This document shows positions 1 through 64,000 of a stretch of 64,000 bases of DNA, one piece after another. Positions within the stretch are counted from its first letter, which is position 1; each line of letters begins with the position of its first letter. The notes under the pieces are model-generated. The model worked only from the letters and a program-made list of their open reading frames with translations. It did no database searches and had not been told where the DNA came from. The position numbers and the translations under genes were made by a program. Source of the stretch: Impatiens glandulifera (taxonomy: Eukaryota > Streptophyta > Magnoliopsida > Ericales > Balsaminaceae); the NCBI RefSeq assembly GCF_907164915.1, contig NC_061867.1, forward strand, positions 34,903,751-34,967,750, in the 5' to 3' direction.

Positions 1-194
1 ATGTATGTTGATATGTTTTATAAATTAATAAGATAATGTGTATGTTATTAATGCAATTATTTAATCGGCCCAAAAAAAGATAAACAATTGGTCAAAATAA
101 TATTATGCACAGGTCGTAGTAAATATGTAACAATTATTCAATTTTTCATGTGAATAATTGGACTATCCAAAGATAATCAAGTGTTTCATAAGAA

Positions 195-716
195 TCTATA
201 TATATATATATATATAATGATGCTTAATTTTTAAAGTGTCCGGATTGTCGGGTCGAGAGCTGTGGTTAATTTGGATATATGTGAGGGTAAATGGATACTT
301 GGGTCGGATTGTGGGTTGACCCGCCCATAAACTTAAAACGGTTAAAAATAAAATTAAAAATGCTATAGGTATGGTTCGAACTTGCAACCTAACCAAACAA
401 GTAAAAACTTTTAACCAACTAGGCTAATAACACTTTATATTTTAAATTCAACCCAAAATTTGATAAACCCGTGACATTTTAACAATATAAGTTTAACTTT
501 TTAACTAACTAATCTATATATATATATATATAATGATACTTAATTTTTAAAGTTTCTGAATTGTCGGGTCGAGAGCTGTGGTTAATTTGGATATATGTGA
601 GAGTAAATGGATACTTGGGTGGATTGTGTGTTGACCCGCCCATAAAATTTTTACCGTAATATTTTTTCACGATTTTTTATATTATTACTCGTGAAAATGC
701 ACGAGATACATGCTAG
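195..716 (+). mobile_element. Non-autonomous Helitron, 522 bp, with precise empty site in the paralogous segment
   Basis: The element starts with TC (195-196) after A194 and ends with CTAG (713-716) before T717, the canonical A^T Helitron insertion without target duplication. Seven bases upstream of CTAG is a perfect hairpin, CTCGTG (688-693) / CACGAG (700-705), loop AAAATG. The duplicated segment has no element at 42421/42422 and its flanks join directly there. The body is about 1.6 copies of a ~315-bp unit starting with a TCTATATATA tract; the same unit, in reverse orientation, makes the array at 15887-19570. No Rep/helicase is encoded. Confidence 0.88.
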
Positions 717-1600
717 TTATTGTTAATATTTGATTACTACAAAAGAGTACCGTTTGCAAGTTGATATTTAATATTTAAAGACTAAATATTAATATTGCGT
801 TTGGTATCTTCGGATGAGAACCATTATTTTGAATGTATATAATTATTAAATTTATGTAAACATGGTTATTCAATTATTTTGTTATCTAATTAAGTTAATA
901 ATTTTTTATACTTATTTTTGTCAAAATTAAAAGTTCTTTTTATATGATAAATCCATAATTTATTCTTTTAAAAATTGTATCTAAAAAGGTTAAAATTTCT
1001 AACTATTATTAGAATAAGTTATAAATACACCATAATATATGTTTTATTTTGTTTCAAAATTAAATGCATTAAAGTTAGAGTTACACTAATGTATTATCAT
1101 GCATATAATTTGGATTTTCTTATCCACACTTAAGTCAATTATATATGAATTAAAGTTGTGTAAAGGGAGACTTAGTCTCTAAAAGAACTCACATCATATT
1201 ATGTGTAAGAAAATAAATGATCAAACAAAAATAACATAAATGGTGTTCACCTAACATATATTGTCTTTTACTTTAAGAGTAATAGTCGAACTATTTAGAA
1301 AATAAAGAATTCTAAATATTTGATTATCTATTGAGTATATTTGGACAAACACTGAAATTATGGATCCATTCACTAAATATTTTCTACTCGGGGTCTTTCA
1401 TAAACATATTATTCATAAGGGTATTGAATATGTATATGATATAAAATTTTAGTTAGTTGGAGTTTGTATTATAATGATTGTATATATATTATTTAAGATA
1501 TATATGCGCATTAAAGATTCAATTTTAAAAATTAAGTTTTAGTGAGAATTTGTATTATAATATTTGTATAGACATGTTAAAAATCACGTTACATATTAAT

Positions 1601-1742
1601 CCATACTACACACCCATTTAATCATTTGGTAATTTAAAAAGAATATTATTCTACACCTTATTTATTGGTATCCATACTACACACCCATTTAATCATTTGG
1701 TAATTTAAAAAGAAAATTATTCTACACCTTATTTATTTATCC
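1601..1742. repeat. 71-bp tandem duplication (2 copies)
   Basis: A 71-bp unit beginning CCATACTACACACCC occurs at 1601 and again at 1672. The paralogous segment near 43302 has one unit only, so the doubling arose after the segmental duplication or was lost there. Confidence 0.85.
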
Positions 1743-2149
1743 AATCATAGGACATGCGTCTAAAGGTAATCCAAGACTAAGCATGTATCTAGTTTTGTAT
1801 CATTTTGTTCCTAAATGATGCGTCTATGTCATGGATTCTTAATCTGTTATGATTTCAAGCTTTGTAGAACATTATTGTCCCCTCTTAACTTACATGCCCA
1901 TGATAATGAGCCCGACCATTATAAATTGAATTGTAATCAATTATATTCATAACATTAACTTTACTCTCATTAAAGAAGACAAATAAGAGAGATAACAACT
2001 CTTGTAATTGTTCTTTAAGATATTAAAAATTTTATAAATTTTTTTCTAAATTTTGTGAATGATTCTCTTTCTAGGCCCACTATTCACATACAAGATTTGC
2101 ACCAAGTGAATCAATATCTGAGTTTTACAATACTACACAAAAGACCTAG

Positions 2150-2750
2150 AAATACGATAGAGGATTCTCGATCCAATCGGAGACCAAGGTCCGATAAAAT
2201 TAATCTAGGACCGAGACTTAGGACCCATGTTTTTGAGTTATGATCGAGACCTATGACTGATGTTCTTGAGCTAAGACTGATAAATCTGACCGGGGATTCC
2301 CACCTATGACCGGTAAAATTCAGACATATGACCGAGAGGTCTAACTTGGGACCGAGACTCCTAGGACCCACGACCGTGAAACCCAAACTTAGGACCAAGA
2401 TGATCAAGATCTAAGACTAAATGATCCAAACCTGGGACCAAGAATCCCAGACCCGGAATCGAGGCTCCAAAGACCAGGACTGAGGATCTTAGCCTAGAGC
2501 TAGCCCAGACCAAGAGGTTTATACACCTCGCTCGAGAAACATAACCCCATGCTAGTCCATGACCGATAGGTTTTTACACCTAGTACGATAATTTCAGCTA
2601 AGGACCTAGATATCCTTAGCACCTCAACCTAGGGACTCCGATCCTTCGACCGAGTATCTTGAACCCCGATTGAGAGCTCCCTAGGCCTAGACCGAGCCTC
2701 CCGATCCCTGAACAATAAAATAGGACTGACCCTTATGACCGACTCCGATC
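2150..2750. repeat. Minisatellite-like GACCGAG repeats, copy 1
   Basis: Irregular 20-40-bp repeats built on GACCGAGA-GGTCT and CTAGGAC words. The same block recurs at 43790-44390 within the duplication and a related block lies at 40790-41145. A 98-codon minus-strand ORF (2111-2407) results from the repeat having few stops in one frame and is not a gene. Confidence 0.75.
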
Positions 2751-3771
2751 TTAAAGCCTGTTTGATTCTACTTTTCAAAACCTAATATTATTTTTATAAT
2801 TTTGGACCCAACACAATTTCTAATCATCCCAAGAGATAAAAAATAATTTCATAATATTTTCAAGATGTTCCCAAACAAATATTTTGACTATAAACTTTGT
2901 TTGGTGTTTATTTCTAAACCCTAACATTCTTATAAATGACAGATATTCTTCAGATATTTTCACCCTAATTACCAAACGCAATAGGTACCAGCATTTAAAG
3001 TATTGATGTTCAATACTTTAAATAATGTTAAGCTTATAAGCATAACTATGATCGGAAGAATAAAACGGTTAAAAACTCAAAACGTGATATAACCGATTTT
3101 TAAAAGTCAACTTTATAAGTAAAGATTGTTTTCGAACGGATACAAATGATGAAGCGCGAAAGTCTTTTCCCGAGTATTACCAAACTCGAACCCAAAATAA
3201 AACTCTAATGTAAAATACGTTTGTACACGCTAACCTTTTTATTGATTTTTCTAAAATCAATTAAAAACTCTATCTTTAAATAAATAATATTTTCTTGAAT
3301 CAATTATGCTTAACTAATTTAAATCGAATTTCAAATCAAAGCGTCATTGAATTATAACAAATCCCTAAAAATTAATTATTTTTACATAAATAATTTTAAA
3401 AACAATTCGGTAATATCAAAATCTTTTAAAATAATATTTTATTTTTAAAAAAAATCTGAATCCACGTATCCTGCAAACGCGTGCTAAATTACGAGGGTGA
3501 TTTCCTGAAGTTATAGAACTCAATATAAATTTGAAGTTAAAAAAAATAAAAAATAAATGATTTTTTTACTAAACAATCTTGAAATTTAAATTTTTTTTAA
3601 AGTAATTATTAATTTATAATTTCGCTGGGACAAATATATATACACAATTATTTTTAAAAAAAAAATATCTCCTTATTTTATCTTTTATATTGGTTCCAAA
3701 TTGAGACCGGACAAATTATTAATTTTTTATCAAAGTTATTAATTTATAGACGTTTTACTATATAATAAAGT

Positions 3772-6700
3772 AAATATAAAAATATCATTAAGAACTCACC
3801 CACTAAAATAAATACATAAATAAAAGTCATCATGACGTGGAATGAGGCTCTAACCATGCTCTGCTACTTTTTTAGCAAATTTTTGATTGTGTTTCCTTTA
3901 TAAAAATCGTATACGTTATTGAACTAGCTCTCGAATATGATTCTCTTGCGTGCATTCACTATAATAATTTATATACTACCCACAAAATAATGATTAAGAT
4001 ATAATATTATGTAAATTTTTCTATTTACGTATCCGAGTTGATAATCTTCTAATTTTTCTTTTTAAACTATGCTAAATAAATACATATCTTCGTGTATTCT
4101 CCTATATATTTAAAAGTGAGTCATGCATGTCATTGCTCAAAATTGTATGAAAAACAACACATATTCATTAGTTTCAAATCGATTTCATCAATCGTACTAA
4201 AGATTGATTAATGAGCAAGGCAGCACGCCATAAGTACAATGACGTCATGAATTTTTCTTAAAATTTTTACACCTCTAGCCGAGGCAGCAAACAACTTCTG
4301 CAATTCCAAGAACATTGGATTATTGTTTGAACTTTTGGGAAAGTAATCAGGCAACCCATTCGTGAATGAAGATGATATCCCGTGGTTATAAATTAATGAC
4401 ATGCACAACATTTTCTAATAACGATAATGCATGTTAAAGGTCCTTTGTTCATGGAACGCGTCAATGTTCTAGGAATTGCATAAATGCATGAGTTGGTCGC
4501 TGTTAGAGGTGTAAACATTCCAAGGTTAAATAATTTGGTTTTCAAATTTATTCTCTAGTATTCTGAAGTAGATTACATTAAGGTTTGTAACAACAACTTC
4601 TTTATTATGTATCTTATTGTTGTTACAATTAATAATCAATATGATATAGTCTATCAACCAATTGTTGACGAACAACTAGAAGCCATTATTGTGAGGTTAG
4701 ACATTCTATGTTCAGGAATAAATATAATGTTTCATAAGCAACTAACTAAAATTATGTTTTTTAATTGGTACATGTATAGTAAGGAAACGCTACAAGGCGG
4801 GCTAGCTGTCAACAAGAAGAGATGCGAAAAAGGTTTATCCTAACTTAAGGTTGAAGTTGTTGATCTAGTGTATGAAGAGGGAACAACAACTGGAGGCTGA
4901 GAAAGATCAACCCTAAGGAGCCGCGAAACAGAAAATCTTGAGAAAGATCAACAAGTGTAAGTTATAAGTTCTTATTGTTGTTTTAAAGAGGTCACTATAT
5001 AGATTGGCTTGTTTGATTTGGAAACAACTATTCACATACAAGATTTTCACCTAGTGAAGCAATATCTGAGTTTTACAATAATACAAAAAAGACTTATTAA
5101 ATGGTGCAGAGTTCAATGAAATGCACACATGTAGAGAATTCAAAAGTCAAAACTATTTGCAATTACCTGAGCTTCTTGCAAGAAGTGGTTGATGACAAAT
5201 ATTTTGTCATCTGATAGTGGAGTAAGTGATGAATTCCTTTGAGGTGAAATGAAACGGTTGGAGAAGGACAGGATTCCTGCAGAAAAGGAAAACTGGGAGA
5301 ATATTTAGTGATGAACGAACTCAGTTTCTTGAACAAAAACAGATAAAAAAGGCTTACAGTCATGGCCCTGGTTATCCTTCCCATTCATATGATTAGACAA
5401 AATGGCTACTTGCAACATGAAAGTGTCTACAAAAGTGTCTCTGCACAAGGTTGATGAACATTTATATTTGCATCAATATCCATTCATGGACAACAATACC
5501 AGAAATGAATATGCTGTAAATCATAATAACAGAGTAACCTACATGTTTTACAGATTAATGACAAGAGAGCTTCTAGTGAAGAAAGCAACTAAATATCTTA
5601 ATTGTGAAACAGACAATATTACAGAATACATAATTGTGAAAACAATGGCATCTAACGTACATTATATATGCAACACAAACAAAGCCGTTAACAAGTGATA
5701 CTACTAGATGAGATTATGAAAACGGTAGCATCTAACAAACAAACAGACAAACAGATGGCATACCTCGAATCATTTCCTAGATTATGGAGTAATTCAAGAG
5801 GATATGGCAAAATCAAGCTTTATCAGATGAATAATAATAAGCAAATAGCAAGAAATCTTCATTTTAAATGTGCTGACCTTCAGATTATGCAAACCATCTC
5901 CAGCCCTAATGCTTATCTAAGAAAACACTAATTACTATCATTAATCTACAAGACATAATAAAAACAAGCTAAAAGTCAATGTGTAATAAACTATGGAAAG
6001 TATAGAGTAGACTCATTCCCATAAACTTGAAGGAGCCGACGCTCCAAGCGGCCGTCTTAGCCATCTCCTGAAGGTCATCATCGACTAAACACCTCCGATC
6101 AGCTTCACTTCATCATATCCGATTGAAAGTGTTTGCTAAAAAGTAAGCCCTAAATGTAATTGTCGTAAAGATTAAGTACTAAACATGGGGAGGTTTGGCC
6201 TGAAAAGACAAGAAGAATCAAGGCAGTAGTAATATTATACCACCAGCTATTAAAAATCTATCTTCAGATAATTCATTAAAGCCTTTCCTTCCCAAAGTAG
6301 AAAAAAAACCTTTTCCAGTGATGTTTTGCTTTCAGAGTGCATTTTCATCAAACACCTTGAAGGCATATATATATGTGAAGTAATTAGGGTAGAAAAAAGA
6401 AGGTGGGTCATGGGTGAGCCTGTCTAAGAAAGAGTAGAAAGAGCATATCTAAGAAAACACTGATTACTATCATTAATCTACAAGACATAATAAAAACAAC
6501 AAAAGAAGGCATAGATTCATGAGTTTTAGATATCAAGTATGAAGACTTATAGAACAGTTCATGGTTCAAGTAAAGTCTTGCTTAATCATGCTCTAAAGGC
6601 CAAAACATAGTGTCAAAAAGATTTTAGGTGAGCCTGTCAGACAACCGCTAGACCAACCCAGCCGGGGCCGAAGCACCGACTGAGAATGATCCTCTACAGC

Positions 6701-8560
6701 AGTATGACCAGAAGCCGGTGGTCAACATGGCCGTTAATCACGCTCTGGTCTAGCGGCAACATCTCATCAACCAGACACAGATTCCTGTCTCCTTAGAAAT
6801 CAAGGATACAGATGTACGAGCCTATAGAACAGATCCTGTTCAAGTAAGGTCGTGACGCTCATTCTCAAACCTTCTTAATATATACTTCAGAAACTTTGGT
6901 TACCTGGGCAATGTGGGATATAAACATCAGATAACTCAAGGACCTGTTTGGAATATGGTTAAATATAATTAAATAAAATGATCAACACAATTATTATACC
7001 ACAAATAATCTATATAAATATTTAATTATTTACCCAAACAAGATTATACTACTATAAATAATCCCAAATTAATCAAACAAGCACACCAAAGTGTTGAGAA
7101 GAAAAACTGTGATAGGGTAGTAAAGGACAAGGAAATGAGGGCCGACTTGTGAGGATGACACAGAAATAGATATCATTATGTTAGAATTAGTTAATCATGA
7201 AAGATATCATCAGGTGCTGGAATTAGTTAATCATGGAAGGAAGATAGTGTAAACTGTAAAATTATTTCATTAACAGGGGTTAACTTTTCATATACAAATG
7301 CTTGGACAAATCAGCCTCCGTTCAAATAACTTAACCCCAAACCTGTGATATGTCCTCCAGTGAGATGATAGAAAAATAAAGTTGAATGCTAAACTTCAAT
7401 CAAAATTAAGGTCATATCTATTGATGGATTTCACAGACAGAAAGTTCATCTGGAAACCAAAGAATAGTCAATAATGGAATGGAATGGAATGGAATGCTAT
7501 GCATAATGAGGGTAGCATATCTATATTTGAAGGATGCACAATGAGGGTAGCATGTCTATATTTGGAGGGTGCACATTTGTTAGTTGGACTAATAATTGTC
7601 TGGCAAAAACTCTTGCCTGCATGCCTCTCTCTTGTCAAAGAATTTGCAAAACTCTAACATTGCTCACTCACATTTATCAATGGATACCATGGCCGCTAAC
7701 AAACAAACAAACAGCTCTTGAATATAACCCAAAATTTACCCAACAAGATTATACTAAAGAGTTGAGTTGAGTTGAGTTGAGTTGACTAAACAGTGATATA
7801 TGGAGGACACAAAAATAGAGAGATCTCATCAGGGTATTGCAATTAGTTAGTTAGTCATGGATTGGAATGGAATGGAACTTGGAAGGGAAGGCAAGGCAGG
7901 ATAAGCTTTGTCAAAGAGTTGAGAGTTATCCTGCCTGCATGTTCCATGTATACAAAGAATAGGTGACTGACTGACTACCAAGACATTTATCCCAGTCAGT
8001 CCCAGAGAGTGAGAGACAGTTCTGCAATGCAGAAGACTAAACTTACGACACATCAAACAAACAAACAGTGCAAAGACAAAACCCTAGCTAGCCTATTGCG
8101 TGCAATCAATCTAAGGGTCATGTCTTACATTACAATCCGACGAGAGAGCTCAGCTGATGATGGATGGATGGATGGATGGGAAGAGTGGAATTCCATTCCG
8201 TCGGAGACACTGAGTGAGTGACGAGTGACGACGTACCTTCTATCTGCCGATCGTGGTCAGTCAGTCATCCGCTCATAGAACGCGACGCTACCTTAGTCGG
8301 CCATTCCACGGAAGAGAATCCATTTCTCGTAACTGGTTGGACTTGGTGGTGCGTGCATCTGGAAGGAAGGTCAAATTCTTCGACAAATGCATCCACGAAA
8401 TGACGAAATCCGCAGAAAGCAATCAAGAAGACGAAGATTAAACGGTGCATTTCCACGACGTAATTTCATTCTAGCACAACTTCAAGTGAAATCATTTTGG
8501 CGGTTCACATCTCCACACAAACTCAGCTCTTCGGATCCGGATCCGAGTTGACTCACTTCG
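3772..8560. other. Low-copy, gene-proximal-looking region without an assignable gene
   Basis: Base composition rises from AT-rich (3772-4600) to near-balanced (7900-8560). A 67-bp stretch at 5028-5094 closely matches 2079-2147 and its partner in copy B. Other contents: an 11-bp inverted repeat CCGCTAGACCA (6645-6655) / TGGTCTAGCGG (6746-6756); GGAAT repeats near 7473-7496; GTTGA repeats at 7761-7785; GATG repeats at 8155-8180. All ORFs are under 100 codons. The minus-strand ORF at 8265-8450 begins with a hydrophobic, signal-peptide-like stretch (MHRLIFVFLIAFCGF) and could be a first exon of a gene decayed or running leftward, but I cannot name it. Nothing here is firmly coding. Confidence 0.5.
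5916..6499. repeat. 52-bp direct repeat, 532 bp apart
   Basis: The segment 5916-5967 (TCTAAGAAAACACTAATTAC and onward) recurs with one or two changes at 6448-6499. A second, looser pair (about 6530-6600 and 6795-6860) lies just downstream, so this stretch has undergone local duplication. Confidence 0.7.
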
Positions 8561-9019
8561 TCTTCCCTTCCTTATTCATTTAAACAACACCACCCAAAAA
8601 AACTTAATATAATATATATAGTTAATAGAAGAATACATGTTCACATTGGAATTTTAAACTAATTACATTAATCCGGAAAGAAAATGGGAATTTTGATAAA
8701 TAAATTAAATATAATTTAATTCAAATAAATATAATTTAATTCAAATAAATATAAATTTATACATATTTTTGAAGTTTTGGTGAAATTTAATGTTAATGAA
8801 TAGGATCGAATGATAATAGATAAGATTCAATGTCAACCGTTTAGAAATGTCAAAAGTCTATGATTGGAAGTTGTAGGATTAATGAATGAATTTATTGTTG
8901 GATCTGGAAGGAAGGTCAAATTCGACAAATGCATCCACGAAATGACAAAATCCGCATAATGCAATCAAGAAGATGAAGATTAAACTGTGCATTTCGACGA
9001 CGTAATTTCATTCTAGCAC
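8363..9019. repeat. Direct duplication of a ~113-bp segment, 544 bp apart
   Basis: Positions 8363-8475 (GGAAGGAAGGTCAAATTC and onward) recur at 8907-9019 with small deletions. The second copy breaks the minus-strand reading frame present in the first. The interval between them holds an LTR fragment, so the duplication probably came with insertion or unequal exchange around that repeat. Confidence 0.8.
8632..8890 (+). repeat. Fragment of a copia LTR (same family as 9460-11781)
   Basis: The sequence from about 8645 matches the first ~240 bp of the LTR starting at 9460 and, in reverse, the LTRs at 19736-20431 and 23085-23817. It stops abruptly near 8886 and has no partner end. The ~25 bp before it also match the flank of the 9460 copy, so flank and LTR were duplicated together. 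A further scrap of the family lies at 9045-9110. Confidence 0.75.
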
Positions 9020-9459
9020 AGAGGGGAATGTGAGCGAGACATGTCATTTTTTTAATGGAAATGAGAATTGGATAAATAAATTAAATGTAATTTAATTCAA
9101 ATAAACGTGATAGTTAATTAATCACCAAGTCAAGAGTACTATATCTTTCTTCTCGAGGAGGAAGAGTTAATACTTACTTTTGTCGTGAGTTTAATTAAAA
9201 TATGAGTTTATACATAATGATAATTTGTTTTATCTTATTTTTTCTTTTATAACGTTTAAATGTTTTTTACGTTAATTTTTAATAAATATTGATATTTTTC
9301 AAATAAATAAAAAATTAGTTACCTATGTGAATACTACCATTATTTTATTTTTAAAGCTTAATTTTGTTGGTTATTTTAGGTGTTTTAAGTCGATCCAATA
9401 TTTACACATAACTAATAAGATCGTTATTAATGTATAATTAATAGAAGAATACATGTTCA
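9020..9459. other. AT-rich spacer with a scrap of LTR
   Basis: No gene is visible. About 65 bp near 9045-9110 match the start of the neighbouring LTR family; the remainder is AT-rich and unassigned. Confidence 0.6.
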
Positions 9460-9727
9460 TGTTGAAATTTTAAACTAATTACATTAATGGAAAGAAAATG
9501 GGAATTTGAATAAATAAATTAAATGTAATTTAATTTAAATAAATATAAATGTATACCAAATTCAAATGTGAAGTTTTGGTGAAATTTAATGTTAATGAAT
9601 AAGATCGAATGATAATAGATAAGATTGAATGTCAAGAGTTTATAAATGTCAAAAGTCTAAGATTGAAAGTTGTTGGATTAATGAATGAATTTATTGTGAT
9701 GGTTTAATATCCAGCTATATATATACT

Positions 9728-10011
9728 CAGAGTCAGCCCCGAGTTTTGGGCTGTCCCAATCCCGGTCCCGGTAGTAAAAAAGACAATATATTTTTTATTG
9801 TTCTAGGTCTAATTTAAAAAATTGATAAAAAAATTGTTTTGGTGAGATTTAAACCCATAACCATACAAAAGTTCTAAGTTTTATCTTGAACCACCAAGAT
9901 ACAACATTTTATTTTTAAAATTACAATAAATTTAACTAAATACATTAATATTTTTAACAAATGGACTGCCCTAGTCGAGGGCTTATCGGGCTTACCCTAG
10001 GGCCGGCCTTG
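9728..10011. mobile_element. Short non-autonomous hAT element (284 bp)
   Basis: Starts CAGAGTCAGCCCC and ends GGGCCGGCCTTG, imperfect terminal inverted repeats of a plant hAT type. Flanked by 8-bp target duplications TATATACT (9720-9727) and TATATCCT (10012-10019), one mismatch. Encodes nothing. A sister copy at 15353-15628 sits at the same position of the same LTR sequence. Confidence 0.8.
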
Positions 10012-10627
10012 TATATCCTCTCATGTTGGAACTATCTCTTATATCATTCATCTAATTATATCTTCACAATTTTAAAAGTCTTTTATTTGTTTCTTGAGTG
10101 TCCTTTGAGTTTTCCACTCAATAGAGTGTTCTTCGAGTTCTTCACTTAATCAAGTGTTCTTCGAGTTCTTAACTCGTCGTATTTATGTTGAAACATGGTG
10201 ATCAATTTAGGCACTTTATCTAGTTCGCTCAGGGGCGGAGCCACCCATGGGCTAGGGTGGGCTCCAGCCCCACCTAAATTAAAATCCTAAAAGAAGAATT
10301 TTTATATATGTGTTTGACATGTGAGTCTTAGCCCAGTTGGTTATGTTATTGAAATGTGATCAAACCCTGGCCTCACCTTTAACTTATTTTATTTATATAT
10401 AAAATTTTGTAAATCATATAATAATATTATTTATTTTAAAATTATATTTATATAATAATTATACATTATTTTTTATTTATTTCAATATAATTAATAATAC
10501 AAATTATTTATAAGAGTAAAATATAAAAATTAAAATAATAATAATAGTGTTTTATATTTCTTAATTTTAAACTATTTCAAAAATTTAAAAGAAAATATAA
10601 AATTAATATTAATAAACAAGTTAAAAT

Positions 10628-11492
10628 AAAGAATTTGATATCCCTACTCAAGAACTTAACAAATCTCCTAGAATTGATGTTGATGTAAGTTCTCTTAAAC
10701 TTGATCCAACATTACGTATTCCGATATGAAAATATCCTTTTAATCAAATGGATGAAATTAGAAGAGCTTATATCAAGATGGGGTCATAATAACCTATTAA
10801 GGATGAGATCCCCTCTTCTAGCCTAGTGACAACAAGAGGTGGATATCCCCCAGACCTCTATGAGGTCCTGGGTTCGAGCCCGTCAGGCGGCAAGTTTTGC
10901 GCCTGGTTAATTGATTAAGTATGTTTGCGGGCTATGTACTTAACCCGCGGGGATTAGTCGCACTCCATTGGAGTAGCGGAACCCAGCGTTCTCAAAAAAA
11001 AAACCTATTAAGGATGAGTACCTGCCGACCAAATTTGGAAATCAAAATCGACGGTTCCAAAGTCATTGGTTTAAGAAATATACTTGGTTAGAATACTCTC
11101 ATTTGAAAGATGTTGCTTTTTGTTTCACATGTTTCTTGTTTTAACATAAGCAACCCAAAAACCTACATTTACAATAGATGGATTCAAATATTGAAAGCGA
11201 GTTAATGATGATGATAGATGCTCTTTTGTTATGCATATAGGATATAATATTTCACCACATAATAGGGCAGTTTAATATCTTGATAATCTAATGAATATCC
11301 TTGTCATATTGACAAAATACTAAATGCACAGTCTTCAGATGAAAAACAAAATAACAGATTACGGCTTACATCAACTATTGAAAGCACTCGGTGGCTCACA
11401 TTGCAAGCGTGTGCATTGAGAGGGCATGACGAGTTTCCATCTTCTAATAATCGTGGAAATTTTATTAAAAAAAAGCGGAACATAGAAAGTTA
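10628..11492 (+). pseudogene. hAT transposase fossil (TTF-type zinc-finger region), split by a SINE
   Basis: Once the SINE at 10808-11001 is ignored, the frame reads across features typical of ZMYM/TTF-type hAT proteins: PTLRIPI and DEIRRAYIKMG before the SINE, then DEYLPTKFG, RRFQSHWFKKYTWLEYS, and KDVAFCFTCFLF (11033-11143), the cysteine-rich TTF finger. Further on, frames give NISPHNRAV, NRLRLTSTIES-like and TRWLTLQACALRGHDE, marking the start of the catalytic region; the RNase H-like core and dimerisation domain are absent. Several stops and frameshifts make it non-functional. It is the internal remnant of the surrounding hAT element. Confidence 0.8.
10808..11001 (+). mobile_element. tRNA-derived SINE, 194 bp, with 17-bp TSD
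   Basis: Flanked by the perfect 17-bp duplication AACCTATTAAGGATGAG at 10791-10807 and 11002-11018. The head has an A-box-like TAGCCTAGTGAC and a B-box GGGTTCGAGCCC near 10870; the 3' end is a short A tail (10994-11001). It interrupts the hAT transposase codons, and the duplicated bases are themselves part of the transposase frame (encoding IKDE). Confidence 0.92.
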
Positions 11493-11781
11493 AATCTGAG
11501 ATGCAAGTTGGAGTCAGCCCTAGGTAATTTTTCATCCTGGCTCCGCCCCTGAGTTCGCTGCGTAGTTATTAGAGTGCTGAATCACTACTAGATTTAATAT
11601 ACCATATGAGACATGCAATAAACTCTAGAACAATGAGAGACGATGAAACTGTTTTTAGGAAAATGTGTTAAGCACATGTCTCGAATCAACATTGTATTAT
11701 GGTGATTACATTGTATTATGGTGATTTTGTTCTTTGTAATATTGTATTTAATTAATTTCTGTGTAGCATTATTTATATATA

Positions 11782-11812
11782 CTAGCATGATTTTTGTGCG
11801 ATGCAAACGGAC
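11782..11812 (-). mobile_element. Helitron 3' terminus (reverse orientation)
   Basis: On the minus strand the sequence ends in a short stem (around TTTGTGCGATGCAAA) followed by CTAG at 11785-11782 and host T, like the ends at 713 and 15887. It cuts into the LTR tail at a TA-rich site. The opposite end is not certain; a TATATATATAGAT at about 14670-14684 would fit a 5' TC end of a ~2.9-kb element, unproven. Confidence 0.5.
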
Positions 11813-12305
11813 AAATATATAAAAAAAATTAAAATTTCTATATTAAAATAATTTAATCACACTATATACTATATTAACGGTTTTCATATTGTGTGTATAT
11901 ATTCTTTCACATTTCCATTTTTATTAATATTTTATGAAGTTATCTAATCTCAAATTTATTATAATTTTTTTTTATAGATTTTATTTAAATACAACTAAAA
12001 TAAAATAATACAAATATGGTCATTTATTCAAAAATTTAGTTTTTTAGTTTTATTAATTTAATTAAAAAAAATTAACGTGAATTATTACACTATCTTAAAT
12101 TGGCGAAAATAATATTTGAGGAAAATATGTTTGTATTTTTTTTCTCTTTTGTACATAATTATTTCAGCTTCATTATATCCTCTCAAAAATTTTGAAAACA
12201 GTATATTATACATTAAAAGTCAAAATATTAATTAAAATATATGTAAAATGTATATTAAAAAATAATATTGAACCATCTTTTTTATGTCAACCCCATATGT
12301 TTCAA

Positions 12306-12376
<71 letters not shown>

Positions 12377-12562
12377 TGTTATTATATATAATTTTATTTT
12401 GGTTAAACAATATCATTAATTATTATTTTTATTAAAAAAATAATTCAATTTTATAATATTTTGTATAAAAATATATATATTTATAATAATATTATAAATT
12501 AAATTAATAAATATTTATCAATTATTTAAAACATATCAAAATATAGAGTTAAATATATTTTG

Positions 12563-12605
<43 letters not shown>

Positions 12606-13147
12606 TTATTAAATTTTTGTATTAAATATATATATAAATAATTAAAATATTAATATTATTCATTAAAATGCAATTTTATTTATAGTTTTCTTATAAAATA
12701 TGTTATTAGGGCATTTGTAGCAGAATCCTTAAAATGTGTTCTATCTCTATTATGAAGATAAATAATATAAAAGTTGTAAAAAAAATGCTTTATCAAATTC
12801 CCTATCCTTATAATTTTTTAGGGATGATGAACAATGAATCTTTATATTTAGGGATTACTGTAGCATCCCTAAATAATAAAATAATATATTTTCTCTTTCA
12901 TGAATATTTAAATATATATCAGTAAGTAATTAAGTGGTTAAGGTGGTTGAAAAGTTGATCGTTTTAATGAATATTTAAATGATATATGGATAAGGATAAG
13001 GAAGCTGATGTAGAATAATTTATATTTTGATTCTCTAAAATAGGGATATTATTATTTTATATTATTTTTAGGGATACAAAATAAGGAAGCTAGTACAAAT
13101 GCCCTTAGGTTTTGTTATTGAAAAAAAATTAATAATAAAAAAAATCT
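11813..13147. repeat. AT-rich spacer with long (AT)n microsatellites
   Basis: Extremely AT-rich, no gene. (TA)n runs at 12309-12366 and 12565-12600. A short tandem-like stretch with GGGAT words occurs at 12815-13100. Possibly the interior of the Helitron whose terminus is at 11782. Confidence 0.7.
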
Positions 13148-13983
13148 AAATCTTTGGAGAAAGAGAATTATTGGGTTCCTTTTGATTTCAAATCATCGTC
13201 TTCTTTTGCTTCCCATTTTTCTTCAAATCAAGATCGAATTTTTTCTTCTAGGTCTCTCTTACGTCGTCGTCTCCCTCCTTCGTCGCGTCGTCGTTGCCCA
13301 CCTCCACTTCTCGTGCTACTTATACCTAAGGAGAAATGAGAGTCAATTTAAGAAATACCTAGATCTAATAAGAAATGAGAGACGAATTTGATGAGAAATT
13401 CATATAAAATGTGTAAAAAAAATATATTATTTTCTTTTCTAAATCTACGGAGACAGAGAATACTCGTCTTCATTCGCTTCTCATTTTTTTTCAAATCAAG
13501 ATCGAATATTTTCCTCTATGTCTCTCTTGCGTCATCGTCGCCCTCCTCCGTTGCATCATTGTCACTCTTCTCCATCACGTCGGCGTCGCCCTCCTCCTCT
13601 TCTCATGCTACATATATCTAAAGAGAAAGGAGTGTCGATTTAAGAAAGACTTAAACCTAAGGAGAAAGGAGAGACAAATGTAACGCGAAAATTTGATAAA
13701 CCGTGAGAATTTGATTAGAAAATCATATAAAATGTGTAAAAATAAAAAATTAATTAATTTTAATTTTTTTTTAAAAAAATATCAAAATCCACGGAGGTAG
13801 AGAAATCCTCTATTTCCTTTTAATTTCGAATCCTCGTATTCATTCGCTTCCCGTTTTTTCTTCAAATTAAGATTGAATATTTTTCTCTAGTCTTTCTTCC
13901 GTTGTCGACACCTACCTCCTAAGGAGAAAAGAGAGATAATTGTACTGCGAGAATTTGATGAGAAATTCATATAAAATGTGTAA
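13148..13983. repeat. Three imperfect tandem copies of a ~290-bp unit
   Basis: Each unit has a CCTTTTGATTTC/ATTCGCTTC part, a C/T-rich part with CTCTCTTxCGTCRTCGTC, then AAGGAGAAA and ends in AATTCATATAAAATGTGTAAA (ends near 13420, 13740 and 13983). The third copy is shorter. Serine/arginine-rich ORFs here come from the C/T-rich strand and shift frame between copies, so no gene is called. Confidence 0.75.
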
Positions 13984-14061
13984 AATTTTGGTAAATATCA
14001 CCCTAAATTTTTTGTTTTAAACATTATTATATATATTATCTTCGTTTACATAGGGACTCAA

Positions 14062-14160
14062 ACATGCCATCTTACCCTTACTTTTGGTCTTCCCCATCAA
14101 TCACAAATTCACATGCCATCTTACCCTTAATTTTGGCCTTCCCCATCAATCACAAATTCA
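14062..14160. repeat. 49-bp tandem duplication
   Basis: ACATGCCATCTTACCCTTA begins at 14062 and again at 14111, with a partial third unit near 14193. Confidence 0.8.
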
Positions 14161-14268
14161 CATACGCATTTACCACTACGTAGGAACTCACACATGCCAT
14201 CCACATCGACCACAAATTCATCCACTCATACCCACATGCACAATCATTTATAAATTCGCGTAAACTGA

Positions 14269-14321
14269 GACTCGAACTCTGGTCTCTAATATGAAATGTG
14301 AACACTTTAACCATTAGACCA
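14269..14321 (-). repeat. tRNA-like (SINE head) A/B-box pair
   Basis: On the minus strand an A-box-like TGGTCTAATGG (14321-14311) is followed after ~33 nt by a B-box GTTCGAGTC (14277-14269). It reads like a decayed tRNA-derived SINE head; no intact tRNA fold or A-tail was found. Confidence 0.5.
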
Positions 14322-14600
14322 CTTGTGTTTTTTGAATATAATTTAAAATTTTGTGTATGTATAAATATTTAATCCTTGTTAATTAATAATAGATAAAATA
14401 TATAATGAATAAAAGAAAATTAATTAATTAATTATATAAATAATAAATATGTGAACAATTTAACCATTACCACTTGTATTTTTTAAATTGAATTTAAAAT
14501 TTTATGTATGTATAAATATTTAATCTTTGCTAATTAATAATAGATAAAATATATAATGAATAAAAGAAAATTAATTAATTAAGTATATAAATAATAAATA
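14304..14600. repeat. ~150-bp tandem duplication
   Basis: The segment starting GTGAACACTTTAACCATTA is repeated about 150 bp later (GTGAACAATTTAACCATTA), each followed by the same AT-rich tail with AATAATAGATAAAATATA. Confidence 0.75.
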
Positions 14601-15225
14601 TGCATAGAAGGATAATAGTAAGAAAAAAAATATATTTATATAAAATTAATGATAAAATGTACTATATATATATATATAGATTTGAGGAGAGAGAAACGCT
14701 TAATATTAATTTTTTAATAATTTAAAATATTTATAATTTTTATTTTATGAAAAAAATTATAAAAATGATGTGTAAGAAAATATGAAATATATATATATAT
14801 ATGAGGAAAAAAATAAAAAATAAATTAATTATTAGTGTTACAAAACCGAAATTAATTAGGAAGGTATATTATGAATATGAGAGAGAAGTGAATATAAAAG
14901 TAAAATTTGTAATTTTATTTTAAGTTTAATAAATTATTTAAACCGTTATTATATATTATATATAGTATTATTATGTATATTTTAAATATATATATATATA
15001 ATATTAAATATAAGTTTATATAAAATTAATGAAGAAAAATAATATGTATAATTAGGAAAGATAAATTAGTAAAATAAAAATTAATTAGAAAAGATAAATT
15101 AATAATTATGGTATGAGAGATAAATTAGTAATTATGAAGAGGTAATTATGATAAGAGAGAGAAACAGTTATAAAATATAATAAGTCTATGTGATATGTGG
15201 TGAGAGCGTGAATATCACCCTACAT
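14601..15225. other. AT-rich spacer without genes
   Basis: Over 80% A+T, several short (TA)n tracts (14663-14680, 14987-15000). Nothing coding is visible. Confidence 0.7.
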
Positions 15226-15790
15226 ATAGGATTGAATGCCAAGAGGGATTGATAAATTAATTTATTGTAATGACAATAGATAAGATTGAATGCCAAGAGG
15301 GATTGATAAATTAATTTATTGTAATGGTTTAATTTCTAGCTATATATATCCTCATAGTCAGCCCCGAGTTTTGGGCTGCCCTAGTCCCGGAGAAAAAAAG
15401 ACGATAAATTTTGGTTGTCCTAGGTCTAGTTTAAAAACTTGATAAAAAAATGTTTTGTTGTGATTTAAATCCATAACCATACAAAAGTTCTAAGTCTTAT
15501 CTTGAACCACTAAGTTACAACATTTTATTTTTAAAATTACAATAAATTTAACTAAATAGCTTAATATTTTTAACAAATGAGCTGCCCTAACCTGAGGGTT
15601 TATCGGGCTTACCCCAGGGCTGGTATTGTATATCCTCTCAAGTTGAAAGTTTTAAGATATTTCTTATCTCATTCATCAAATTATATCTTTACAATTCTAA
15701 AGTCTTTTATTTGTTTCTGAAGTGTCCTTTGAATTTTTCACTCTATTGAGTGTTTTTCGAATTCTTCGAGTGTAAATAATTATATTTTAC
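15226..15790 (+). repeat. Copia LTR fragment containing the same nested hAT element
   Basis: Matches the LTR at 9600-10150. A ~60-bp piece at its left edge (GATTGAATGCCAAGAGGGATTG and on) is doubled. It ends near 15780. The nested hAT element is at the identical site as in the 9460 LTR, so both descend from one LTR that already carried it. Confidence 0.8.
15353..15628. mobile_element. Short non-autonomous hAT element (276 bp), second copy
   Basis: Ends CATAGTCAGCCCC and GGGCTGGTATTG, flanked by perfect 8-bp duplications TATATCCT (15345-15352 and 15629-15636). Same family and same insertion site as 9728-10011. Confidence 0.85.
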
Positions 15791-15886
15791 TAAGTATAAC
15801 TTTTTTTATATCCATCTATATTTGGATTCTGAAAGGGACTTAGTTTTCATTGACATATTGTTCGAATTTTAAAATAATTATATAAA

Positions 15887-18800
15887 CTAGAAAGATCCTC
15901 GTGCGATGCACACAGATACAAATATATTGTTACAACGTCCCGCGTTTATCAAATTTGGTGTTGAATAAAAAATATAAGGTTTTATTAGTTTAGTTGGTTA
16001 GAGAGTTGTACTTGTTTTTTTAGGTTGTGAGTTCGAAACATACCTATAGAATTTTTAATTTTATTTTTAACTGTTTTAAGTTTATGGGCGGTTCTACCCA
16101 GAATCCGACCCAAGTATCTATTTACTCTCACATATGTATCCAAATTAACCACAGCTCTCAACCCGACAATCCAGACACTTTAAAAATTAAACATCATTAT
16201 ATATATATAGATTAGTTAGTTAAAAAGTTGAACTTATATTGTTACAACGTCTCGCGTTCATCAAATTTGGTGTTGAATTAAAAATATAAAGTGTTATTAT
16301 TCTAGTTGGTTAAAGAGTTGTACTTGTTTTGTTAGGTTGCGAGTTCGAAACATACATATAGCATTTTTAATTTTGTTTAAATCCGTTTTAAGTTTATGGG
16401 CGGGTCAACCCAGAATCCGACCCAAGTATCCATTACTCTCACATATATATCCAAATTAACCACAGCTCTGGACCCGAAAATCCGGACACTTTCAAAATTA
16501 AGCATCATTATATATATATATATAGATTTGATAGTTAAAAAGTTGAACTTATATTGTTACAACGTCCCGCGTTCATCAAATTTGGTGTTGAATTAAAAAT
16601 ATAAAGTGTTATTAGCCTAGTTGGTTAAGGAGTTGTACTTGTTTTGTTATGTTGCGAGTTCAAAACATACCTATAAATTATTTTATTTTATTTTTAACTG
16701 TTTTAAGTTTATGGGCGGGTCAACCCAGAATCCGACCCAAGTATCCATTTACTCTCACTTATATATCTAAATTAACTACAGCTCTCGACCTGGCAATCCA
16801 GACACTTTCAAAATTAAGCATCATTATATATATATATATATAGATTGGTTAGTTAAAAAGTTGAACTTATATTGTTACAACGTCCCGCGTTCATCAAATT
16901 TGGTGTTGAATTAAAAATATAAAGTGTTATTATTCTATGTGGATAAAGAGTTATACTTATTTTGGTAGGTTGCGAGTTCAAAACATATCTATAATATTTT
17001 AAATTTTATTTTTAACCGTTTTAAGTTTATGGGCGGGTCAACGCAGAATCCGACCCAAGTATCCATTACTCTCACATATATATCCAAATTAACCATAGCT
17101 CTGACCCGACAATTCGGACACTTTCAAAACTAAGCATCATTATATATATAGATTAGTTAGTTAAAAAGTTGACTTATATTGTTACAACGTCCCGCATTCA
17201 TTAAATTTGATGTTGAATTAAAAATATAAAGTGTTATTAGCTTAGTTGGTTAAAAACTTTTACTTGTTTTGTTAGGTTGCGAGTTCGAAACATACAAATA
17301 AATTTTTTAATTTTATTTTTAACCGTTTTAAATTTATGGGCGAGTCAACCCATAATTCGACCCAAGTATCCATTTAATCTCACATATATATTCAAATTAA
17401 CCACAGCTCTAGACCCGGCAATCCAGATACTTTCAAAATTAAGAATCATTATATATATAGATTAGTTAGTTAAAAATGTTGAACTTATATTGTTACAACG
17501 TCCCGCGTTCATCAAATTTGGTGTTGATTTAAAAGTATAAAGTATTATTAGCCTAGTTGGTTAAAGAGTTGTACTTATTTGGTTAGGTTGCGAGTTCGAA
17601 ACATACCTATATATTTTATAATATTATTTTTAACCGTTTTAAGTTTATGGGCGGGTCAACGCAGAATCCGACACAAGTATCCATTACTCTCACATACATA
17701 TCCAAATTAACCACAGCTCTGACCCGACAATTCGGACACTTTCAAAACTAAGCATCATTATATATATATATATATATATATATTGGTTAGTTAAAAAGGT
17801 TGAACTTATATTGTTACAACGTCCCGCGTTCATCAAATTTAGTGTTGAATTAAAAGTATAAAGTGTTATTAGCCTAGTTGGTTAAAAAGTTGTACTTATT
17901 TTGTTAGGTTGCGAGTTCGAAACATACCTATAAATTTTTTAATTTTATTTTAAACCGTTTTAAGTTTATGGGCGGGTCAACCCATAATCCGACCCAAGTA
18001 TCTATTTAATCTCACATATATATTTAAATTAACCACAGCTCTCAACCCGACAATCCGGACACATTCAAAATTAAACATCATTATATATATAAATATTAGT
18101 TAGTTAGTTAAAAAGTTGAACTTATATTGTTACAACGTCTCGCGTTCATCAAATTTGGTGTTGAATTAAAATTATAAAGTGTTATTATCCAAGGTGGATA
18201 AAAAGTCGTACTTGTTTTGTTAGGCTGCGAGTTCGAAACATACCTATAGCATTTTAAATTTTATTTTTAACCGTTTTAAGTTTATGGGAGGGTCAACCTA
18301 GAATCCGTTCCAAGTATCCATTACTCTCATATATATATCCAAATTAACCATAGATCTCGACCCGGTAATACGGACACTTTCAAAACTAAGCATCATTATA
18401 TATATATATATAGATTGGTTAGTTAAAAAGTTGAAGTTATATTGTTACAATGTCCCGCGTTCATCAAATTTTATGTTGAATTAAAAATATATAGTGTTAT
18501 TATCCTTGGTGGTTAAAGAGTTGTACTTATTTTGTTAGGTTGCGAGTTCGAAACATACCTATAGCATTTTTAATTTTATTTTTTAACCGTTTTAAGTTTA
18601 TGGGCGGGTCAACCCAGAATCCTACCCAAGTATCCATTACTCTCTCATATATATCCAAATTAACCACAACTATCGACCCGACAATCCGGGCACTTTCAAA
18701 ATTAAGCATCATTATACATATATATATTTTAGTTAGTTAAAAAGTTGATTTATATTGTTACAACGTCCCGCGTTCATTAAATTTTGTGTTGAATTAAAAA

Positions 18801-19570
18801 TATAAAGTGTTATTAGCTTAGTTCGTTAAAGAGTTGTACTATTTTGTTAGGTTGCGATTTTGAAACATACATATAAATTTTTTAATTTTGTTTTTAACCG
18901 TTGTAAGTTTATGGGCGGGTCAACCCATAATCCGACCCAAGTATCTATTTAATCTCACGTAAATATTCAAATTAACTACAGCTCTAGACCCGACAATCCG
19001 CATACTTTCAAAATTAAGAATTATTATATATATATAGATTGGTTAGTTAAAAAGTTGAAGTTATATTGTTACAACGTCCCACGTTAATCAAATTTAGTGT
19101 TGAATTAAAAATATAAAGTGTTATTAGCCTAGTTGGTTAAAAAGTTGGACTTATTTTGTTAGGTTGCGAGTTCGAAACATACCTATAGATTTTTTAATTT
19201 TATTTTTAACCGTTTTAAGTTTATGGGCGGGTCAACCCATAATCCGACCCAAGTATACATTTAATCTCACATATATATTCAAATTAACCACAGCTCTCAA
19301 CCCGGCAATCCAAACACTTTCAAAATTAAGTATCATTATATATATATATAGATTAGTTAGTTAAAAAGTTGAACTTATATTGCTACAACGTCCCGCGTTC
19401 ATCAAATTTGGTGTTAAATTAAATGTATAAAGTGTTATTAGCCTAGTTGGTTAAAGAGTCGTACTTGTTTTGTTAGGCTGCGAGTTCGAAACATATCTAT
19501 AAATTTTTTTATATTACTTTTAACTGTTTTAAGTTTATGGGCGGGTCAACCCAGAATCCGATCCAAGTAT
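15887..19570 (-). repeat. Helitron-derived tandem array: 11 full + 1 partial ~314-bp units with pol III-like boxes
   Basis: Read on the minus strand the array ends at 15890-15887 with CTAG followed by T, with a GTGC/GCAC stem just inside: a Helitron 3' terminus. Units are marked by TTGTTACAACGTCCCGCG, starting at 15927, 16239, 16554, 16872, 17179, 17490, 17811, 18127, 18442, 18755, 19066 and 19380 (spacing 307-321). The last is cut at about 19570. On the plus strand most units carry TAGCCTAGTTGG, a fit to the A-box TRGYNNARNNGG, and ~32 nt later GTTCGAAAC, a fit to the B-box GWTCRANNC. Each unit also has a TATATATAGAT tract matching the 5' TC end of the Helitron at 195. Recurrent 60-68-codon ORFs are repeat artefacts. 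Confidence 0.85.
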
Positions 19571-19622
19571 ATTTTATAACTTTTATACTATTTCAATGTG
19601 CATATGTTGTGTTACATGACTT

Positions 19623-19735
19623 GAGTCTGAATTTTTCAACATTAAGTTTTATCATGGAGGAAAAAGAGATGGGCTATTATACTTTGATGGTGATGTTGAT
19701 TACATTATTTATTGTGATGTTGATGTTAGAAATCT
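19623..19735 (+). pseudogene. MULE transposase N-terminus, part 1 (PB1-like domain)
   Basis: The frame from 19623 reads FFNIKFYHGGK and then YFDGDVDYIIYCDVD, the start of the PB1-like domain that opens many plant Mutator-like transposases. The frame stops at the copia LTR at 19736 and resumes after it at 23818. No start codon or promoter was identified; the Helitron array abuts its left side. Confidence 0.65.
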
Positions 19736-20431
19736 TGTCTTAAAATAACAGAAATATATATGTAAATGATTCTATAAATAAATTAAATACAATATTACAA
19801 AGAACGATATCACCAAATAAAATGTTGATTTGAGACATGTGTTTAACACATTTCCTTTAAAACAGTTCCACTGTCTCCCATGATACAATGAATCTAGTAG
19901 TGATTTAGCACTAGAATCACTATGCAACAAATTTGAAAAAGTACCTGAATCGATCATTGGGTTTTAACAGAAATACGACGAGTCAAGAACTCGAAGAACA
20001 CTGGATTGAGTTAAAAGCTAGAAGAACACTCAAATGAGTGAAGAACTCAAAGAACACTTAAGACAAAAAAACCTTTCGAAATCTAGAGAGATTGTGGAAT
20101 GGGTGAAAAATAGATAAAAGGTATTTTAAGAGTTCCAACATGAAGGGATATTTATAGTTGGAAATTAAACCATTACAATAAATTCATTTATTAATCAAAC
20201 GACTTATAATTCATCAAACGACTTCCATTCATATACTCTTGACATTTCAAGACTATTCACATTCGATCTTATCCATTGACATTCGATCTTATCCACTAAC
20301 ATTAAATTTCACCAAAAAATTACATTTGAATTTGGTATGAATTTATAATTATTTGGATTAAATTATATTTAATTTATCTATCCAAATTCTCATTTCCATT
20401 TAATTAATGAAATTAGTTTAAAAATCCAACA
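19736..20431 (-). repeat. 3' LTR of the decayed copia element
   Basis: 696 bp, TG...CA on the minus strand; the plus strand runs TGTCTTAAAATAAC to AAAATCCAACA. Shares the GAAGAACAC repeats (19995-20060) with the solo LTR at 9460. Confidence 0.8.
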
Positions 20432-20884
20432 ATTCCCACATTAATAAAGATTGAAAGATTAACCCGGTGAAAGGTTCAATAGTTAAATCCTACATAGGAT
20501 AAGGTATGTGTAACCCTTTGAATATTCCCTTATGAAAGTATATAAATTTACTAGCCAATTAGTAGACTCTATGTGCTTGAACTATTCTACCATTTGTGTA
20601 AACGATTACACACTTTCACATCGAATTCTTACTGACACACGTCAAGCTATCATGGTTATGTCCGTTTTGGCCATGGAACATGGGCCTAGTTATGTGAGAG
20701 AGACTAGATTTGAGTGTTGCAATTCATTCGAAACGACCCCACTTCTCCCTCACATAAGTGATCTCTTTTCTCACAAATAATAATTAAAAGCAATATGCTT
20801 AACCTTGTCAAAAATATATATTGTTTCGTTATAGGATTAATCCTTCTTATGTCTTTAAAGACTTATAGTAGGCTTTTGTCTTTA

Positions 20885-21010
20885 AAGACTTTCAAACTAA
20901 CTCTTTAATAAATAGTTTGGTTAGTGGATCCACAATATTCTTTTTGACTAACATAGTCAAATGTGATCACTCTATTAATGAGTATAGTCTAATGACATTA
21001 TGTGTAAGAC
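20885..21010 (-). pseudogene. Copia RNase H C-terminal remnant
   Basis: The reverse strand shows the RNase H tail signature of copia polyproteins (KSRHxR-like, then DYV-K and IVDPLTK) across two frames. It is a short relic within 2.6 kb of otherwise unreadable AT-rich internal sequence. Confidence 0.6.
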
Positions 21011-23084
21011 GTGTATGTCTAGATTTGTAAATTACTTTAAGCTTGTCCAATTTCATAATACTATCACAATATTTAGAATTTTCCTTTTGGAAAATCTTTG
21101 AATATATTCTAATAAGCATAGTCACTCATACATACTTATCATTTAAATATTATTTTATGAAAAATATTTTTACTTGGCTATCTAGTAGACAAAATGTCTT
21201 TGAACTATTATGACTTCGTATAAATGATTACATATTTCATAAAAAAAAATTGTTAGAAGATTTCTACCCATATAGTTGCACTTTCAAGTGTAAACATTTT
21301 CACTTGTAGACGTAAAGTCTTTCATATCACTTTATCATTTGTTAACAACAAGATATCTCGTTTAATGCAACTCTCATCCTTAGTGGATTTAATCATTTTT
21401 ATCGTAATTTGCAACAATAAAAATATCGTATAAAGACACGTAATGAAATAACCACTTTCATTGTCTTCATGATATATATACAATTATCACATTTATTAAC
21501 TTTTTAGTAAAAATTAAAATATGATCAAAATTTTCATATCATTGTAACATTGTTATAAGTCATACAAAACTTACAAGACAAATTTTCATTATTAATTCAT
21601 TTCATAAAATCTATTTTGAAGATATTTTCTCTTCAGATTTGTATGAAAATAAAATTAAAGAAAAACGTATCTCTTGATCTCAAACACTCATAAAATCAAA
21701 TTAAGCACCAACTAAGAAAATTTAAACAAGACATTTTCTTGTTATGTTAAGTTGTGCAACTCATAAATCCAAAATTTTATTTTTAATCAAGAGATTACCA
21801 CACAATTTTTGTGTTATACTTATCATTAAATTAATAAGATAACTATTATTGTAAATATTTAATTGACTAAATCATTCATATATAATTTCTATATAAAAGA
21901 TTCGAATGTTTGTTCATATATAAACATTTATTCACACAATCTCTATATAATAAATTATAATGTTGAATCACTTAAAATATTCATTTCAACATATTATTTC
22001 TATAAAAGAAATTAGAATATTTAATCAAATAAATATTCATCATCATGTTACATGATTTCTACAAAAGAAATCATAATGTTTCAAGCATCTTTAGCCGAAA
22101 CCGCTTGAACATTTAATTTTGGTTGCACGTTTGCATCCGATGATGTTGGCACATATGCCACATCATTTCTCAAATCAATTAAGATTTTTCCTTGTAAGAC
22201 CAAATCAAACAAGATCTTATTATTGAGATCTAGAACCAAATAGGGCCTCTCTATTAATACCGCATAATTATGAGTCTTCTTTTTTGCTCTTCAAATTCAA
22301 TTTACAAACTCTTCAACTTCTTGTTCTGCAGCTTTATCGCTATTACGACCTTCTATTTTCATTAATTAGAAAATTTATTATTTTTCTTGACTCAACTCTG
22401 TCAACAAACAAATATATACACATATAAAAATAATATCTCAATACCATAATAAAAATTTTAATATATAAAACAATATATATATATAAATAAATAGACCATC
22501 TATCTTTATTTAGTAATCATCCTACCATATTCTTATTAATTATAACGCTTAATAAATTCAAGAATTATATTTAATTATTTTAAAACTGAAACCATATGTT
22601 TCAATTATAATTAATTTTAATTACTATTAATAAATATAACCATTAAGTTTTTAAAAATTATAAGCTAATTTTTTAGTTACCTTTAACATTTATTATTAAT
22701 AATAATTTTAGTAATTATCAAACTTTCAATTAAAAAAAAAATTAGTGTTTATCTAATTTATTTTCAAGATAACGTTTATATATTAAATATATAATCTTTT
22801 CTTTGAGAAAATTTATATGTCAACATAAATTAACTTATAAATAAAGCTTTTGACAACACAAAAAATGTTAATAATCAATATATATATATATATAATAAAG
22901 ACTTATCTTAATTAGTAGATCTTCTCCTTTTTAAGATGAATAATTTCAACTTGTCGAAATGAGTCATCATCCGCTTTTGCAATATCGAAACTCGTATTTC
23001 TGAAACATTAAAGTCAAAGATTTTCGATAGCAAAAGCTACTAAATAACTTAGCACATGAAAATGTTTTAAGATTGTAAAAATCT

Positions 23085-23817
23085 TGTCTTAAAATAACAG
23101 AAATATATATATAAATGATGCTACAAATTAATTAATTAAATACAATATTACAAAGAACGATATCACCGAATAAAATGTTGATTTGAGGCATGTGATTAAC
23201 ACATTTCCTTTAAAAAAGTTTTACCGTCTCTCCTTGTGCTGGAGCTTATTGTAGATGATTGTCTCATATAGTACAACGATTCTAGTAGTGATTCTACACT
23301 AGAATCACTCCGCAATAAACTTGTAAAAGTACCTGAATCGATCACCAGGTTTCAACGAAAATACGACGAGTCAAGAACTCGAAGAACACTCGATTGAGTG
23401 AAAAACTTGAAAACTCTCAGATTGAGTGAAGAACTCGAAGAACACTTAAGAAAAAACATTTCTAATTATGGGGAGATTATGGAATGAGTGAAAAATAGAT
23501 AAGAGATATTCTAATAGTTCCAACATGAAAGGGATATTTATAGCTGTAAATTAAACCATCACAATAAATTCATTTATCAATCCAACGACTGATAATTCAT
23601 CCAACAACTACCATTCCTAGACTATTGACATTTCAAGACTCTTCGCATTCGATCTTATCCATTGGTATTCGATCTTATCCACTAGCATTAAATTTCACCA
23701 AAAAATCACATTTGAATTTGGTATTAATTTATATTTATTTGGATTAAATTACATTTAATTTATTTATCCAAATTCTCATTTCAATTTAATTAATGGAATA
23801 ATTTTAAAATTCCAACA
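23085..23817 (-). repeat. 5' LTR of the decayed copia element
   Basis: 733 bp, same termini as 19736-20431 with clear divergence (substitutions and ~40 bp of indels), so the insertion is old compared with elements I-III. Confidence 0.8.
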
Positions 23818-24140
23818 GTTGATAGATTGTATTTCAAAGAGATTAAGGCAATGGTTAAAGACCTAGGGTATGACAACAATAATAGGTTCTTCTCGTATGT
23901 GGAACAAGGTGATCCTGTGAAATGTAACCCAAGGAACATTATAAATGATGTTGATGTTATGAATATGTGTACGTGGGTAAACACGAGTATATTGATTGAG
24001 ATTTACTGTTAGATTGAAATTGAACAGTCAATCGAACTAGATGAGAAAAAGAACTATGAAAAGAAGATGAGGAGGTATGTGGTCATCCACTGTAAAAAGT
24101 GTGGAAATTTAGGCCACAATGCTAAAACTTAAAAGATGCA
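23818..24140 (+). pseudogene. MULE transposase N-terminus, part 2 (PB1-like domain end and zinc knuckle)
   Basis: Continues part 1 after the copia insertion: VDRLYFKEIKAMVKDLGYD, NNRFFSYVEQ, INDVDVMNMCTWV and IEIYC, the second half of the PB1-like domain. After a TAG at 24010 the same frame reads a zinc-knuckle-like CKKCGNLGHNAKT, with further stops. The MULE catalytic domain is not present downstream. Dead through the LTR insertion, in-frame stops and truncation. Confidence 0.65.
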
Positions 24141-25623
24141 AAGAGAGGAATGATGAGCATTAAAAGGACATAGAACCAATATGTAAGTAAATTTGTTTGA
24201 TTTGTTGAATGTATTCACATTATATGATAGATCTTTTGTCTTTTTAACTGTAGTATTTTTCTTTTTAATAGTAGTGACTAGTAAAAAAAACAGATGGTGA
24301 AGTAGATGATGGGAAAAATCAATATTTTAGGGATTAATACACGAATATTATAAACTACAACTGCAATTTTTTTTTGTCTTTTTAACTATAGTCTTGTGTC
24401 TTTATAATTGTAGTATGTTATTGCTCTTTATGCTTTTAACTTTAAAATTTTGCATTTTTAACTATAGTGTGTAAAAGATGGTCATTGTTGTTTTTAGTAC
24501 TTTTAAATGAATATTATTAGTTTGGCATAGATGTTGCATTTATTTAATAACATTCACATTTTTCATCCTATTTGACATTATTGTATAAAGCAATAGGAAG
24601 TTGCAATTGTTTAAAACTATATTGTAATCTATCAATATTCGTCAAAAAAAATATTGATAGATTATAATAAATCAAATTATCTTCAAATTTGGTCATAAAA
24701 TAATATAAATTACATATTCTATTTGTAAATTATATTAGATATTTTTCATAACAAAATAGAAAAGAGTTAAGATTGAATATGTCCATAGTTTTGGGGTGAA
24801 ATAATTCAAGAGTTAAAAATTAATTATTAAAATAGTTTAAGGGCCAAAAGTAAACTATAAGAATAGTTTGAGGGATTTTAGTCAGAATCGTTATGTTTAA
24901 CGAAAAATTTGACAGAAAGGTTATTAGTGACCCTTTTTGAAAGTTTGAGGGCGATTTGTTTTCAAAAATAATTTAAGGCCAAAAGTAAGCGATCTGAATA
25001 ATTTGAGGGCCGCTTAGATAATTTGCCGTAAATAATATATACTTAAAAATCAATTTTTTTTCCAAAATAATATGAAATTGTTTATTTTTATACATTTTCT
25101 ATCCGAAAAAACATCATCAAACGAACTCTAGTGGTGCAAATAATTAAATATATACTGAATATTTACAATATATAAAATATCAAATTCCAAAAACATTAAT
25201 CTCACAAAATGAAAAATAACAAAAGCATAGCAAAATTAATGATAAATTACTTTCTAATAGAAACAATAAAAAAATTATTTTACACATATTGAAACTCAGA
25301 TTTAACTTAATACAATATATTCTTTTATTTTCAATATATATCCATTAATAACAATGAATATGATGTATTAATTTTTACAATTTTTATTTCTATTTCAAAT
25401 AACTATTTTAAATAAATTTAACTATTAATTATCTTTCTCCACGTTTCAACTAACTTTTTATTATAACAACCAAATTTTTATCTTCCATTAAATATCAAAT
25501 TTCTGCATTTTTTTTTTCATTTCTTAACTATATTTTACTTGACCGCAATAATAATGTTTACACGATCCCCATACAAACATTTTTTGAATTCACATAGCAC
25601 AAACTTTATTTGTTAATAGGTAT
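24141..25623. other. AT-rich spacer with a 15-bp perfect palindrome
   Basis: No gene. A perfect inverted repeat TAATCTATCAATATT (24625-24639) / AATATTGATAGATTA (24650-24664) has a 10-nt loop. 24840-25020 contains repeated GGGCCAAAAGTAA/AATTTGAGGG words. The last ~25 bp (TTTGTTAATAGGTAT) belong to the satellite that continues at 39294 past element I. Confidence 0.6.
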
Positions 25624-26925
25624 TGTTAGATAAAATTAGACCGGTTCAAATAAACCTAACTTAAATTAACCTTCCATGCAGGAACAAGGAACCGGACCGG
25701 ACAAACAAAAGAACCGGCTAAAGAAAACTAGCCGGTCAAGTCATTAAACTGACCAGGAACACCTGGAATATAACCGCACAAAGAAAGGGTCGGCCAAAGC
25801 TTAAAACCGGAAATATCAGACAACCGACCGGCAACAAGGCAAAGGAATAACCGGAAGAAGTCTGGTTACATCACTCGTACCAGAAGCCATCCGGTTAAGT
25901 CAAATAACCGACCAGTACAAGAAGACAATTCGGGTATTTGTTGAGAATGATACCAAAGGAACAGACTGAACACTTCCATATCCATACAAGTCTGAGGAAA
26001 GTCTGCAGACTGCAGAAGACAGTCCTACAAGATCTTTCCACTTCGGGATAAGTCAGAAAGGAGATCTTCCAAGTACAGACAACAACCTAACAGACAGTGT
26101 CTATATTGAGTAAAAGACAAACCTAGCAGATTTGTCTTACACACCGGAAGAACAGACAGTCAGGTTTGAGGTTGACCGTCAGGTCTGAAAAGGTGACCGC
26201 AGGCTCTGAATCACTGAATCACTGAACCTCTGCATCCCTGCTCAGCCAATCAAATTCAAGGCAGTAAAATATGACCGTTGGCATATTTCACCTATAAAAG
26301 GGGCAGTTGAAGAAGAGTAAATGTGGGACAAGAAATATACAGTGAGACAAGTGAGAAATTCTAAGAGCATTTATTCTACAAGTGATAAGACTGTGTTGTT
26401 CTAGAAAGCCTAAGTGTAAAAGTTAAAGTGTGTGATTTACAATTTCGGTGTAAATTGTAAGAGTGTCATCGAGCAGGAAATAAGTCTCGATCGGATTGTA
26501 CTTGTATTCCTTAGTGAATATCCTTCTCGCGGCTTCGAGAGGAAGGGGTGACGTAGGAGTTTTATCTCCGAACATCCATAAAATCTGTTTTGTCATTTAC
26601 TTTCTGCCGGTTCCATTATCTAACCGACCCGCATCGCTATAACCGACTTAACACTACTCAAGCCGATTCACCAGGTTACCGAAACTGACCCATCAATTCT
26701 CAAATCTTCATCATCCAAAACCGGCTCTGTCTATTATACAACGTGTGCCGCTTCAACCTGAAAGCAAACCTCTTCCGCGCTTGAACCTAGTTCAAGGGTT
26801 TGTGACAGGTTGTGTAGTATTGAAACCCCGGTGCTAATCTCTAACCGGATTAACCACCACCCTTCGAGTGAGAACCGCTAACCGGTCCAACCCCCGGTCC
26901 TCCAACGGCTACCTAGATCCTAACA
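25624..26925 (+). repeat. 5' LTR of element I
   Basis: 1302 bp, TGTTAGATAAAATTAG to GATCCTAACA. Rich in CCGG/ACCGG words. Carries a TATA box at 26293 and, in the presumed R/U5, GGGGTGACGTAGGAG, a block resembling the GACGTAGG motif common in plant LTRs. Agrees with the 3' LTR at all but a few percent of positions by eye. Confidence 0.95.
26293..26300 (+). promoter_or_regulatory. LTR TATA box (TATAAAAG)
   Basis: CCTATAAAAGGGGC, placed ~630 bp before the LTR end; the same box is at 38663 in the 3' LTR, 46013-46020 (minus) in element II and 54243-54250 in element III. Likely drives the genomic gag-pol RNA. Confidence 0.75.
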
Positions 26926-26927
26926 AT

Positions 26928-26939
26928 TGGTATCAGAGC
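26928..26939 (+). other. Primer-binding site (initiator tRNA-Met)
   Basis: TGGTATCAGAGC two bases after the LTR, complementary to the 3' end of plant initiator tRNA-Met as in most Ty1/copia elements. Confidence 0.92.
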
Positions 26940-26964
26940 AGTTAGTTTCAATACTCAAGCAAGC

Positions 26965-28779
26965 ATGTTTTAGGATAGGCCTCCAATGCTAGAAGGTGAT
27001 GACTTTGCCAATTGGAAGACACGCATGCACCTGCACTTAATCACATTGGATGATGAAATGGAGTCCATTCTGACCGAAGGACCGATATTCATTGATAAGG
27101 ACAGAAAGGAATGGACGGCTGAAGATAGGAGAAGAAACAACCTGGATAATCATGCTAGAAACCGGATCTCCAACAGTGTGGACAGAAACACATACTGCAA
27201 AATCAGAGACTGCAAACCCGCGAAGGATACATGGAACACGGTTATCCAGATCTTTGAGGGAAATGAAAGAACAAAGGAGAACAAGATAATGGTGGCTACA
27301 CAGAAGTTTGAAAGCATCAAAATGAAACCAGGAGAAACTATGAAGGAGTACAGTGACCGGTTCACTGGTGTGTTAGATGAGCTAGCAACTCTGGGCAAGA
27401 GGTATGACAACAAAGAGGTCATTATGAAAGCTTTGAGATCTCTTCCAAGTACTTGGGACATAAAAACAATGGTAATGAGGGAATCAAAGAGCCTACGTAA
27501 GATGAAACTACACGATGTATTCGAAGATCTTAAGGCATATGAGTTCGAAATGAGATCTAGGACTGAAGAAGAAGTCCCGGCCTCAACATCAACCAGAGCA
27601 CTAATTACATCTACAGAACCGGTTGCACTTGCACCTGCACCTGTACCGGCCCCGACACCTGTACTGATCAGAATCGCCGAACAGTTCACCGAGGATGCCA
27701 TGGCTATGCTCGCACAGAAGTTTGGGAGGTTCATGAAAAGAAGTCAACCGACAAACAACTACTATGGTGATAAATCCAATGTAAGGTGTTATAACTGTAA
27801 CTGTTTGGGACATTTTAAGTGGGAATGCAGGAAACCGTGGAGGGATACCCAGAAACCGGATTACCAAAATAACCGGAACAACTATCAACAAACCGGTGAA
27901 GGAAGTGAGGTACCGAAAGCACTGATAGCCGACGATGGAGGAAGCTTATGGGCTCACAGTGACAGTGATGATGAACTCACGTGCCTCATGACAAATGAAG
28001 AACAGGTATTTGACTCTCCTTGTGAAGAATTTACTAAAGATGAATTATACAATGCATTGAATGACATGGTAGAAGAATATAGGAACCTACTAGCCATGCT
28101 ACCTAAGCACCTCAACATTAGAACCAATCCCATAGTACCCATTCCGACAGAACTAGAGGTACTCATTATAACCGAACTGGAGGTCGTACAACCTGATGAT
28201 ACCCATACCTTAGAAACCGAGTTAGATCCTAAGACCAAACAATCCAGTGAACCGGCTAGAAAATTAACCGAGGAAGAAAATGTCCGACTTCAATATAAGA
28301 TGGCTGCATATAAGAGATCTAGTGATATAGTAAAGAAAATGTGTAGTCATTACAGACATCCCCGTTGCAAGTTCGGCCTAGGATACACAAAGGATAGCTC
28401 CAAAGACCGAAAAGCCGTAGAAAAAGTAAGGTCTACAAGAGGTAACCTCCCCCTTATAAAATTCCTTAAAAACTCCTGGACCACTGAAGAAGAGTTGACC
28501 GCATACTACAGGGAAGAAAAGCTAAAATACGACTACGTTGGTCCAACCGACTCTGAGAAATGGCTTGACCCTGTGAAAAGAAAAGCCGAAATCCTCAAAT
28601 ATATGAAAACCTATCCTGAACCGCATAAGCCAAACCAAAGATCACCAAACCGAAGATCACCACCATTTAAGACCTATGTAGAAAAACCGAGATACACAAG
28701 ACCGAGTGCCAAAAGGACAGTTAAAACCCTAGCAAAGAAGACCGTCCGGTTTATCAAGGTTGGATACCTAAGGGACTAA
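26965..28779 (+). pseudogene. Element I gag (nearly intact; nonsense at codon 3)
   Basis: The ATG at 26965 corresponds to the gag start of element III, but codon 3 is TAG (26971). An ORF of 597 codons is open from the next ATG (26986), losing only about seven residues. It encodes a retrotransposon capsid protein: UBN2-like gag region (about residues 60-190), proline/alanine stretch (~205-225), a CCHC zinc knuckle C268-X2-C-X4-H-X4-C281, and an acidic then basic C-terminal region. The end differs from element III: a one-base loss near 28762 turns KVWIPKG into KVGYLRD and a stop. Function in family: RNA packaging and particle assembly in the cytoplasm. Confidence 0.88.
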
Positions 28780-28785
28780 TCGCAT

Positions 28786-31700
28786 GTGGACCCAAGTAAT
28801 GTTGGGTACCAAACAGTTGTAAATATGTATATTTTGCAGGATCTAAAGAAACGGCTAGGAAACTCTGAATGGTTCTTGGATAGCGGCTGCTCCAGGCACA
28901 TGACCGGAAACAGCAATTTGCTAACCGATATCAGAACAGTAACCAGTGCTCTAATCACCTTCGGTGACAACTCAAAAGGTAGAACTGTGGGCAAGGGTAA
29001 GATTGTCCATGGTAACCTAACTATTGATAATGTAATTTTAGTTGAAAACCTACGTTTTAACCTGCTCAGCATTAGTCAGATGTGTGATGCTGGATATACT
29101 GTAGAATTTCTTAAACATGCATGCTTAGTTAAGAACTCTCAAGGTATTGTACTGCTAACCGGAAATAGGATAGGTAATATCTACAAGGTAGACTGGAAAA
29201 CGAAGGTAGAATATCCTATATGCATGATACCTAAGACTGATCAAACTTGGTTGTGGCATAAGAGACTAAACATATAAACATGAAAACTTTAAACTACATT
29301 CGCGGTAAAAAGCTAGTTGAGGGCATCCCTGATATAGTATTTAATCAGGATAAGGTTTGTTCAGCATGTCAAATGGGTAAACAAACTAGGTCAACCTTTA
29401 AGAGTAAGGGAAATATCCAATCTAGCCGATGCTTAGATCTTCTTCATAGGATCTATTGGACCGGATTCAGGTTGTTAGCCTAGGAGGTATGCTTTACAGC
29501 ATGGTAGTTATTGATGATTATTCTAGATTTACATGGGTAATATTTCTACCATCTAAACGTGAAACCGTATCAAACCTGATTACACTTCTTAAGCGTCTTG
29601 CAAATGAAAAATCAACTCGCATTAATAGCATTCGAAGTGATCGAGGGTACCGAATTTACCAATAGTACCTTGACCGCATATCTTGATGAATCCGGCATTA
29701 GACACGAGTTGTCTAGTGCTAGGACTCTCAACAAAATGGCCTGGCCGAGAGAAGAACACTGGACTCTCAAGGAAGCCGCAAGGTCCATGATAGCCGATTC
29801 CGGCAATTGCTCAGAAATTTTGGGCTGAAGCTATCAACATTGCATGTTATACGCAAAAACTGTCTTTAATAAACAATTTTCATAACAAAAACAACTTATG
29901 AGGTTTATTTTAACAGGGTTCCCAACTTAAGTACCCTCAAATTTTTGGTTGTAAGTGTTATATACATATAAATGGTAAAACCCAACTCACTGCTTTTTGA
30001 TGCAAAAACGATTACACAGATCTGCTAGGTTAGGTTCCGCGTATAGTAGGCATATAGAGTGTATAATAATAGAACCTTAACCATGGAGGAAACAATTCAT
30101 GTTGTTTTGTGAATCGGTTGAAAGTAATACTGGCTTCATGCTTTGATCTACACAACAGATTGGAAAACAACAATATCCATTCTGTAGTGAAGATGAGAGA
30201 CTCCAGTCTTCAGGCGGTTTGTCCATGACCAAAGGGTAATATGAAGCCCAACCGGATCAAGCTGTTCCACAACAAGAAGCTGACACTTCGGTCCATCCGA
30301 GAAGTGTGGTCGATCCTGACAATCCTGTTCAGCCTACCGATATGTTTAGCCTTGATCAAGTAAAACAGTAATTTGGTAGACATCCCTGAACTGAATCTCA
30401 AAAGAAACATAAACATCCTCCTGAGAAATTATAGGTGAACCTTCAGAACCTGTTCGAACTAGGTGTCAACTTCGGGAAGGATACTTTAATTCCGCTTTTA
30501 TATCCCAGATTTGAACCGAAAAGAATAGATGAAGCATTGTCAATCCTGATGGGATCTTGGGAATGCAAGAAGAGCTAAACCAGTTCGAGAGTAGTAAAGT
30601 CTGGTAACCTAGTCCCTAGACCGAAGGATCATCGGTCATAGGAAAGGATGGTATTTAGAAACAAACTCAATGAGGACGGTTTGGGTCACGAGGAACAAAG
30701 CCAGATTAGTGGCACAAAGCTACAAACAGGAAGAAGGCATTGATTTTGAAGAATCATTTGCACCTGTAGCTAGGATTGAAGCCATTAGAATTTTTCTTGC
30801 CTTTGCTGCTTTCAAAAACATTAAGTTTTTCAATGGATGTTAAAAGTGCATTCTTGAACGGTGGACCTACGTGAAGAGGTGTATGTTGAACAACACCCGG
30901 TTTCAAGAGCGCTGCATTTCCAACCAATGTATACCGGTAAATAAGGCTTTATACGGTCTAAAGCAAGCACCTAGAGCCTGGGTATGATACATTAACCGCA
31001 TTCCTGTTACAACATGACTTTCACCATCGGTTCGGTAGATAAAACGTTGTTTAAATTTGAAAAGAAGGAACATATCCTACTTGTTCAAATCTATGTAGAT
31101 GATATCATTTTCGGTTCCACCGATCCTAAGCTATGTGATAAATTGTCCAAAAAAATGATGAATGACAAGTTTGAAATGAGTATGATGGGAGAATTAGCTT
31201 CTTCCTAGGTCTTAGGTTAAACAACTCAAGGAAGGAACTTTCATAAGCCAACCTAAGTACACCAAGGAGCTTCTAAAGAGTGTTGGAATGGACACATGCT
31301 CTTCAGCGGCTACTCCAATGAGCGCATCAATTAATTGGACAGGGATGATGAGGGCCAATCGGTAGACCAGATCGCATACCGGGGCATGTTCGGCTCTCTC
31401 CTATACTTGACGAGAGTAGAACAGACATGTCTGTTTTGCAGTCGGTGTGTGTGGGAGATTCCAGGAAATCAAAACAATCCCACTACACAGCCGCAAAGAG
31501 GATATTGAAGATCTAAAGGGCACACCTGATGTCGGTCTGTGGTATCCAAAGGACTCGTCCTTTAATCTACGAGTTACTCAGATGCAGACTATGCAGGTTG
31601 TAAGAGTGACAGAAAAAGTACCAGCGGGAACATGTCAATTTCCTATGGTGACCGACTTGTTTCATGGCATAGCAAAAAACAAACATCGGTACCACATCTA

Positions 31701-32055
31701 ACTGCAGAAGCAGATACATAGCGGCGGGAAGTTGCTGTTCACAATTACTTTGGTTTACAACAACAGCTGAAGGACTTCGGTGTCACAGCCGAAGAGGTCC
31801 CCGATCTTCTGTGACAACACGAGTGCCATAGCAATAACTTACAATCCGGTTCTCCACTCTAGGGACCAAGCATTTGACATAAGGCACCACTTCATTAGGG
31901 AACATGTCACGCTGAAGCATATCGGCTGGAATACGTATCGACTGACCAACAAGTAGCCGATATCTTCACGAAGCCTCCTACAGGAAGCTAAGTTCTCTCA
32001 ATTCCAACTTACTCTCGGTTTAACCGACATTAGTCGATCCTTCCTAGGATGCTTA
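28786..32055 (+). pseudogene. Element I pol (protease-integrase-RT-RNase H), heavily frameshifted
   Basis: The first part (28786-29277) is open and holds the protease motif LDSGCSRHMTG (DSG at 28879-28887) and the GAG-pre-integrase start. From there the frame breaks repeatedly. Integrase pieces include CQMGKQT (near 29370), VVIDDYSRFTWV (near 29505) and IRSDRG (near 29635). RT pieces include [16 protein letters not shown] (near 30765) and an intact YVDD (31092-31103). RNase H pieces include SRTKH-like and DIRHHF (near 31880). Many single-base indels lie at non-homopolymer sites compared with element III. No functional pol can be made from it. Confidence 0.92.
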
Positions 32056-32566
32056 AAGGGAAACCGGTTCGGACAGATAAAACCGGTAGTTCCTCCTAAA
32101 CTGTTGGACTTTAAATCTTCAAGATACCTATGGAAGAACCGCCCAGTTCATCAGATAGAGTAAACCGACGGCTACTTGGTGCATGCACCAAATAACCGCA
32201 TCGGGATGAACAACTGCTGACTTACCGTTTGGAAAGCAGGTATCCTAAATTATTGAATTCCAAACAGAAGTGGAATAATTATCAGTGTTTAAAGATATCT
32301 GTTCTGAAACATTGTCCTTTCAAAGTAAACTGGTCGCACCTAAAAAGACGTGAAGATCTGTTGATATCTTTCACAGTCCAGGTCTATGACCAACACCCTA
32401 TACTGCAAACATACCTATTTCATGCAATACCTCTTATTCTGCAGTTAATAGATATCATCTCATGAAATACCTGTGAAAATAGGATATTCCCAAACTAGTA
32501 TTTAGTGAAGCGAACATTCACCAAAGCACTCACAAGACAAAAGATCATTCTCTCACTAAGGCAAAA
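32056..32566 (+). promoter_or_regulatory. Pol to ORF-A intergenic region with TATA-like box
   Basis: About 510 bp conserved with 59980-60496 in element III and partly with 52133-52620 (minus) in element II. A weak TATA-like TATTTAGT at 32499 lies 68 bp before the ORF-A ATG; elements II and III have better versions at nearly the same spacing. A CA/A-rich leader (CTCACTAAGGCAAAA) precedes the ATG. Confidence 0.5.
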
Positions 32567-33330
32567 ATGTCTCAGTTCCCCAACATCCTTCAGGTTGATT
32601 TTCAATCCTGTTCAAGCACAGAGCACTATGAGGTGTATAAGATGATCAAATCCCTGGAAGATACCGGTCTTCGGTACTTCCTGGACGACAAACACACCAT
32701 TTATCCTGAATCAATACTAGAGTTTTTCTATCACGCCAGGGTATTCAGGGGGACCCCCCACTTTGAAACTCACATTCAATCTAAGTGGGAGGTATCGTCT
32801 TTGATTTACCGGAAAGAGACTTTGCGCGGTGCTTTAGGCCTGCCAAAGCAAGGGTTGACAGATCTTGATGTTCCGGCCAACATAAAGGCCGAGGATCTCC
32901 CTCACCCTCGCACGGTCTGACGAACCGGTTGAGGATCACGGTACTAAGATCACACTTGAGAGCTGAATATCAGCTTCTCAATGATGTGATCGGTAGGAGC
33001 ATCTTCGGGAGAGATGTCCCAAATACCTACTGTAACTCGACCTTCAACATGATGGCGGCTTATAATCACCGGTACACCGGTGAACTGGTCCAGGGTGCTG
33101 TTTGACGTCCTCATCTGGATGGTTGGTATCCGATCAATCGACTTCATCCCCCACTAAGCTGCCTTCTTGTGGAGCTTGGTGTTCCGACCTGTCCCGGAGA
33201 AAGTCTGAACCAAGCCCAAGTGCTGACCAAAGAGATAACCGACTCTTTCTATGAGCGGTTCGAGAGGGCCTGGAGGAGAAGGAACCACCGTAACAACTCT
33301 ACCGGTGTCGTCAACTCCCACGCACATTGA
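32567..33330 (+). pseudogene. Element I ORF-A (accessory protein A), frameshifted
   Basis: Begins MSQFPNILQVDFQS like the intact copies at 60497-61258 and 51371-52132. The frame is lost near 32785 by a small deletion within the QSKVGG motif, and again downstream (near 32915 and 33065), but homologous sequence continues to about 33330. For a description of the protein see element III ORF-A. Confidence 0.85.
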
Positions 33331-33821
33331 GTCACTCCTTCCTGCACCCGGTCATTTTGCTGCACGTACCGGGTGTATCTTTATCCAACATCATCATGAT
33401 CACTTCGGCTTCTATCATGTTTCCTTTCGGTGTTATCTTTGTTCCCTATTCGGCTCTATATGTGCCTTCTTCGGCCTTATCTATGTTATTCTCGGTCTCC
33501 TTTAATTAATCTCTTTTGTGTTGGTGCATTAATTAAAAAGTAATATTTAATTAATGGAGTAACCCCCAACCACCTGAATAATTACTATCCAACTAACTTG
33601 GTTACTTTCCAACTAAACCTACCTCGGGCTCCGCAATCAGCCTCTTCCCAATAAACCTTGAAAACAAAAGATTCCCTTCTCTAATAAACAAAACTGACAA
33701 TCAAAGCTCATGTTTTCCCTCCAAAACCGATCCTATATAAAGGGCCATTCCTCACTCAACTCCACACATCCTAACACATATATCACTTCTCTTGAATTCT
33801 ATCTCTCTCAAAACCGTAATC
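33331..33821 (+). promoter_or_regulatory. ORF-B promoter region with TATATAAA
   Basis: TATATAAA at 33734-33741 lies 88 bp before the ORF-B ATG, followed by a C/T- and A-rich leader (CACTTCTCTTGAATTC). Elements II (51009-51016, minus) and III (61621) have a TATA at 88 and 97 bp. Upstream is a TAATTAAAAAGTAATATT stretch shared with element III. Confidence 0.65.
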
Positions 33822-34526
33822 ATGCCGAGCCGAACCATGGGAAATTTTTCAAGCATCGATTTCGATTCATGCATGGAGGAATGGGACGGGCTGCACGCAA
33901 AGGAACTCATGTTCGAATCCCTCATCCTTACCGGCCTTCGACCGTTCCTCGAAGAATCCGGTCCGATTCTGATTGAGGACGTTAAAACGTTCTTCAGAAG
34001 CGCATGCATCAGGGGCAATTACATTGTCTCTACGGTGAGGGACCACACATTCTGGCTCGATGAAGCCGAATTTGCCACTCTATTCAACCTGCCCACAGAA
34101 GGGTTCTCTGATTTTCCACCTCTGGAGGGGCTTGCCGAATTCTATTACTCACTCCTCTTTTCTGGAACCATGGAACCGGTGGAAGACCATGGGCCCAAAA
34201 ACCTTCTGGGGAGACACGCTCAACTTCTTCTTGAGATCGTCACTCGGTCCATTCTTTGTCAGTCCCCTAATCAGCGGTACTCAAAGAACACCTACAACAT
34301 GATGACCAACATCTTTAGCAAAAAGGCCATCAACTGGTCCACGGTCATCTTCCAACGTCTGAAATCCATGGTGATAACCAAGAAAGGTCTTGGTTATGCA
34401 CCTCACATCAGCAAACTAATTCTCACATACTGGCCAGAGTTTGGACCGGGAACACCGGCCTCCTCTTCGAACATCCTTGACAAGGATTCGGTGGAGGAAA
34501 GGATTTCCAGAATGTTTCTTCCATAG
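33822..34526 (+). CDS. Element I ORF-B (accessory protein B), 234 aa, open
   Basis: The ATG at 33822 is chosen over the in-frame ATG at 33792 because MPSRT is the conserved start in element III and the equivalent start in II is MSSQT. Visible blocks: VDF-type opening FSSIDFDSCMEEWD, LILTGLRPFLEESGPILI, FFRSACIRGNYIVSTVRDHTF-type core, FNLPTEGFSDFP, HAQLLLEIVTRSILCQSPNQ, YNMMTNIF, INWSTVIFQRLKSMV, and a C-terminus LTYWPEFGPGTPASSSN. No transmembrane segment or known catalytic motif. The pattern resembles the putative plant transposon protein domain (Pfam Transposase_32), from memory. It is the only accessory ORF of element I still open, although pol around it is dead. Role unknown. Confidence 0.8.
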   Translation: MPSRTMGNFSSIDFDSCMEEWDGLHAKELMFESLILTGLRPFLEESGPILIEDVKTFFRSACIRGNYIVSTVRDHTFWLDEAEFATLFNLPTEGFSDFPPLEGLAEFYYSLLFSGTMEPVEDHGPKNLLGRHAQLLLEIVTRSILCQSPNQRYSKNTYNMMTNIFSKKAINWSTVIFQRLKSMVITKKGLGYAPHISKLILTYWPEFGPGTPASSSNILDKDSVEERISRMFLP

Positions 34527-35102
34527 ACTGTACTTTTCCATTGTTTATGTATGCTTATCCCAATACCGATTTATTTGTCGGTCTTCTTTCTGCAACGTCT
34601 CTTGAATACAATCTCATTTCAGTTTAAATGACCGAGTTTTCTTAACATCTAAAATATCTAAGTAACTGATTAACATTATCAAAACAACCGCGTTCCTATC
34701 CGGCTTCAAAGAAAAACCGCTTAAACTCAAAAGATTGGAAAACCTCTGCTCACTCTAAATAACCGGTTAAATTTAGAAACCGCAGATCAATCGGTCTCAA
34801 AGAGGATGGCGTCATCAATGGCGAAAGCAAAAGTTTTGGAGGGAAATTTCCCGCTCAAAAACCCCCCGCCATAGTTTGGCGCCTATTCGCGTTCCGCCCA
34901 TGGTTTGCCGCTCATCTTAGTTTTGGAGGGAAATTTCCCGCCCAATGTTGATGGGAACGGTTGGGCTTCCAAACCGCATCTATAAAAAGGGGACTCTCGG
35001 CCATTTTATTTCATTCTCACCGCGAATCTGCTTTCTCTCTCTAAAGCTTTCAAACTCTCTCAAAACGGTTATCTGCTCTCAAACTTTCTCAAACTCTCTA
35101 AG
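34527..35102 (+). promoter_or_regulatory. ORF-C promoter: TATA box and four E2F-like sites
   Basis: TATAAAAA at 34981-34988 is 122 bp before the ORF-C ATG. Upstream are four exact matches to the E2F consensus TTTSSCGC: TTTCCCGC 34847-34854, TTTGGCGC 34875-34882, TTTGCCGC 34904-34911, TTTCCCGC 34934-34941. Between TATA and ATG is a C/T-rich leader (CTTTCTCTCTCTAAAGC). The same arrangement occurs in elements II and III. Binding is inferred from motif matches only. Confidence 0.6.
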
Positions 35103-37655
35103 ATGGGCGCGATTCGGCCTTGTTTAACACTTGTTAAGGTGGATTTCGAGGCAATCCGACAGAAGGGCACGCAAGCGGCAAAAGAGGTTATTGACCGGGT
35201 AGTCCGAAAACCGGTCTAGAGTATTTTCTCGGCGGCCCTCATGTTCTTTATAAAGATGCAAGGTCGAAGATTTTTCACACACCGCAACTATTTCTGATGA
35301 CAAAATCACCGCAACTGTAGGCGGTACTGAAATAGAGCTCACCGAGGCATCGGTGGCAAGGAGCCTGCGTCTTCCAAATAGCCGCCAGGATGCAACGGCG
35401 GACATAGAATTAAAACTTTGAGGCAGCTTGCCAGATACTCTCGGAGACTAAGGAGCCGATAAAAGTATCCGGTAGCAAATCAACGTTGAAACCAGGAGTA
35501 TATTCCTATTTGTTGATATCTTCGCAGGGAGATTCTAGCAAGGGGAGGGAACTACAGCAGCCTAACCAAAGACAAAATCAGGATGCTGGTCGGGTTGATA
35601 GAAGGAACAAAGGTTAACTGGGCGAAGGCAGTGTTCCACAATTTGATGGAAATGGTGAAACCGGACTCAAACCGGTCTTGGGGATACGCCGTTCCTCTCG
35701 GTAAGATCTTCCTTCATCATAATCTCAACATCGGTCCCGGCGTCACCATCTCATCAAGAAGCCTGATACAGTCCAAACAATTCCTGGAGAGGAAGCAGCC
35801 GGCCCCCGGTTCCACAGGTGGCCGAAAGAAGGCAACCGGCAAGAAAGCGGCCCCAGCCAAAGAAAAGGCCGAAAGCAAAGGAAAAGAGAAAGTAACTTTC
35901 TCGGAACCGCCGCAGCCAACGGAGGAGGAAGAGTCGGCTTCCCATTCTGAAAGAACCGATTCAGAAAAGACCAATGACGAAAGATCGGCCAATGAAGAAG
36001 AGCATTCGGGCCAAAGTCCCGATAATGTCGGTCCTGGCATAAATCCTTAGACCACCGAGGGAGGTGAAGAGGATGGTGAAGAAGGTGGTAACGAAGGCGG
36101 TCACGACAGCGGTAACAAAGATAATGAGGAGGACGAAGAAGCAGAGGCCGATAGGGTAGCTCTGAAACTCCTAAAGGGCACTAAAAAGCGAGCCGAGATA
36201 ATTGAGGAGTTATACCTGGAATGGCACGAGCACCGGTTTGGCAAACCGTATAGGCAAATCCTACCGGGCTACACAGACGTAGAATGCCTCCAAAGACTGA
36301 AGAGAGTGGAGGACGTGGTCATGGATCTCACAAAATACGATACCATTGAAGAGGTATTACACCGAACCTACCTCTTAAAACCACGAGCACAACTACAGAA
36401 GCTAACCATAAGCATCCGGAAGATTACGGCGAAGTTCAAAGAGGTGGGATCGGAAGACACCTTAACACCGCTGGTGTTGGAAAGGCTTGAAAAAGCCAAA
36501 GGAGACCTTATTCAAGAAATTGACCGGCTGGAGGCAATGCACAGTCAAAGGGAAATACCGGTCTATACAGCTCCCCGGATTGATTCAAGTCCAGATCACT
36601 GTCCAACACCTCCAAGGGAGAATTCGGTAACAGAGGAATCCGATGAAAGGGCGGATCCTCCTCTCACCGGGCAATCTCCACTTACACAACCGGAAGTCTC
36701 CGAACCGGGCTTCACAAAAGCATGGGTTGAGAACCGCTTTCAAGAGTTCGAAGACTCCGAGGTTTTCCCTTTGAAGGAGAAATTCCAAAGAACCGTCTAC
36801 TCGGCAATCAAGTTCGCCAACACTACATGGCAACTTTTAGAAAGAACAAGGACCGGTTCTCAGAAATAGACGAGATCAACGGGAAGAAGCGGTGTCTGCG
36901 CAGCAAAACATCTTAAGCGAACCGTAATTCTGGAAGATAGGACTTCCAAGTTACAAGAAAACTTTGACCGGCCTTGAAAGAGAGACCGATCAACTATTGA
37001 CGGAGGTTGCTGGGGACCTGGTCAGCACAACCACTCGGACGGTGTCTCCGAACATGAAAAGAAAAATGAGGGTCTCGAGGCCTGAAACTCAAGGCGCTCT
37101 CCGCGCAGTTGCCGAACTGCTGAATGTTAAGATAAATGCGGATGCCGCGGCTGTAGAGGCTGATGCCCAAGCGGCTAAGAAGGTTCAGATGAGCTGGACG
37201 CCGAAGCAAGAAATTGAAGGAGGCACCGCGACCATCGCAACTTACCGAAAGAGGAAGAGGAAGCAGGAGCGAATTCGAAGGGCAGAGGCAAGTTCCCAGG
37301 ACTTGCAAAGAAAGCAACCAGCTCAAGCTGCGAAGGATTGCTGCGCGGTTAGAAAAGGGAAAGACGGAGGCTGGAAGGCTTCGCAGACGACAACAAAAGA
37401 AAAAGGCGGCCTCTTCCGTTCAGTTCCGACAAAAGCGAAAGAGAGAATCTTCGAAGAAGTTCAAATAGCCGACCTTCTCAATGAGGTCACTGAAACGGTC
37501 TTGAGAGTATACCGCAGCAGGCTACTCAAGTCGAAGAGGAGGATGAAGAACACCTGCAGCCCCGGTCTACAAGACAACGAGTCTCCGAACCGGCCAGTCG
37601 ACCGCAACCCGTGAAGAAAAAGTGGAACATATATGACTTCTCGGACTTGGAATAG
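35103..37655 (+). pseudogene. Element I ORF-C (large accessory protein C), broken
   Basis: Starts ATG at 35103 and by homology ends with FSDLE and a TAG at 37653-37655, about 850 codons. Frameshifts disrupt the N-terminus (35103-35560). 35583-36050 is open and holds the end of the N-terminal domain (WAKAVFHNLMEMV, GYAVPLGKIFLHHN), a basic linker (GRKKATGKKAAPAKEK), then an acidic serine/glutamate stretch; GAG in element III is TAG here (36048). 36306-36869 is open: helical, coiled-coil-like region with Leu/Glu/Lys heptads. The last third contains RKRKRKQE-like basic clusters, QIADLLNEVTETV and an acidic tail. Full description under element II. Confidence 0.82.
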
Positions 37656-37977
37656 GGGCTCTCTTTTCTTTACCTATACTTGTCTTAGAATTTCTATATA
37701 TTATTTTCGGTTATCTATCATATATATAAAGCTATTTTTGAAACCGACCGTCTTTTGCATATCTACTTGGTTTTGATAATTTTAAATAAAATAATCAAAA
37801 AGGGAGAAATTGATAAGATAAAAAAAAAATAAGACCGTTCCAAAATTTTTCTCAAAATTTTTCGAAAAATTATCCTAAGTTAGTTTAAAAAATCCGGACA
37901 AACAAAACAACCGGCCTACGTTTGCAAACTTACATGATTTTGATAATTTTAAATAAAATAATCAAAAAGGGAGAAAT
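37656..37977 (+). other. 3' untranslated end with duplicated polypurine tract
   Basis: The true tract AAAAAGGGAGAAAT (37964-37977) adjoins the 3' LTR. A second copy lies at 37797-37810, followed by TGATAAGATAAAA...AAGACCG, which mimics an LTR start and resembles that of element III. The ~45-bp block TTTTGATAATTTTAAATAAA plus tract is repeated in both places. Element II has the same double arrangement. Multiple polypurine tracts are known for Sireviruses. Confidence 0.8.
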
Positions 37978-39293
37978 TGTTAGATAAAATTAGACCGGTT
38001 CAAATAAACCTAACTTAAATAAACCTAACTTAAATAAACCTTCCATGCAGGAACAAGGAACCGGACCGGACAAACAAAAGAACCGGCTAAAGAAAACTAG
38101 CCGGTCAAGTCATTAAACCGACCAGGAACACCTGGAATATAATCGCACAAAGAAAGGGTCGGCCAAAGCTTAAAACCGGAAACATCAGACAGCCGACCGG
38201 CAACAAGGCAAAGGAATAACCGGAAGAAGTCCGGTTACATCACTCGTACCAGAAGCCATCCGGTTAAGTCAAATGACCGACCAGTACAAGAAGACAATTC
38301 GGGTATTTGTTGAGATTGATACCAAAGGAACAGACTGAACACTTCCATATCCATACAAGTCTGAGGAAAGTCTACAGACTGCAGAAGACAGTCCTACAGG
38401 ATCTTTCCACTTCGGGATAAGTCAGAAAGGAGATCTTCCAAGTACAGACAACTACCTAACAGACAATGTCTATATTGAGTAAAAGACAAACCTAGCAGAT
38501 TTGTCTTACACACCGGAATAACAGACTGCCAGGTCTGAGGTTGACCGTCAGGTCTGAAAAGGTGACCGCAGGCTCTGAATCACTGAATCACTGAACCTCT
38601 GCATCCCTGCTCAGCCAATCAAATTCAGGCAGGTGAAATATGACCGTTGGCATATTTCACCTATAAAAGGGGCAGTTGAAGAAGAGTAAATGTGGGACAA
38701 GAAATATACAGTGAGAACAGTGAGAAATTCTAAGAGCATTTATTCTACAAGTGATAAGACTGTGTTGTTCTAGAAAGCCTAAGTGCAAAGTTAAAGTGTG
38801 TGATTTACAATTTCGGTGTAAATTGTAAGAGTGTCATCGAGCAGGAAATAAGTCTCGATCGGATTGTACTTGTATTCCTTAGTGAATATCCTTCTCGCGG
38901 CTTCGAGAAGAAGGGGTGACGTAGGAGTTTTATCTCCGAACATCCATAAAATCTGTTTTGTCAATTAATTTCTGCCGGTTCCATTATCTAACCGACCCGC
39001 ATCGCTATAACCGACTTAACTCTACTCAAGCCGATTTACCAGGTTACCGAAACTGACCCATCAATTCTCAAATCTTCATCATCTGAAACCGGCTCTGTCT
39101 ATTATACAACGTGTGCCGCTTCAACCTGAAAGCAAACCTCTTCCGCGCTTGAACCTAGTTCAAGGGTTTGTGACAGGTTGTGTAGTATTGAAACCTCGGT
39201 GCTAATCTCTAACCGGATTAACCACCACTCTTCGAGTGAGAACCGCTAACCGGTCCAACCCCCGGTCCTCCAGCGGATACCTAGATCCTAACA
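37978..39293 (+). repeat. 3' LTR of element I
   Basis: 1316 bp, 14 bp longer than the 5' LTR chiefly through a duplicated AAATAAACCTAACTT unit near 38020. Other differences are scattered single bases. Confidence 0.95.
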
Positions 39294-40680
39294 GGTATCA
39301 AGTCTTATTTGTCAACAAACACAAAGATTATTTGTACATGATTCATTAAAAATCTTGTTTGTTGACAAGAACCCAAGATCATTCGTATATGATCCATCAA
39401 AAACCTATTTGTTGATGTATAGGAGACATCGTCACTAAACGATTCGGTGTTAACTCCTATCTATTGATAGGTATCCAACCCTATCTATCAATAAGTATCC
39501 AAGTCTTGTCTATCAAAAAGCATAGAGATCATTTGTATATGATCTGTTAAAAATCTTATTAGTCGATAAATATCTTAGGCCATTCACACATGACCCACCT
39601 AGGTACGACAAATCGTTCGTACACGATTCCTTCATAAACCCCTATTTGTTAATAGGTATCAAACCTTGTTTATAAAAAAGTACAAAGGTCATTTAAATAT
39701 GATTCGTCAACAATCTTATCTATCGATAAACATCCGAGATCATTTGTACATGACCCTCAAAAACTGTATTTGTCGATAGGTACGAGAAATCGTTCGTACA
39801 CGATTCTATCATAAACCCCTATTTGTGAATAGGCATCCAAAACTTGTTTATTGATAAGTACAAAGATTATTTGTATATGATCTGTTAACAATTTTATATA
39901 TCGATAAGAACCTAAGGTCATTCGTACATGACCCACCAAAATCATATATGTCGATAGGTCGATACATCGTTTGTATATGATTCCGCCAAACTCTATATGT
40001 CGATATGCTGAGGGATTGTTCGTACACGATCCAGCCAAAACCCTATCTATCGATAGGCCAAGACATCGTTTGTATGTAATTCCACCAAAATCCTATATGT
40101 CAAAAGGTCGATACATTATTTGTGCACGATTCCATTTTAACTCCTATATGTTAATAGGTATCCAAAACCATATCTATTGATAGGTCGAGACATCGTTTGT
40201 ATGTGATTCTGCCAAAACCCTATATATCGATATGTCGAGATATCATTTGTAAATGATTCTGCTAAAATCCTATATGTCGATAGGTCGAGACATCATTTGC
40301 ATGCGATTCCGTCAAAATCCTATCTATTAATAGGTCGAGACATCGTTTGTATGTGATTCCGCCAAACTCATATATATTGATAGGTCGAGACATCGTTTAA
40401 TGTGATTCAGCCAAAACTCTATTTGTTGATAGGTGGAGAGGTCGTTCGAAAACTATCTAACGAAAACCCTATTTATCGATAGGTTGAGACATCATTCATA
40501 CACGATTGTGTTTTAACATGTATTTAATAGGTATCAAAAACCATATATATTGATAGGTCGATATATCATTTTTATGTGATTCTTCCAAAACTATATCTAT
40601 CGTTAGGTCGATATATCTTTTGTATGTAATTCCGCCAAAACCCTATTTGTCGACAGGTTGAGACATTTTTTGTATAACTT
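39294..40680. repeat. Degenerate ~50-bp satellite with palindromic core
   Basis: About 27 diverged units; the clearest run has TAGGTCGAGACATCG at exact 50-bp steps (GAGA at 40187, 40237, 40287, 40337, 40387). Each unit has a near-palindrome such as CCTATATGTCGATAGG and a TTTGTATGTGATTC part. Some units carry a ~25-bp extension. Element I inserted at its left edge; a stub remains at 25600-25623. Short ORFs here are repeat artefacts. Confidence 0.85.
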
Positions 40681-41150
40681 TGAGATGATGTTCATGATGT
40701 TCTTGGGAGCTCTCTGAAGCCTACTTAGGCCCTTAGATAAAAGAATTCAAGCCTCCATCAAATTGTAAAACCTACAATTTTGATGTTCTTGAGGACCGAG
40801 AGGTCCGATCGAAGATCTTCATTCAAGATCGAGAAATTCAAAATATGACCGAGAGGTCTGACTGAGGTTCTTCAGTTACGACCGAGAGGTCCGACCGAAG
40901 TTCTTCAACCATGACCGAGAGGTCTGACCGATGATTTTTACATCCGATCGAGAAATCGAATCTAAGACCGAGGAGTCACACACCCGACCGTGAATTCTTA
41001 CCAAGGACCGAGAGGTCTTAGCAGTCCAACCGAGAATTCTGACACCCAACCAAGAATTCTAGTCAAAGACCGAGAGGCCTAAGCACCCTGACCGAGAATT
41101 CCGACAAGGATCGGGAGACCTTAAGACCCCGACCGAGAATCCTTAGAATA
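40681..41150. repeat. GACCGAGAGGTC minisatellite, copy 3
   Basis: Repeats of GACCGAGAGGTCTGACC and GACCGAGAATTC about 25-45 bp apart (40790-41145). Related to the blocks at 2150-2750 and 43790-44390 but not collinear with them. Confidence 0.75.
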
Positions 41151-42255
41151 AAGTTTTCATGTATAAATTATTTTTTATAGATTTGATTGTATTAATTAAA
41201 AGAGTATTATATATTTATAATTATTTATTGTTAAGAAAAAGAATATATGCTTATAAGAGAAATAAAGATAAATAAAAATGCATTGATAATTAATTAAAAT
41301 CAATATATTATAATATATATTTAATGGTGGACAAATATATTGATATTTTATAACTTTATTAAGATTTAATTATTAATATATATATATATATATATATGAT
41401 AAAATGAATTAAATATCAATGTGAAGGATATAGAAAATAAAATAAAATAAAGAATTATATGTATATAATTTTTATTTAGGCAAGTTTCAGATTGTAATAT
41501 ATATATATATAATTAAGAAAATAAAAATTTATTAAGAAATTAAGAAAAGTAAGAATAAATAGAAAGAAAGTGGACATTCCTATTTTTTTTATTAATATTA
41601 ATTTAGAAATAAAGAATAAATAAAAATATCAATAACTCTTGATTATATTTATAAAGAATTAAAAAAAAATTATGATATATTAATTAAATCTAATAATTAA
41701 TAAATTTAAAATTTCAAAATTTTAGTAAGTTTTCCTTAGTTATATATATATATTTAATTACTTATCTTTTTATATATATTATATTTGAATGCATTATCAA
41801 TCATGTTATATTTATTCGGATATATATAGATATTTTGGTTTTTATGCGTATATTATGTTAATTGATATTAAGAAATATGTAGGTGATTAGTAAAATTACA
41901 ATTATTTATTTTGTGTCACAAACATAAGAAATTTATATGACTTGATACATAAAACAATATTCAGATTTTTAGAGTTAATAACACATTTAAAATTTGGTAT
42001 AATTTTAGGCCCACTTAAAATTTTAATTATACATTTGTTAATCGGCCCAAAGGAAAGTTAATAATGGATCGAAATGAAAATTTAAATAATGTACAAATTT
42101 TAATTTATAAAAATATTTGTTTTATAAGATTAAGAAGGTTGTGTTCATAACTATGCGTTTATTAATCGGACAAAAGAAAGTTTAATAACTGGTCGAGTTA
42201 GACACTTAAAGTATATACAGAAGTTATGAATTGAAGACTAAAGTATGTTCTCTTG
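41151..42255. other. AT-rich spacer without genes
   Basis: About 80% A+T with short (TA)n tracts (41373-41397, 41498-41511, 41740-41760). Near 42035-42200 the phrase TTAATCGGCCCAAA/TTAATCGGACAAAA recurs, matching the left edge of copy A. Confidence 0.65.
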
Positions 42256-45200
42256 TGTATGTTGATATGTTTTATAAATTAATAATATAATGTGTATGTA
42301 ATTAATGCGATTATTTAATCAAAATAATATTATGCACAGGTCGTAGTAAATATGTAACAATTATTCAATTTTTCATGTGAATAATTGGACAATTCAAAGA
42401 TAATCAATTGTTTCATAGGACTTATTGTTAATATTTGATTACTACAAAAGAGTACCGTTTGCAAGTTAATATTTAATATTTAAAGACTAAATATTAATAT
42501 TGCGTTTGGTATCTTCTGATGAGACGTACCATTATTTTGAATGTATATAATTATTAAATTTATGTAAACATGGTTATTCAATTCTTTTGTTATCTAATTA
42601 AGTTAACAATTCTTTTATACATATTTTTATCAAAATTAATAATTCTTTTTATATGATAAATCCATAATTTATTCTTTTAAAAATTGTATCTAAAAAGGTT
42701 AAAATTTCTAAGTATTATAAGAATAAGTTATAAATACACCATAATATATATTTTATTTTGTTTCAAAATTAAATGTATTAAAGTTAGAGTTACACTAATG
42801 TATTATCATGCATCTAATTTGGATTTTCTTATCCACACTTAAGTCAATTATATATGAATTAAAGTTGTGTAAAGGGAGACTTAGTCTCTAAAAAACTCGC
42901 ATCATATTATGTGTAAGAAAATAAATGATTAAACAAAAATAACATAAATGGTGTTCACCTAACATATATCGTCTTTTACTTTAAGAGTAATAGTCGAACT
43001 ATTTTGAAAATAAAGAATTCTGAATATTTGATTATCTATTGAGTATATTTGGACAAACACTGAAATTATGGGTCCATTCACTAAATATTTTGTCTTTCAT
43101 GAACATATTATTCATAAGGGTATTGAATATTTATATGATATAAAGTTTTAGTTAGTTGGAGTTTATATTATAATGATTGTATATATATTATTTAAGATAT
43201 ATATGCGTATTAAAGATTCAATTTTAAAAATTAAGTTTTAGTGAGAATTTGTATTATAATATTTGTATAAACATGTTAAAAATCACACTAAATATTAATC
43301 CATACTACACACCCATTTAATCATTTGGTAATTTAAAAGGAATATTATTCTACACCTTATTTATTTATCCAATCATAGGGCATGCGTCTAAAGGTAATCC
43401 AAGTCTAAGAATGTGTCTAGTTTTGTATCATTTTGTTCCTAAATGATGCGTCTATGTCATGGATTCTTAATCTGTTATGATTTCAAGCTTTGCAGAACAT
43501 TATTGTCCCCTCTTAACTTACATGCCCATGATAATGAGCCCGACCATTATAAATTGAATTGTAATCAATTATATTCATAACAATATGTTTGCTCTCATTA
43601 AAGAAGACAAATAAGAGAGATAGCAACTCTTGTAATTGTTCTTTAAGATATTAAAAATTTTATAAAAATTTCTCCAAATTTTGTGAATGATTCTCTTTCT
43701 AGGCCAACACTATTCACATACAAGATTTGCACCAAGTGAATCAATATCTGAGTTTTACAATACTACACAAAAGACCTAGAAATACGATAGAGGATTCTCG
43801 ATCCAGTCGGAGACCAAGGTCCGATAAAATTAATCTAGGACAGAGACCTAGGACCCGTGTTCTTGAGTTATGACCGAGACCTATGACTGATGTTCTTGAG
43901 CTAAGACTAAGAAATCTGACCGGGGATTCCCACCTATGACCGATAAAATTCAGACATATGACCGAGAGGTCTAACTTGGGACCGAGACTCCTAGGACCCA
44001 CGACCGTGAAACCAAAACTTAGGACCAAGATGCTCAAGATCTAATACTAAGTGGGCCAAACCTGGGACCAAGAATCCCAGACCCGGGATCGAGGCTCCAA
44101 AGACCAGGACTGAGGATCTTAGCCTAGAGCTAGCCCAGACCAAGAGGTTTATACACCTCGACCGAGAAACATAACCACATGCTAGTCCATGACCGATAGG
44201 TTTTTACACCTAGTACGATAATTTCAGCTAAGGACCTAGATATCCTTAGCACCTCAACCTAGGGACTCCGGTCCTCCGACCGAGTATCTTGAACCCCGAT
44301 TGAGAGCTCCTTAGGCCTAGACCGAGCCTCCCGATCCCTGAACAACAAAATAGGACTGACCCTTATGACCGACTCCGATCTTAAAGCCTGTTTGATTCTA
44401 CTTTTCAAAATATAATATTATTTTTATAATTTTGGAACCCCAACACAATTTCTAATCATCCCAAGAGATCGAAAAATAATTTAATAATATTTTCAAGATG
44501 TTCCTAAACAAATATTTTGACTATAAACTTTGTTTGGTATTTATTTCTAAACTCTAACATTCTTAAAAATGACAGATATTCTTCAAATATTTTCACCCTA
44601 ATTACCAAACGCAATAGGTACCACCATTTAAAGTATTGATGTTCAATACTTTAAATAATGCTAAGCTTATAAGCATAACTATGATCGGAAGAATAAAATG
44701 GTTAAAAACTCAAAACGTGATATTACTAGTTTTTAAAAGTCAAATTTATAAGTAAAGATTATTTTCGAACGGGTACAAATGATGAAGCGCGAAAGTCTTT
44801 TCCCGAGTATCACCAAACTCGAACCCAAAATGAAACTCTAATGTAAAATACGTTTGTACACGCTAACCTTTTTATTGATTTTTCTAAAATCAATTAGCGA
44901 CTCTTTCTTTAAATAAATAATATTTTCTTGAATCAATTATGCTTAACTAATTTAAATCGAATTTCAAATCAAAGCGTCATTGAATTATAACAAATCCTTA
45001 AAAATTAATTATTTTTACATAAATAATTTTAAAAGCTATCAGGTAATATCAAAATATTTTAAAATAATATTTTATTTTAAAAAAAAGTCTGAATCCACGT
45101 GTCCTGCAAACGCGTGCTAAATTACGAGGCTGATTTCCTGGAGTTATAGAACTCAATATAAATTTGAAGTTAAAAAAAATAAAAAAATAAATGACATTAA

Positions 45201-45404
45201 ATTATTTTTTTACTAAATAATCTAATTTGAATTTTTTTAAAAATAATTATTAATTTATAATTTCGTTGGGACAAATATATATACACTATTATTTTTTTTT
45301 TGTAAAAATATCTCCTTATTTTATCTTTTGTATTGGTTCCAAGTTGAGACCAGAAAAATTTATCAAAGTTATTAATTTATAGACGTTTTACTACATAATA
45401 AAGT
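42256..45404. repeat. Segmental duplication, copy B (partner 1-3771)
   Basis: Collinear with copy A, lacking the Helitron (empty site at 42421/42422) and the second 71-bp unit. Contains the GACCGAG minisatellite at 43790-44390. Truncated on the right by element II, whose target base set AAAGT is 45400-45404. Confidence 0.9.
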
Positions 45405-46620
45405 TGTTAGGATCTAGGTCGCGGCTGGCGGACCGGGGTCTGGCCGGTTAGCGCGTCTCACTCAAAGGTGGTGATTAATTCGGTTAGAGATTAACACCGG
45501 GGTTTCAATACCACACAAACTGTCACAAACCCTTGAACCGAGTTCAAGCGCGAAAGTGGTTTGTTTCAGGTTGAAGCAGCACACACACAAGATAGGCAGA
45601 ACCAGATTTGAATAAGATAGGTTTGGAGATTGCTGGGTCGGTTTTGTAACTCAGTAATTCGGTTTAGGTGATGTTGAATCGGTTGAAGCGGTATTTGTAG
45701 GTTATTGCAGATCGGTTAGAAAATAAAGCAGGCGGAAAGTAAATAACAAGACAGGTTTTTATGGATGTTCGGAGATAAAACTCCTACGTCACCCCTTCCT
45801 CTCGAAACAGTGAGAAGGATATTCACTAAGGAATACAAACACAATCCGATCGAGACTTATTTCCTGCTCGATAACACTCGTACAATTTTAACCGAAATTG
45901 TAAATATACTTCAAATAAACTCTTAAGCTTTTGAGATGGAGCACAATCTTTTTACTTAGGCTGTAGAAAATTTAGAACTTGTAACTCCGCATTTAATCCT
46001 CTTCAGCTCCTTCTTTTATAGGTGAAATGTGCCAACGGTCACATTTCATTTCCTTGAATCTGATTGGTTGAGCAGAGATTCAGTGATTCAGACCAGGCGG
46101 TCTAGTCTTCAGACCTGACCTTCTAGTCTTCTAGTGTAGGTCAAACCGGCTAGGTTTGTCTTTTACTCAATATGGCAACTGTCGGTTGGACAATTGTCTG
46201 TACTTGGAAGATTGCCTTTCTGATTTATCCTGAAGTAGAAAGATCTTGTAGGACGGTCTTCTGCAGCCTGCAGACTGTCCTCAGACTTGTATGAATATGG
46301 CAATACTAAGTCTGTTCCTTCGGTATCATTCTCAACAGATACCCGAAGTGTCTTTTTATACTGGTCGGTTGTTTACGTTAACCGGATGACTTCCGGTTTT
46401 TCCATAGCTTCTGATTGACCGACTGTCTAGTGATTCTAGCCTTCTGATTTGATCGATCTTTGTCTTTCTTGTTCGGTCAGGTTTTTGGTCGGTTTGATTA
46501 CTTGACCGGTTGAGTTTCTTAACCAGTTGAGTGACTTGGCCGGTTGAGTTGCTTGACCGTTCCTGCATAGAAAGTTTGTTTTTGTTAAGTTCTATTTAAC
46601 TGGTCTAATTTTATCTAACA
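45405..46620 (-). repeat. 3' LTR of element II
   Basis: 1216 bp; on the minus strand TGTTAGATAAAATTAG to GATCCTAACA. TATAAAAG on the minus strand at 46020-46013. Clearly diverged from the LTRs of I and III, including GTCTTCTAG-rich indels at 46090-46140. Confidence 0.93.
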
Positions 46621-46968
46621 ATTTCTCCCTTTTTGATTATTTTATTTAAAATATTCAAAATCATGTAAGAATGCAAATATAGGCCGGTTTTGTTTTTAAG
46701 AGTTTATTTGGCCGGATTTTTGGAAATTAACTTGGGAGAATTTTTCGAGAAAGTTTGGAAAATTTTGAGAAAAATTTTGAAATTTTTTATATTTTATCTT
46801 ATCAATTTCTCCCTTTTTGATTATTTTATTTAAAATATTCAAAATTATGTAAGAATGCAAATATAGGCCGGTTTCAAAAATCACTTTATATATAAGAAGA
46901 CACTAAGGCAAAAATACTATATATATATATATAACCGAAATAGACATAGGTAAATAAAAGGAAGGCCC
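46621..46968 (-). other. Duplicated polypurine tract of element II
   Basis: True tract on the minus strand at 46634-46621 (AAAAAGGGAGAAAT). A second copy at 46818-46805 is followed by TTGATAAGATAAAAT, an LTR-start mimic, as in element I. The ~75-bp block around each copy is nearly identical. Confidence 0.8.
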
Positions 46969-49634
46969 CTATTTCTTTGCTCTAGACGGCAGAAACTGTT
47001 CCAGTAGTTCATCGGTTGTTTGTCCCTTAGCCGGCCTGGAAGAGGGACCTTGACCGCCTGAGGTGCCGCTGTAAGGAGAGAACGGTTGACCGATTGATGT
47101 GATTGGAACCACATTCAAGCACCGCTGTCTTTGGAGTTGTGGCTCGAGCTCATCCTCAAAATCATCCTCGATTTGCAAAACCGGGTTGGATGGAGGGTCA
47201 ACAATCGTGTTAGTGACTCTGTCCAATAGTCCGGCGATCTGCGCCTTTCTCGAAACCGCTTTCCTTTTACGTGTGACCGGAACAAAAGAGGAAGCAACCG
47301 CTTGGGAATTCTTGTGAGCCATGGAAAAATTGTTGTACGTTTCTTGTTGAGCTTTTAGCCGGTTAGCATCTTCGACTTCTTGAGCCGCTATTGACTTTGC
47401 GATGGCCGGTGCATTGACCGCTAGGTTTTGCATATGGCCGGCTATGTTCGCATCAGCCGCTGCCGCTTCCTTCTATATACGGGTCTGCTCGTCCAACGCA
47501 TCTTGGAGTTTTTGAGCCGCAAGAGCATTCGCCTCCTCAGTTGCCTTATCGACAGCCATCTTAGCCGCTATTAATTATGCCACCTGTTCGGTGACCGCCT
47601 TGAGATCGGCTTCAAGCTTGGCGTTTTTTCCTCAAGGGTCGTATTCTTTTCTTCAAGAATTATTACCCTGTCAAGTGTCGAGCCGACTTGGGCACTTGAT
47701 TGAGCCAGGTCCTCATCGACCTTTGTCAACCTTTGATCGTTCTTTTCTTGAGACCGCTCCATATCGGCTACCTTTTGGCTGATCGAAACGAGGTCGTTCG
47801 CCAGCTTTGGAGATATATCCTCCAATGCCTTGGTTCGATCCAGATGACCGCTGTACAGTCGGTCCGTATTACCGTAGTTCATTTCAACCGACGTGATCCG
47901 ATCAACCGCCTTGCCAAGATCATCCTTTATCGTCTCGGCTATCTCGACTGCTTTAACCGCAGTTTCTTTTATTTTCTTCTTCCAAGGCTGAACCGCGTCG
48001 TTGACAAATTCTTCAATGAGAGTTTTGACCCTCTCTTCCGTTATGGCCGGTTCCGTATCTCCGGTTTCAACTGATGCTCGGAGGTCGGTGAGAGGTGTCT
48101 CTGTCCTAACTTCGGTCATGTTGATAGTCTGATCCGGTGGAGGAGAGGGTAGCTCTTTATTGGTCGGATTCCGACCGCTAATATCCCTAGATTTGGATGA
48201 GTTCGACGTTTCTTGGTGAACGGGCTCCGTTTCGAGCCGCGCCACCTCCTCGGCCATTTCCCTTTCCTTGACCGCAAGCAGTTCGATCACCAATAGTTGA
48301 AGTTGAGAGTTCGTTGTCCCCAGAGTATACTTTTCTTGGAGACGTTGAATGTGCTCGGTGAGCCGTTGTAACCGAGCATGCGGTTGTACCATCGTGTTTC
48401 GTTGTATTGCGGTTATGACGTCCGTTGCCTTTGTGAGGCTGAGCACCTCCTCCTCCATTTCCATCAACCTCTCAAATCTTTGACTAATGGTGAGGTCCGG
48501 TAACATGTGTTTGTAGAGTACCTGATGTCGGTTTCGGATCCACTGATAGAACACTTCGGATGCCTCGCGAGCTTGCTGATGGATTTCGTCCATGATTCTG
48601 CTCACGAGATTTTCGGTCATCTCCCGGGTGTTATCGTCAGCGTGGACATCTTCTTCCCTAAGGCCGTCTGCACCGGTATCAACATTATCATGACTTACCG
48701 ATTGGTCCTCGACTACCGGTCCTTTCCTTTTACCGGACTGATCTCCTCCGGTATTTTGCGAAAAGGTTCAGTCAGAGCTGGAGGCCGAATCCTCATCATT
48801 TGGGGTGTCTGACCGCGGACCAGCCGATCCGATTGGTTGTCTTTCCTTCTTGCTTCCGGATTTTTCTCTGACCGGAGCTGCTTTCTTACCGGATGCCTTC
48901 TTCTTTCGGCCACCCGTAGAACCGGAGGCCTTCCTGTTGCTTTTACTGTCCTTGAATTGATGGGACTTAATGATTTTACTTGAGGCGAGAAGAATACCAG
49001 GACCGGTGTTGATGTTGAAGTGGTGCATGATTTTGCCAAGTGGGATGGCGTATCCCCATGACCGAGTAGATGTCGGATCCACCATTTCACGTAGGTTATT
49101 GAAAATTACCTTAGTCTAGTTTATTTTGATGCTGTTGACTAAACCGGCAAGCATTTCAATCTTTGCCCGGGTGAGACTATCATAGTTTCCCCCTCTTTCT
49201 TGGACCGATTTTGTGAAAATATCACACAATGGTCGGTACTCCGGTCGAAGAGATGATTTCTTTCCAGAGATCTCGATAGGGACCTCGGTTTCCGAAAGAA
49301 TCTAGCAAGCTGCCTCGAATGTCTCCTCATCTAAGGTCGCCGAGAAGTTGATCCCTTCGGATGGTAGATGTAGGATTTCAGCGACCGACTCCTCCGTCAG
49401 TTCGAGCTGCTGACCGCCTATGTTTGCAAGTATTGATCCTTCGGTGATGGATGCGGTTCGGAAAAATTCGTTAACCGCATCTTGATATAGTACGAACGGA
49501 CCGCCCAGAAAATGTTCAAGGCCGGACTCGGAGATCCGGGATAGCACCTGTTTTTCCGGAGCCGAACCATTTGCCCGGATTTCCTCAAAGTCGACTTGGA
49601 TAATATGTTTGAATAGCACGTAATCGCGACCCAT
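46969..49634 (-). pseudogene. Element II ORF-C (accessory protein C), ~888 codons with few breaks
   Basis: ATG at 49634 (MGRDYVLFKHIIQVDFEEIR). One frame runs to 47571 with only three nonsense codons (TAG 49302-49304; TAG near 49112, from TGG; TGA near 48767), then one frameshift near 47625; the rest contains two more stops (near 47575 and 47475) and ends TAG at 46969. Layout: N-terminal ~210-residue domain shared with A and B (GLEHFLGG, EFFRTASI, LHLPSEG, WGYAIPLGK); basic GGRKKKASGKKAAP linker; acidic Ser/Asp stretch; long helical, coiled-coil-rich middle; Ala-rich segment; basic TRKRKAVSRKAQIAGLLDRV, a possible nuclear signal; acidic EDDFEDELEP tail. No enzymatic motif. Probably a structural or nucleic-acid-binding protein; inference. 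Confidence 0.82.
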
Positions 49635-50227
49635 TTTAGATGATCGAACCGAGAGAGCAAGAGAATAAGGATTTGAGAGAGTTTGAGGAAGCTGAAAGCT
49701 AGAGAGAGAAAGACGATTCGCGTGAGAATGAAATAAAATAACTAAGGACCCTATTTATAGTTGCGGTTTGGAATTCCAACCGTCGCGAACCGTCCCATCA
49801 CTTTTAGGCGGGAATTTTCCCTCCAAAGCCTAAAGGCGGGAAAGTATGGGCGAGAACCCATTGGCGGGAGCTTATAAGAGGGAATCCATGGGCGGGAACT
49901 GCAGGCGGGAAACTATGGGCGAGAATATTCCCTCCAAGGGCTTTGAGCGGTTTTGCGGTTATCTAACTGGTGTTTAGTCGGTTCTTCTTTTTAACCGTTT
50001 GTTAAAGAAGCGGTTTATGAACCGTGATGATGCGGTTTTTCGAGTTTGAACTGATTATTCAATGAAGTAATTTATCGATATTAACCGGTTGGTTAGATTG
50101 ATGTTTCAGTATTGCAATTTTGACTCGGTTAACAAACTTAAAGATTATATATTCATTGAAAAGAAAGATACATGATAGAAACCGATTTATTGATCGGTTT
50201 GGAATACAAAAGAGATAGAAATACAAC
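49635..50227 (-). promoter_or_regulatory. Element II ORF-C promoter: TATA and E2F-like cluster
   Basis: On the minus strand TATAAATA starts at 49759, 125 bp before the ATG. Upstream are GCGGGAAA (= TTTCCCGC) at 49836-49843 and 49905-49912, plus near matches GCGGGAAT 49808-49815, GCGGGAGC near 49864 and GCGGGAAC near 49892. The sites sit in a degenerate ~20-30-bp repeat GGCGGGAA...TATGGGCG. Confidence 0.6.
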
Positions 50228-50928
50228 TTATGTAATAACTACCCTAGAGAGCTTGTCCTCCACCCCATCCATATCAAGAACATTCGATGGGGGTGCCGGT
50301 GTACCCGGTCCAAATTCTGGACGGTACTTAAGAAAGAGCCGGCTCAGGTGAGGAGCGTAACCGAGACCTTTCTTGGTCTCCACCATAGTCCTCAGGTTTT
50401 GGTAGATGACCGATGACCAATTTATAGGCGTATGCAAACAATGTAGGTCATCATGTCAAACACTCTCTTAGAGTAGTGTTGGTTGGGAGATTGACAAATG
50501 ATGGAACGGTTGACAATATCGTAGAGGAGTTGGATGTGGTGGGCAAGGCGGGTTTTTAGCCCGTGGTTCTCCACAAGTACCTCGGTACCGGAGAACAGTT
50601 CTGAATAATCGGTTGCTGCACTTCCCACCCGGGTTGGGAAGTCGGAAAACCCTTCTGTGGGCAGATTGAACGTTTGAGCGAATTCGTTTTCCTCCAGGCA
50701 GAAGAAATGGCCTCTCACTGTGGAAACAATGAAGTCTCCTCTCATAGAGGCATTTCTGAAGAAGTCGATTACGTCCGGAAGAAGTATGGGTCCGGATTCT
50801 TCGAGAAAGTCTCGAAGACCTGTATCGATCAGGGACTCAAACATGAGCTCCTTGGTTTCCAGGTCCCAATGTTCCATGCAAGAATCGAAATCGATGCTCA
50901 AGAAATTTCTTAGAGTTTGGCTCGACAT
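50228..50928 (-). pseudogene. Element II ORF-B, single frameshift
   Basis: ATG at 50928 (MSSQTLRNFLSIDFDSCMEHW). Open to about 50430, where one base is gained or lost after DMMTYIV; the second frame then carries TPINWSSVIYQNLRTMV to the conserved end VVIT at 50228. Otherwise collinear with the open ORF-B of element I. Confidence 0.85.
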
Positions 50929-51370
50929 GTTTTGAGATTTTTGCCAAGATAGAGAGAGTTCAAGAAGCTTTTGATTTTGGGGTGTGTTAAGTTGATAAGG
51001 TGGGGTTCCTTATATAGATCCGAATTTGGAGGGAAAATATCAGCATTTAATGTTGAAGTTCAGTTTTGTCCTATTAATAAAGAGAAAATTTATGTTTCCA
51101 AAACTCCTTGGGAAGGGTTACTTTTGACCGGTTGCGGAGCTCGAGGTAAGGAATCTAGTTCAAAAGTAACCAAGTTTGTTTGGATAGTAATTACTCATAT
51201 AGTTGGAAGTTGAAAGTTACTTTTCATTAATGACGGATAGTACAAGAAACCGGAAAAATAACTGATTAAAACCGAAGATAACATAAACCAAGCCGAAATG
51301 ATCATAATAGAGTTGAACAGAGATACAATCGGTGCGTACAGCAAAATGACCGGTTGTAAGAAGGAGTGCT
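50929..51370 (-). promoter_or_regulatory. Element II ORF-B promoter region (TATATAAG)
   Basis: TATATAAG on the minus strand (51016-51009) starts 88 bp before the ATG, exactly as in element I. The ORF-A 3' flank lies upstream. Confidence 0.65.
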
Positions 51371-52132
51371 TTAATGACCGTTGGAGTTGGCATGACCGTT
51401 GGAATTGATGTGGCAGTTCTTCCTCTTCCAAGATTTCTCAAACCGCTCATAGAATGAGTCAGTGACCTCTTTGGTGATTACCTGGGCCTGGTTCAACCCT
51501 TCGCCCGGACAGAGTGGAACTCCAAGCTCCAGAAGTAGATAGCTTATCTGAGGAACAAGACCGATTGCTCGAGTACCGATCATCCAGATTAGGACATCGA
51601 ACAACACTCTTGACCAGTTGACTGGCGTACCCGTGGTTATGGCGGTCATCATGTTGAAAGTTGCGGTACAGTAAGTGTTGGTCACGTCCCTTCCTAGGAT
51701 GCCTCGACCGATGACATCGTTGAGAAGCTGGTACACAGCTCTCAACAATGATTTGGCACCGTGGTCATTAACCGGATGATTTGACCAAGCAAAGCTTAAG
51801 GCGATTTCGGCCTTTAGTTCAGCCGGAATGTTAAGGTCGGTCAGCCCTTGCTTCGGTAGATCGAAGCATCTATCAAAGTCGCTTTCGGTGAAGTTGAACA
51901 CAGTCCCTCCCACCTTGGACTGAATATGAGTGTCGAAGTGAGGAGTTCCTCGGAAAATCTTGGCATTATAGAAAAATTTCAGGACTGTTTCTGGGAAGAT
52001 GACGTGTTTGTCATCTAGAAAGTGCTGGAGATCGGTGTCTTCAAGTGACTTAATCATCTTGAAGACATTGTAGTGTTCAGTACCTAGAGCAGATTTGAAT
52101 TCCACTTGAAGGATATTTGGAAACTGAGACAT
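51371..52132 (-). CDS. Element II ORF-A (accessory protein A), 253 aa, intact
   Basis: Starts MSQFPNILQVEFKSALGTEH at 52132. Same length as the element III copy with which it is collinear throughout: SLEDTDLQHFLDD, FFYNAKIFRGTPHFDTHIQS, CFDLPKQGLTDLNIPAELKA, YQLLNDVIGRGILGRDVTN, FNMMTAITTGTPVNWSRVLF, VPLCPGEGLNQAQVITKEVT, and a basic C-terminus EKSWKRKN followed by a short HINSNGHANSNGH repeat. Retention of a full frame in an element whose pol carries stops may reflect recent decay or some constraint. Shares the domain pattern of B and C. Function unknown. Confidence 0.8.
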   Translation of the reverse strand: MSQFPNILQVEFKSALGTEHYNVFKMIKSLEDTDLQHFLDDKHVIFPETVLKFFYNAKIFRGTPHFDTHIQSKVGGTVFNFTESDFDRCFDLPKQGLTDLNIPAELKAEIALSFAWSNHPVNDHGAKSLLRAVYQLLNDVIGRGILGRDVTNTYCTATFNMMTAITTGTPVNWSRVLFDVLIWMIGTRAIGLVPQISYLLLELGVPLCPGEGLNQAQVITKEVTDSFYERFEKSWKRKNCHINSNGHANSNGH

Positions 52133-52640
52133 TTTGTCTTAGTGAGAGGATAAGTTATATCTTGTGATTGTTTTGTTTAAGGCTTGCCTAACTTATATAT
52201 TAGTGGAGGGATGATCTTATTATCCAGTGTGTCACAGGTAATGATGTCTATTAACCATAGGATAAAGTATTTTGCATGAAATAAGCATGTCTACAACCTA
52301 GGATGTTGGTCATAGGCCTGGACGGTGAAAGATATCATATCTTCACGTCTTTTGAGGTATGACCGATTTTACTTTGAAAAGGAAATTTTTCAGAGCAGAT
52401 AAGTTTAAACACAGATAATTATTCCACTTTTGTTTGGAGGCCAAATAATCCGAAGTAAACTACTTCCAAACCGGTTGGTTTTTTCAGTTATTCGTTCCGA
52501 TGCGGTTATTTGGTGCATGCACTAAGTAACCAGTCGGTTTACTCCAACTGATAGACAGAGCGATTCATCCATAGATACCTTGGTGAATTTGGAATCCGAC
52601 AATTTAGGAAGAACTACCGGTTTTATCTGTCCGAACTCAC
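52133..52640 (-). promoter_or_regulatory. Element II pol to ORF-A interval with TATATAAG
   Basis: Canonical TATATAAG on the minus strand (52199-52192) starts 67 bp before the ORF-A ATG. The rest aligns with 59980-60496. Confidence 0.6.
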
Positions 52641-53578
52641 TAATATCGGTTAAACCAAGTGTAAGTCTGAATTGAGAGAACTTAGCTTCCCGAAGAGGCT
52701 TTGTGAAGATATCGGCTACTTATTGTTCTGTTGATACGTATTCTAGCCGGATATGCTTCAACATGACATGTTCCCGAATGAAGTGGTGCCTTATGTCAAT
52801 GTGTTTGGTTCTAGAGTGTAGAACCGGATTGTAGGTGATAGCTATGGCACTTGTGTTATCACAGAAAATTGGAGACTCTTCGGCTGTGATACCGAAATCC
52901 TTTAGTTGTTGTTGGATCCAGAGAAGTTGAGAGCAGTAGCTTCCGGCTGCCAGGTATTCAGCTTCTGCAGTTGATGTGGCTACTGATGTCTGTTTCTTGT
53001 TGTTCCATGAAACAAGCCGATCACCTAGGAATTGGCATGTTCCGCTGGTGCTTTTTATATCAACCTTGCAACCTGCATAGTCTGCATCTGAATAACTTGT
53101 GAGGTTAAAGGATGAGTCCTTTGGATACCACAAGCCGACGTCAGGAGTTCCCTTTAGGTATTTCAAGATTCTCTTTGCGGCTGTGTAATGAGACTATTTT
53201 GGATTAGCCTGGAATCTTCCACACACACCGACAGCAAATAGTATGTCCGGTCTACTTGCTGTCAGGTATAGGAGAGAACCGATGATTCCTCTGTAAGCAG
53301 TCAGGTCTACTGCTTGACCGTCATCATCATTGTCCAGTTTGACCGATGAGCTCATTGGAGTGGCAGCTGATGAGCACGTATCCATCCCAAATTTCTTTAG
53401 TAGTTCATTTGTATACTTGGGTTGGCTTATGAAAGTTCCTTCTTCGAGTTGCTTAACCTGAAGACCTAGGAAGAAGCTCAATTCTCCCATCATACTCATT
53501 TCAAATTTGTTAATCATCAGGGTTGAGAATTTATCACATAACTTAGGATCGGTTGAGCCGAAGATGATTTCATCTATA
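52641..53578 (-). pseudogene. Element II RT C-terminus and RNase H (truncated pol)
   Basis: One minus-strand frame from 53578 to about 52640. The first codons read IDEIIFGST: only the end of the RT catalytic motif remains, and its second Asp is Glu. Then [38 protein letters not shown], followed by RNase H ([52 protein letters not shown]). In-frame stops at 53194 and 52720, both where element III has CAA. Cut on its 5' side by the LTR of element III. Confidence 0.92.
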
Positions 53579-54870
53579 TGATAAGATAAAATTAGACCGA
53601 TTCACAGAACTTAACATAAATAAACCTTTCATGCAGGAACAAGGAACCGGACCGGTCAAACAAATGAACTGGCTAAGAAGACTAGCCGGTCAAGATACTA
53701 AACCGACCAAGAACACTTGGAACATGACCGCACAAAGAAAGGATCGGCCAAAGCTTAAAACCGGAAACATTAGACAGCCGATCAGCCACAAGGCAGAGGA
53801 ATAACCGGAAAGCTGTCCGGTTAAACCAATCACACCGGAAGCCATTCGGTAAAGACAAATGACCGACCAAGTACAAAAAGACAATTCGGGTATCTGTTGA
53901 GTATGATACCAAAGGAACAGACTGAATATTTCCATATCTATGCAAGTCTGATGAAAGTCCGCAGGCTGTAGAAGACAGTCCTACAAGATCTTTCCACTTC
54001 GGGATAAGTCAGAAAGGAGATCTTCCAAGTACAGACAACTGTTTAACAGACAGTGTCCACATTAAGAAAAAGACAAACCTAGCAGGTTTGTCTTACATAC
54101 CGGAAGAACAGACTGGCAAGTCTGTGAGATTGACCGCCAGGTCTGACCAATTGACCATAGGGTTTGAAACACTGAATCACTGAACCTCTGCTCAGCCAAT
54201 CAGATTCAAGGAAGTGAAATATGATCGTTGGCATATTTCACCTATAAAAAGAGCAGCTGAAGAAGAGTAAATGCAGCGGGACAAGAGGGACAACAAGAGA
54301 TTCTAAGAGCATTTAATTTACAAGTAAAAAAAAGTGTGTTCTCTCTCTCGAAAAGCCTAAGTGCTAAAGTTGAAGTGTGTGTTTTGCAATTTTGGTGTAA
54401 ATTGTAAGAGTGTTATCAAGCAGAAAATAAGTCTTGATCGGATTGTACTTGTATTCCTTAGTGAATATCCTTCTCGCGGTTTCAAGAGGAAGGAGTGACG
54501 TAGGAGTTTTATCTCCGAACATCCATAAAACCTCTCTTGTCATTTACTTTCTGTCGGTTCCATTATCTAACCGATCCGTACCGCTCTAACCTACTTAACT
54601 CTATCCAAACCGAATCACCAGGTTACCGAAACCGACACATCATTTTCTTTAACCTTCATCATCTGAAACCGGTTCTACCTATCACACAAGTGTGCTACTT
54701 CAACCTGAAACAACCCTCTTCCGCGCTTGAACCTAGTTCAAGGGTTTGTGACAGTTTGTGTAGTATTGAAACCCCGGTGTTAATCTCTAACAGGATTAAC
54801 CACCACCCTTTGAGTGAGAACGGCTAACCGGTCCAACCCCGGTCCTCTAGCGGCTATCTAGATCCTAACA
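53579..54870 (+). repeat. 5' LTR of element III
   Basis: 1292 bp, starting TGATAAGATAAAATTAGACC rather than TGTTAGATAAAA as in elements I and II; this variant start equals the LTR-start mimic beside the second purine tract of elements I and II. TATAAAAA at 54243-54250. Confidence 0.93.
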
Positions 54871-54872
54871 AT

Positions 54873-54884
54873 TGGTATCAGAGC
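54873..54884 (+). other. Primer-binding site of element III
   Basis: TGGTATCAGAGC, complementary to initiator tRNA-Met, as in element I. Confidence 0.92.
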
Positions 54885-54909
54885 AGTTAGTTTCAATACT
54901 CAAGCAAGC

Positions 54910-56811
54910 ATGTCTTTCGATAGGCCTCCAATGCTAGAAGGTGATGACTTTGCCAACTGGAAGGCACGCATGCACCTACACTTAATCACCTTGGATGATG
55001 AAATGGAGTCCATTCTGACCGAAGGACCGATATTCATTGATAAGGACAGAAAGGAATGGACAGCTGAAGATATGAGAAGAAACAACCTAGATAATCATGC
55101 TAGAAATCGGATCTCCAACAGTGTGGATAGAAACACATACTGCAAGATCAGAGACTGCAAAACCGCGAAGGAGACATGGAACACGGTTATTCAGATCTTT
55201 GAGGGAAATGAAAGAACAAAGGAAAACAAGGTAATGGTAGCTACTCAGATGTTTGAAAGCATCAAAATGAAACCTGGAGAAATAATGAAGGAGTACAGTG
55301 ACCGGTTCACTGGTGTGTTAGATGAGCTAGCAACTCTTAGCAAGAGGTATGACAACAAAGAGGTCATCATGAAAGTTTTGAGATCTCTTCCAAGTGCTTG
55401 GGACATAAAGACAATGGTAATGAGGGAATCAAAGAGCCTACGTAAGATGAAACTACACGATGTATTCGAAGATCTTAAGGCATATGAGTTCGAAATGAGA
55501 TATAGGACTAAAGAAGAAGTCTCGGCCTCAACATCAACCAGAGCACTAATCACATCTACAGAACCGGCTGCACCGGCACCTGCACCGGCACCTGCACCTG
55601 CACCTGCACCGATCAGAACTGCCGAACAGTTCACCGAGGATGCCATGGCTATGCTTGCACAGAAGTTTGGAAGGTTCATGAAAAGAAGCCAACCGACAAA
55701 CTACAACTATGGTGATAAATCCAATGTAAGGTGTTATAACTGCAACTGTTTGGGACACTTCAAATGGGAATGCAGAAAACCGAAGAGGGATGACCGGAAA
55801 CCGGATTACCAAAATAACCGAAACAATTATCAACAAACCGGTGAAGAAAGTGAGATTCAGAAAGCACTGATAGCCGATGATGGAGGAAGTCTATGGGCTC
55901 ACAGTGACAGTGATGATGAACTCACATGTCTCATGGCAAACGAGGAACATGTATTTGACTCTCCTTGTGAACAATTTACTAAAGATGAGTTATATAATGC
56001 ATTGAATGATATGGTAGAAGAGTATAAGAACCTATTAGTCATGTTACCTAAGCAACTCAACCTTAGAACCGATCCTATAGTACCCATCCCGATAGAACTA
56101 GAGGTACTTGTTGTAACCGAACCAGAGGTCATAGAACCTGATGAAATCCCTAGCATAGAAACCGAGTTAGAACCTGGACCACCAATTAGTACCGAATAGT
56201 CTAGTGAACCAGCTAGAGAACTGACCGAAGAGGAAAATGCCCGACTCCAATATAAAATGGCCGCATATAAGAGATCTAGTGATATGGTAAAGAAAATGTA
56301 TAGTCATTACAGACACCCCTTTTGCATGTTCGGTTTAGGATACACAAAGGATAGCTCCAAAGACCAAAAACCCGTAAAGAAAGTAAGGTTTACAAGGAGT
56401 AACCTTCCTCTCATAAGATTCATTAAAAGCTCCCTGACCGCTGAAGAGGAACTGACTGCATACTATAAGGAAGAAAAGCTAAAGTACAACTATGTTGGTC
56501 CAACCGACTCTGAGAAGTGGCTTGATCCTGAGAAAAGAAAAGCCGACATTCTCAAAAATAGGAAAGCCAATCGTCAACCGCATAGGTCAAATCAAAGTTT
56601 ACCCTTACTTAAGACTTTTGTAGAAAAACCGAGATACCCAAAACCGAGTGCCAAAAGGACGGTTAAAACCTTAGCAAAGAAGGTTGTCCGGTTTGTCAAG
56701 GTTTGGATACCCAAGGGACTAATCGCATGTGGACCCAAAAGAATGTGGGTACCAAGTAGTTGTAAATATATACTTTTTGCAGGATTTAAAGAAACGGCTA
56801 GGAAACTCTGA
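54910..56811 (+). pseudogene. Element III gag, one premature stop
   Basis: ATG at 54910 (MSFDRPPMLEGDDFANWKAR) directly follows the conserved leader. 633 codons to the stop at 56809-56811, with TAG at 56197 where element I has CAA. Domains: DUF4219/UBN2-like gag N-terminus and core (residues ~1-190), an Ala-Pro dipeptide run (~217-232, seven or so AP units, longer than in element I), CCHC zinc knuckle from C275, acidic middle, and a basic C-terminus with KVWIPKGLIACGPK, a phrase typical of copia gag-pol junctions. The end overlaps pol by ~83 bp in a different frame. Confidence 0.9.
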
Positions 56812-59800
56812 ATGGTACTTGGATAACGGTTGCTCCAGGCATATGACCGGGAACAACAATCTGCTAACCGACATCAGAATAGAAACTGGTGCTCTAATTA
56901 CCTTCGGTGACAACTCAAAAGGTAGAACTGTGGGCAAGGGTAAGATTGTCCATGGTAACTTAACTATTGATAACGTACTCCTAGTTGAAAACCTACGTTT
57001 TAACCTACTGAGTATTAGTCAAATGTGTGATGCTGGATACACGGTAGAATTTCTTAAACATGCATGCTTAGTTAAGAACTCTCAAGGCATTATACTGCTA
57101 ACCAAAAATAGGTTAGGTAATATTTATAAGGTAGACTGGAAAACTAAGGTAGAACACTCTATATGCATGATAGCTAAGACTGATCAAACCTGGTTATGGC
57201 ATAAAAGACTAAACAATCTAAACATGAAGACATTGAATTACATTCGCGGTAAAAAGCTAGTATAAGGTATCCCTGACATAGTATTTAACAAAGATAAGGT
57301 TTGTTCAGCATGTCAAATGGGTAAACAGACTAAGTCAACCTTTAAGAGTAAAGGAAATATCCAATCTAGCCGATGCTTAGATCTCTTACACATGGATTTA
57401 TTTGGACCGATTCAGGTCATTAGCCTAGGAGTAATGTTGTACACCATGGTAGTTATTGATGATTACTCAAGGTTTACATGGGTAATATTTTTACCATCTA
57501 AAAGTGAAACCGCATCAAACCTGATCACACTTCTTAAACGTTTGCAAAATGAAAAATCAACTCGCATTAATAGCATCAGAAGTGATTGAGGTACCGCATT
57601 TCTTGATGAATCCGGCATTAGACACTAGTTGTCTAGTGCTAGGACTCCTCAACAAAATGGCCTGGCCGAGAGAAGAAATCGGACTCTCAAGGAAGCCGCA
57701 CGGTCCATGATAGCCGATTCGGGCATTGTTCAGAAATTTTGGGTTGAGGCTATCAACACTGCATGTTATACATAAAACCGGTCTTTGATTAACAAGTTTC
57801 ATAACAAAACACCGTATGAGGTTTATTTTAATAGGGTTCCCAATCTTAAGTACCTCAAGATTTTTGGTTGTAAATGCTACATTCATATAAATGGTAAAAC
57901 ATATCTTTCTGCTTTTGATGCAAAAATCGATACTGGAATCATGCTAGGTTACTCGGCAGTAAGTAAGGCATATAGAGTGTATAACAATAGAACTTTAACC
58001 ATGGAGGAAACACTTCACGTTGTTTTCGATGAATCGGTTGAAAGTAATATTGCATCATGCTTTGATCTACACAACAGATTGGAAAACAACAATATCTACT
58101 CTGATAGTGAAGAAGAGACACCGGTCTTCAGGCGGTTTGTCCATGAACAAATGGGTAATATTGAAACCCAGCCGGATCAAGCTGTCCCGCGACAGGAAGC
58201 TGACACTTCGGTCCAATCCGAGGAAGTCGGTCGGTCTGACAATCTTGTTCAGCCTACCGATATGTCTAGCCTTGATCAAACAAACGGTAATCTGGTAGAC
58301 ATCCCTGAACCGAACTTTAAAAGGAACACCAAACACCCTCCTGAGCAAATCATAGGTGATCCTTCAGAACCTGTTCGAACTAGGGGTCAACTAATGGAGG
58401 AATACCTTAATTCTGCCTTTATATCCCATATTGAGCCGAAAAGAATAGATGAAGCATTGTCAGATCCGGATTGAATCTTGGGAATGCAAGAAGAGCTAAA
58501 CCAGTTCGAGAGTAATAAAGTCTGGTACCTAGTCCCTAGACCGAAAGATCATCCGGTCATAGGAACAAGATGGGTATTTAGAAACAAACTCGATGAGGAC
58601 GGTTTGGTCACGAGGAACAAAGCCAGATTAGTGGCACAAGGTTACAAACAGGAAGAAGGCATTGATTTTGAAGAATCATTTGCCCCTGTAGCTAGGATTG
58701 AAGCCATTAGGATTTTTCTAGCCTTTGCTGCTTTCAAAAACTTTAAGGTTTTTCAAATGGATGTTAAAAGTGCATTCTTGAATGGTGACCTACGTGAAGA
58801 GGTGTATGTTGAACAACCACCCGGTTTTAAAAGTGCTGAATTTCCAAACCATGTATACCGGTTAAACAAAGCTTTATACGGTCTAAAACAAGCACCTAGA
58901 GCCTGGTATGACACACTAACCGCATTTTTGATCGCACATGATTTCACGATTGGGTCGGTGGATAAAACGTTGTTCAAATTTGAAAAGAAGGAACATATCC
59001 TCCTTGTTCAAATCTTTGTAGATGATATCATTTTCGGTTCAACCGATCCTAAATTGTGTGATAAATTTTCAAAACTGATGACTAACAAGTTTGAAATGAG
59101 TATGATGGGAGAATTAAGTTTCTTCCTAGGTCTTCAGGTTAAGCAACTCGAAGAAGGAACCTTCATTAGCCAACCTAAGTACACCAAGGAGCTTCTAAAG
59201 AAGTTTGGGATAGACACATGCTCCTCAGCGGCTACTCCAATGAGCTCATCGGTTAAATTGGACAAGGATGATGAGGGCCAATCGGTAGACCAGATAGCTT
59301 ACCGGGGCATCATCGGTTCTCTCCTATACCTAACAGCGAGTAGACCAGACATTCTATTTGCAGTCGGTGTGTGTGGGAGATTCCAAGCAAATCCAAAACA
59401 ATCTCACTACACAGCCGCAAAAAGAATATTGAAGTATCTAAAGGGGACACCTGATGTCGGCCTGTGGTATCCAAAGGACTCGTCCTTTAATCTAACAATT
59501 TATTCAGATGCAGACTATGCAGGTTTAAGATTGACAGAAAGAGCACCAGCGGAACATGTCAATTCCTAGGTGACCGGCTCGTCTCATGGCATAGCAAGAA
59601 ACAGACATCGGTGGCCACATCAACCGCAGAAGCTAAATACCTGGCGGCCGGAAGTTGTTGTTCACAACTCCTTTGGATCCAACAACAACTGACGGATTTC
59701 GGTGTCATAGCCGAAGAGTCACCGATCTTCTGTGATAACACAAGTGCCATAGCAATCACCTACAATCCGGTTCTCCACTCCAGAACCAAGCATATTGACA

Positions 59801-59979
59801 TAAGGCACCACTTCATCAGGGAACATGTCATGCTGAAGCATATCTGGCTAGAATACGTACCGACTAATCAACAAGTAGCCGATATCTTCACCAAACCTCT
59901 ACAGGAAACTAAGTTCTCTCAATTCAGACTTACTCTCGGTTTAACCGACATTAGTCAAATCCTTCATAAGGATGCTTAA
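56729..59979 (+). pseudogene. Element III pol: protease, integrase, RT, RNase H; five stops and one frameshift
   Basis: One frame runs 56729-59569, then a frameshift near 59525 and RNase H continues to TAA at 59979. In-frame stops: TAA 57263, TGA 57587, TAG 57626, TAA 57773, TGA 58472. Protease reads LDNGCSRHMTG: the catalytic DSG has become DNG. Integrase: WLWHKRL and CQMGKQT zinc region, HMDLFGP, VVIDDYSRFTWV, IRSD, with ~24 bp lost after the second Asp region compared with element [56 protein letters not shown], catalytic FVDD (59025-59036). RNase [48 protein letters not shown]. Closest in style to SIRE-type Sireviruses. Confidence 0.92.
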
Positions 59980-60496
59980 AAAGGGAAACCGGTTCGGACA
60001 GACAAAACCGGTAGTTCTTCCTAACCTGTTGAACTTCAAAATTTTCTTGGTATCTATGGAAAAACCGCCCAGCGTATCAGATAGAGTAAACCGACCGGCT
60101 ACTTGGTATATGCACCAAATAACCGCATCGGGATGAACAGCTGATAGCTGACCGGTTCGGAAATAGGCTATCCTAGATTATTTGAAATTCAAACAAAAGT
60201 GGAATAACTATTAGTGTTTAAAGATATCTGTTCTGAAACATTGCCTTTTCAAAGTAAAATGGTCGCACCTAAAAAGACGTGAAGATCTGATGATATCTTT
60301 CATAGTCCAGGTCTATGACCAACACCCTATACTGCAAACATGCCTATTTCATGCAATACCTTTTATCCTGCAGTTAATAGATATCATCTCATGTAATACC
60401 TGGACATTAGGATACTCCCACAACTAGTATTTAAGAGAAGCAAACATTGACTAAAACACTCACAAGACAAAAGATCATTCTCTCACTAAGGCAAAA
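59980..60496 (+). promoter_or_regulatory. Element III pol to ORF-A interval with TATTTAAG
   Basis: TATTTAAG at 60428-60435 starts 69 bp before the ATG. The leader CTCACAAGACAAAAGATC to CACTAAGGCAAAA is shared with element I. Confidence 0.55.
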
Positions 60497-61258
60497 ATGT
60501 CTCAGTTTCCTAACATCTTTCAAGTTGATTTCGAATCTGCCTTAAGCACGGAGCATTATGAGGTTTACAAAGTGATCAAATCCCTGGAAGATACTGGTCT
60601 TCGGTACTTCCTGGATGACAAGCAAATTATATACTCTGAATCAGTCCTGGAATTTCTGTATAATGCCAGGGTGTTTAGAGGAACTCCCCACTTCGATACC
60701 CACATTCAGTCGAAAGTGGGAGGTATAGTCTTTGACTTCACCGAGAATGACTTCGCTAGGTGCTTCAGCCTACCGAAGCAAGGGTTAACAGATCTGAATG
60801 TTCCGGCTGATCTGAAGGCCGAGATTTCTCTCACCTTTGCACGTTCGAACGAACCTGTCGATGATCATGGAACTAAATCACTATTGAAAGCTGAATATCA
60901 GCTTCTCAACGATGTGATAGGTAGAAGCATCCTGGGAAGAGATGTGACAAACACTTACTGCACGACGACCTTTAATATGATGGCGGCAATCACCACCGGT
61001 ACACCGGTGAACTGGTCAACGGTCTTGTTCGACGTCCTGATCTGGATGATTGGGGTGCGAACAATCGGCCTCGTTCCTCAGCTAAGCTACCTACTAGTTG
61101 AACTTGGTGTTCCGATCTGTCCGGGCGAAGGTCTAAACCAGGCTCAAGTGCTGACCAAAGAGATAACCGACTCCTTCTATGAGCGGTTCAAAAGGGCTTG
61201 GAGGAGAAGGAACCGCCGCAACAACCCCAACGGTGTCATCAACTCCCACGAACACTAA
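60497..61258 (+). CDS. Element III ORF-A (accessory protein A), 253 aa, intact
   Basis: Starts MSQFPNIFQVDFESALSTEH; this ATG is conserved in all three elements and is the first after the leader. Blocks in order: VDFES (~residue 10), SLEDTGLRYFLDDK (~32-45), LEFLYNARVFRGTPHFDTHI (~54-73), VGGIVFDFTENDFARCFSLP (~77-97), LNDVIGRSILGRDVTNTYC (~140-160), FNMMAAITTGTPVNWSTVLF (~163-182), LVELGVPICPGEGLNQAQV (~200-220), basic KRAWRRRNRRNN near the C-terminus. No signal peptide, membrane helix or catalytic motif is seen. The VDF opening, EFF/EFL-A-x-G middle, LP-x-G and VNWS blocks are shared with ORF-B and ORF-C. Resembles the putative plant transposon protein domain; function unknown. Confidence 0.82.
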   Translation: MSQFPNIFQVDFESALSTEHYEVYKVIKSLEDTGLRYFLDDKQIIYSESVLEFLYNARVFRGTPHFDTHIQSKVGGIVFDFTENDFARCFSLPKQGLTDLNVPADLKAEISLTFARSNEPVDDHGTKSLLKAEYQLLNDVIGRSILGRDVTNTYCTTTFNMMAAITTGTPVNWSTVLFDVLIWMIGVRTIGLVPQLSYLLVELGVPICPGEGLNQAQVLTKEITDSFYERFKRAWRRRNRRNNPNGVINSHEH

Positions 61259-61717
61259 GTCACTCCTTCCTGCAACCGGTCATTTTGCTTCACGCACCGG
61301 GTGTATCTTTATCCAACATCATTATGATCACTTCGGCTTTTCTTATGTTTTTCCTCGGTTTTACCTATGATTCCTTCGGTTTCTTTTGATTACTTTCCAT
61401 TATGTTGGTGCATTAATGAAAAAGGAATCTTTAATTAAAGAGGTAACTCCCACCTAACATAAGTAATCAATATCCAACTAACTTGGTTACTTCTCAACTA
61501 ACACCTACCTCGGGCTTCGCAATCAGCTCTTCCCAATAAACCTTGGAAACATAAAGATTCTCTTTCCTAATAAAACAAAACTGACATTCAATGCTAATAT
61601 TTTCCCTCCAAAACCGAACCTATATAATGGGCCTTCCTCTAATCAACTCCACACATCCTAAAATCACAAAACTCTCTTGAAGTCTTTTGAATTCTATCTC
61701 TTAGCAAAACCGTAATC
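61259..61717 (+). promoter_or_regulatory. Element III ORF-B promoter region
   Basis: TATATAAT at 61621-61628, 97 bp before the ATG. Aligns with 33331-33821 over its full length. A short C/T-rich repeat of TCGGTTT/TCGGCTT words follows the ORF-A stop. Confidence 0.6.
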
Positions 61718-62422
61718 ATGCCGAGCCGAACCTTAGGAAACTTTTTGAGCGTCGATTTCGAATCATGCATGGAAGAATGGGACAAAAATCATGCAAAGAA
61801 CATCATGTTTGAATCCCTTATTGATACCGGCCTTCGAACCTTCCTCGAAGAATCCGGTCCTATTCTGATTGAGGATGTTAGGACCTTCTTTCGAAGCGCC
61901 TGCATCAGGGGCAATTACATCGTCTCTACGGTAAGAGACCACACTTTCTGGCTTGATGAAGCCGAATTTGCCTCCCTACTCAACATGCCCACAGAAGGGT
62001 TTTCTGACTTTCCAACTCTGGAGGGAAGTGAGGCATTTTATCACGCACTACTCCTCTCTGGAACCATTGATCCGGTGGAAAACTATGGGTTAAAAACCCG
62101 CCTCGGTAGTCACGCTCAACTCCTTCTTGAGATTGTGACTCGGTCTATCCTTTGTTAGTCTCCAAATCAGCGGTACTCAAAGAACACCTACAACATGATG
62201 ACCCATATCATTAGCAAAACGGCCATCAACTGGTCAACGGTCCTCTTTCAACACCTGAAATCCATGGTGATAACCAAGAAAGGTCTCGGTTATGCACCTC
62301 ACATCAGTAAGTTGATTCTTAAATACCGGTCAGAATTTGGACCGGGCACACCGGCTTCTTCTTCAAACATACTTGACAAGGATGCGGTGGAAGAAAAGAT
62401 CTCCAAAATGGTTATTACATAA
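61718..62422 (+). pseudogene. Element III ORF-B, one nonsense codon
   Basis: ATG at 61718 (MPSRTLGNFLSVDFESCMEE). 234 codons, collinear with element I ORF-B; TAG at 62156-62158 replaces CAG in SILCQSPNQ. The rest of the frame (MMTHIISKTAINWSTVLF through KMVIT) is open. Confidence 0.85.
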
Positions 62423-63031
62423 GTTGTATTTTTCCATCTTTATGTATGTCTGTTTTCACACCGATCTATCTTTCGGTTTCCTTTCTGCAATGTTTCTTGA
62501 ATACAATTCCATTTCAGTTTAAATGACCGAGTCATCTTAACATCTTGAATATCTATCTAAGTAACCGGTTAACATTGTCAAAATAACCGCGCCCCTATCC
62601 GGTCTCAAAGAAAAACCGCTTAAACTCAAAAGATTGCAAAATTCTGCTTACTCAAAATAACCGGTTAACTTTAGAAAACCGTAGCATCAATCGGTCTCAA
62701 AAGAAGATTGCATCATCAAAGTCGAAAGCGAAAATTTTGGAGGGAAATTTCCCGCCCAAAACTCCCGCCTCCTGGATTACCGCCCACGGATTGGCGCCTA
62801 TTCATTTACCGCCTTTGGTTTCCCGCCCATGGTTTTCCGCCCATTCGGCTTGGAGGGAAAACTCTCTCCCAATGTTGATGGGACGGTTGGGTTTCCAAAC
62901 CGCACCTATAAAAGGGGCTCTCGGCCATTTCATTTCACTCTCACGCGAAACAGCTTTCTCTCTCTAAGCTCTCAAACTCTCTCAAGCGGTTATCTGCTCT
63001 TGTATTCTTCAAACTCTCTCAAACTTCTAAG
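62423..63031 (+). promoter_or_regulatory. Element III ORF-C promoter: TATA and E2F-like sites
   Basis: TATAAAAG at 62907-62914, 125 bp before the ATG. Exact TTTCCCGC at 62748-62755 and 62819-62826; near matches ATTGGCGC (about 62790), TTTACCGC (62805) and TTTTCCGC (62832). C/T-rich leader CTTTCTCTCTCTAAGCTC near 62953. Confidence 0.6.
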
Positions 63032-64000
63032 ATGGGGCGCAACTCGGTCTTGTTCAAACACATGACTCAAGTGGATTTCGAGGAAATCCAACAGAAGGGA
63101 ACGCCTGCAGCAGTAGAAGTTATTAACCGGGTAGCCGAGGCCGGACTAGAATACTTTCTCGGCGGTCCCCATATTCTATATAGAGATGCGGTTGAAGAAT
63201 TTTTCAACACCGCAACTCTCTCTGACGACAAGATCACCGCAACTGTAGGCGGTACTGAATTCGAGCTAACCGAGGAATCGGTTGCGGAGAGCCTGCGCCT
63301 TCCAACAGCCGGCCAAGATGCAACGACAGATATAGAGCTAAAAACATTTGAAGCAGCTTGCTAGATACTCTCAGCGACTAAGGAGCCGATAAAAGTATCC
63401 GGTAACAAAGCGACATTGCGACCGGAGTACATACCGATTTGTGATATCTTCATAAAGGCGGTTCAGGCAAGAGGAGGAAACTACAGCAGCCTCACCAAGG
63501 ATAAAATCAGGATGCTAGTCGGCCTGATAGAAGGCACAAAAGTGAACTGGGCGAAGGAAGTGTTCCACAACTTGAAGGAAATGGTGAAACCGGACTCAAC
63601 CCGGTCATGGGGATACGCCGTCCCTCTTGGTAAAATCTTTCTTCACCACAACATCAACACCGGTCCCGGTGTCATTATCTCATCCGGAAGGTTAATCAGA
63701 TCCAAACAATTCCTAGAAAGGACCCCGGTTCCACAGGTGGCTGAAAGAAGACAACCGGCAAGAAATCGGCCCCAGCGAAAGAAAAGGCCGAAAGCAAAGG
63801 CAAGGAGAAGGTAGTCTTCTCGGAACCGCCATCACAAACAGAGGAGGAAGAGTCGGCTTCCACATCTGAACGGACCGAATCTGAGAAATCCGATGAAGAA
63901 AGACCGAATGATGAAGAGGATTCGGGCCCATGTCCCGATAATACCGGTATGGGTGTAAATCCTGAGCCCGTCGAGGGCGTTGAAGAAAGCAGTGAAGAAG
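63032..64000 (+). pseudogene. Element III ORF-C N-terminal part (continues past window)
   Basis: ATG at 63032 (MGRNSVLFKHMTQVDFEEIQ). Open for 110 codons to TAG at 63362 after FEAAC, the same codon that is TAG in element II and CAG in element I. The frame resumes as ILSATKEPIKV, YIPICDIFIKA, IRMLVGLIEGTKVNWAKEVF, RSWGYAVPLGKIFLHHNINT to about 63715, where a ~12-base loss relative to element I shifts the frame. The basic linker and the start of the acidic Ser/Glu segment follow up to the window edge. Confidence 0.85.

Follow-up and report, generated by a model that had tools for sequence, protein, structure and literature searches.

According to the accessible text on SIRE (Maximus) elements, 74% of them have an additional ORF, in sense orientation, in the interval from pol to the 3' LTR (PMC6317226). 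The 5' junction of Sireviruses is given, in the available part of a second report, as CA/ATTGG plus the PBS TATCAGAGC; the same text treats expression of the ENV-like ORF from an internal promoter as a hypothesis for which no promoter had been conclusively identified (PMC2829016). In the sunflower Athila element (Ty3/gypsy), a 3' aORF with Transposase_32 is described (PMC11728184). Maize Grande carries gene23, an accessory gene in a long 3' region with its own promoter and a nuclear protein product (PMC7264820). Plant mobile domain (PMD) proteins are described from gypsy and MULE elements and, in the host, as MAIN/MAIL1, and serve as a model for a role in silencing (PMC5418596).

The window analysed here is a stretch of 64,000 nt from Impatiens glandulifera (NC_061867.1, 34,903,751 to 34,967,750, forward strand), with three copia elements located within positions 25,624 to 64,000. 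We consider it probable that these are SIRE-like copia elements in which three accessory genes under selection, A-B-C, lie 3' of pol and ahead of the 3' LTR, and that B and C, and perhaps A, are expressed from internal promoters. As far as SIRE elements with an ENV-like ORF (eORF-3'F) are described in the available sources, the copia order, the CA/ATTGG/TATCAGAGC junction, AT/TG, a mid-LTR position of the TATA box and an additional sense ORF that follows pol and precedes the 3' LTR are shared. Unlike in SIRE, for which one such ORF is described in that text, three paralogous ORFs are present here. They also differ from SIRE in the TATA boxes preceding each ORF and in a terminal polypurine tract (PPT) that reads AAAAGGGAGAA and not AGGGGGAG.

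The Athila aORF belongs to the same Pfam family and likewise lies in sense orientation after pol and before the 3' LTR, but Athila is a member of the gypsy superfamily and the available text reports one PF20167 ORF. Grande gene23, compared by its partial description only, is similar as an accessory gene of a long 3' region, with its own promoter and nuclear site reported there and predicted here, whereas it is antisense, single and part of a gypsy element. PMD proteins, in the accessible account, are likewise an accessory plant domain borne by retrotransposons; however, A, B and C had no hit to the PMD profile (PF10536) at E up to 1 (ten pieces) or up to 5 (six proteins), with hmmscan filters dropping most weak matches. 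In the literature searched, which covers subscription journals thinly, three paralogous 3' ORFs were not encountered in any copia element.

Elements of the window and their lineage

Element I is complete, element II is truncated and element III runs past the window end (Table 1). Element I has a length of 13.7 kb, is flanked by a 5-bp target duplication and shows a K2P distance of 0.028 between its LTRs (1302 sites). Since element III starts where element II stops (~53580), element II lacks gag in the window and retains there only the end of its pol. Pol is broken in I and III; the two open copies of ORF-A (II and III, 253 aa) and the one of ORF-B (I, 234 aa) were confirmed. Elements I and III align at 85.5% over 10.6 kb, spacers included, and II aligns in inverted orientation at 65–77%. 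The full size of ORF-C, counted from the ATG, is 840, 834 and 947 aa in the relatives L011, L028 and L039.

Table 1 Features of the three copia elements, in window coordinates
Element	Feature	Position	Strand	Remarks
I	Target-site duplication GGTAT	left 25619..25623, right 39294-39298	.	
I	5' LTR	25624..26925	+	TATA box ~670 nt into LTR
I	gag	26986..28779	+	open, 597 aa
I	pol (protease to RNase H)	28780..32160	+	broken
I	ORF-A	32567..33330	+	broken
I	TATA box of B	33734..33740	+	88 nt 5' of B ATG
I	ORF-B	33822..34526	+	open, 234 aa; PF20167 E=0.006, under curated cut-off
I	ORF-C	35102..37660, ends approximate	+	broken; TATA-like box ~34981
I	Second copy of terminal PPT, AAAAGGGAGAA	37798..37808	+	
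I	Terminal PPT AAAAGGGAGAA	37965..37975	+	then AT/TG at LTR
I	3' LTR	37978..39293	+	
II	3' LTR	45404..46622	-	
II	ORF-C	46972..49634	-	broken
II	ORF-B	50231..50928	-	frameshift-broken
II	ORF-A	51374..52132	-	open, 253 aa; TATATAAG 67 nt 5' of ATG
II	End of pol	52525..53579	-	cut at start of III
III	5' LTR	53580..54870, start approximate	+	then ATTGG and TATCAGAGC
III	gag + pol	54910..59976	+	broken; Pfam: gag, Pol_BBD, GAG-pre-integrase, rve, SH3_retrovirus, RVT_2
III	TATTTAAG	60428..60435	+	69 nt 5' of A ATG
III	ORF-A	60497..61258	+	open, 253 aa; PF20167-related, E=5e-5, under curated cut-off
III	TATA box of B	61621..61627	+	97 nt 5' of B ATG
III	ORF-B	61718..62419	+	single in-frame stop
III	TATA box of C	62907..62914	+	125 nt 5' of C ATG
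III	ORF-C	63032..64000	+	first 1 kb, broken; cut at 64000 by window end

The element is a copia retrotransposon of large size and high abundance, and its lineage is most likely SIRE. The Pfam domains of element III follow the copia order, with its gag matching Retrotran_gag_2; the RNase H piece remained unmatched in Pfam at E 0.01, so that its name follows from its position. The junction CA-ATTGG-TATCAGAGC was found in I and III, the attachment site AT/TG between the PPT and the 3' LTR in I and II, and the TATA box of the LTRs lies at ~600–685 of 1219–1316 nt. With these four marks the Sirevirus label given originally is in agreement, but the standard PPT octamer AGGGGGAG does not fit, as the elements lack it on their + strand. 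Its single occurrence in the window is antisense, inside gag and at chance level.

In I as well as in II, two copies of the variant AAAAGGGAGAA lie no more than 200 nt from the 3' LTR; its matches with up to one mismatch number seven, which is not far above the 3.3 expected. In two accepted Sireviruses the last base of the octamer varies, according to the available description. For a further Sirevirus mark, repeated CGG-CCG palindromes in the LTR and 5' of ENV, the counts give a mixed picture. CCGG occurs 16, 12 and 8 times in the LTRs versus 3.0, 2.0 and 1.6 expected, and is also enriched in gag-pol and in the coding region of C. CGGn2-7CCG motifs are few in the LTRs (0, 2 and 2). The CpG observed/expected ratio is 1.1–1.3 before C versus 0.64 in gag-pol.

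The A-B-C block: part of the element, triplicated and selected

ORF-A, -B and -C follow RNase H in all three elements of the window, as had been described originally. In the host genome (654 Mb, searched for copies of the module), all 20 copies chosen by A contain collinear A-B-C pieces, with RNase H upstream in 19 and a 3' LTR match downstream in 18. The same collinear order was observed in 4/4 copies of sister families, of which L039, L040 and L041 were chosen by PF20167 and L042 by RT. One sister family shares with its counterparts only 31–45% amino acid identity in A-B-C, yet 83–88% in RT. Because the module recurs across the genome, it is not a chance occurrence, and these comparisons show that the block is part of the copia element.

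Whether elements that share these LTRs are without the module, a question raised by the original prediction, could be answered in part. A and B each yield 18,000–19,000 first-look candidates in the host genome. Among the best 150 of these, an A or B match at the right distance and on the right strand was listed for 54 of 112 RT hits, and for 58 of the 112 none was among the matches listed. The single RT-chosen copy that was read (L042) contains the module.

Comparison of the ORFs with each other yielded 35% identity over 235 aa for A and B (E=9e-32) and 25% over 119 aa for B and C. A tree of copies from this genome, with 24 rows for A, 10 for B and 11 for C, separates the ORFs into three sister groups, each confined to one side of a branch. 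Identity and branching show A and B to be paralogues of each other and of the N-terminus of C, i.e. a triplicated domain related to PF20167 'Transposase_32', and trace them to one ancestral PF20167-like gene and two old duplications, ((A,B),C). The three-gene module proposed originally is real, but was understated, since its ORFs are a triplication.

The curated cut-off of PF20167 is 45 bits. In the window, A of III (23.6 bits), A of II (16.6) and B of I (16.9) fall below this value, and the other seven of the ten pieces had no match. C of the sister family L041 reaches 50.2 bits, which is above the cut-off, as are 43 of the 150 genome loci scored (counted from rows). At all ten PF20167 loci returned, B lies upstream of C.

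The dN/dS values obtained from many copies are 0.06–0.16 for A, 0.16–0.31 for B and 0.17–0.41 for C. They are far below 1 for each ORF in the comparison that the original prediction had suggested, and show purifying selection on all three. This family has a high copy number, and its extra genes, a triplication under selection, have a domain relative that is reported from an Athila (gypsy) element as well. The PF20167 link may tie the extra ORFs of the copia and gypsy superfamilies together.

Candidate promoters and alternative explanations

TATA boxes were found 66–126 nt 5' of nearly every start of A, B and C. Within -130..-55, they are present in 22/23 copies of A, 23/23 of B and 21/22 of C, compared to 5–9% expected from a Markov model, a comparison that overstates significance as the copies are related; L020 has no TATA box before C. 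In the sister families L039–L042, a TATA box precedes 12/12 genes, with a chance probability above 0.2 for two of the twelve. The density is 1.71 per 100 bases versus 0.059 elsewhere in the spacers, i.e. about 29-fold. The TATA region of C in III, L011 and L028 matches that of the LTR of I exactly over 16 bp, and the LTR of III itself had no hit for this 16-bp sequence. A has a box of unusual sequence, TATTTAAG or TATATAAG; the conservation rank of the TATA window is only 51 of 493 for A and 41 of 593 for C.

The spacers are 426–876 nt long and contain 4–18 stops per frame in each of four copies examined. Because of these stops in every frame and the distance of the ORFs from the LTR start (~7 kb or more), we infer that B and C, and perhaps A, are separate transcription units, whose transcripts would start from the internal TATA boxes. 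The internal-promoter hypothesis for the Sirevirus ENV hereby gains concrete candidate sites and a natural series of diverged families.

A more far-reaching explanation, which we put forward only tentatively, is a virus-like retrotransposon with several promoters, in which the LTR promoter and three internal ones would drive three diverged sister proteins. The fast divergence of A-B-C (31–45% identity between two sister families) against a near-constant RT (83–88%) would then mark an arms race with host silencing.

A Sirevirus with a classical envelope-like gene is an unlikely alternative. Here, C would be the known ENV-like ORF and A and B its duplicated pieces, expressed by splicing from the LTR, the route reportedly used by BAGY2, and allowing particle traffic between cells. 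The size (834–947 aa) and place of C match ENV-like ORFs of related elements, which measure 774–793 aa in MtRetro3 and LjRetro3 according to the accessible description. By a simple rule, a candidate splice acceptor lies 5' of A in 26/27 copies (expected 0.31), at a distance of 125–234 nt, and A may be spliced instead. The same rule found no enrichment before B (9/27, expected 0.31) or C (13/26, expected 0.45), TATA boxes precede all three ORFs, and hydropathy maxima of at most 1.16 give no sign of a transmembrane helix in B and C, all of which speaks against this alternative.

That the block is passive cargo, duplicated after the capture of a host gene or the nested insertion of a DNA transposon and carried along by the element, is highly improbable. 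Retrotransposons are known to capture host sequences, and the Pfam name 'Transposase_32' is in line with such an origin. Yet dN/dS values of 0.06–0.41 across many copies, the order retained in a family with only 31–45% identity in A-B-C, the unbroken alignment of I with III through the block and the B-C order at the ten PF20167 loci returned argue against it. Translation of the full genomic RNA by read-through or re-initiation, the route reported for the env-like ORF of SIRE1, where one stop codon separates pol and env in the accessible text (PMC2829016), has hardly any probability here because of the stops in all frames of the spacers.

Properties of the predicted proteins

The products of A, B and C would be soluble regulators of the element, resembling accessory proteins such as PMD or Grande gene23 more closely than an envelope. 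C carries basic clusters and may act in the nucleus. The hydropathy maximum of A is 1.55–1.86 in one stretch, which starts at residue 175 in A of III (19-residue mean 1.86) and could be a membrane helix.

A search of a protein database with A returned 454 candidates, none of them at E ≤ 0.001. No PDB sequence was found with the A/B/C profile at E ≤ 1, and PHROGs gave none for three proteins. The Athila profile PF03078 had no match in the genome, but 14 controls were equally silent, so that absence is not established. A coiled coil in C was considered and dropped, as the 3.5-residue periodicity was weak and inconsistent across L011, L028 and L039. With pLDDT values of 48.2 and 44.1, the AlphaFold models of A and B, built from window-only alignments of 12 rows, are not good enough to search for folds; both display a similar order of helix and beta-hairpin.

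The elements and their copies in the genome

Self-comparison and reading of the ends gave three copia element copies in the window, namely I (complete), II (truncated) and III (cut at the window end). In element III, Pfam matches to gag, the protease region, integrase and RVT_2 follow copia order. As stated in the original prediction, the accessory ORFs A, B and C are located after RNase H in all three elements, with A open in II and III (253 aa) and B open in I (234 aa). The dS between I and III is uneven from gene to gene (0.30 in gag, 0.46 in pol, 0.56 in B, 0.77 in C and 0.91 in A), which hints at recombination between subfamilies. Element II probably inserted into a copy of a 3-kb direct repeat, since the second repeat copy ends exactly at its LTR end.

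Positions of elements and surrounding repeats in the window
Feature	Position	Strand	Remarks
Inverted copy of array unit	275-603		unit of the tandem array
3-kb direct repeat, first copy	717-3771		94-95% identical to second copy, 41.7 kb apart
Tandem array	15886-19638		unit of 312-315 bp, ~12 copies; identity to reference copy 64-90%
Element I, LTRs	25624-26925 and 37978-39293	+	TSD GGTAT; LTR distance 0.028
Minisatellite	39933-40675		50-bp unit, just past element I
3-kb direct repeat, second copy	42422-45404
Element II, 3' LTR	45404-46622	-	self-comparison, ends read
Element II, internal part	up to ~53579	-	reaches start of III
Element III	from ~53580 to window end	+	cut; self-comparison, ends read
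B-C spacer (example)	62420-63031		repeated CCCGCC boxes upstream of TATA box of C; CpG undepleted

The genome (654 Mb) was searched with A of III (19,043 first-look candidates; best 150 scored, identity 83-100%, 98 rows stop-free by hand count), B of I (18,073; best 150 scored, 78-100%) and the RT of III (26,895; best 112 scored). Because only the best candidates were scored, the scored counts set minimum family sizes and are skewed toward good copies. Twenty of the 150 scored A copies (L009-L028), spread across the ranking, were sampled, each from a stop-free row, so that an open A is uninformative here. All 20 carry B and C pieces in order, which upholds the earlier view that the module is part of the element; RNase H was found in 19 and a 3' LTR match in 18. 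An insertion separates B and C in L027, L012 and L013 are cut within C or just past it, and C is open along its full length in L011 and L028. Of the 112 RT matches listed, 54 are followed, on their own strand and about as far away as expected, by an A or B match that is also listed, and 58 are without a listed one; no listed A or B match lies upstream or on the opposite strand.

Relationship of A, B and C and sister families

Judged by sequence similarity, A, B and C are sister ORFs. In BLASTP, A of III and B of I were 35% identical across 235 aa (E=9e-32), and B matched a piece of C (25% over 119 aa, E=7e-10). A single pattern is common to all three in the multiple alignment, and tblastn with A as query also matched B, and often C, within the same copies. 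A tree was built from 45 open domains (24 A, 10 B, 11 C), and in it each ORF is confined to one side of a single branch, with support of 84/55 for A, the weakest, 96/90 for B and 100/99 for C; the joins of the L039 rows are unsure, as these rows are long. The parts of the literature drawn on (PMC2829016, PMC6317226, PMC11728184, PMC5418596, PMC11963269, PMC3414828, PMC4093653, PMC2774666, PMC7264820) attribute one envelope-like ORF to SIRE elements, whereas the element here has three sister ORFs; three 3' aORFs are mentioned in general terms as possible in plant elements (PMC11728184).

The Pfam family PF20167 ('Transposase_32') was reached by three of the ten window pieces scanned, namely A of elements II and III and B of element I. 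Their E values were 5e-5 to 0.008 and their scores stayed under the curated cut-off of 45 bits; the other seven pieces gave no match to the family. A genome search with PF20167 itself yielded 3,707 first-look candidates, of which 43 of the best 150 scored over the cut-off. Each of the ten loci returned is a C ORF with B upstream, and three longer stretches representing sister families (L039, L040, L041) all contain RT, RNase H, A, B and C. Their identity to the window is 73-91% for RT, 34-58% for A, 36-47% for B and 31-49% for N-terminal pieces of C. C of L041 scored 50.2 bits, above the cut-off; scores were 38.9 for L039 C, 32.4 for L042 B, 23.5 for L042 A and 12.9 for L039 B, and L039 A had no match.

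L042, a sister family picked by RT (C7:33655202-33660002), has identities to the window of 93% in RT, 71% in A, 71% in B and 63% at the start of C, with A and B open. Its A as query gave 18,712 candidates (best 150 scored, 137 stop-free by hand count). In many family copies A is open, with scores that are equal, and pol has long open frames; by its sequences, the family is probably young and spread recently.

Selection and function

All omega (dN/dS) values of A, B and C were well under 1 (0.061-0.409), rather than near 1. Between window copies, broken ones included, omega for I-III, II-III and I-II was 0.145, 0.064 and 0.092 in A, 0.174, 0.198 and 0.155 in B, and 0.292, 0.223 and 0.292 in C, compared to 0.25 for gag and 0.31 for pol (I-III). 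Medians per dS bin, based on open copies only, which lowers omega, and excluding L039, were 0.061-0.155 (A), 0.177-0.310 (B) and 0.174-0.409 (C); dS values above 1.5, of which there are several, are rough, and saturation affects the A pairs L042-III and L042-L011. Among open copies, omega is highest for the least diverged pairs, a pattern that constraint on source copies and drift of dead ones would produce; in C it has a second rise, to 0.305, in the bin of largest distance.

Hydropathy indicated no membrane helix in B and C and one hydrophobic stretch in A; C has several basic clusters. Structure prediction for A and B gave models too poor for use. The analogy to Grande gene23 and to PMD (plant mobile domain) proteins, accessory proteins of other plant elements, leads us to favour a role of A, B and C as accessory regulators of the element.

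Putative expression signals

In the four copies examined, the pol-A, A-B and B-C spacers contain 4-18 stops in each frame, which rules out SIRE1-type stop suppression for A-B-C. In the window and L009-L028 copies, the TATA box of A is TATTTAAG or TATATAAG at -67 to -72, that of B mostly CTATATAAAG at -81 to -103 and that of C mostly CCTATAAAAGGGGC at -108 to -126. Between -130 and -55, a TATA box was found in 22/23 A, 23/23 B and 21/22 C, where a first-order Markov model predicts 9%, 9% and 5%. It was also found within 66-121 nt in all 12 genes of L039-L042 (chance values 0.01 to 0.23; for L040 A, where no in-frame ATG was found, distance was taken from the start of homology). Counting overlapping matches each, 26 copies have 100 matches in 5,850 bases of these TATA windows versus 19 in 32,110 bases of remaining spacer; the rest of the copies has 54 in 94,530 bases, and 34 lie on the reverse strand of the TATA windows. 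Only the TATA window of B stands out by its conservation (rank 7 of 433); those of A and C are moderately conserved. Around the TATA box before C in III, L011 and L028, 16 bases are identical to the TATA region in the LTR of element I and 12 to that in the LTR of element II; the same comparison reported no such match to the LTR of III itself, nor any for C of element II.

By a simple acceptor rule, 26 of 27 copies have a candidate splice acceptor upstream of A (expected 0.31); the frequency upstream of B and C does not exceed chance. Hence B and C look promoter-driven, while A could be promoter-driven or spliced. Before C, CCCGCC boxes are more frequent than expected (2, 3 and 5 versus 0.2-0.3), and some of them resemble E2F sites. 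CpG is undepleted before C (1.08-1.33), and likewise after it.
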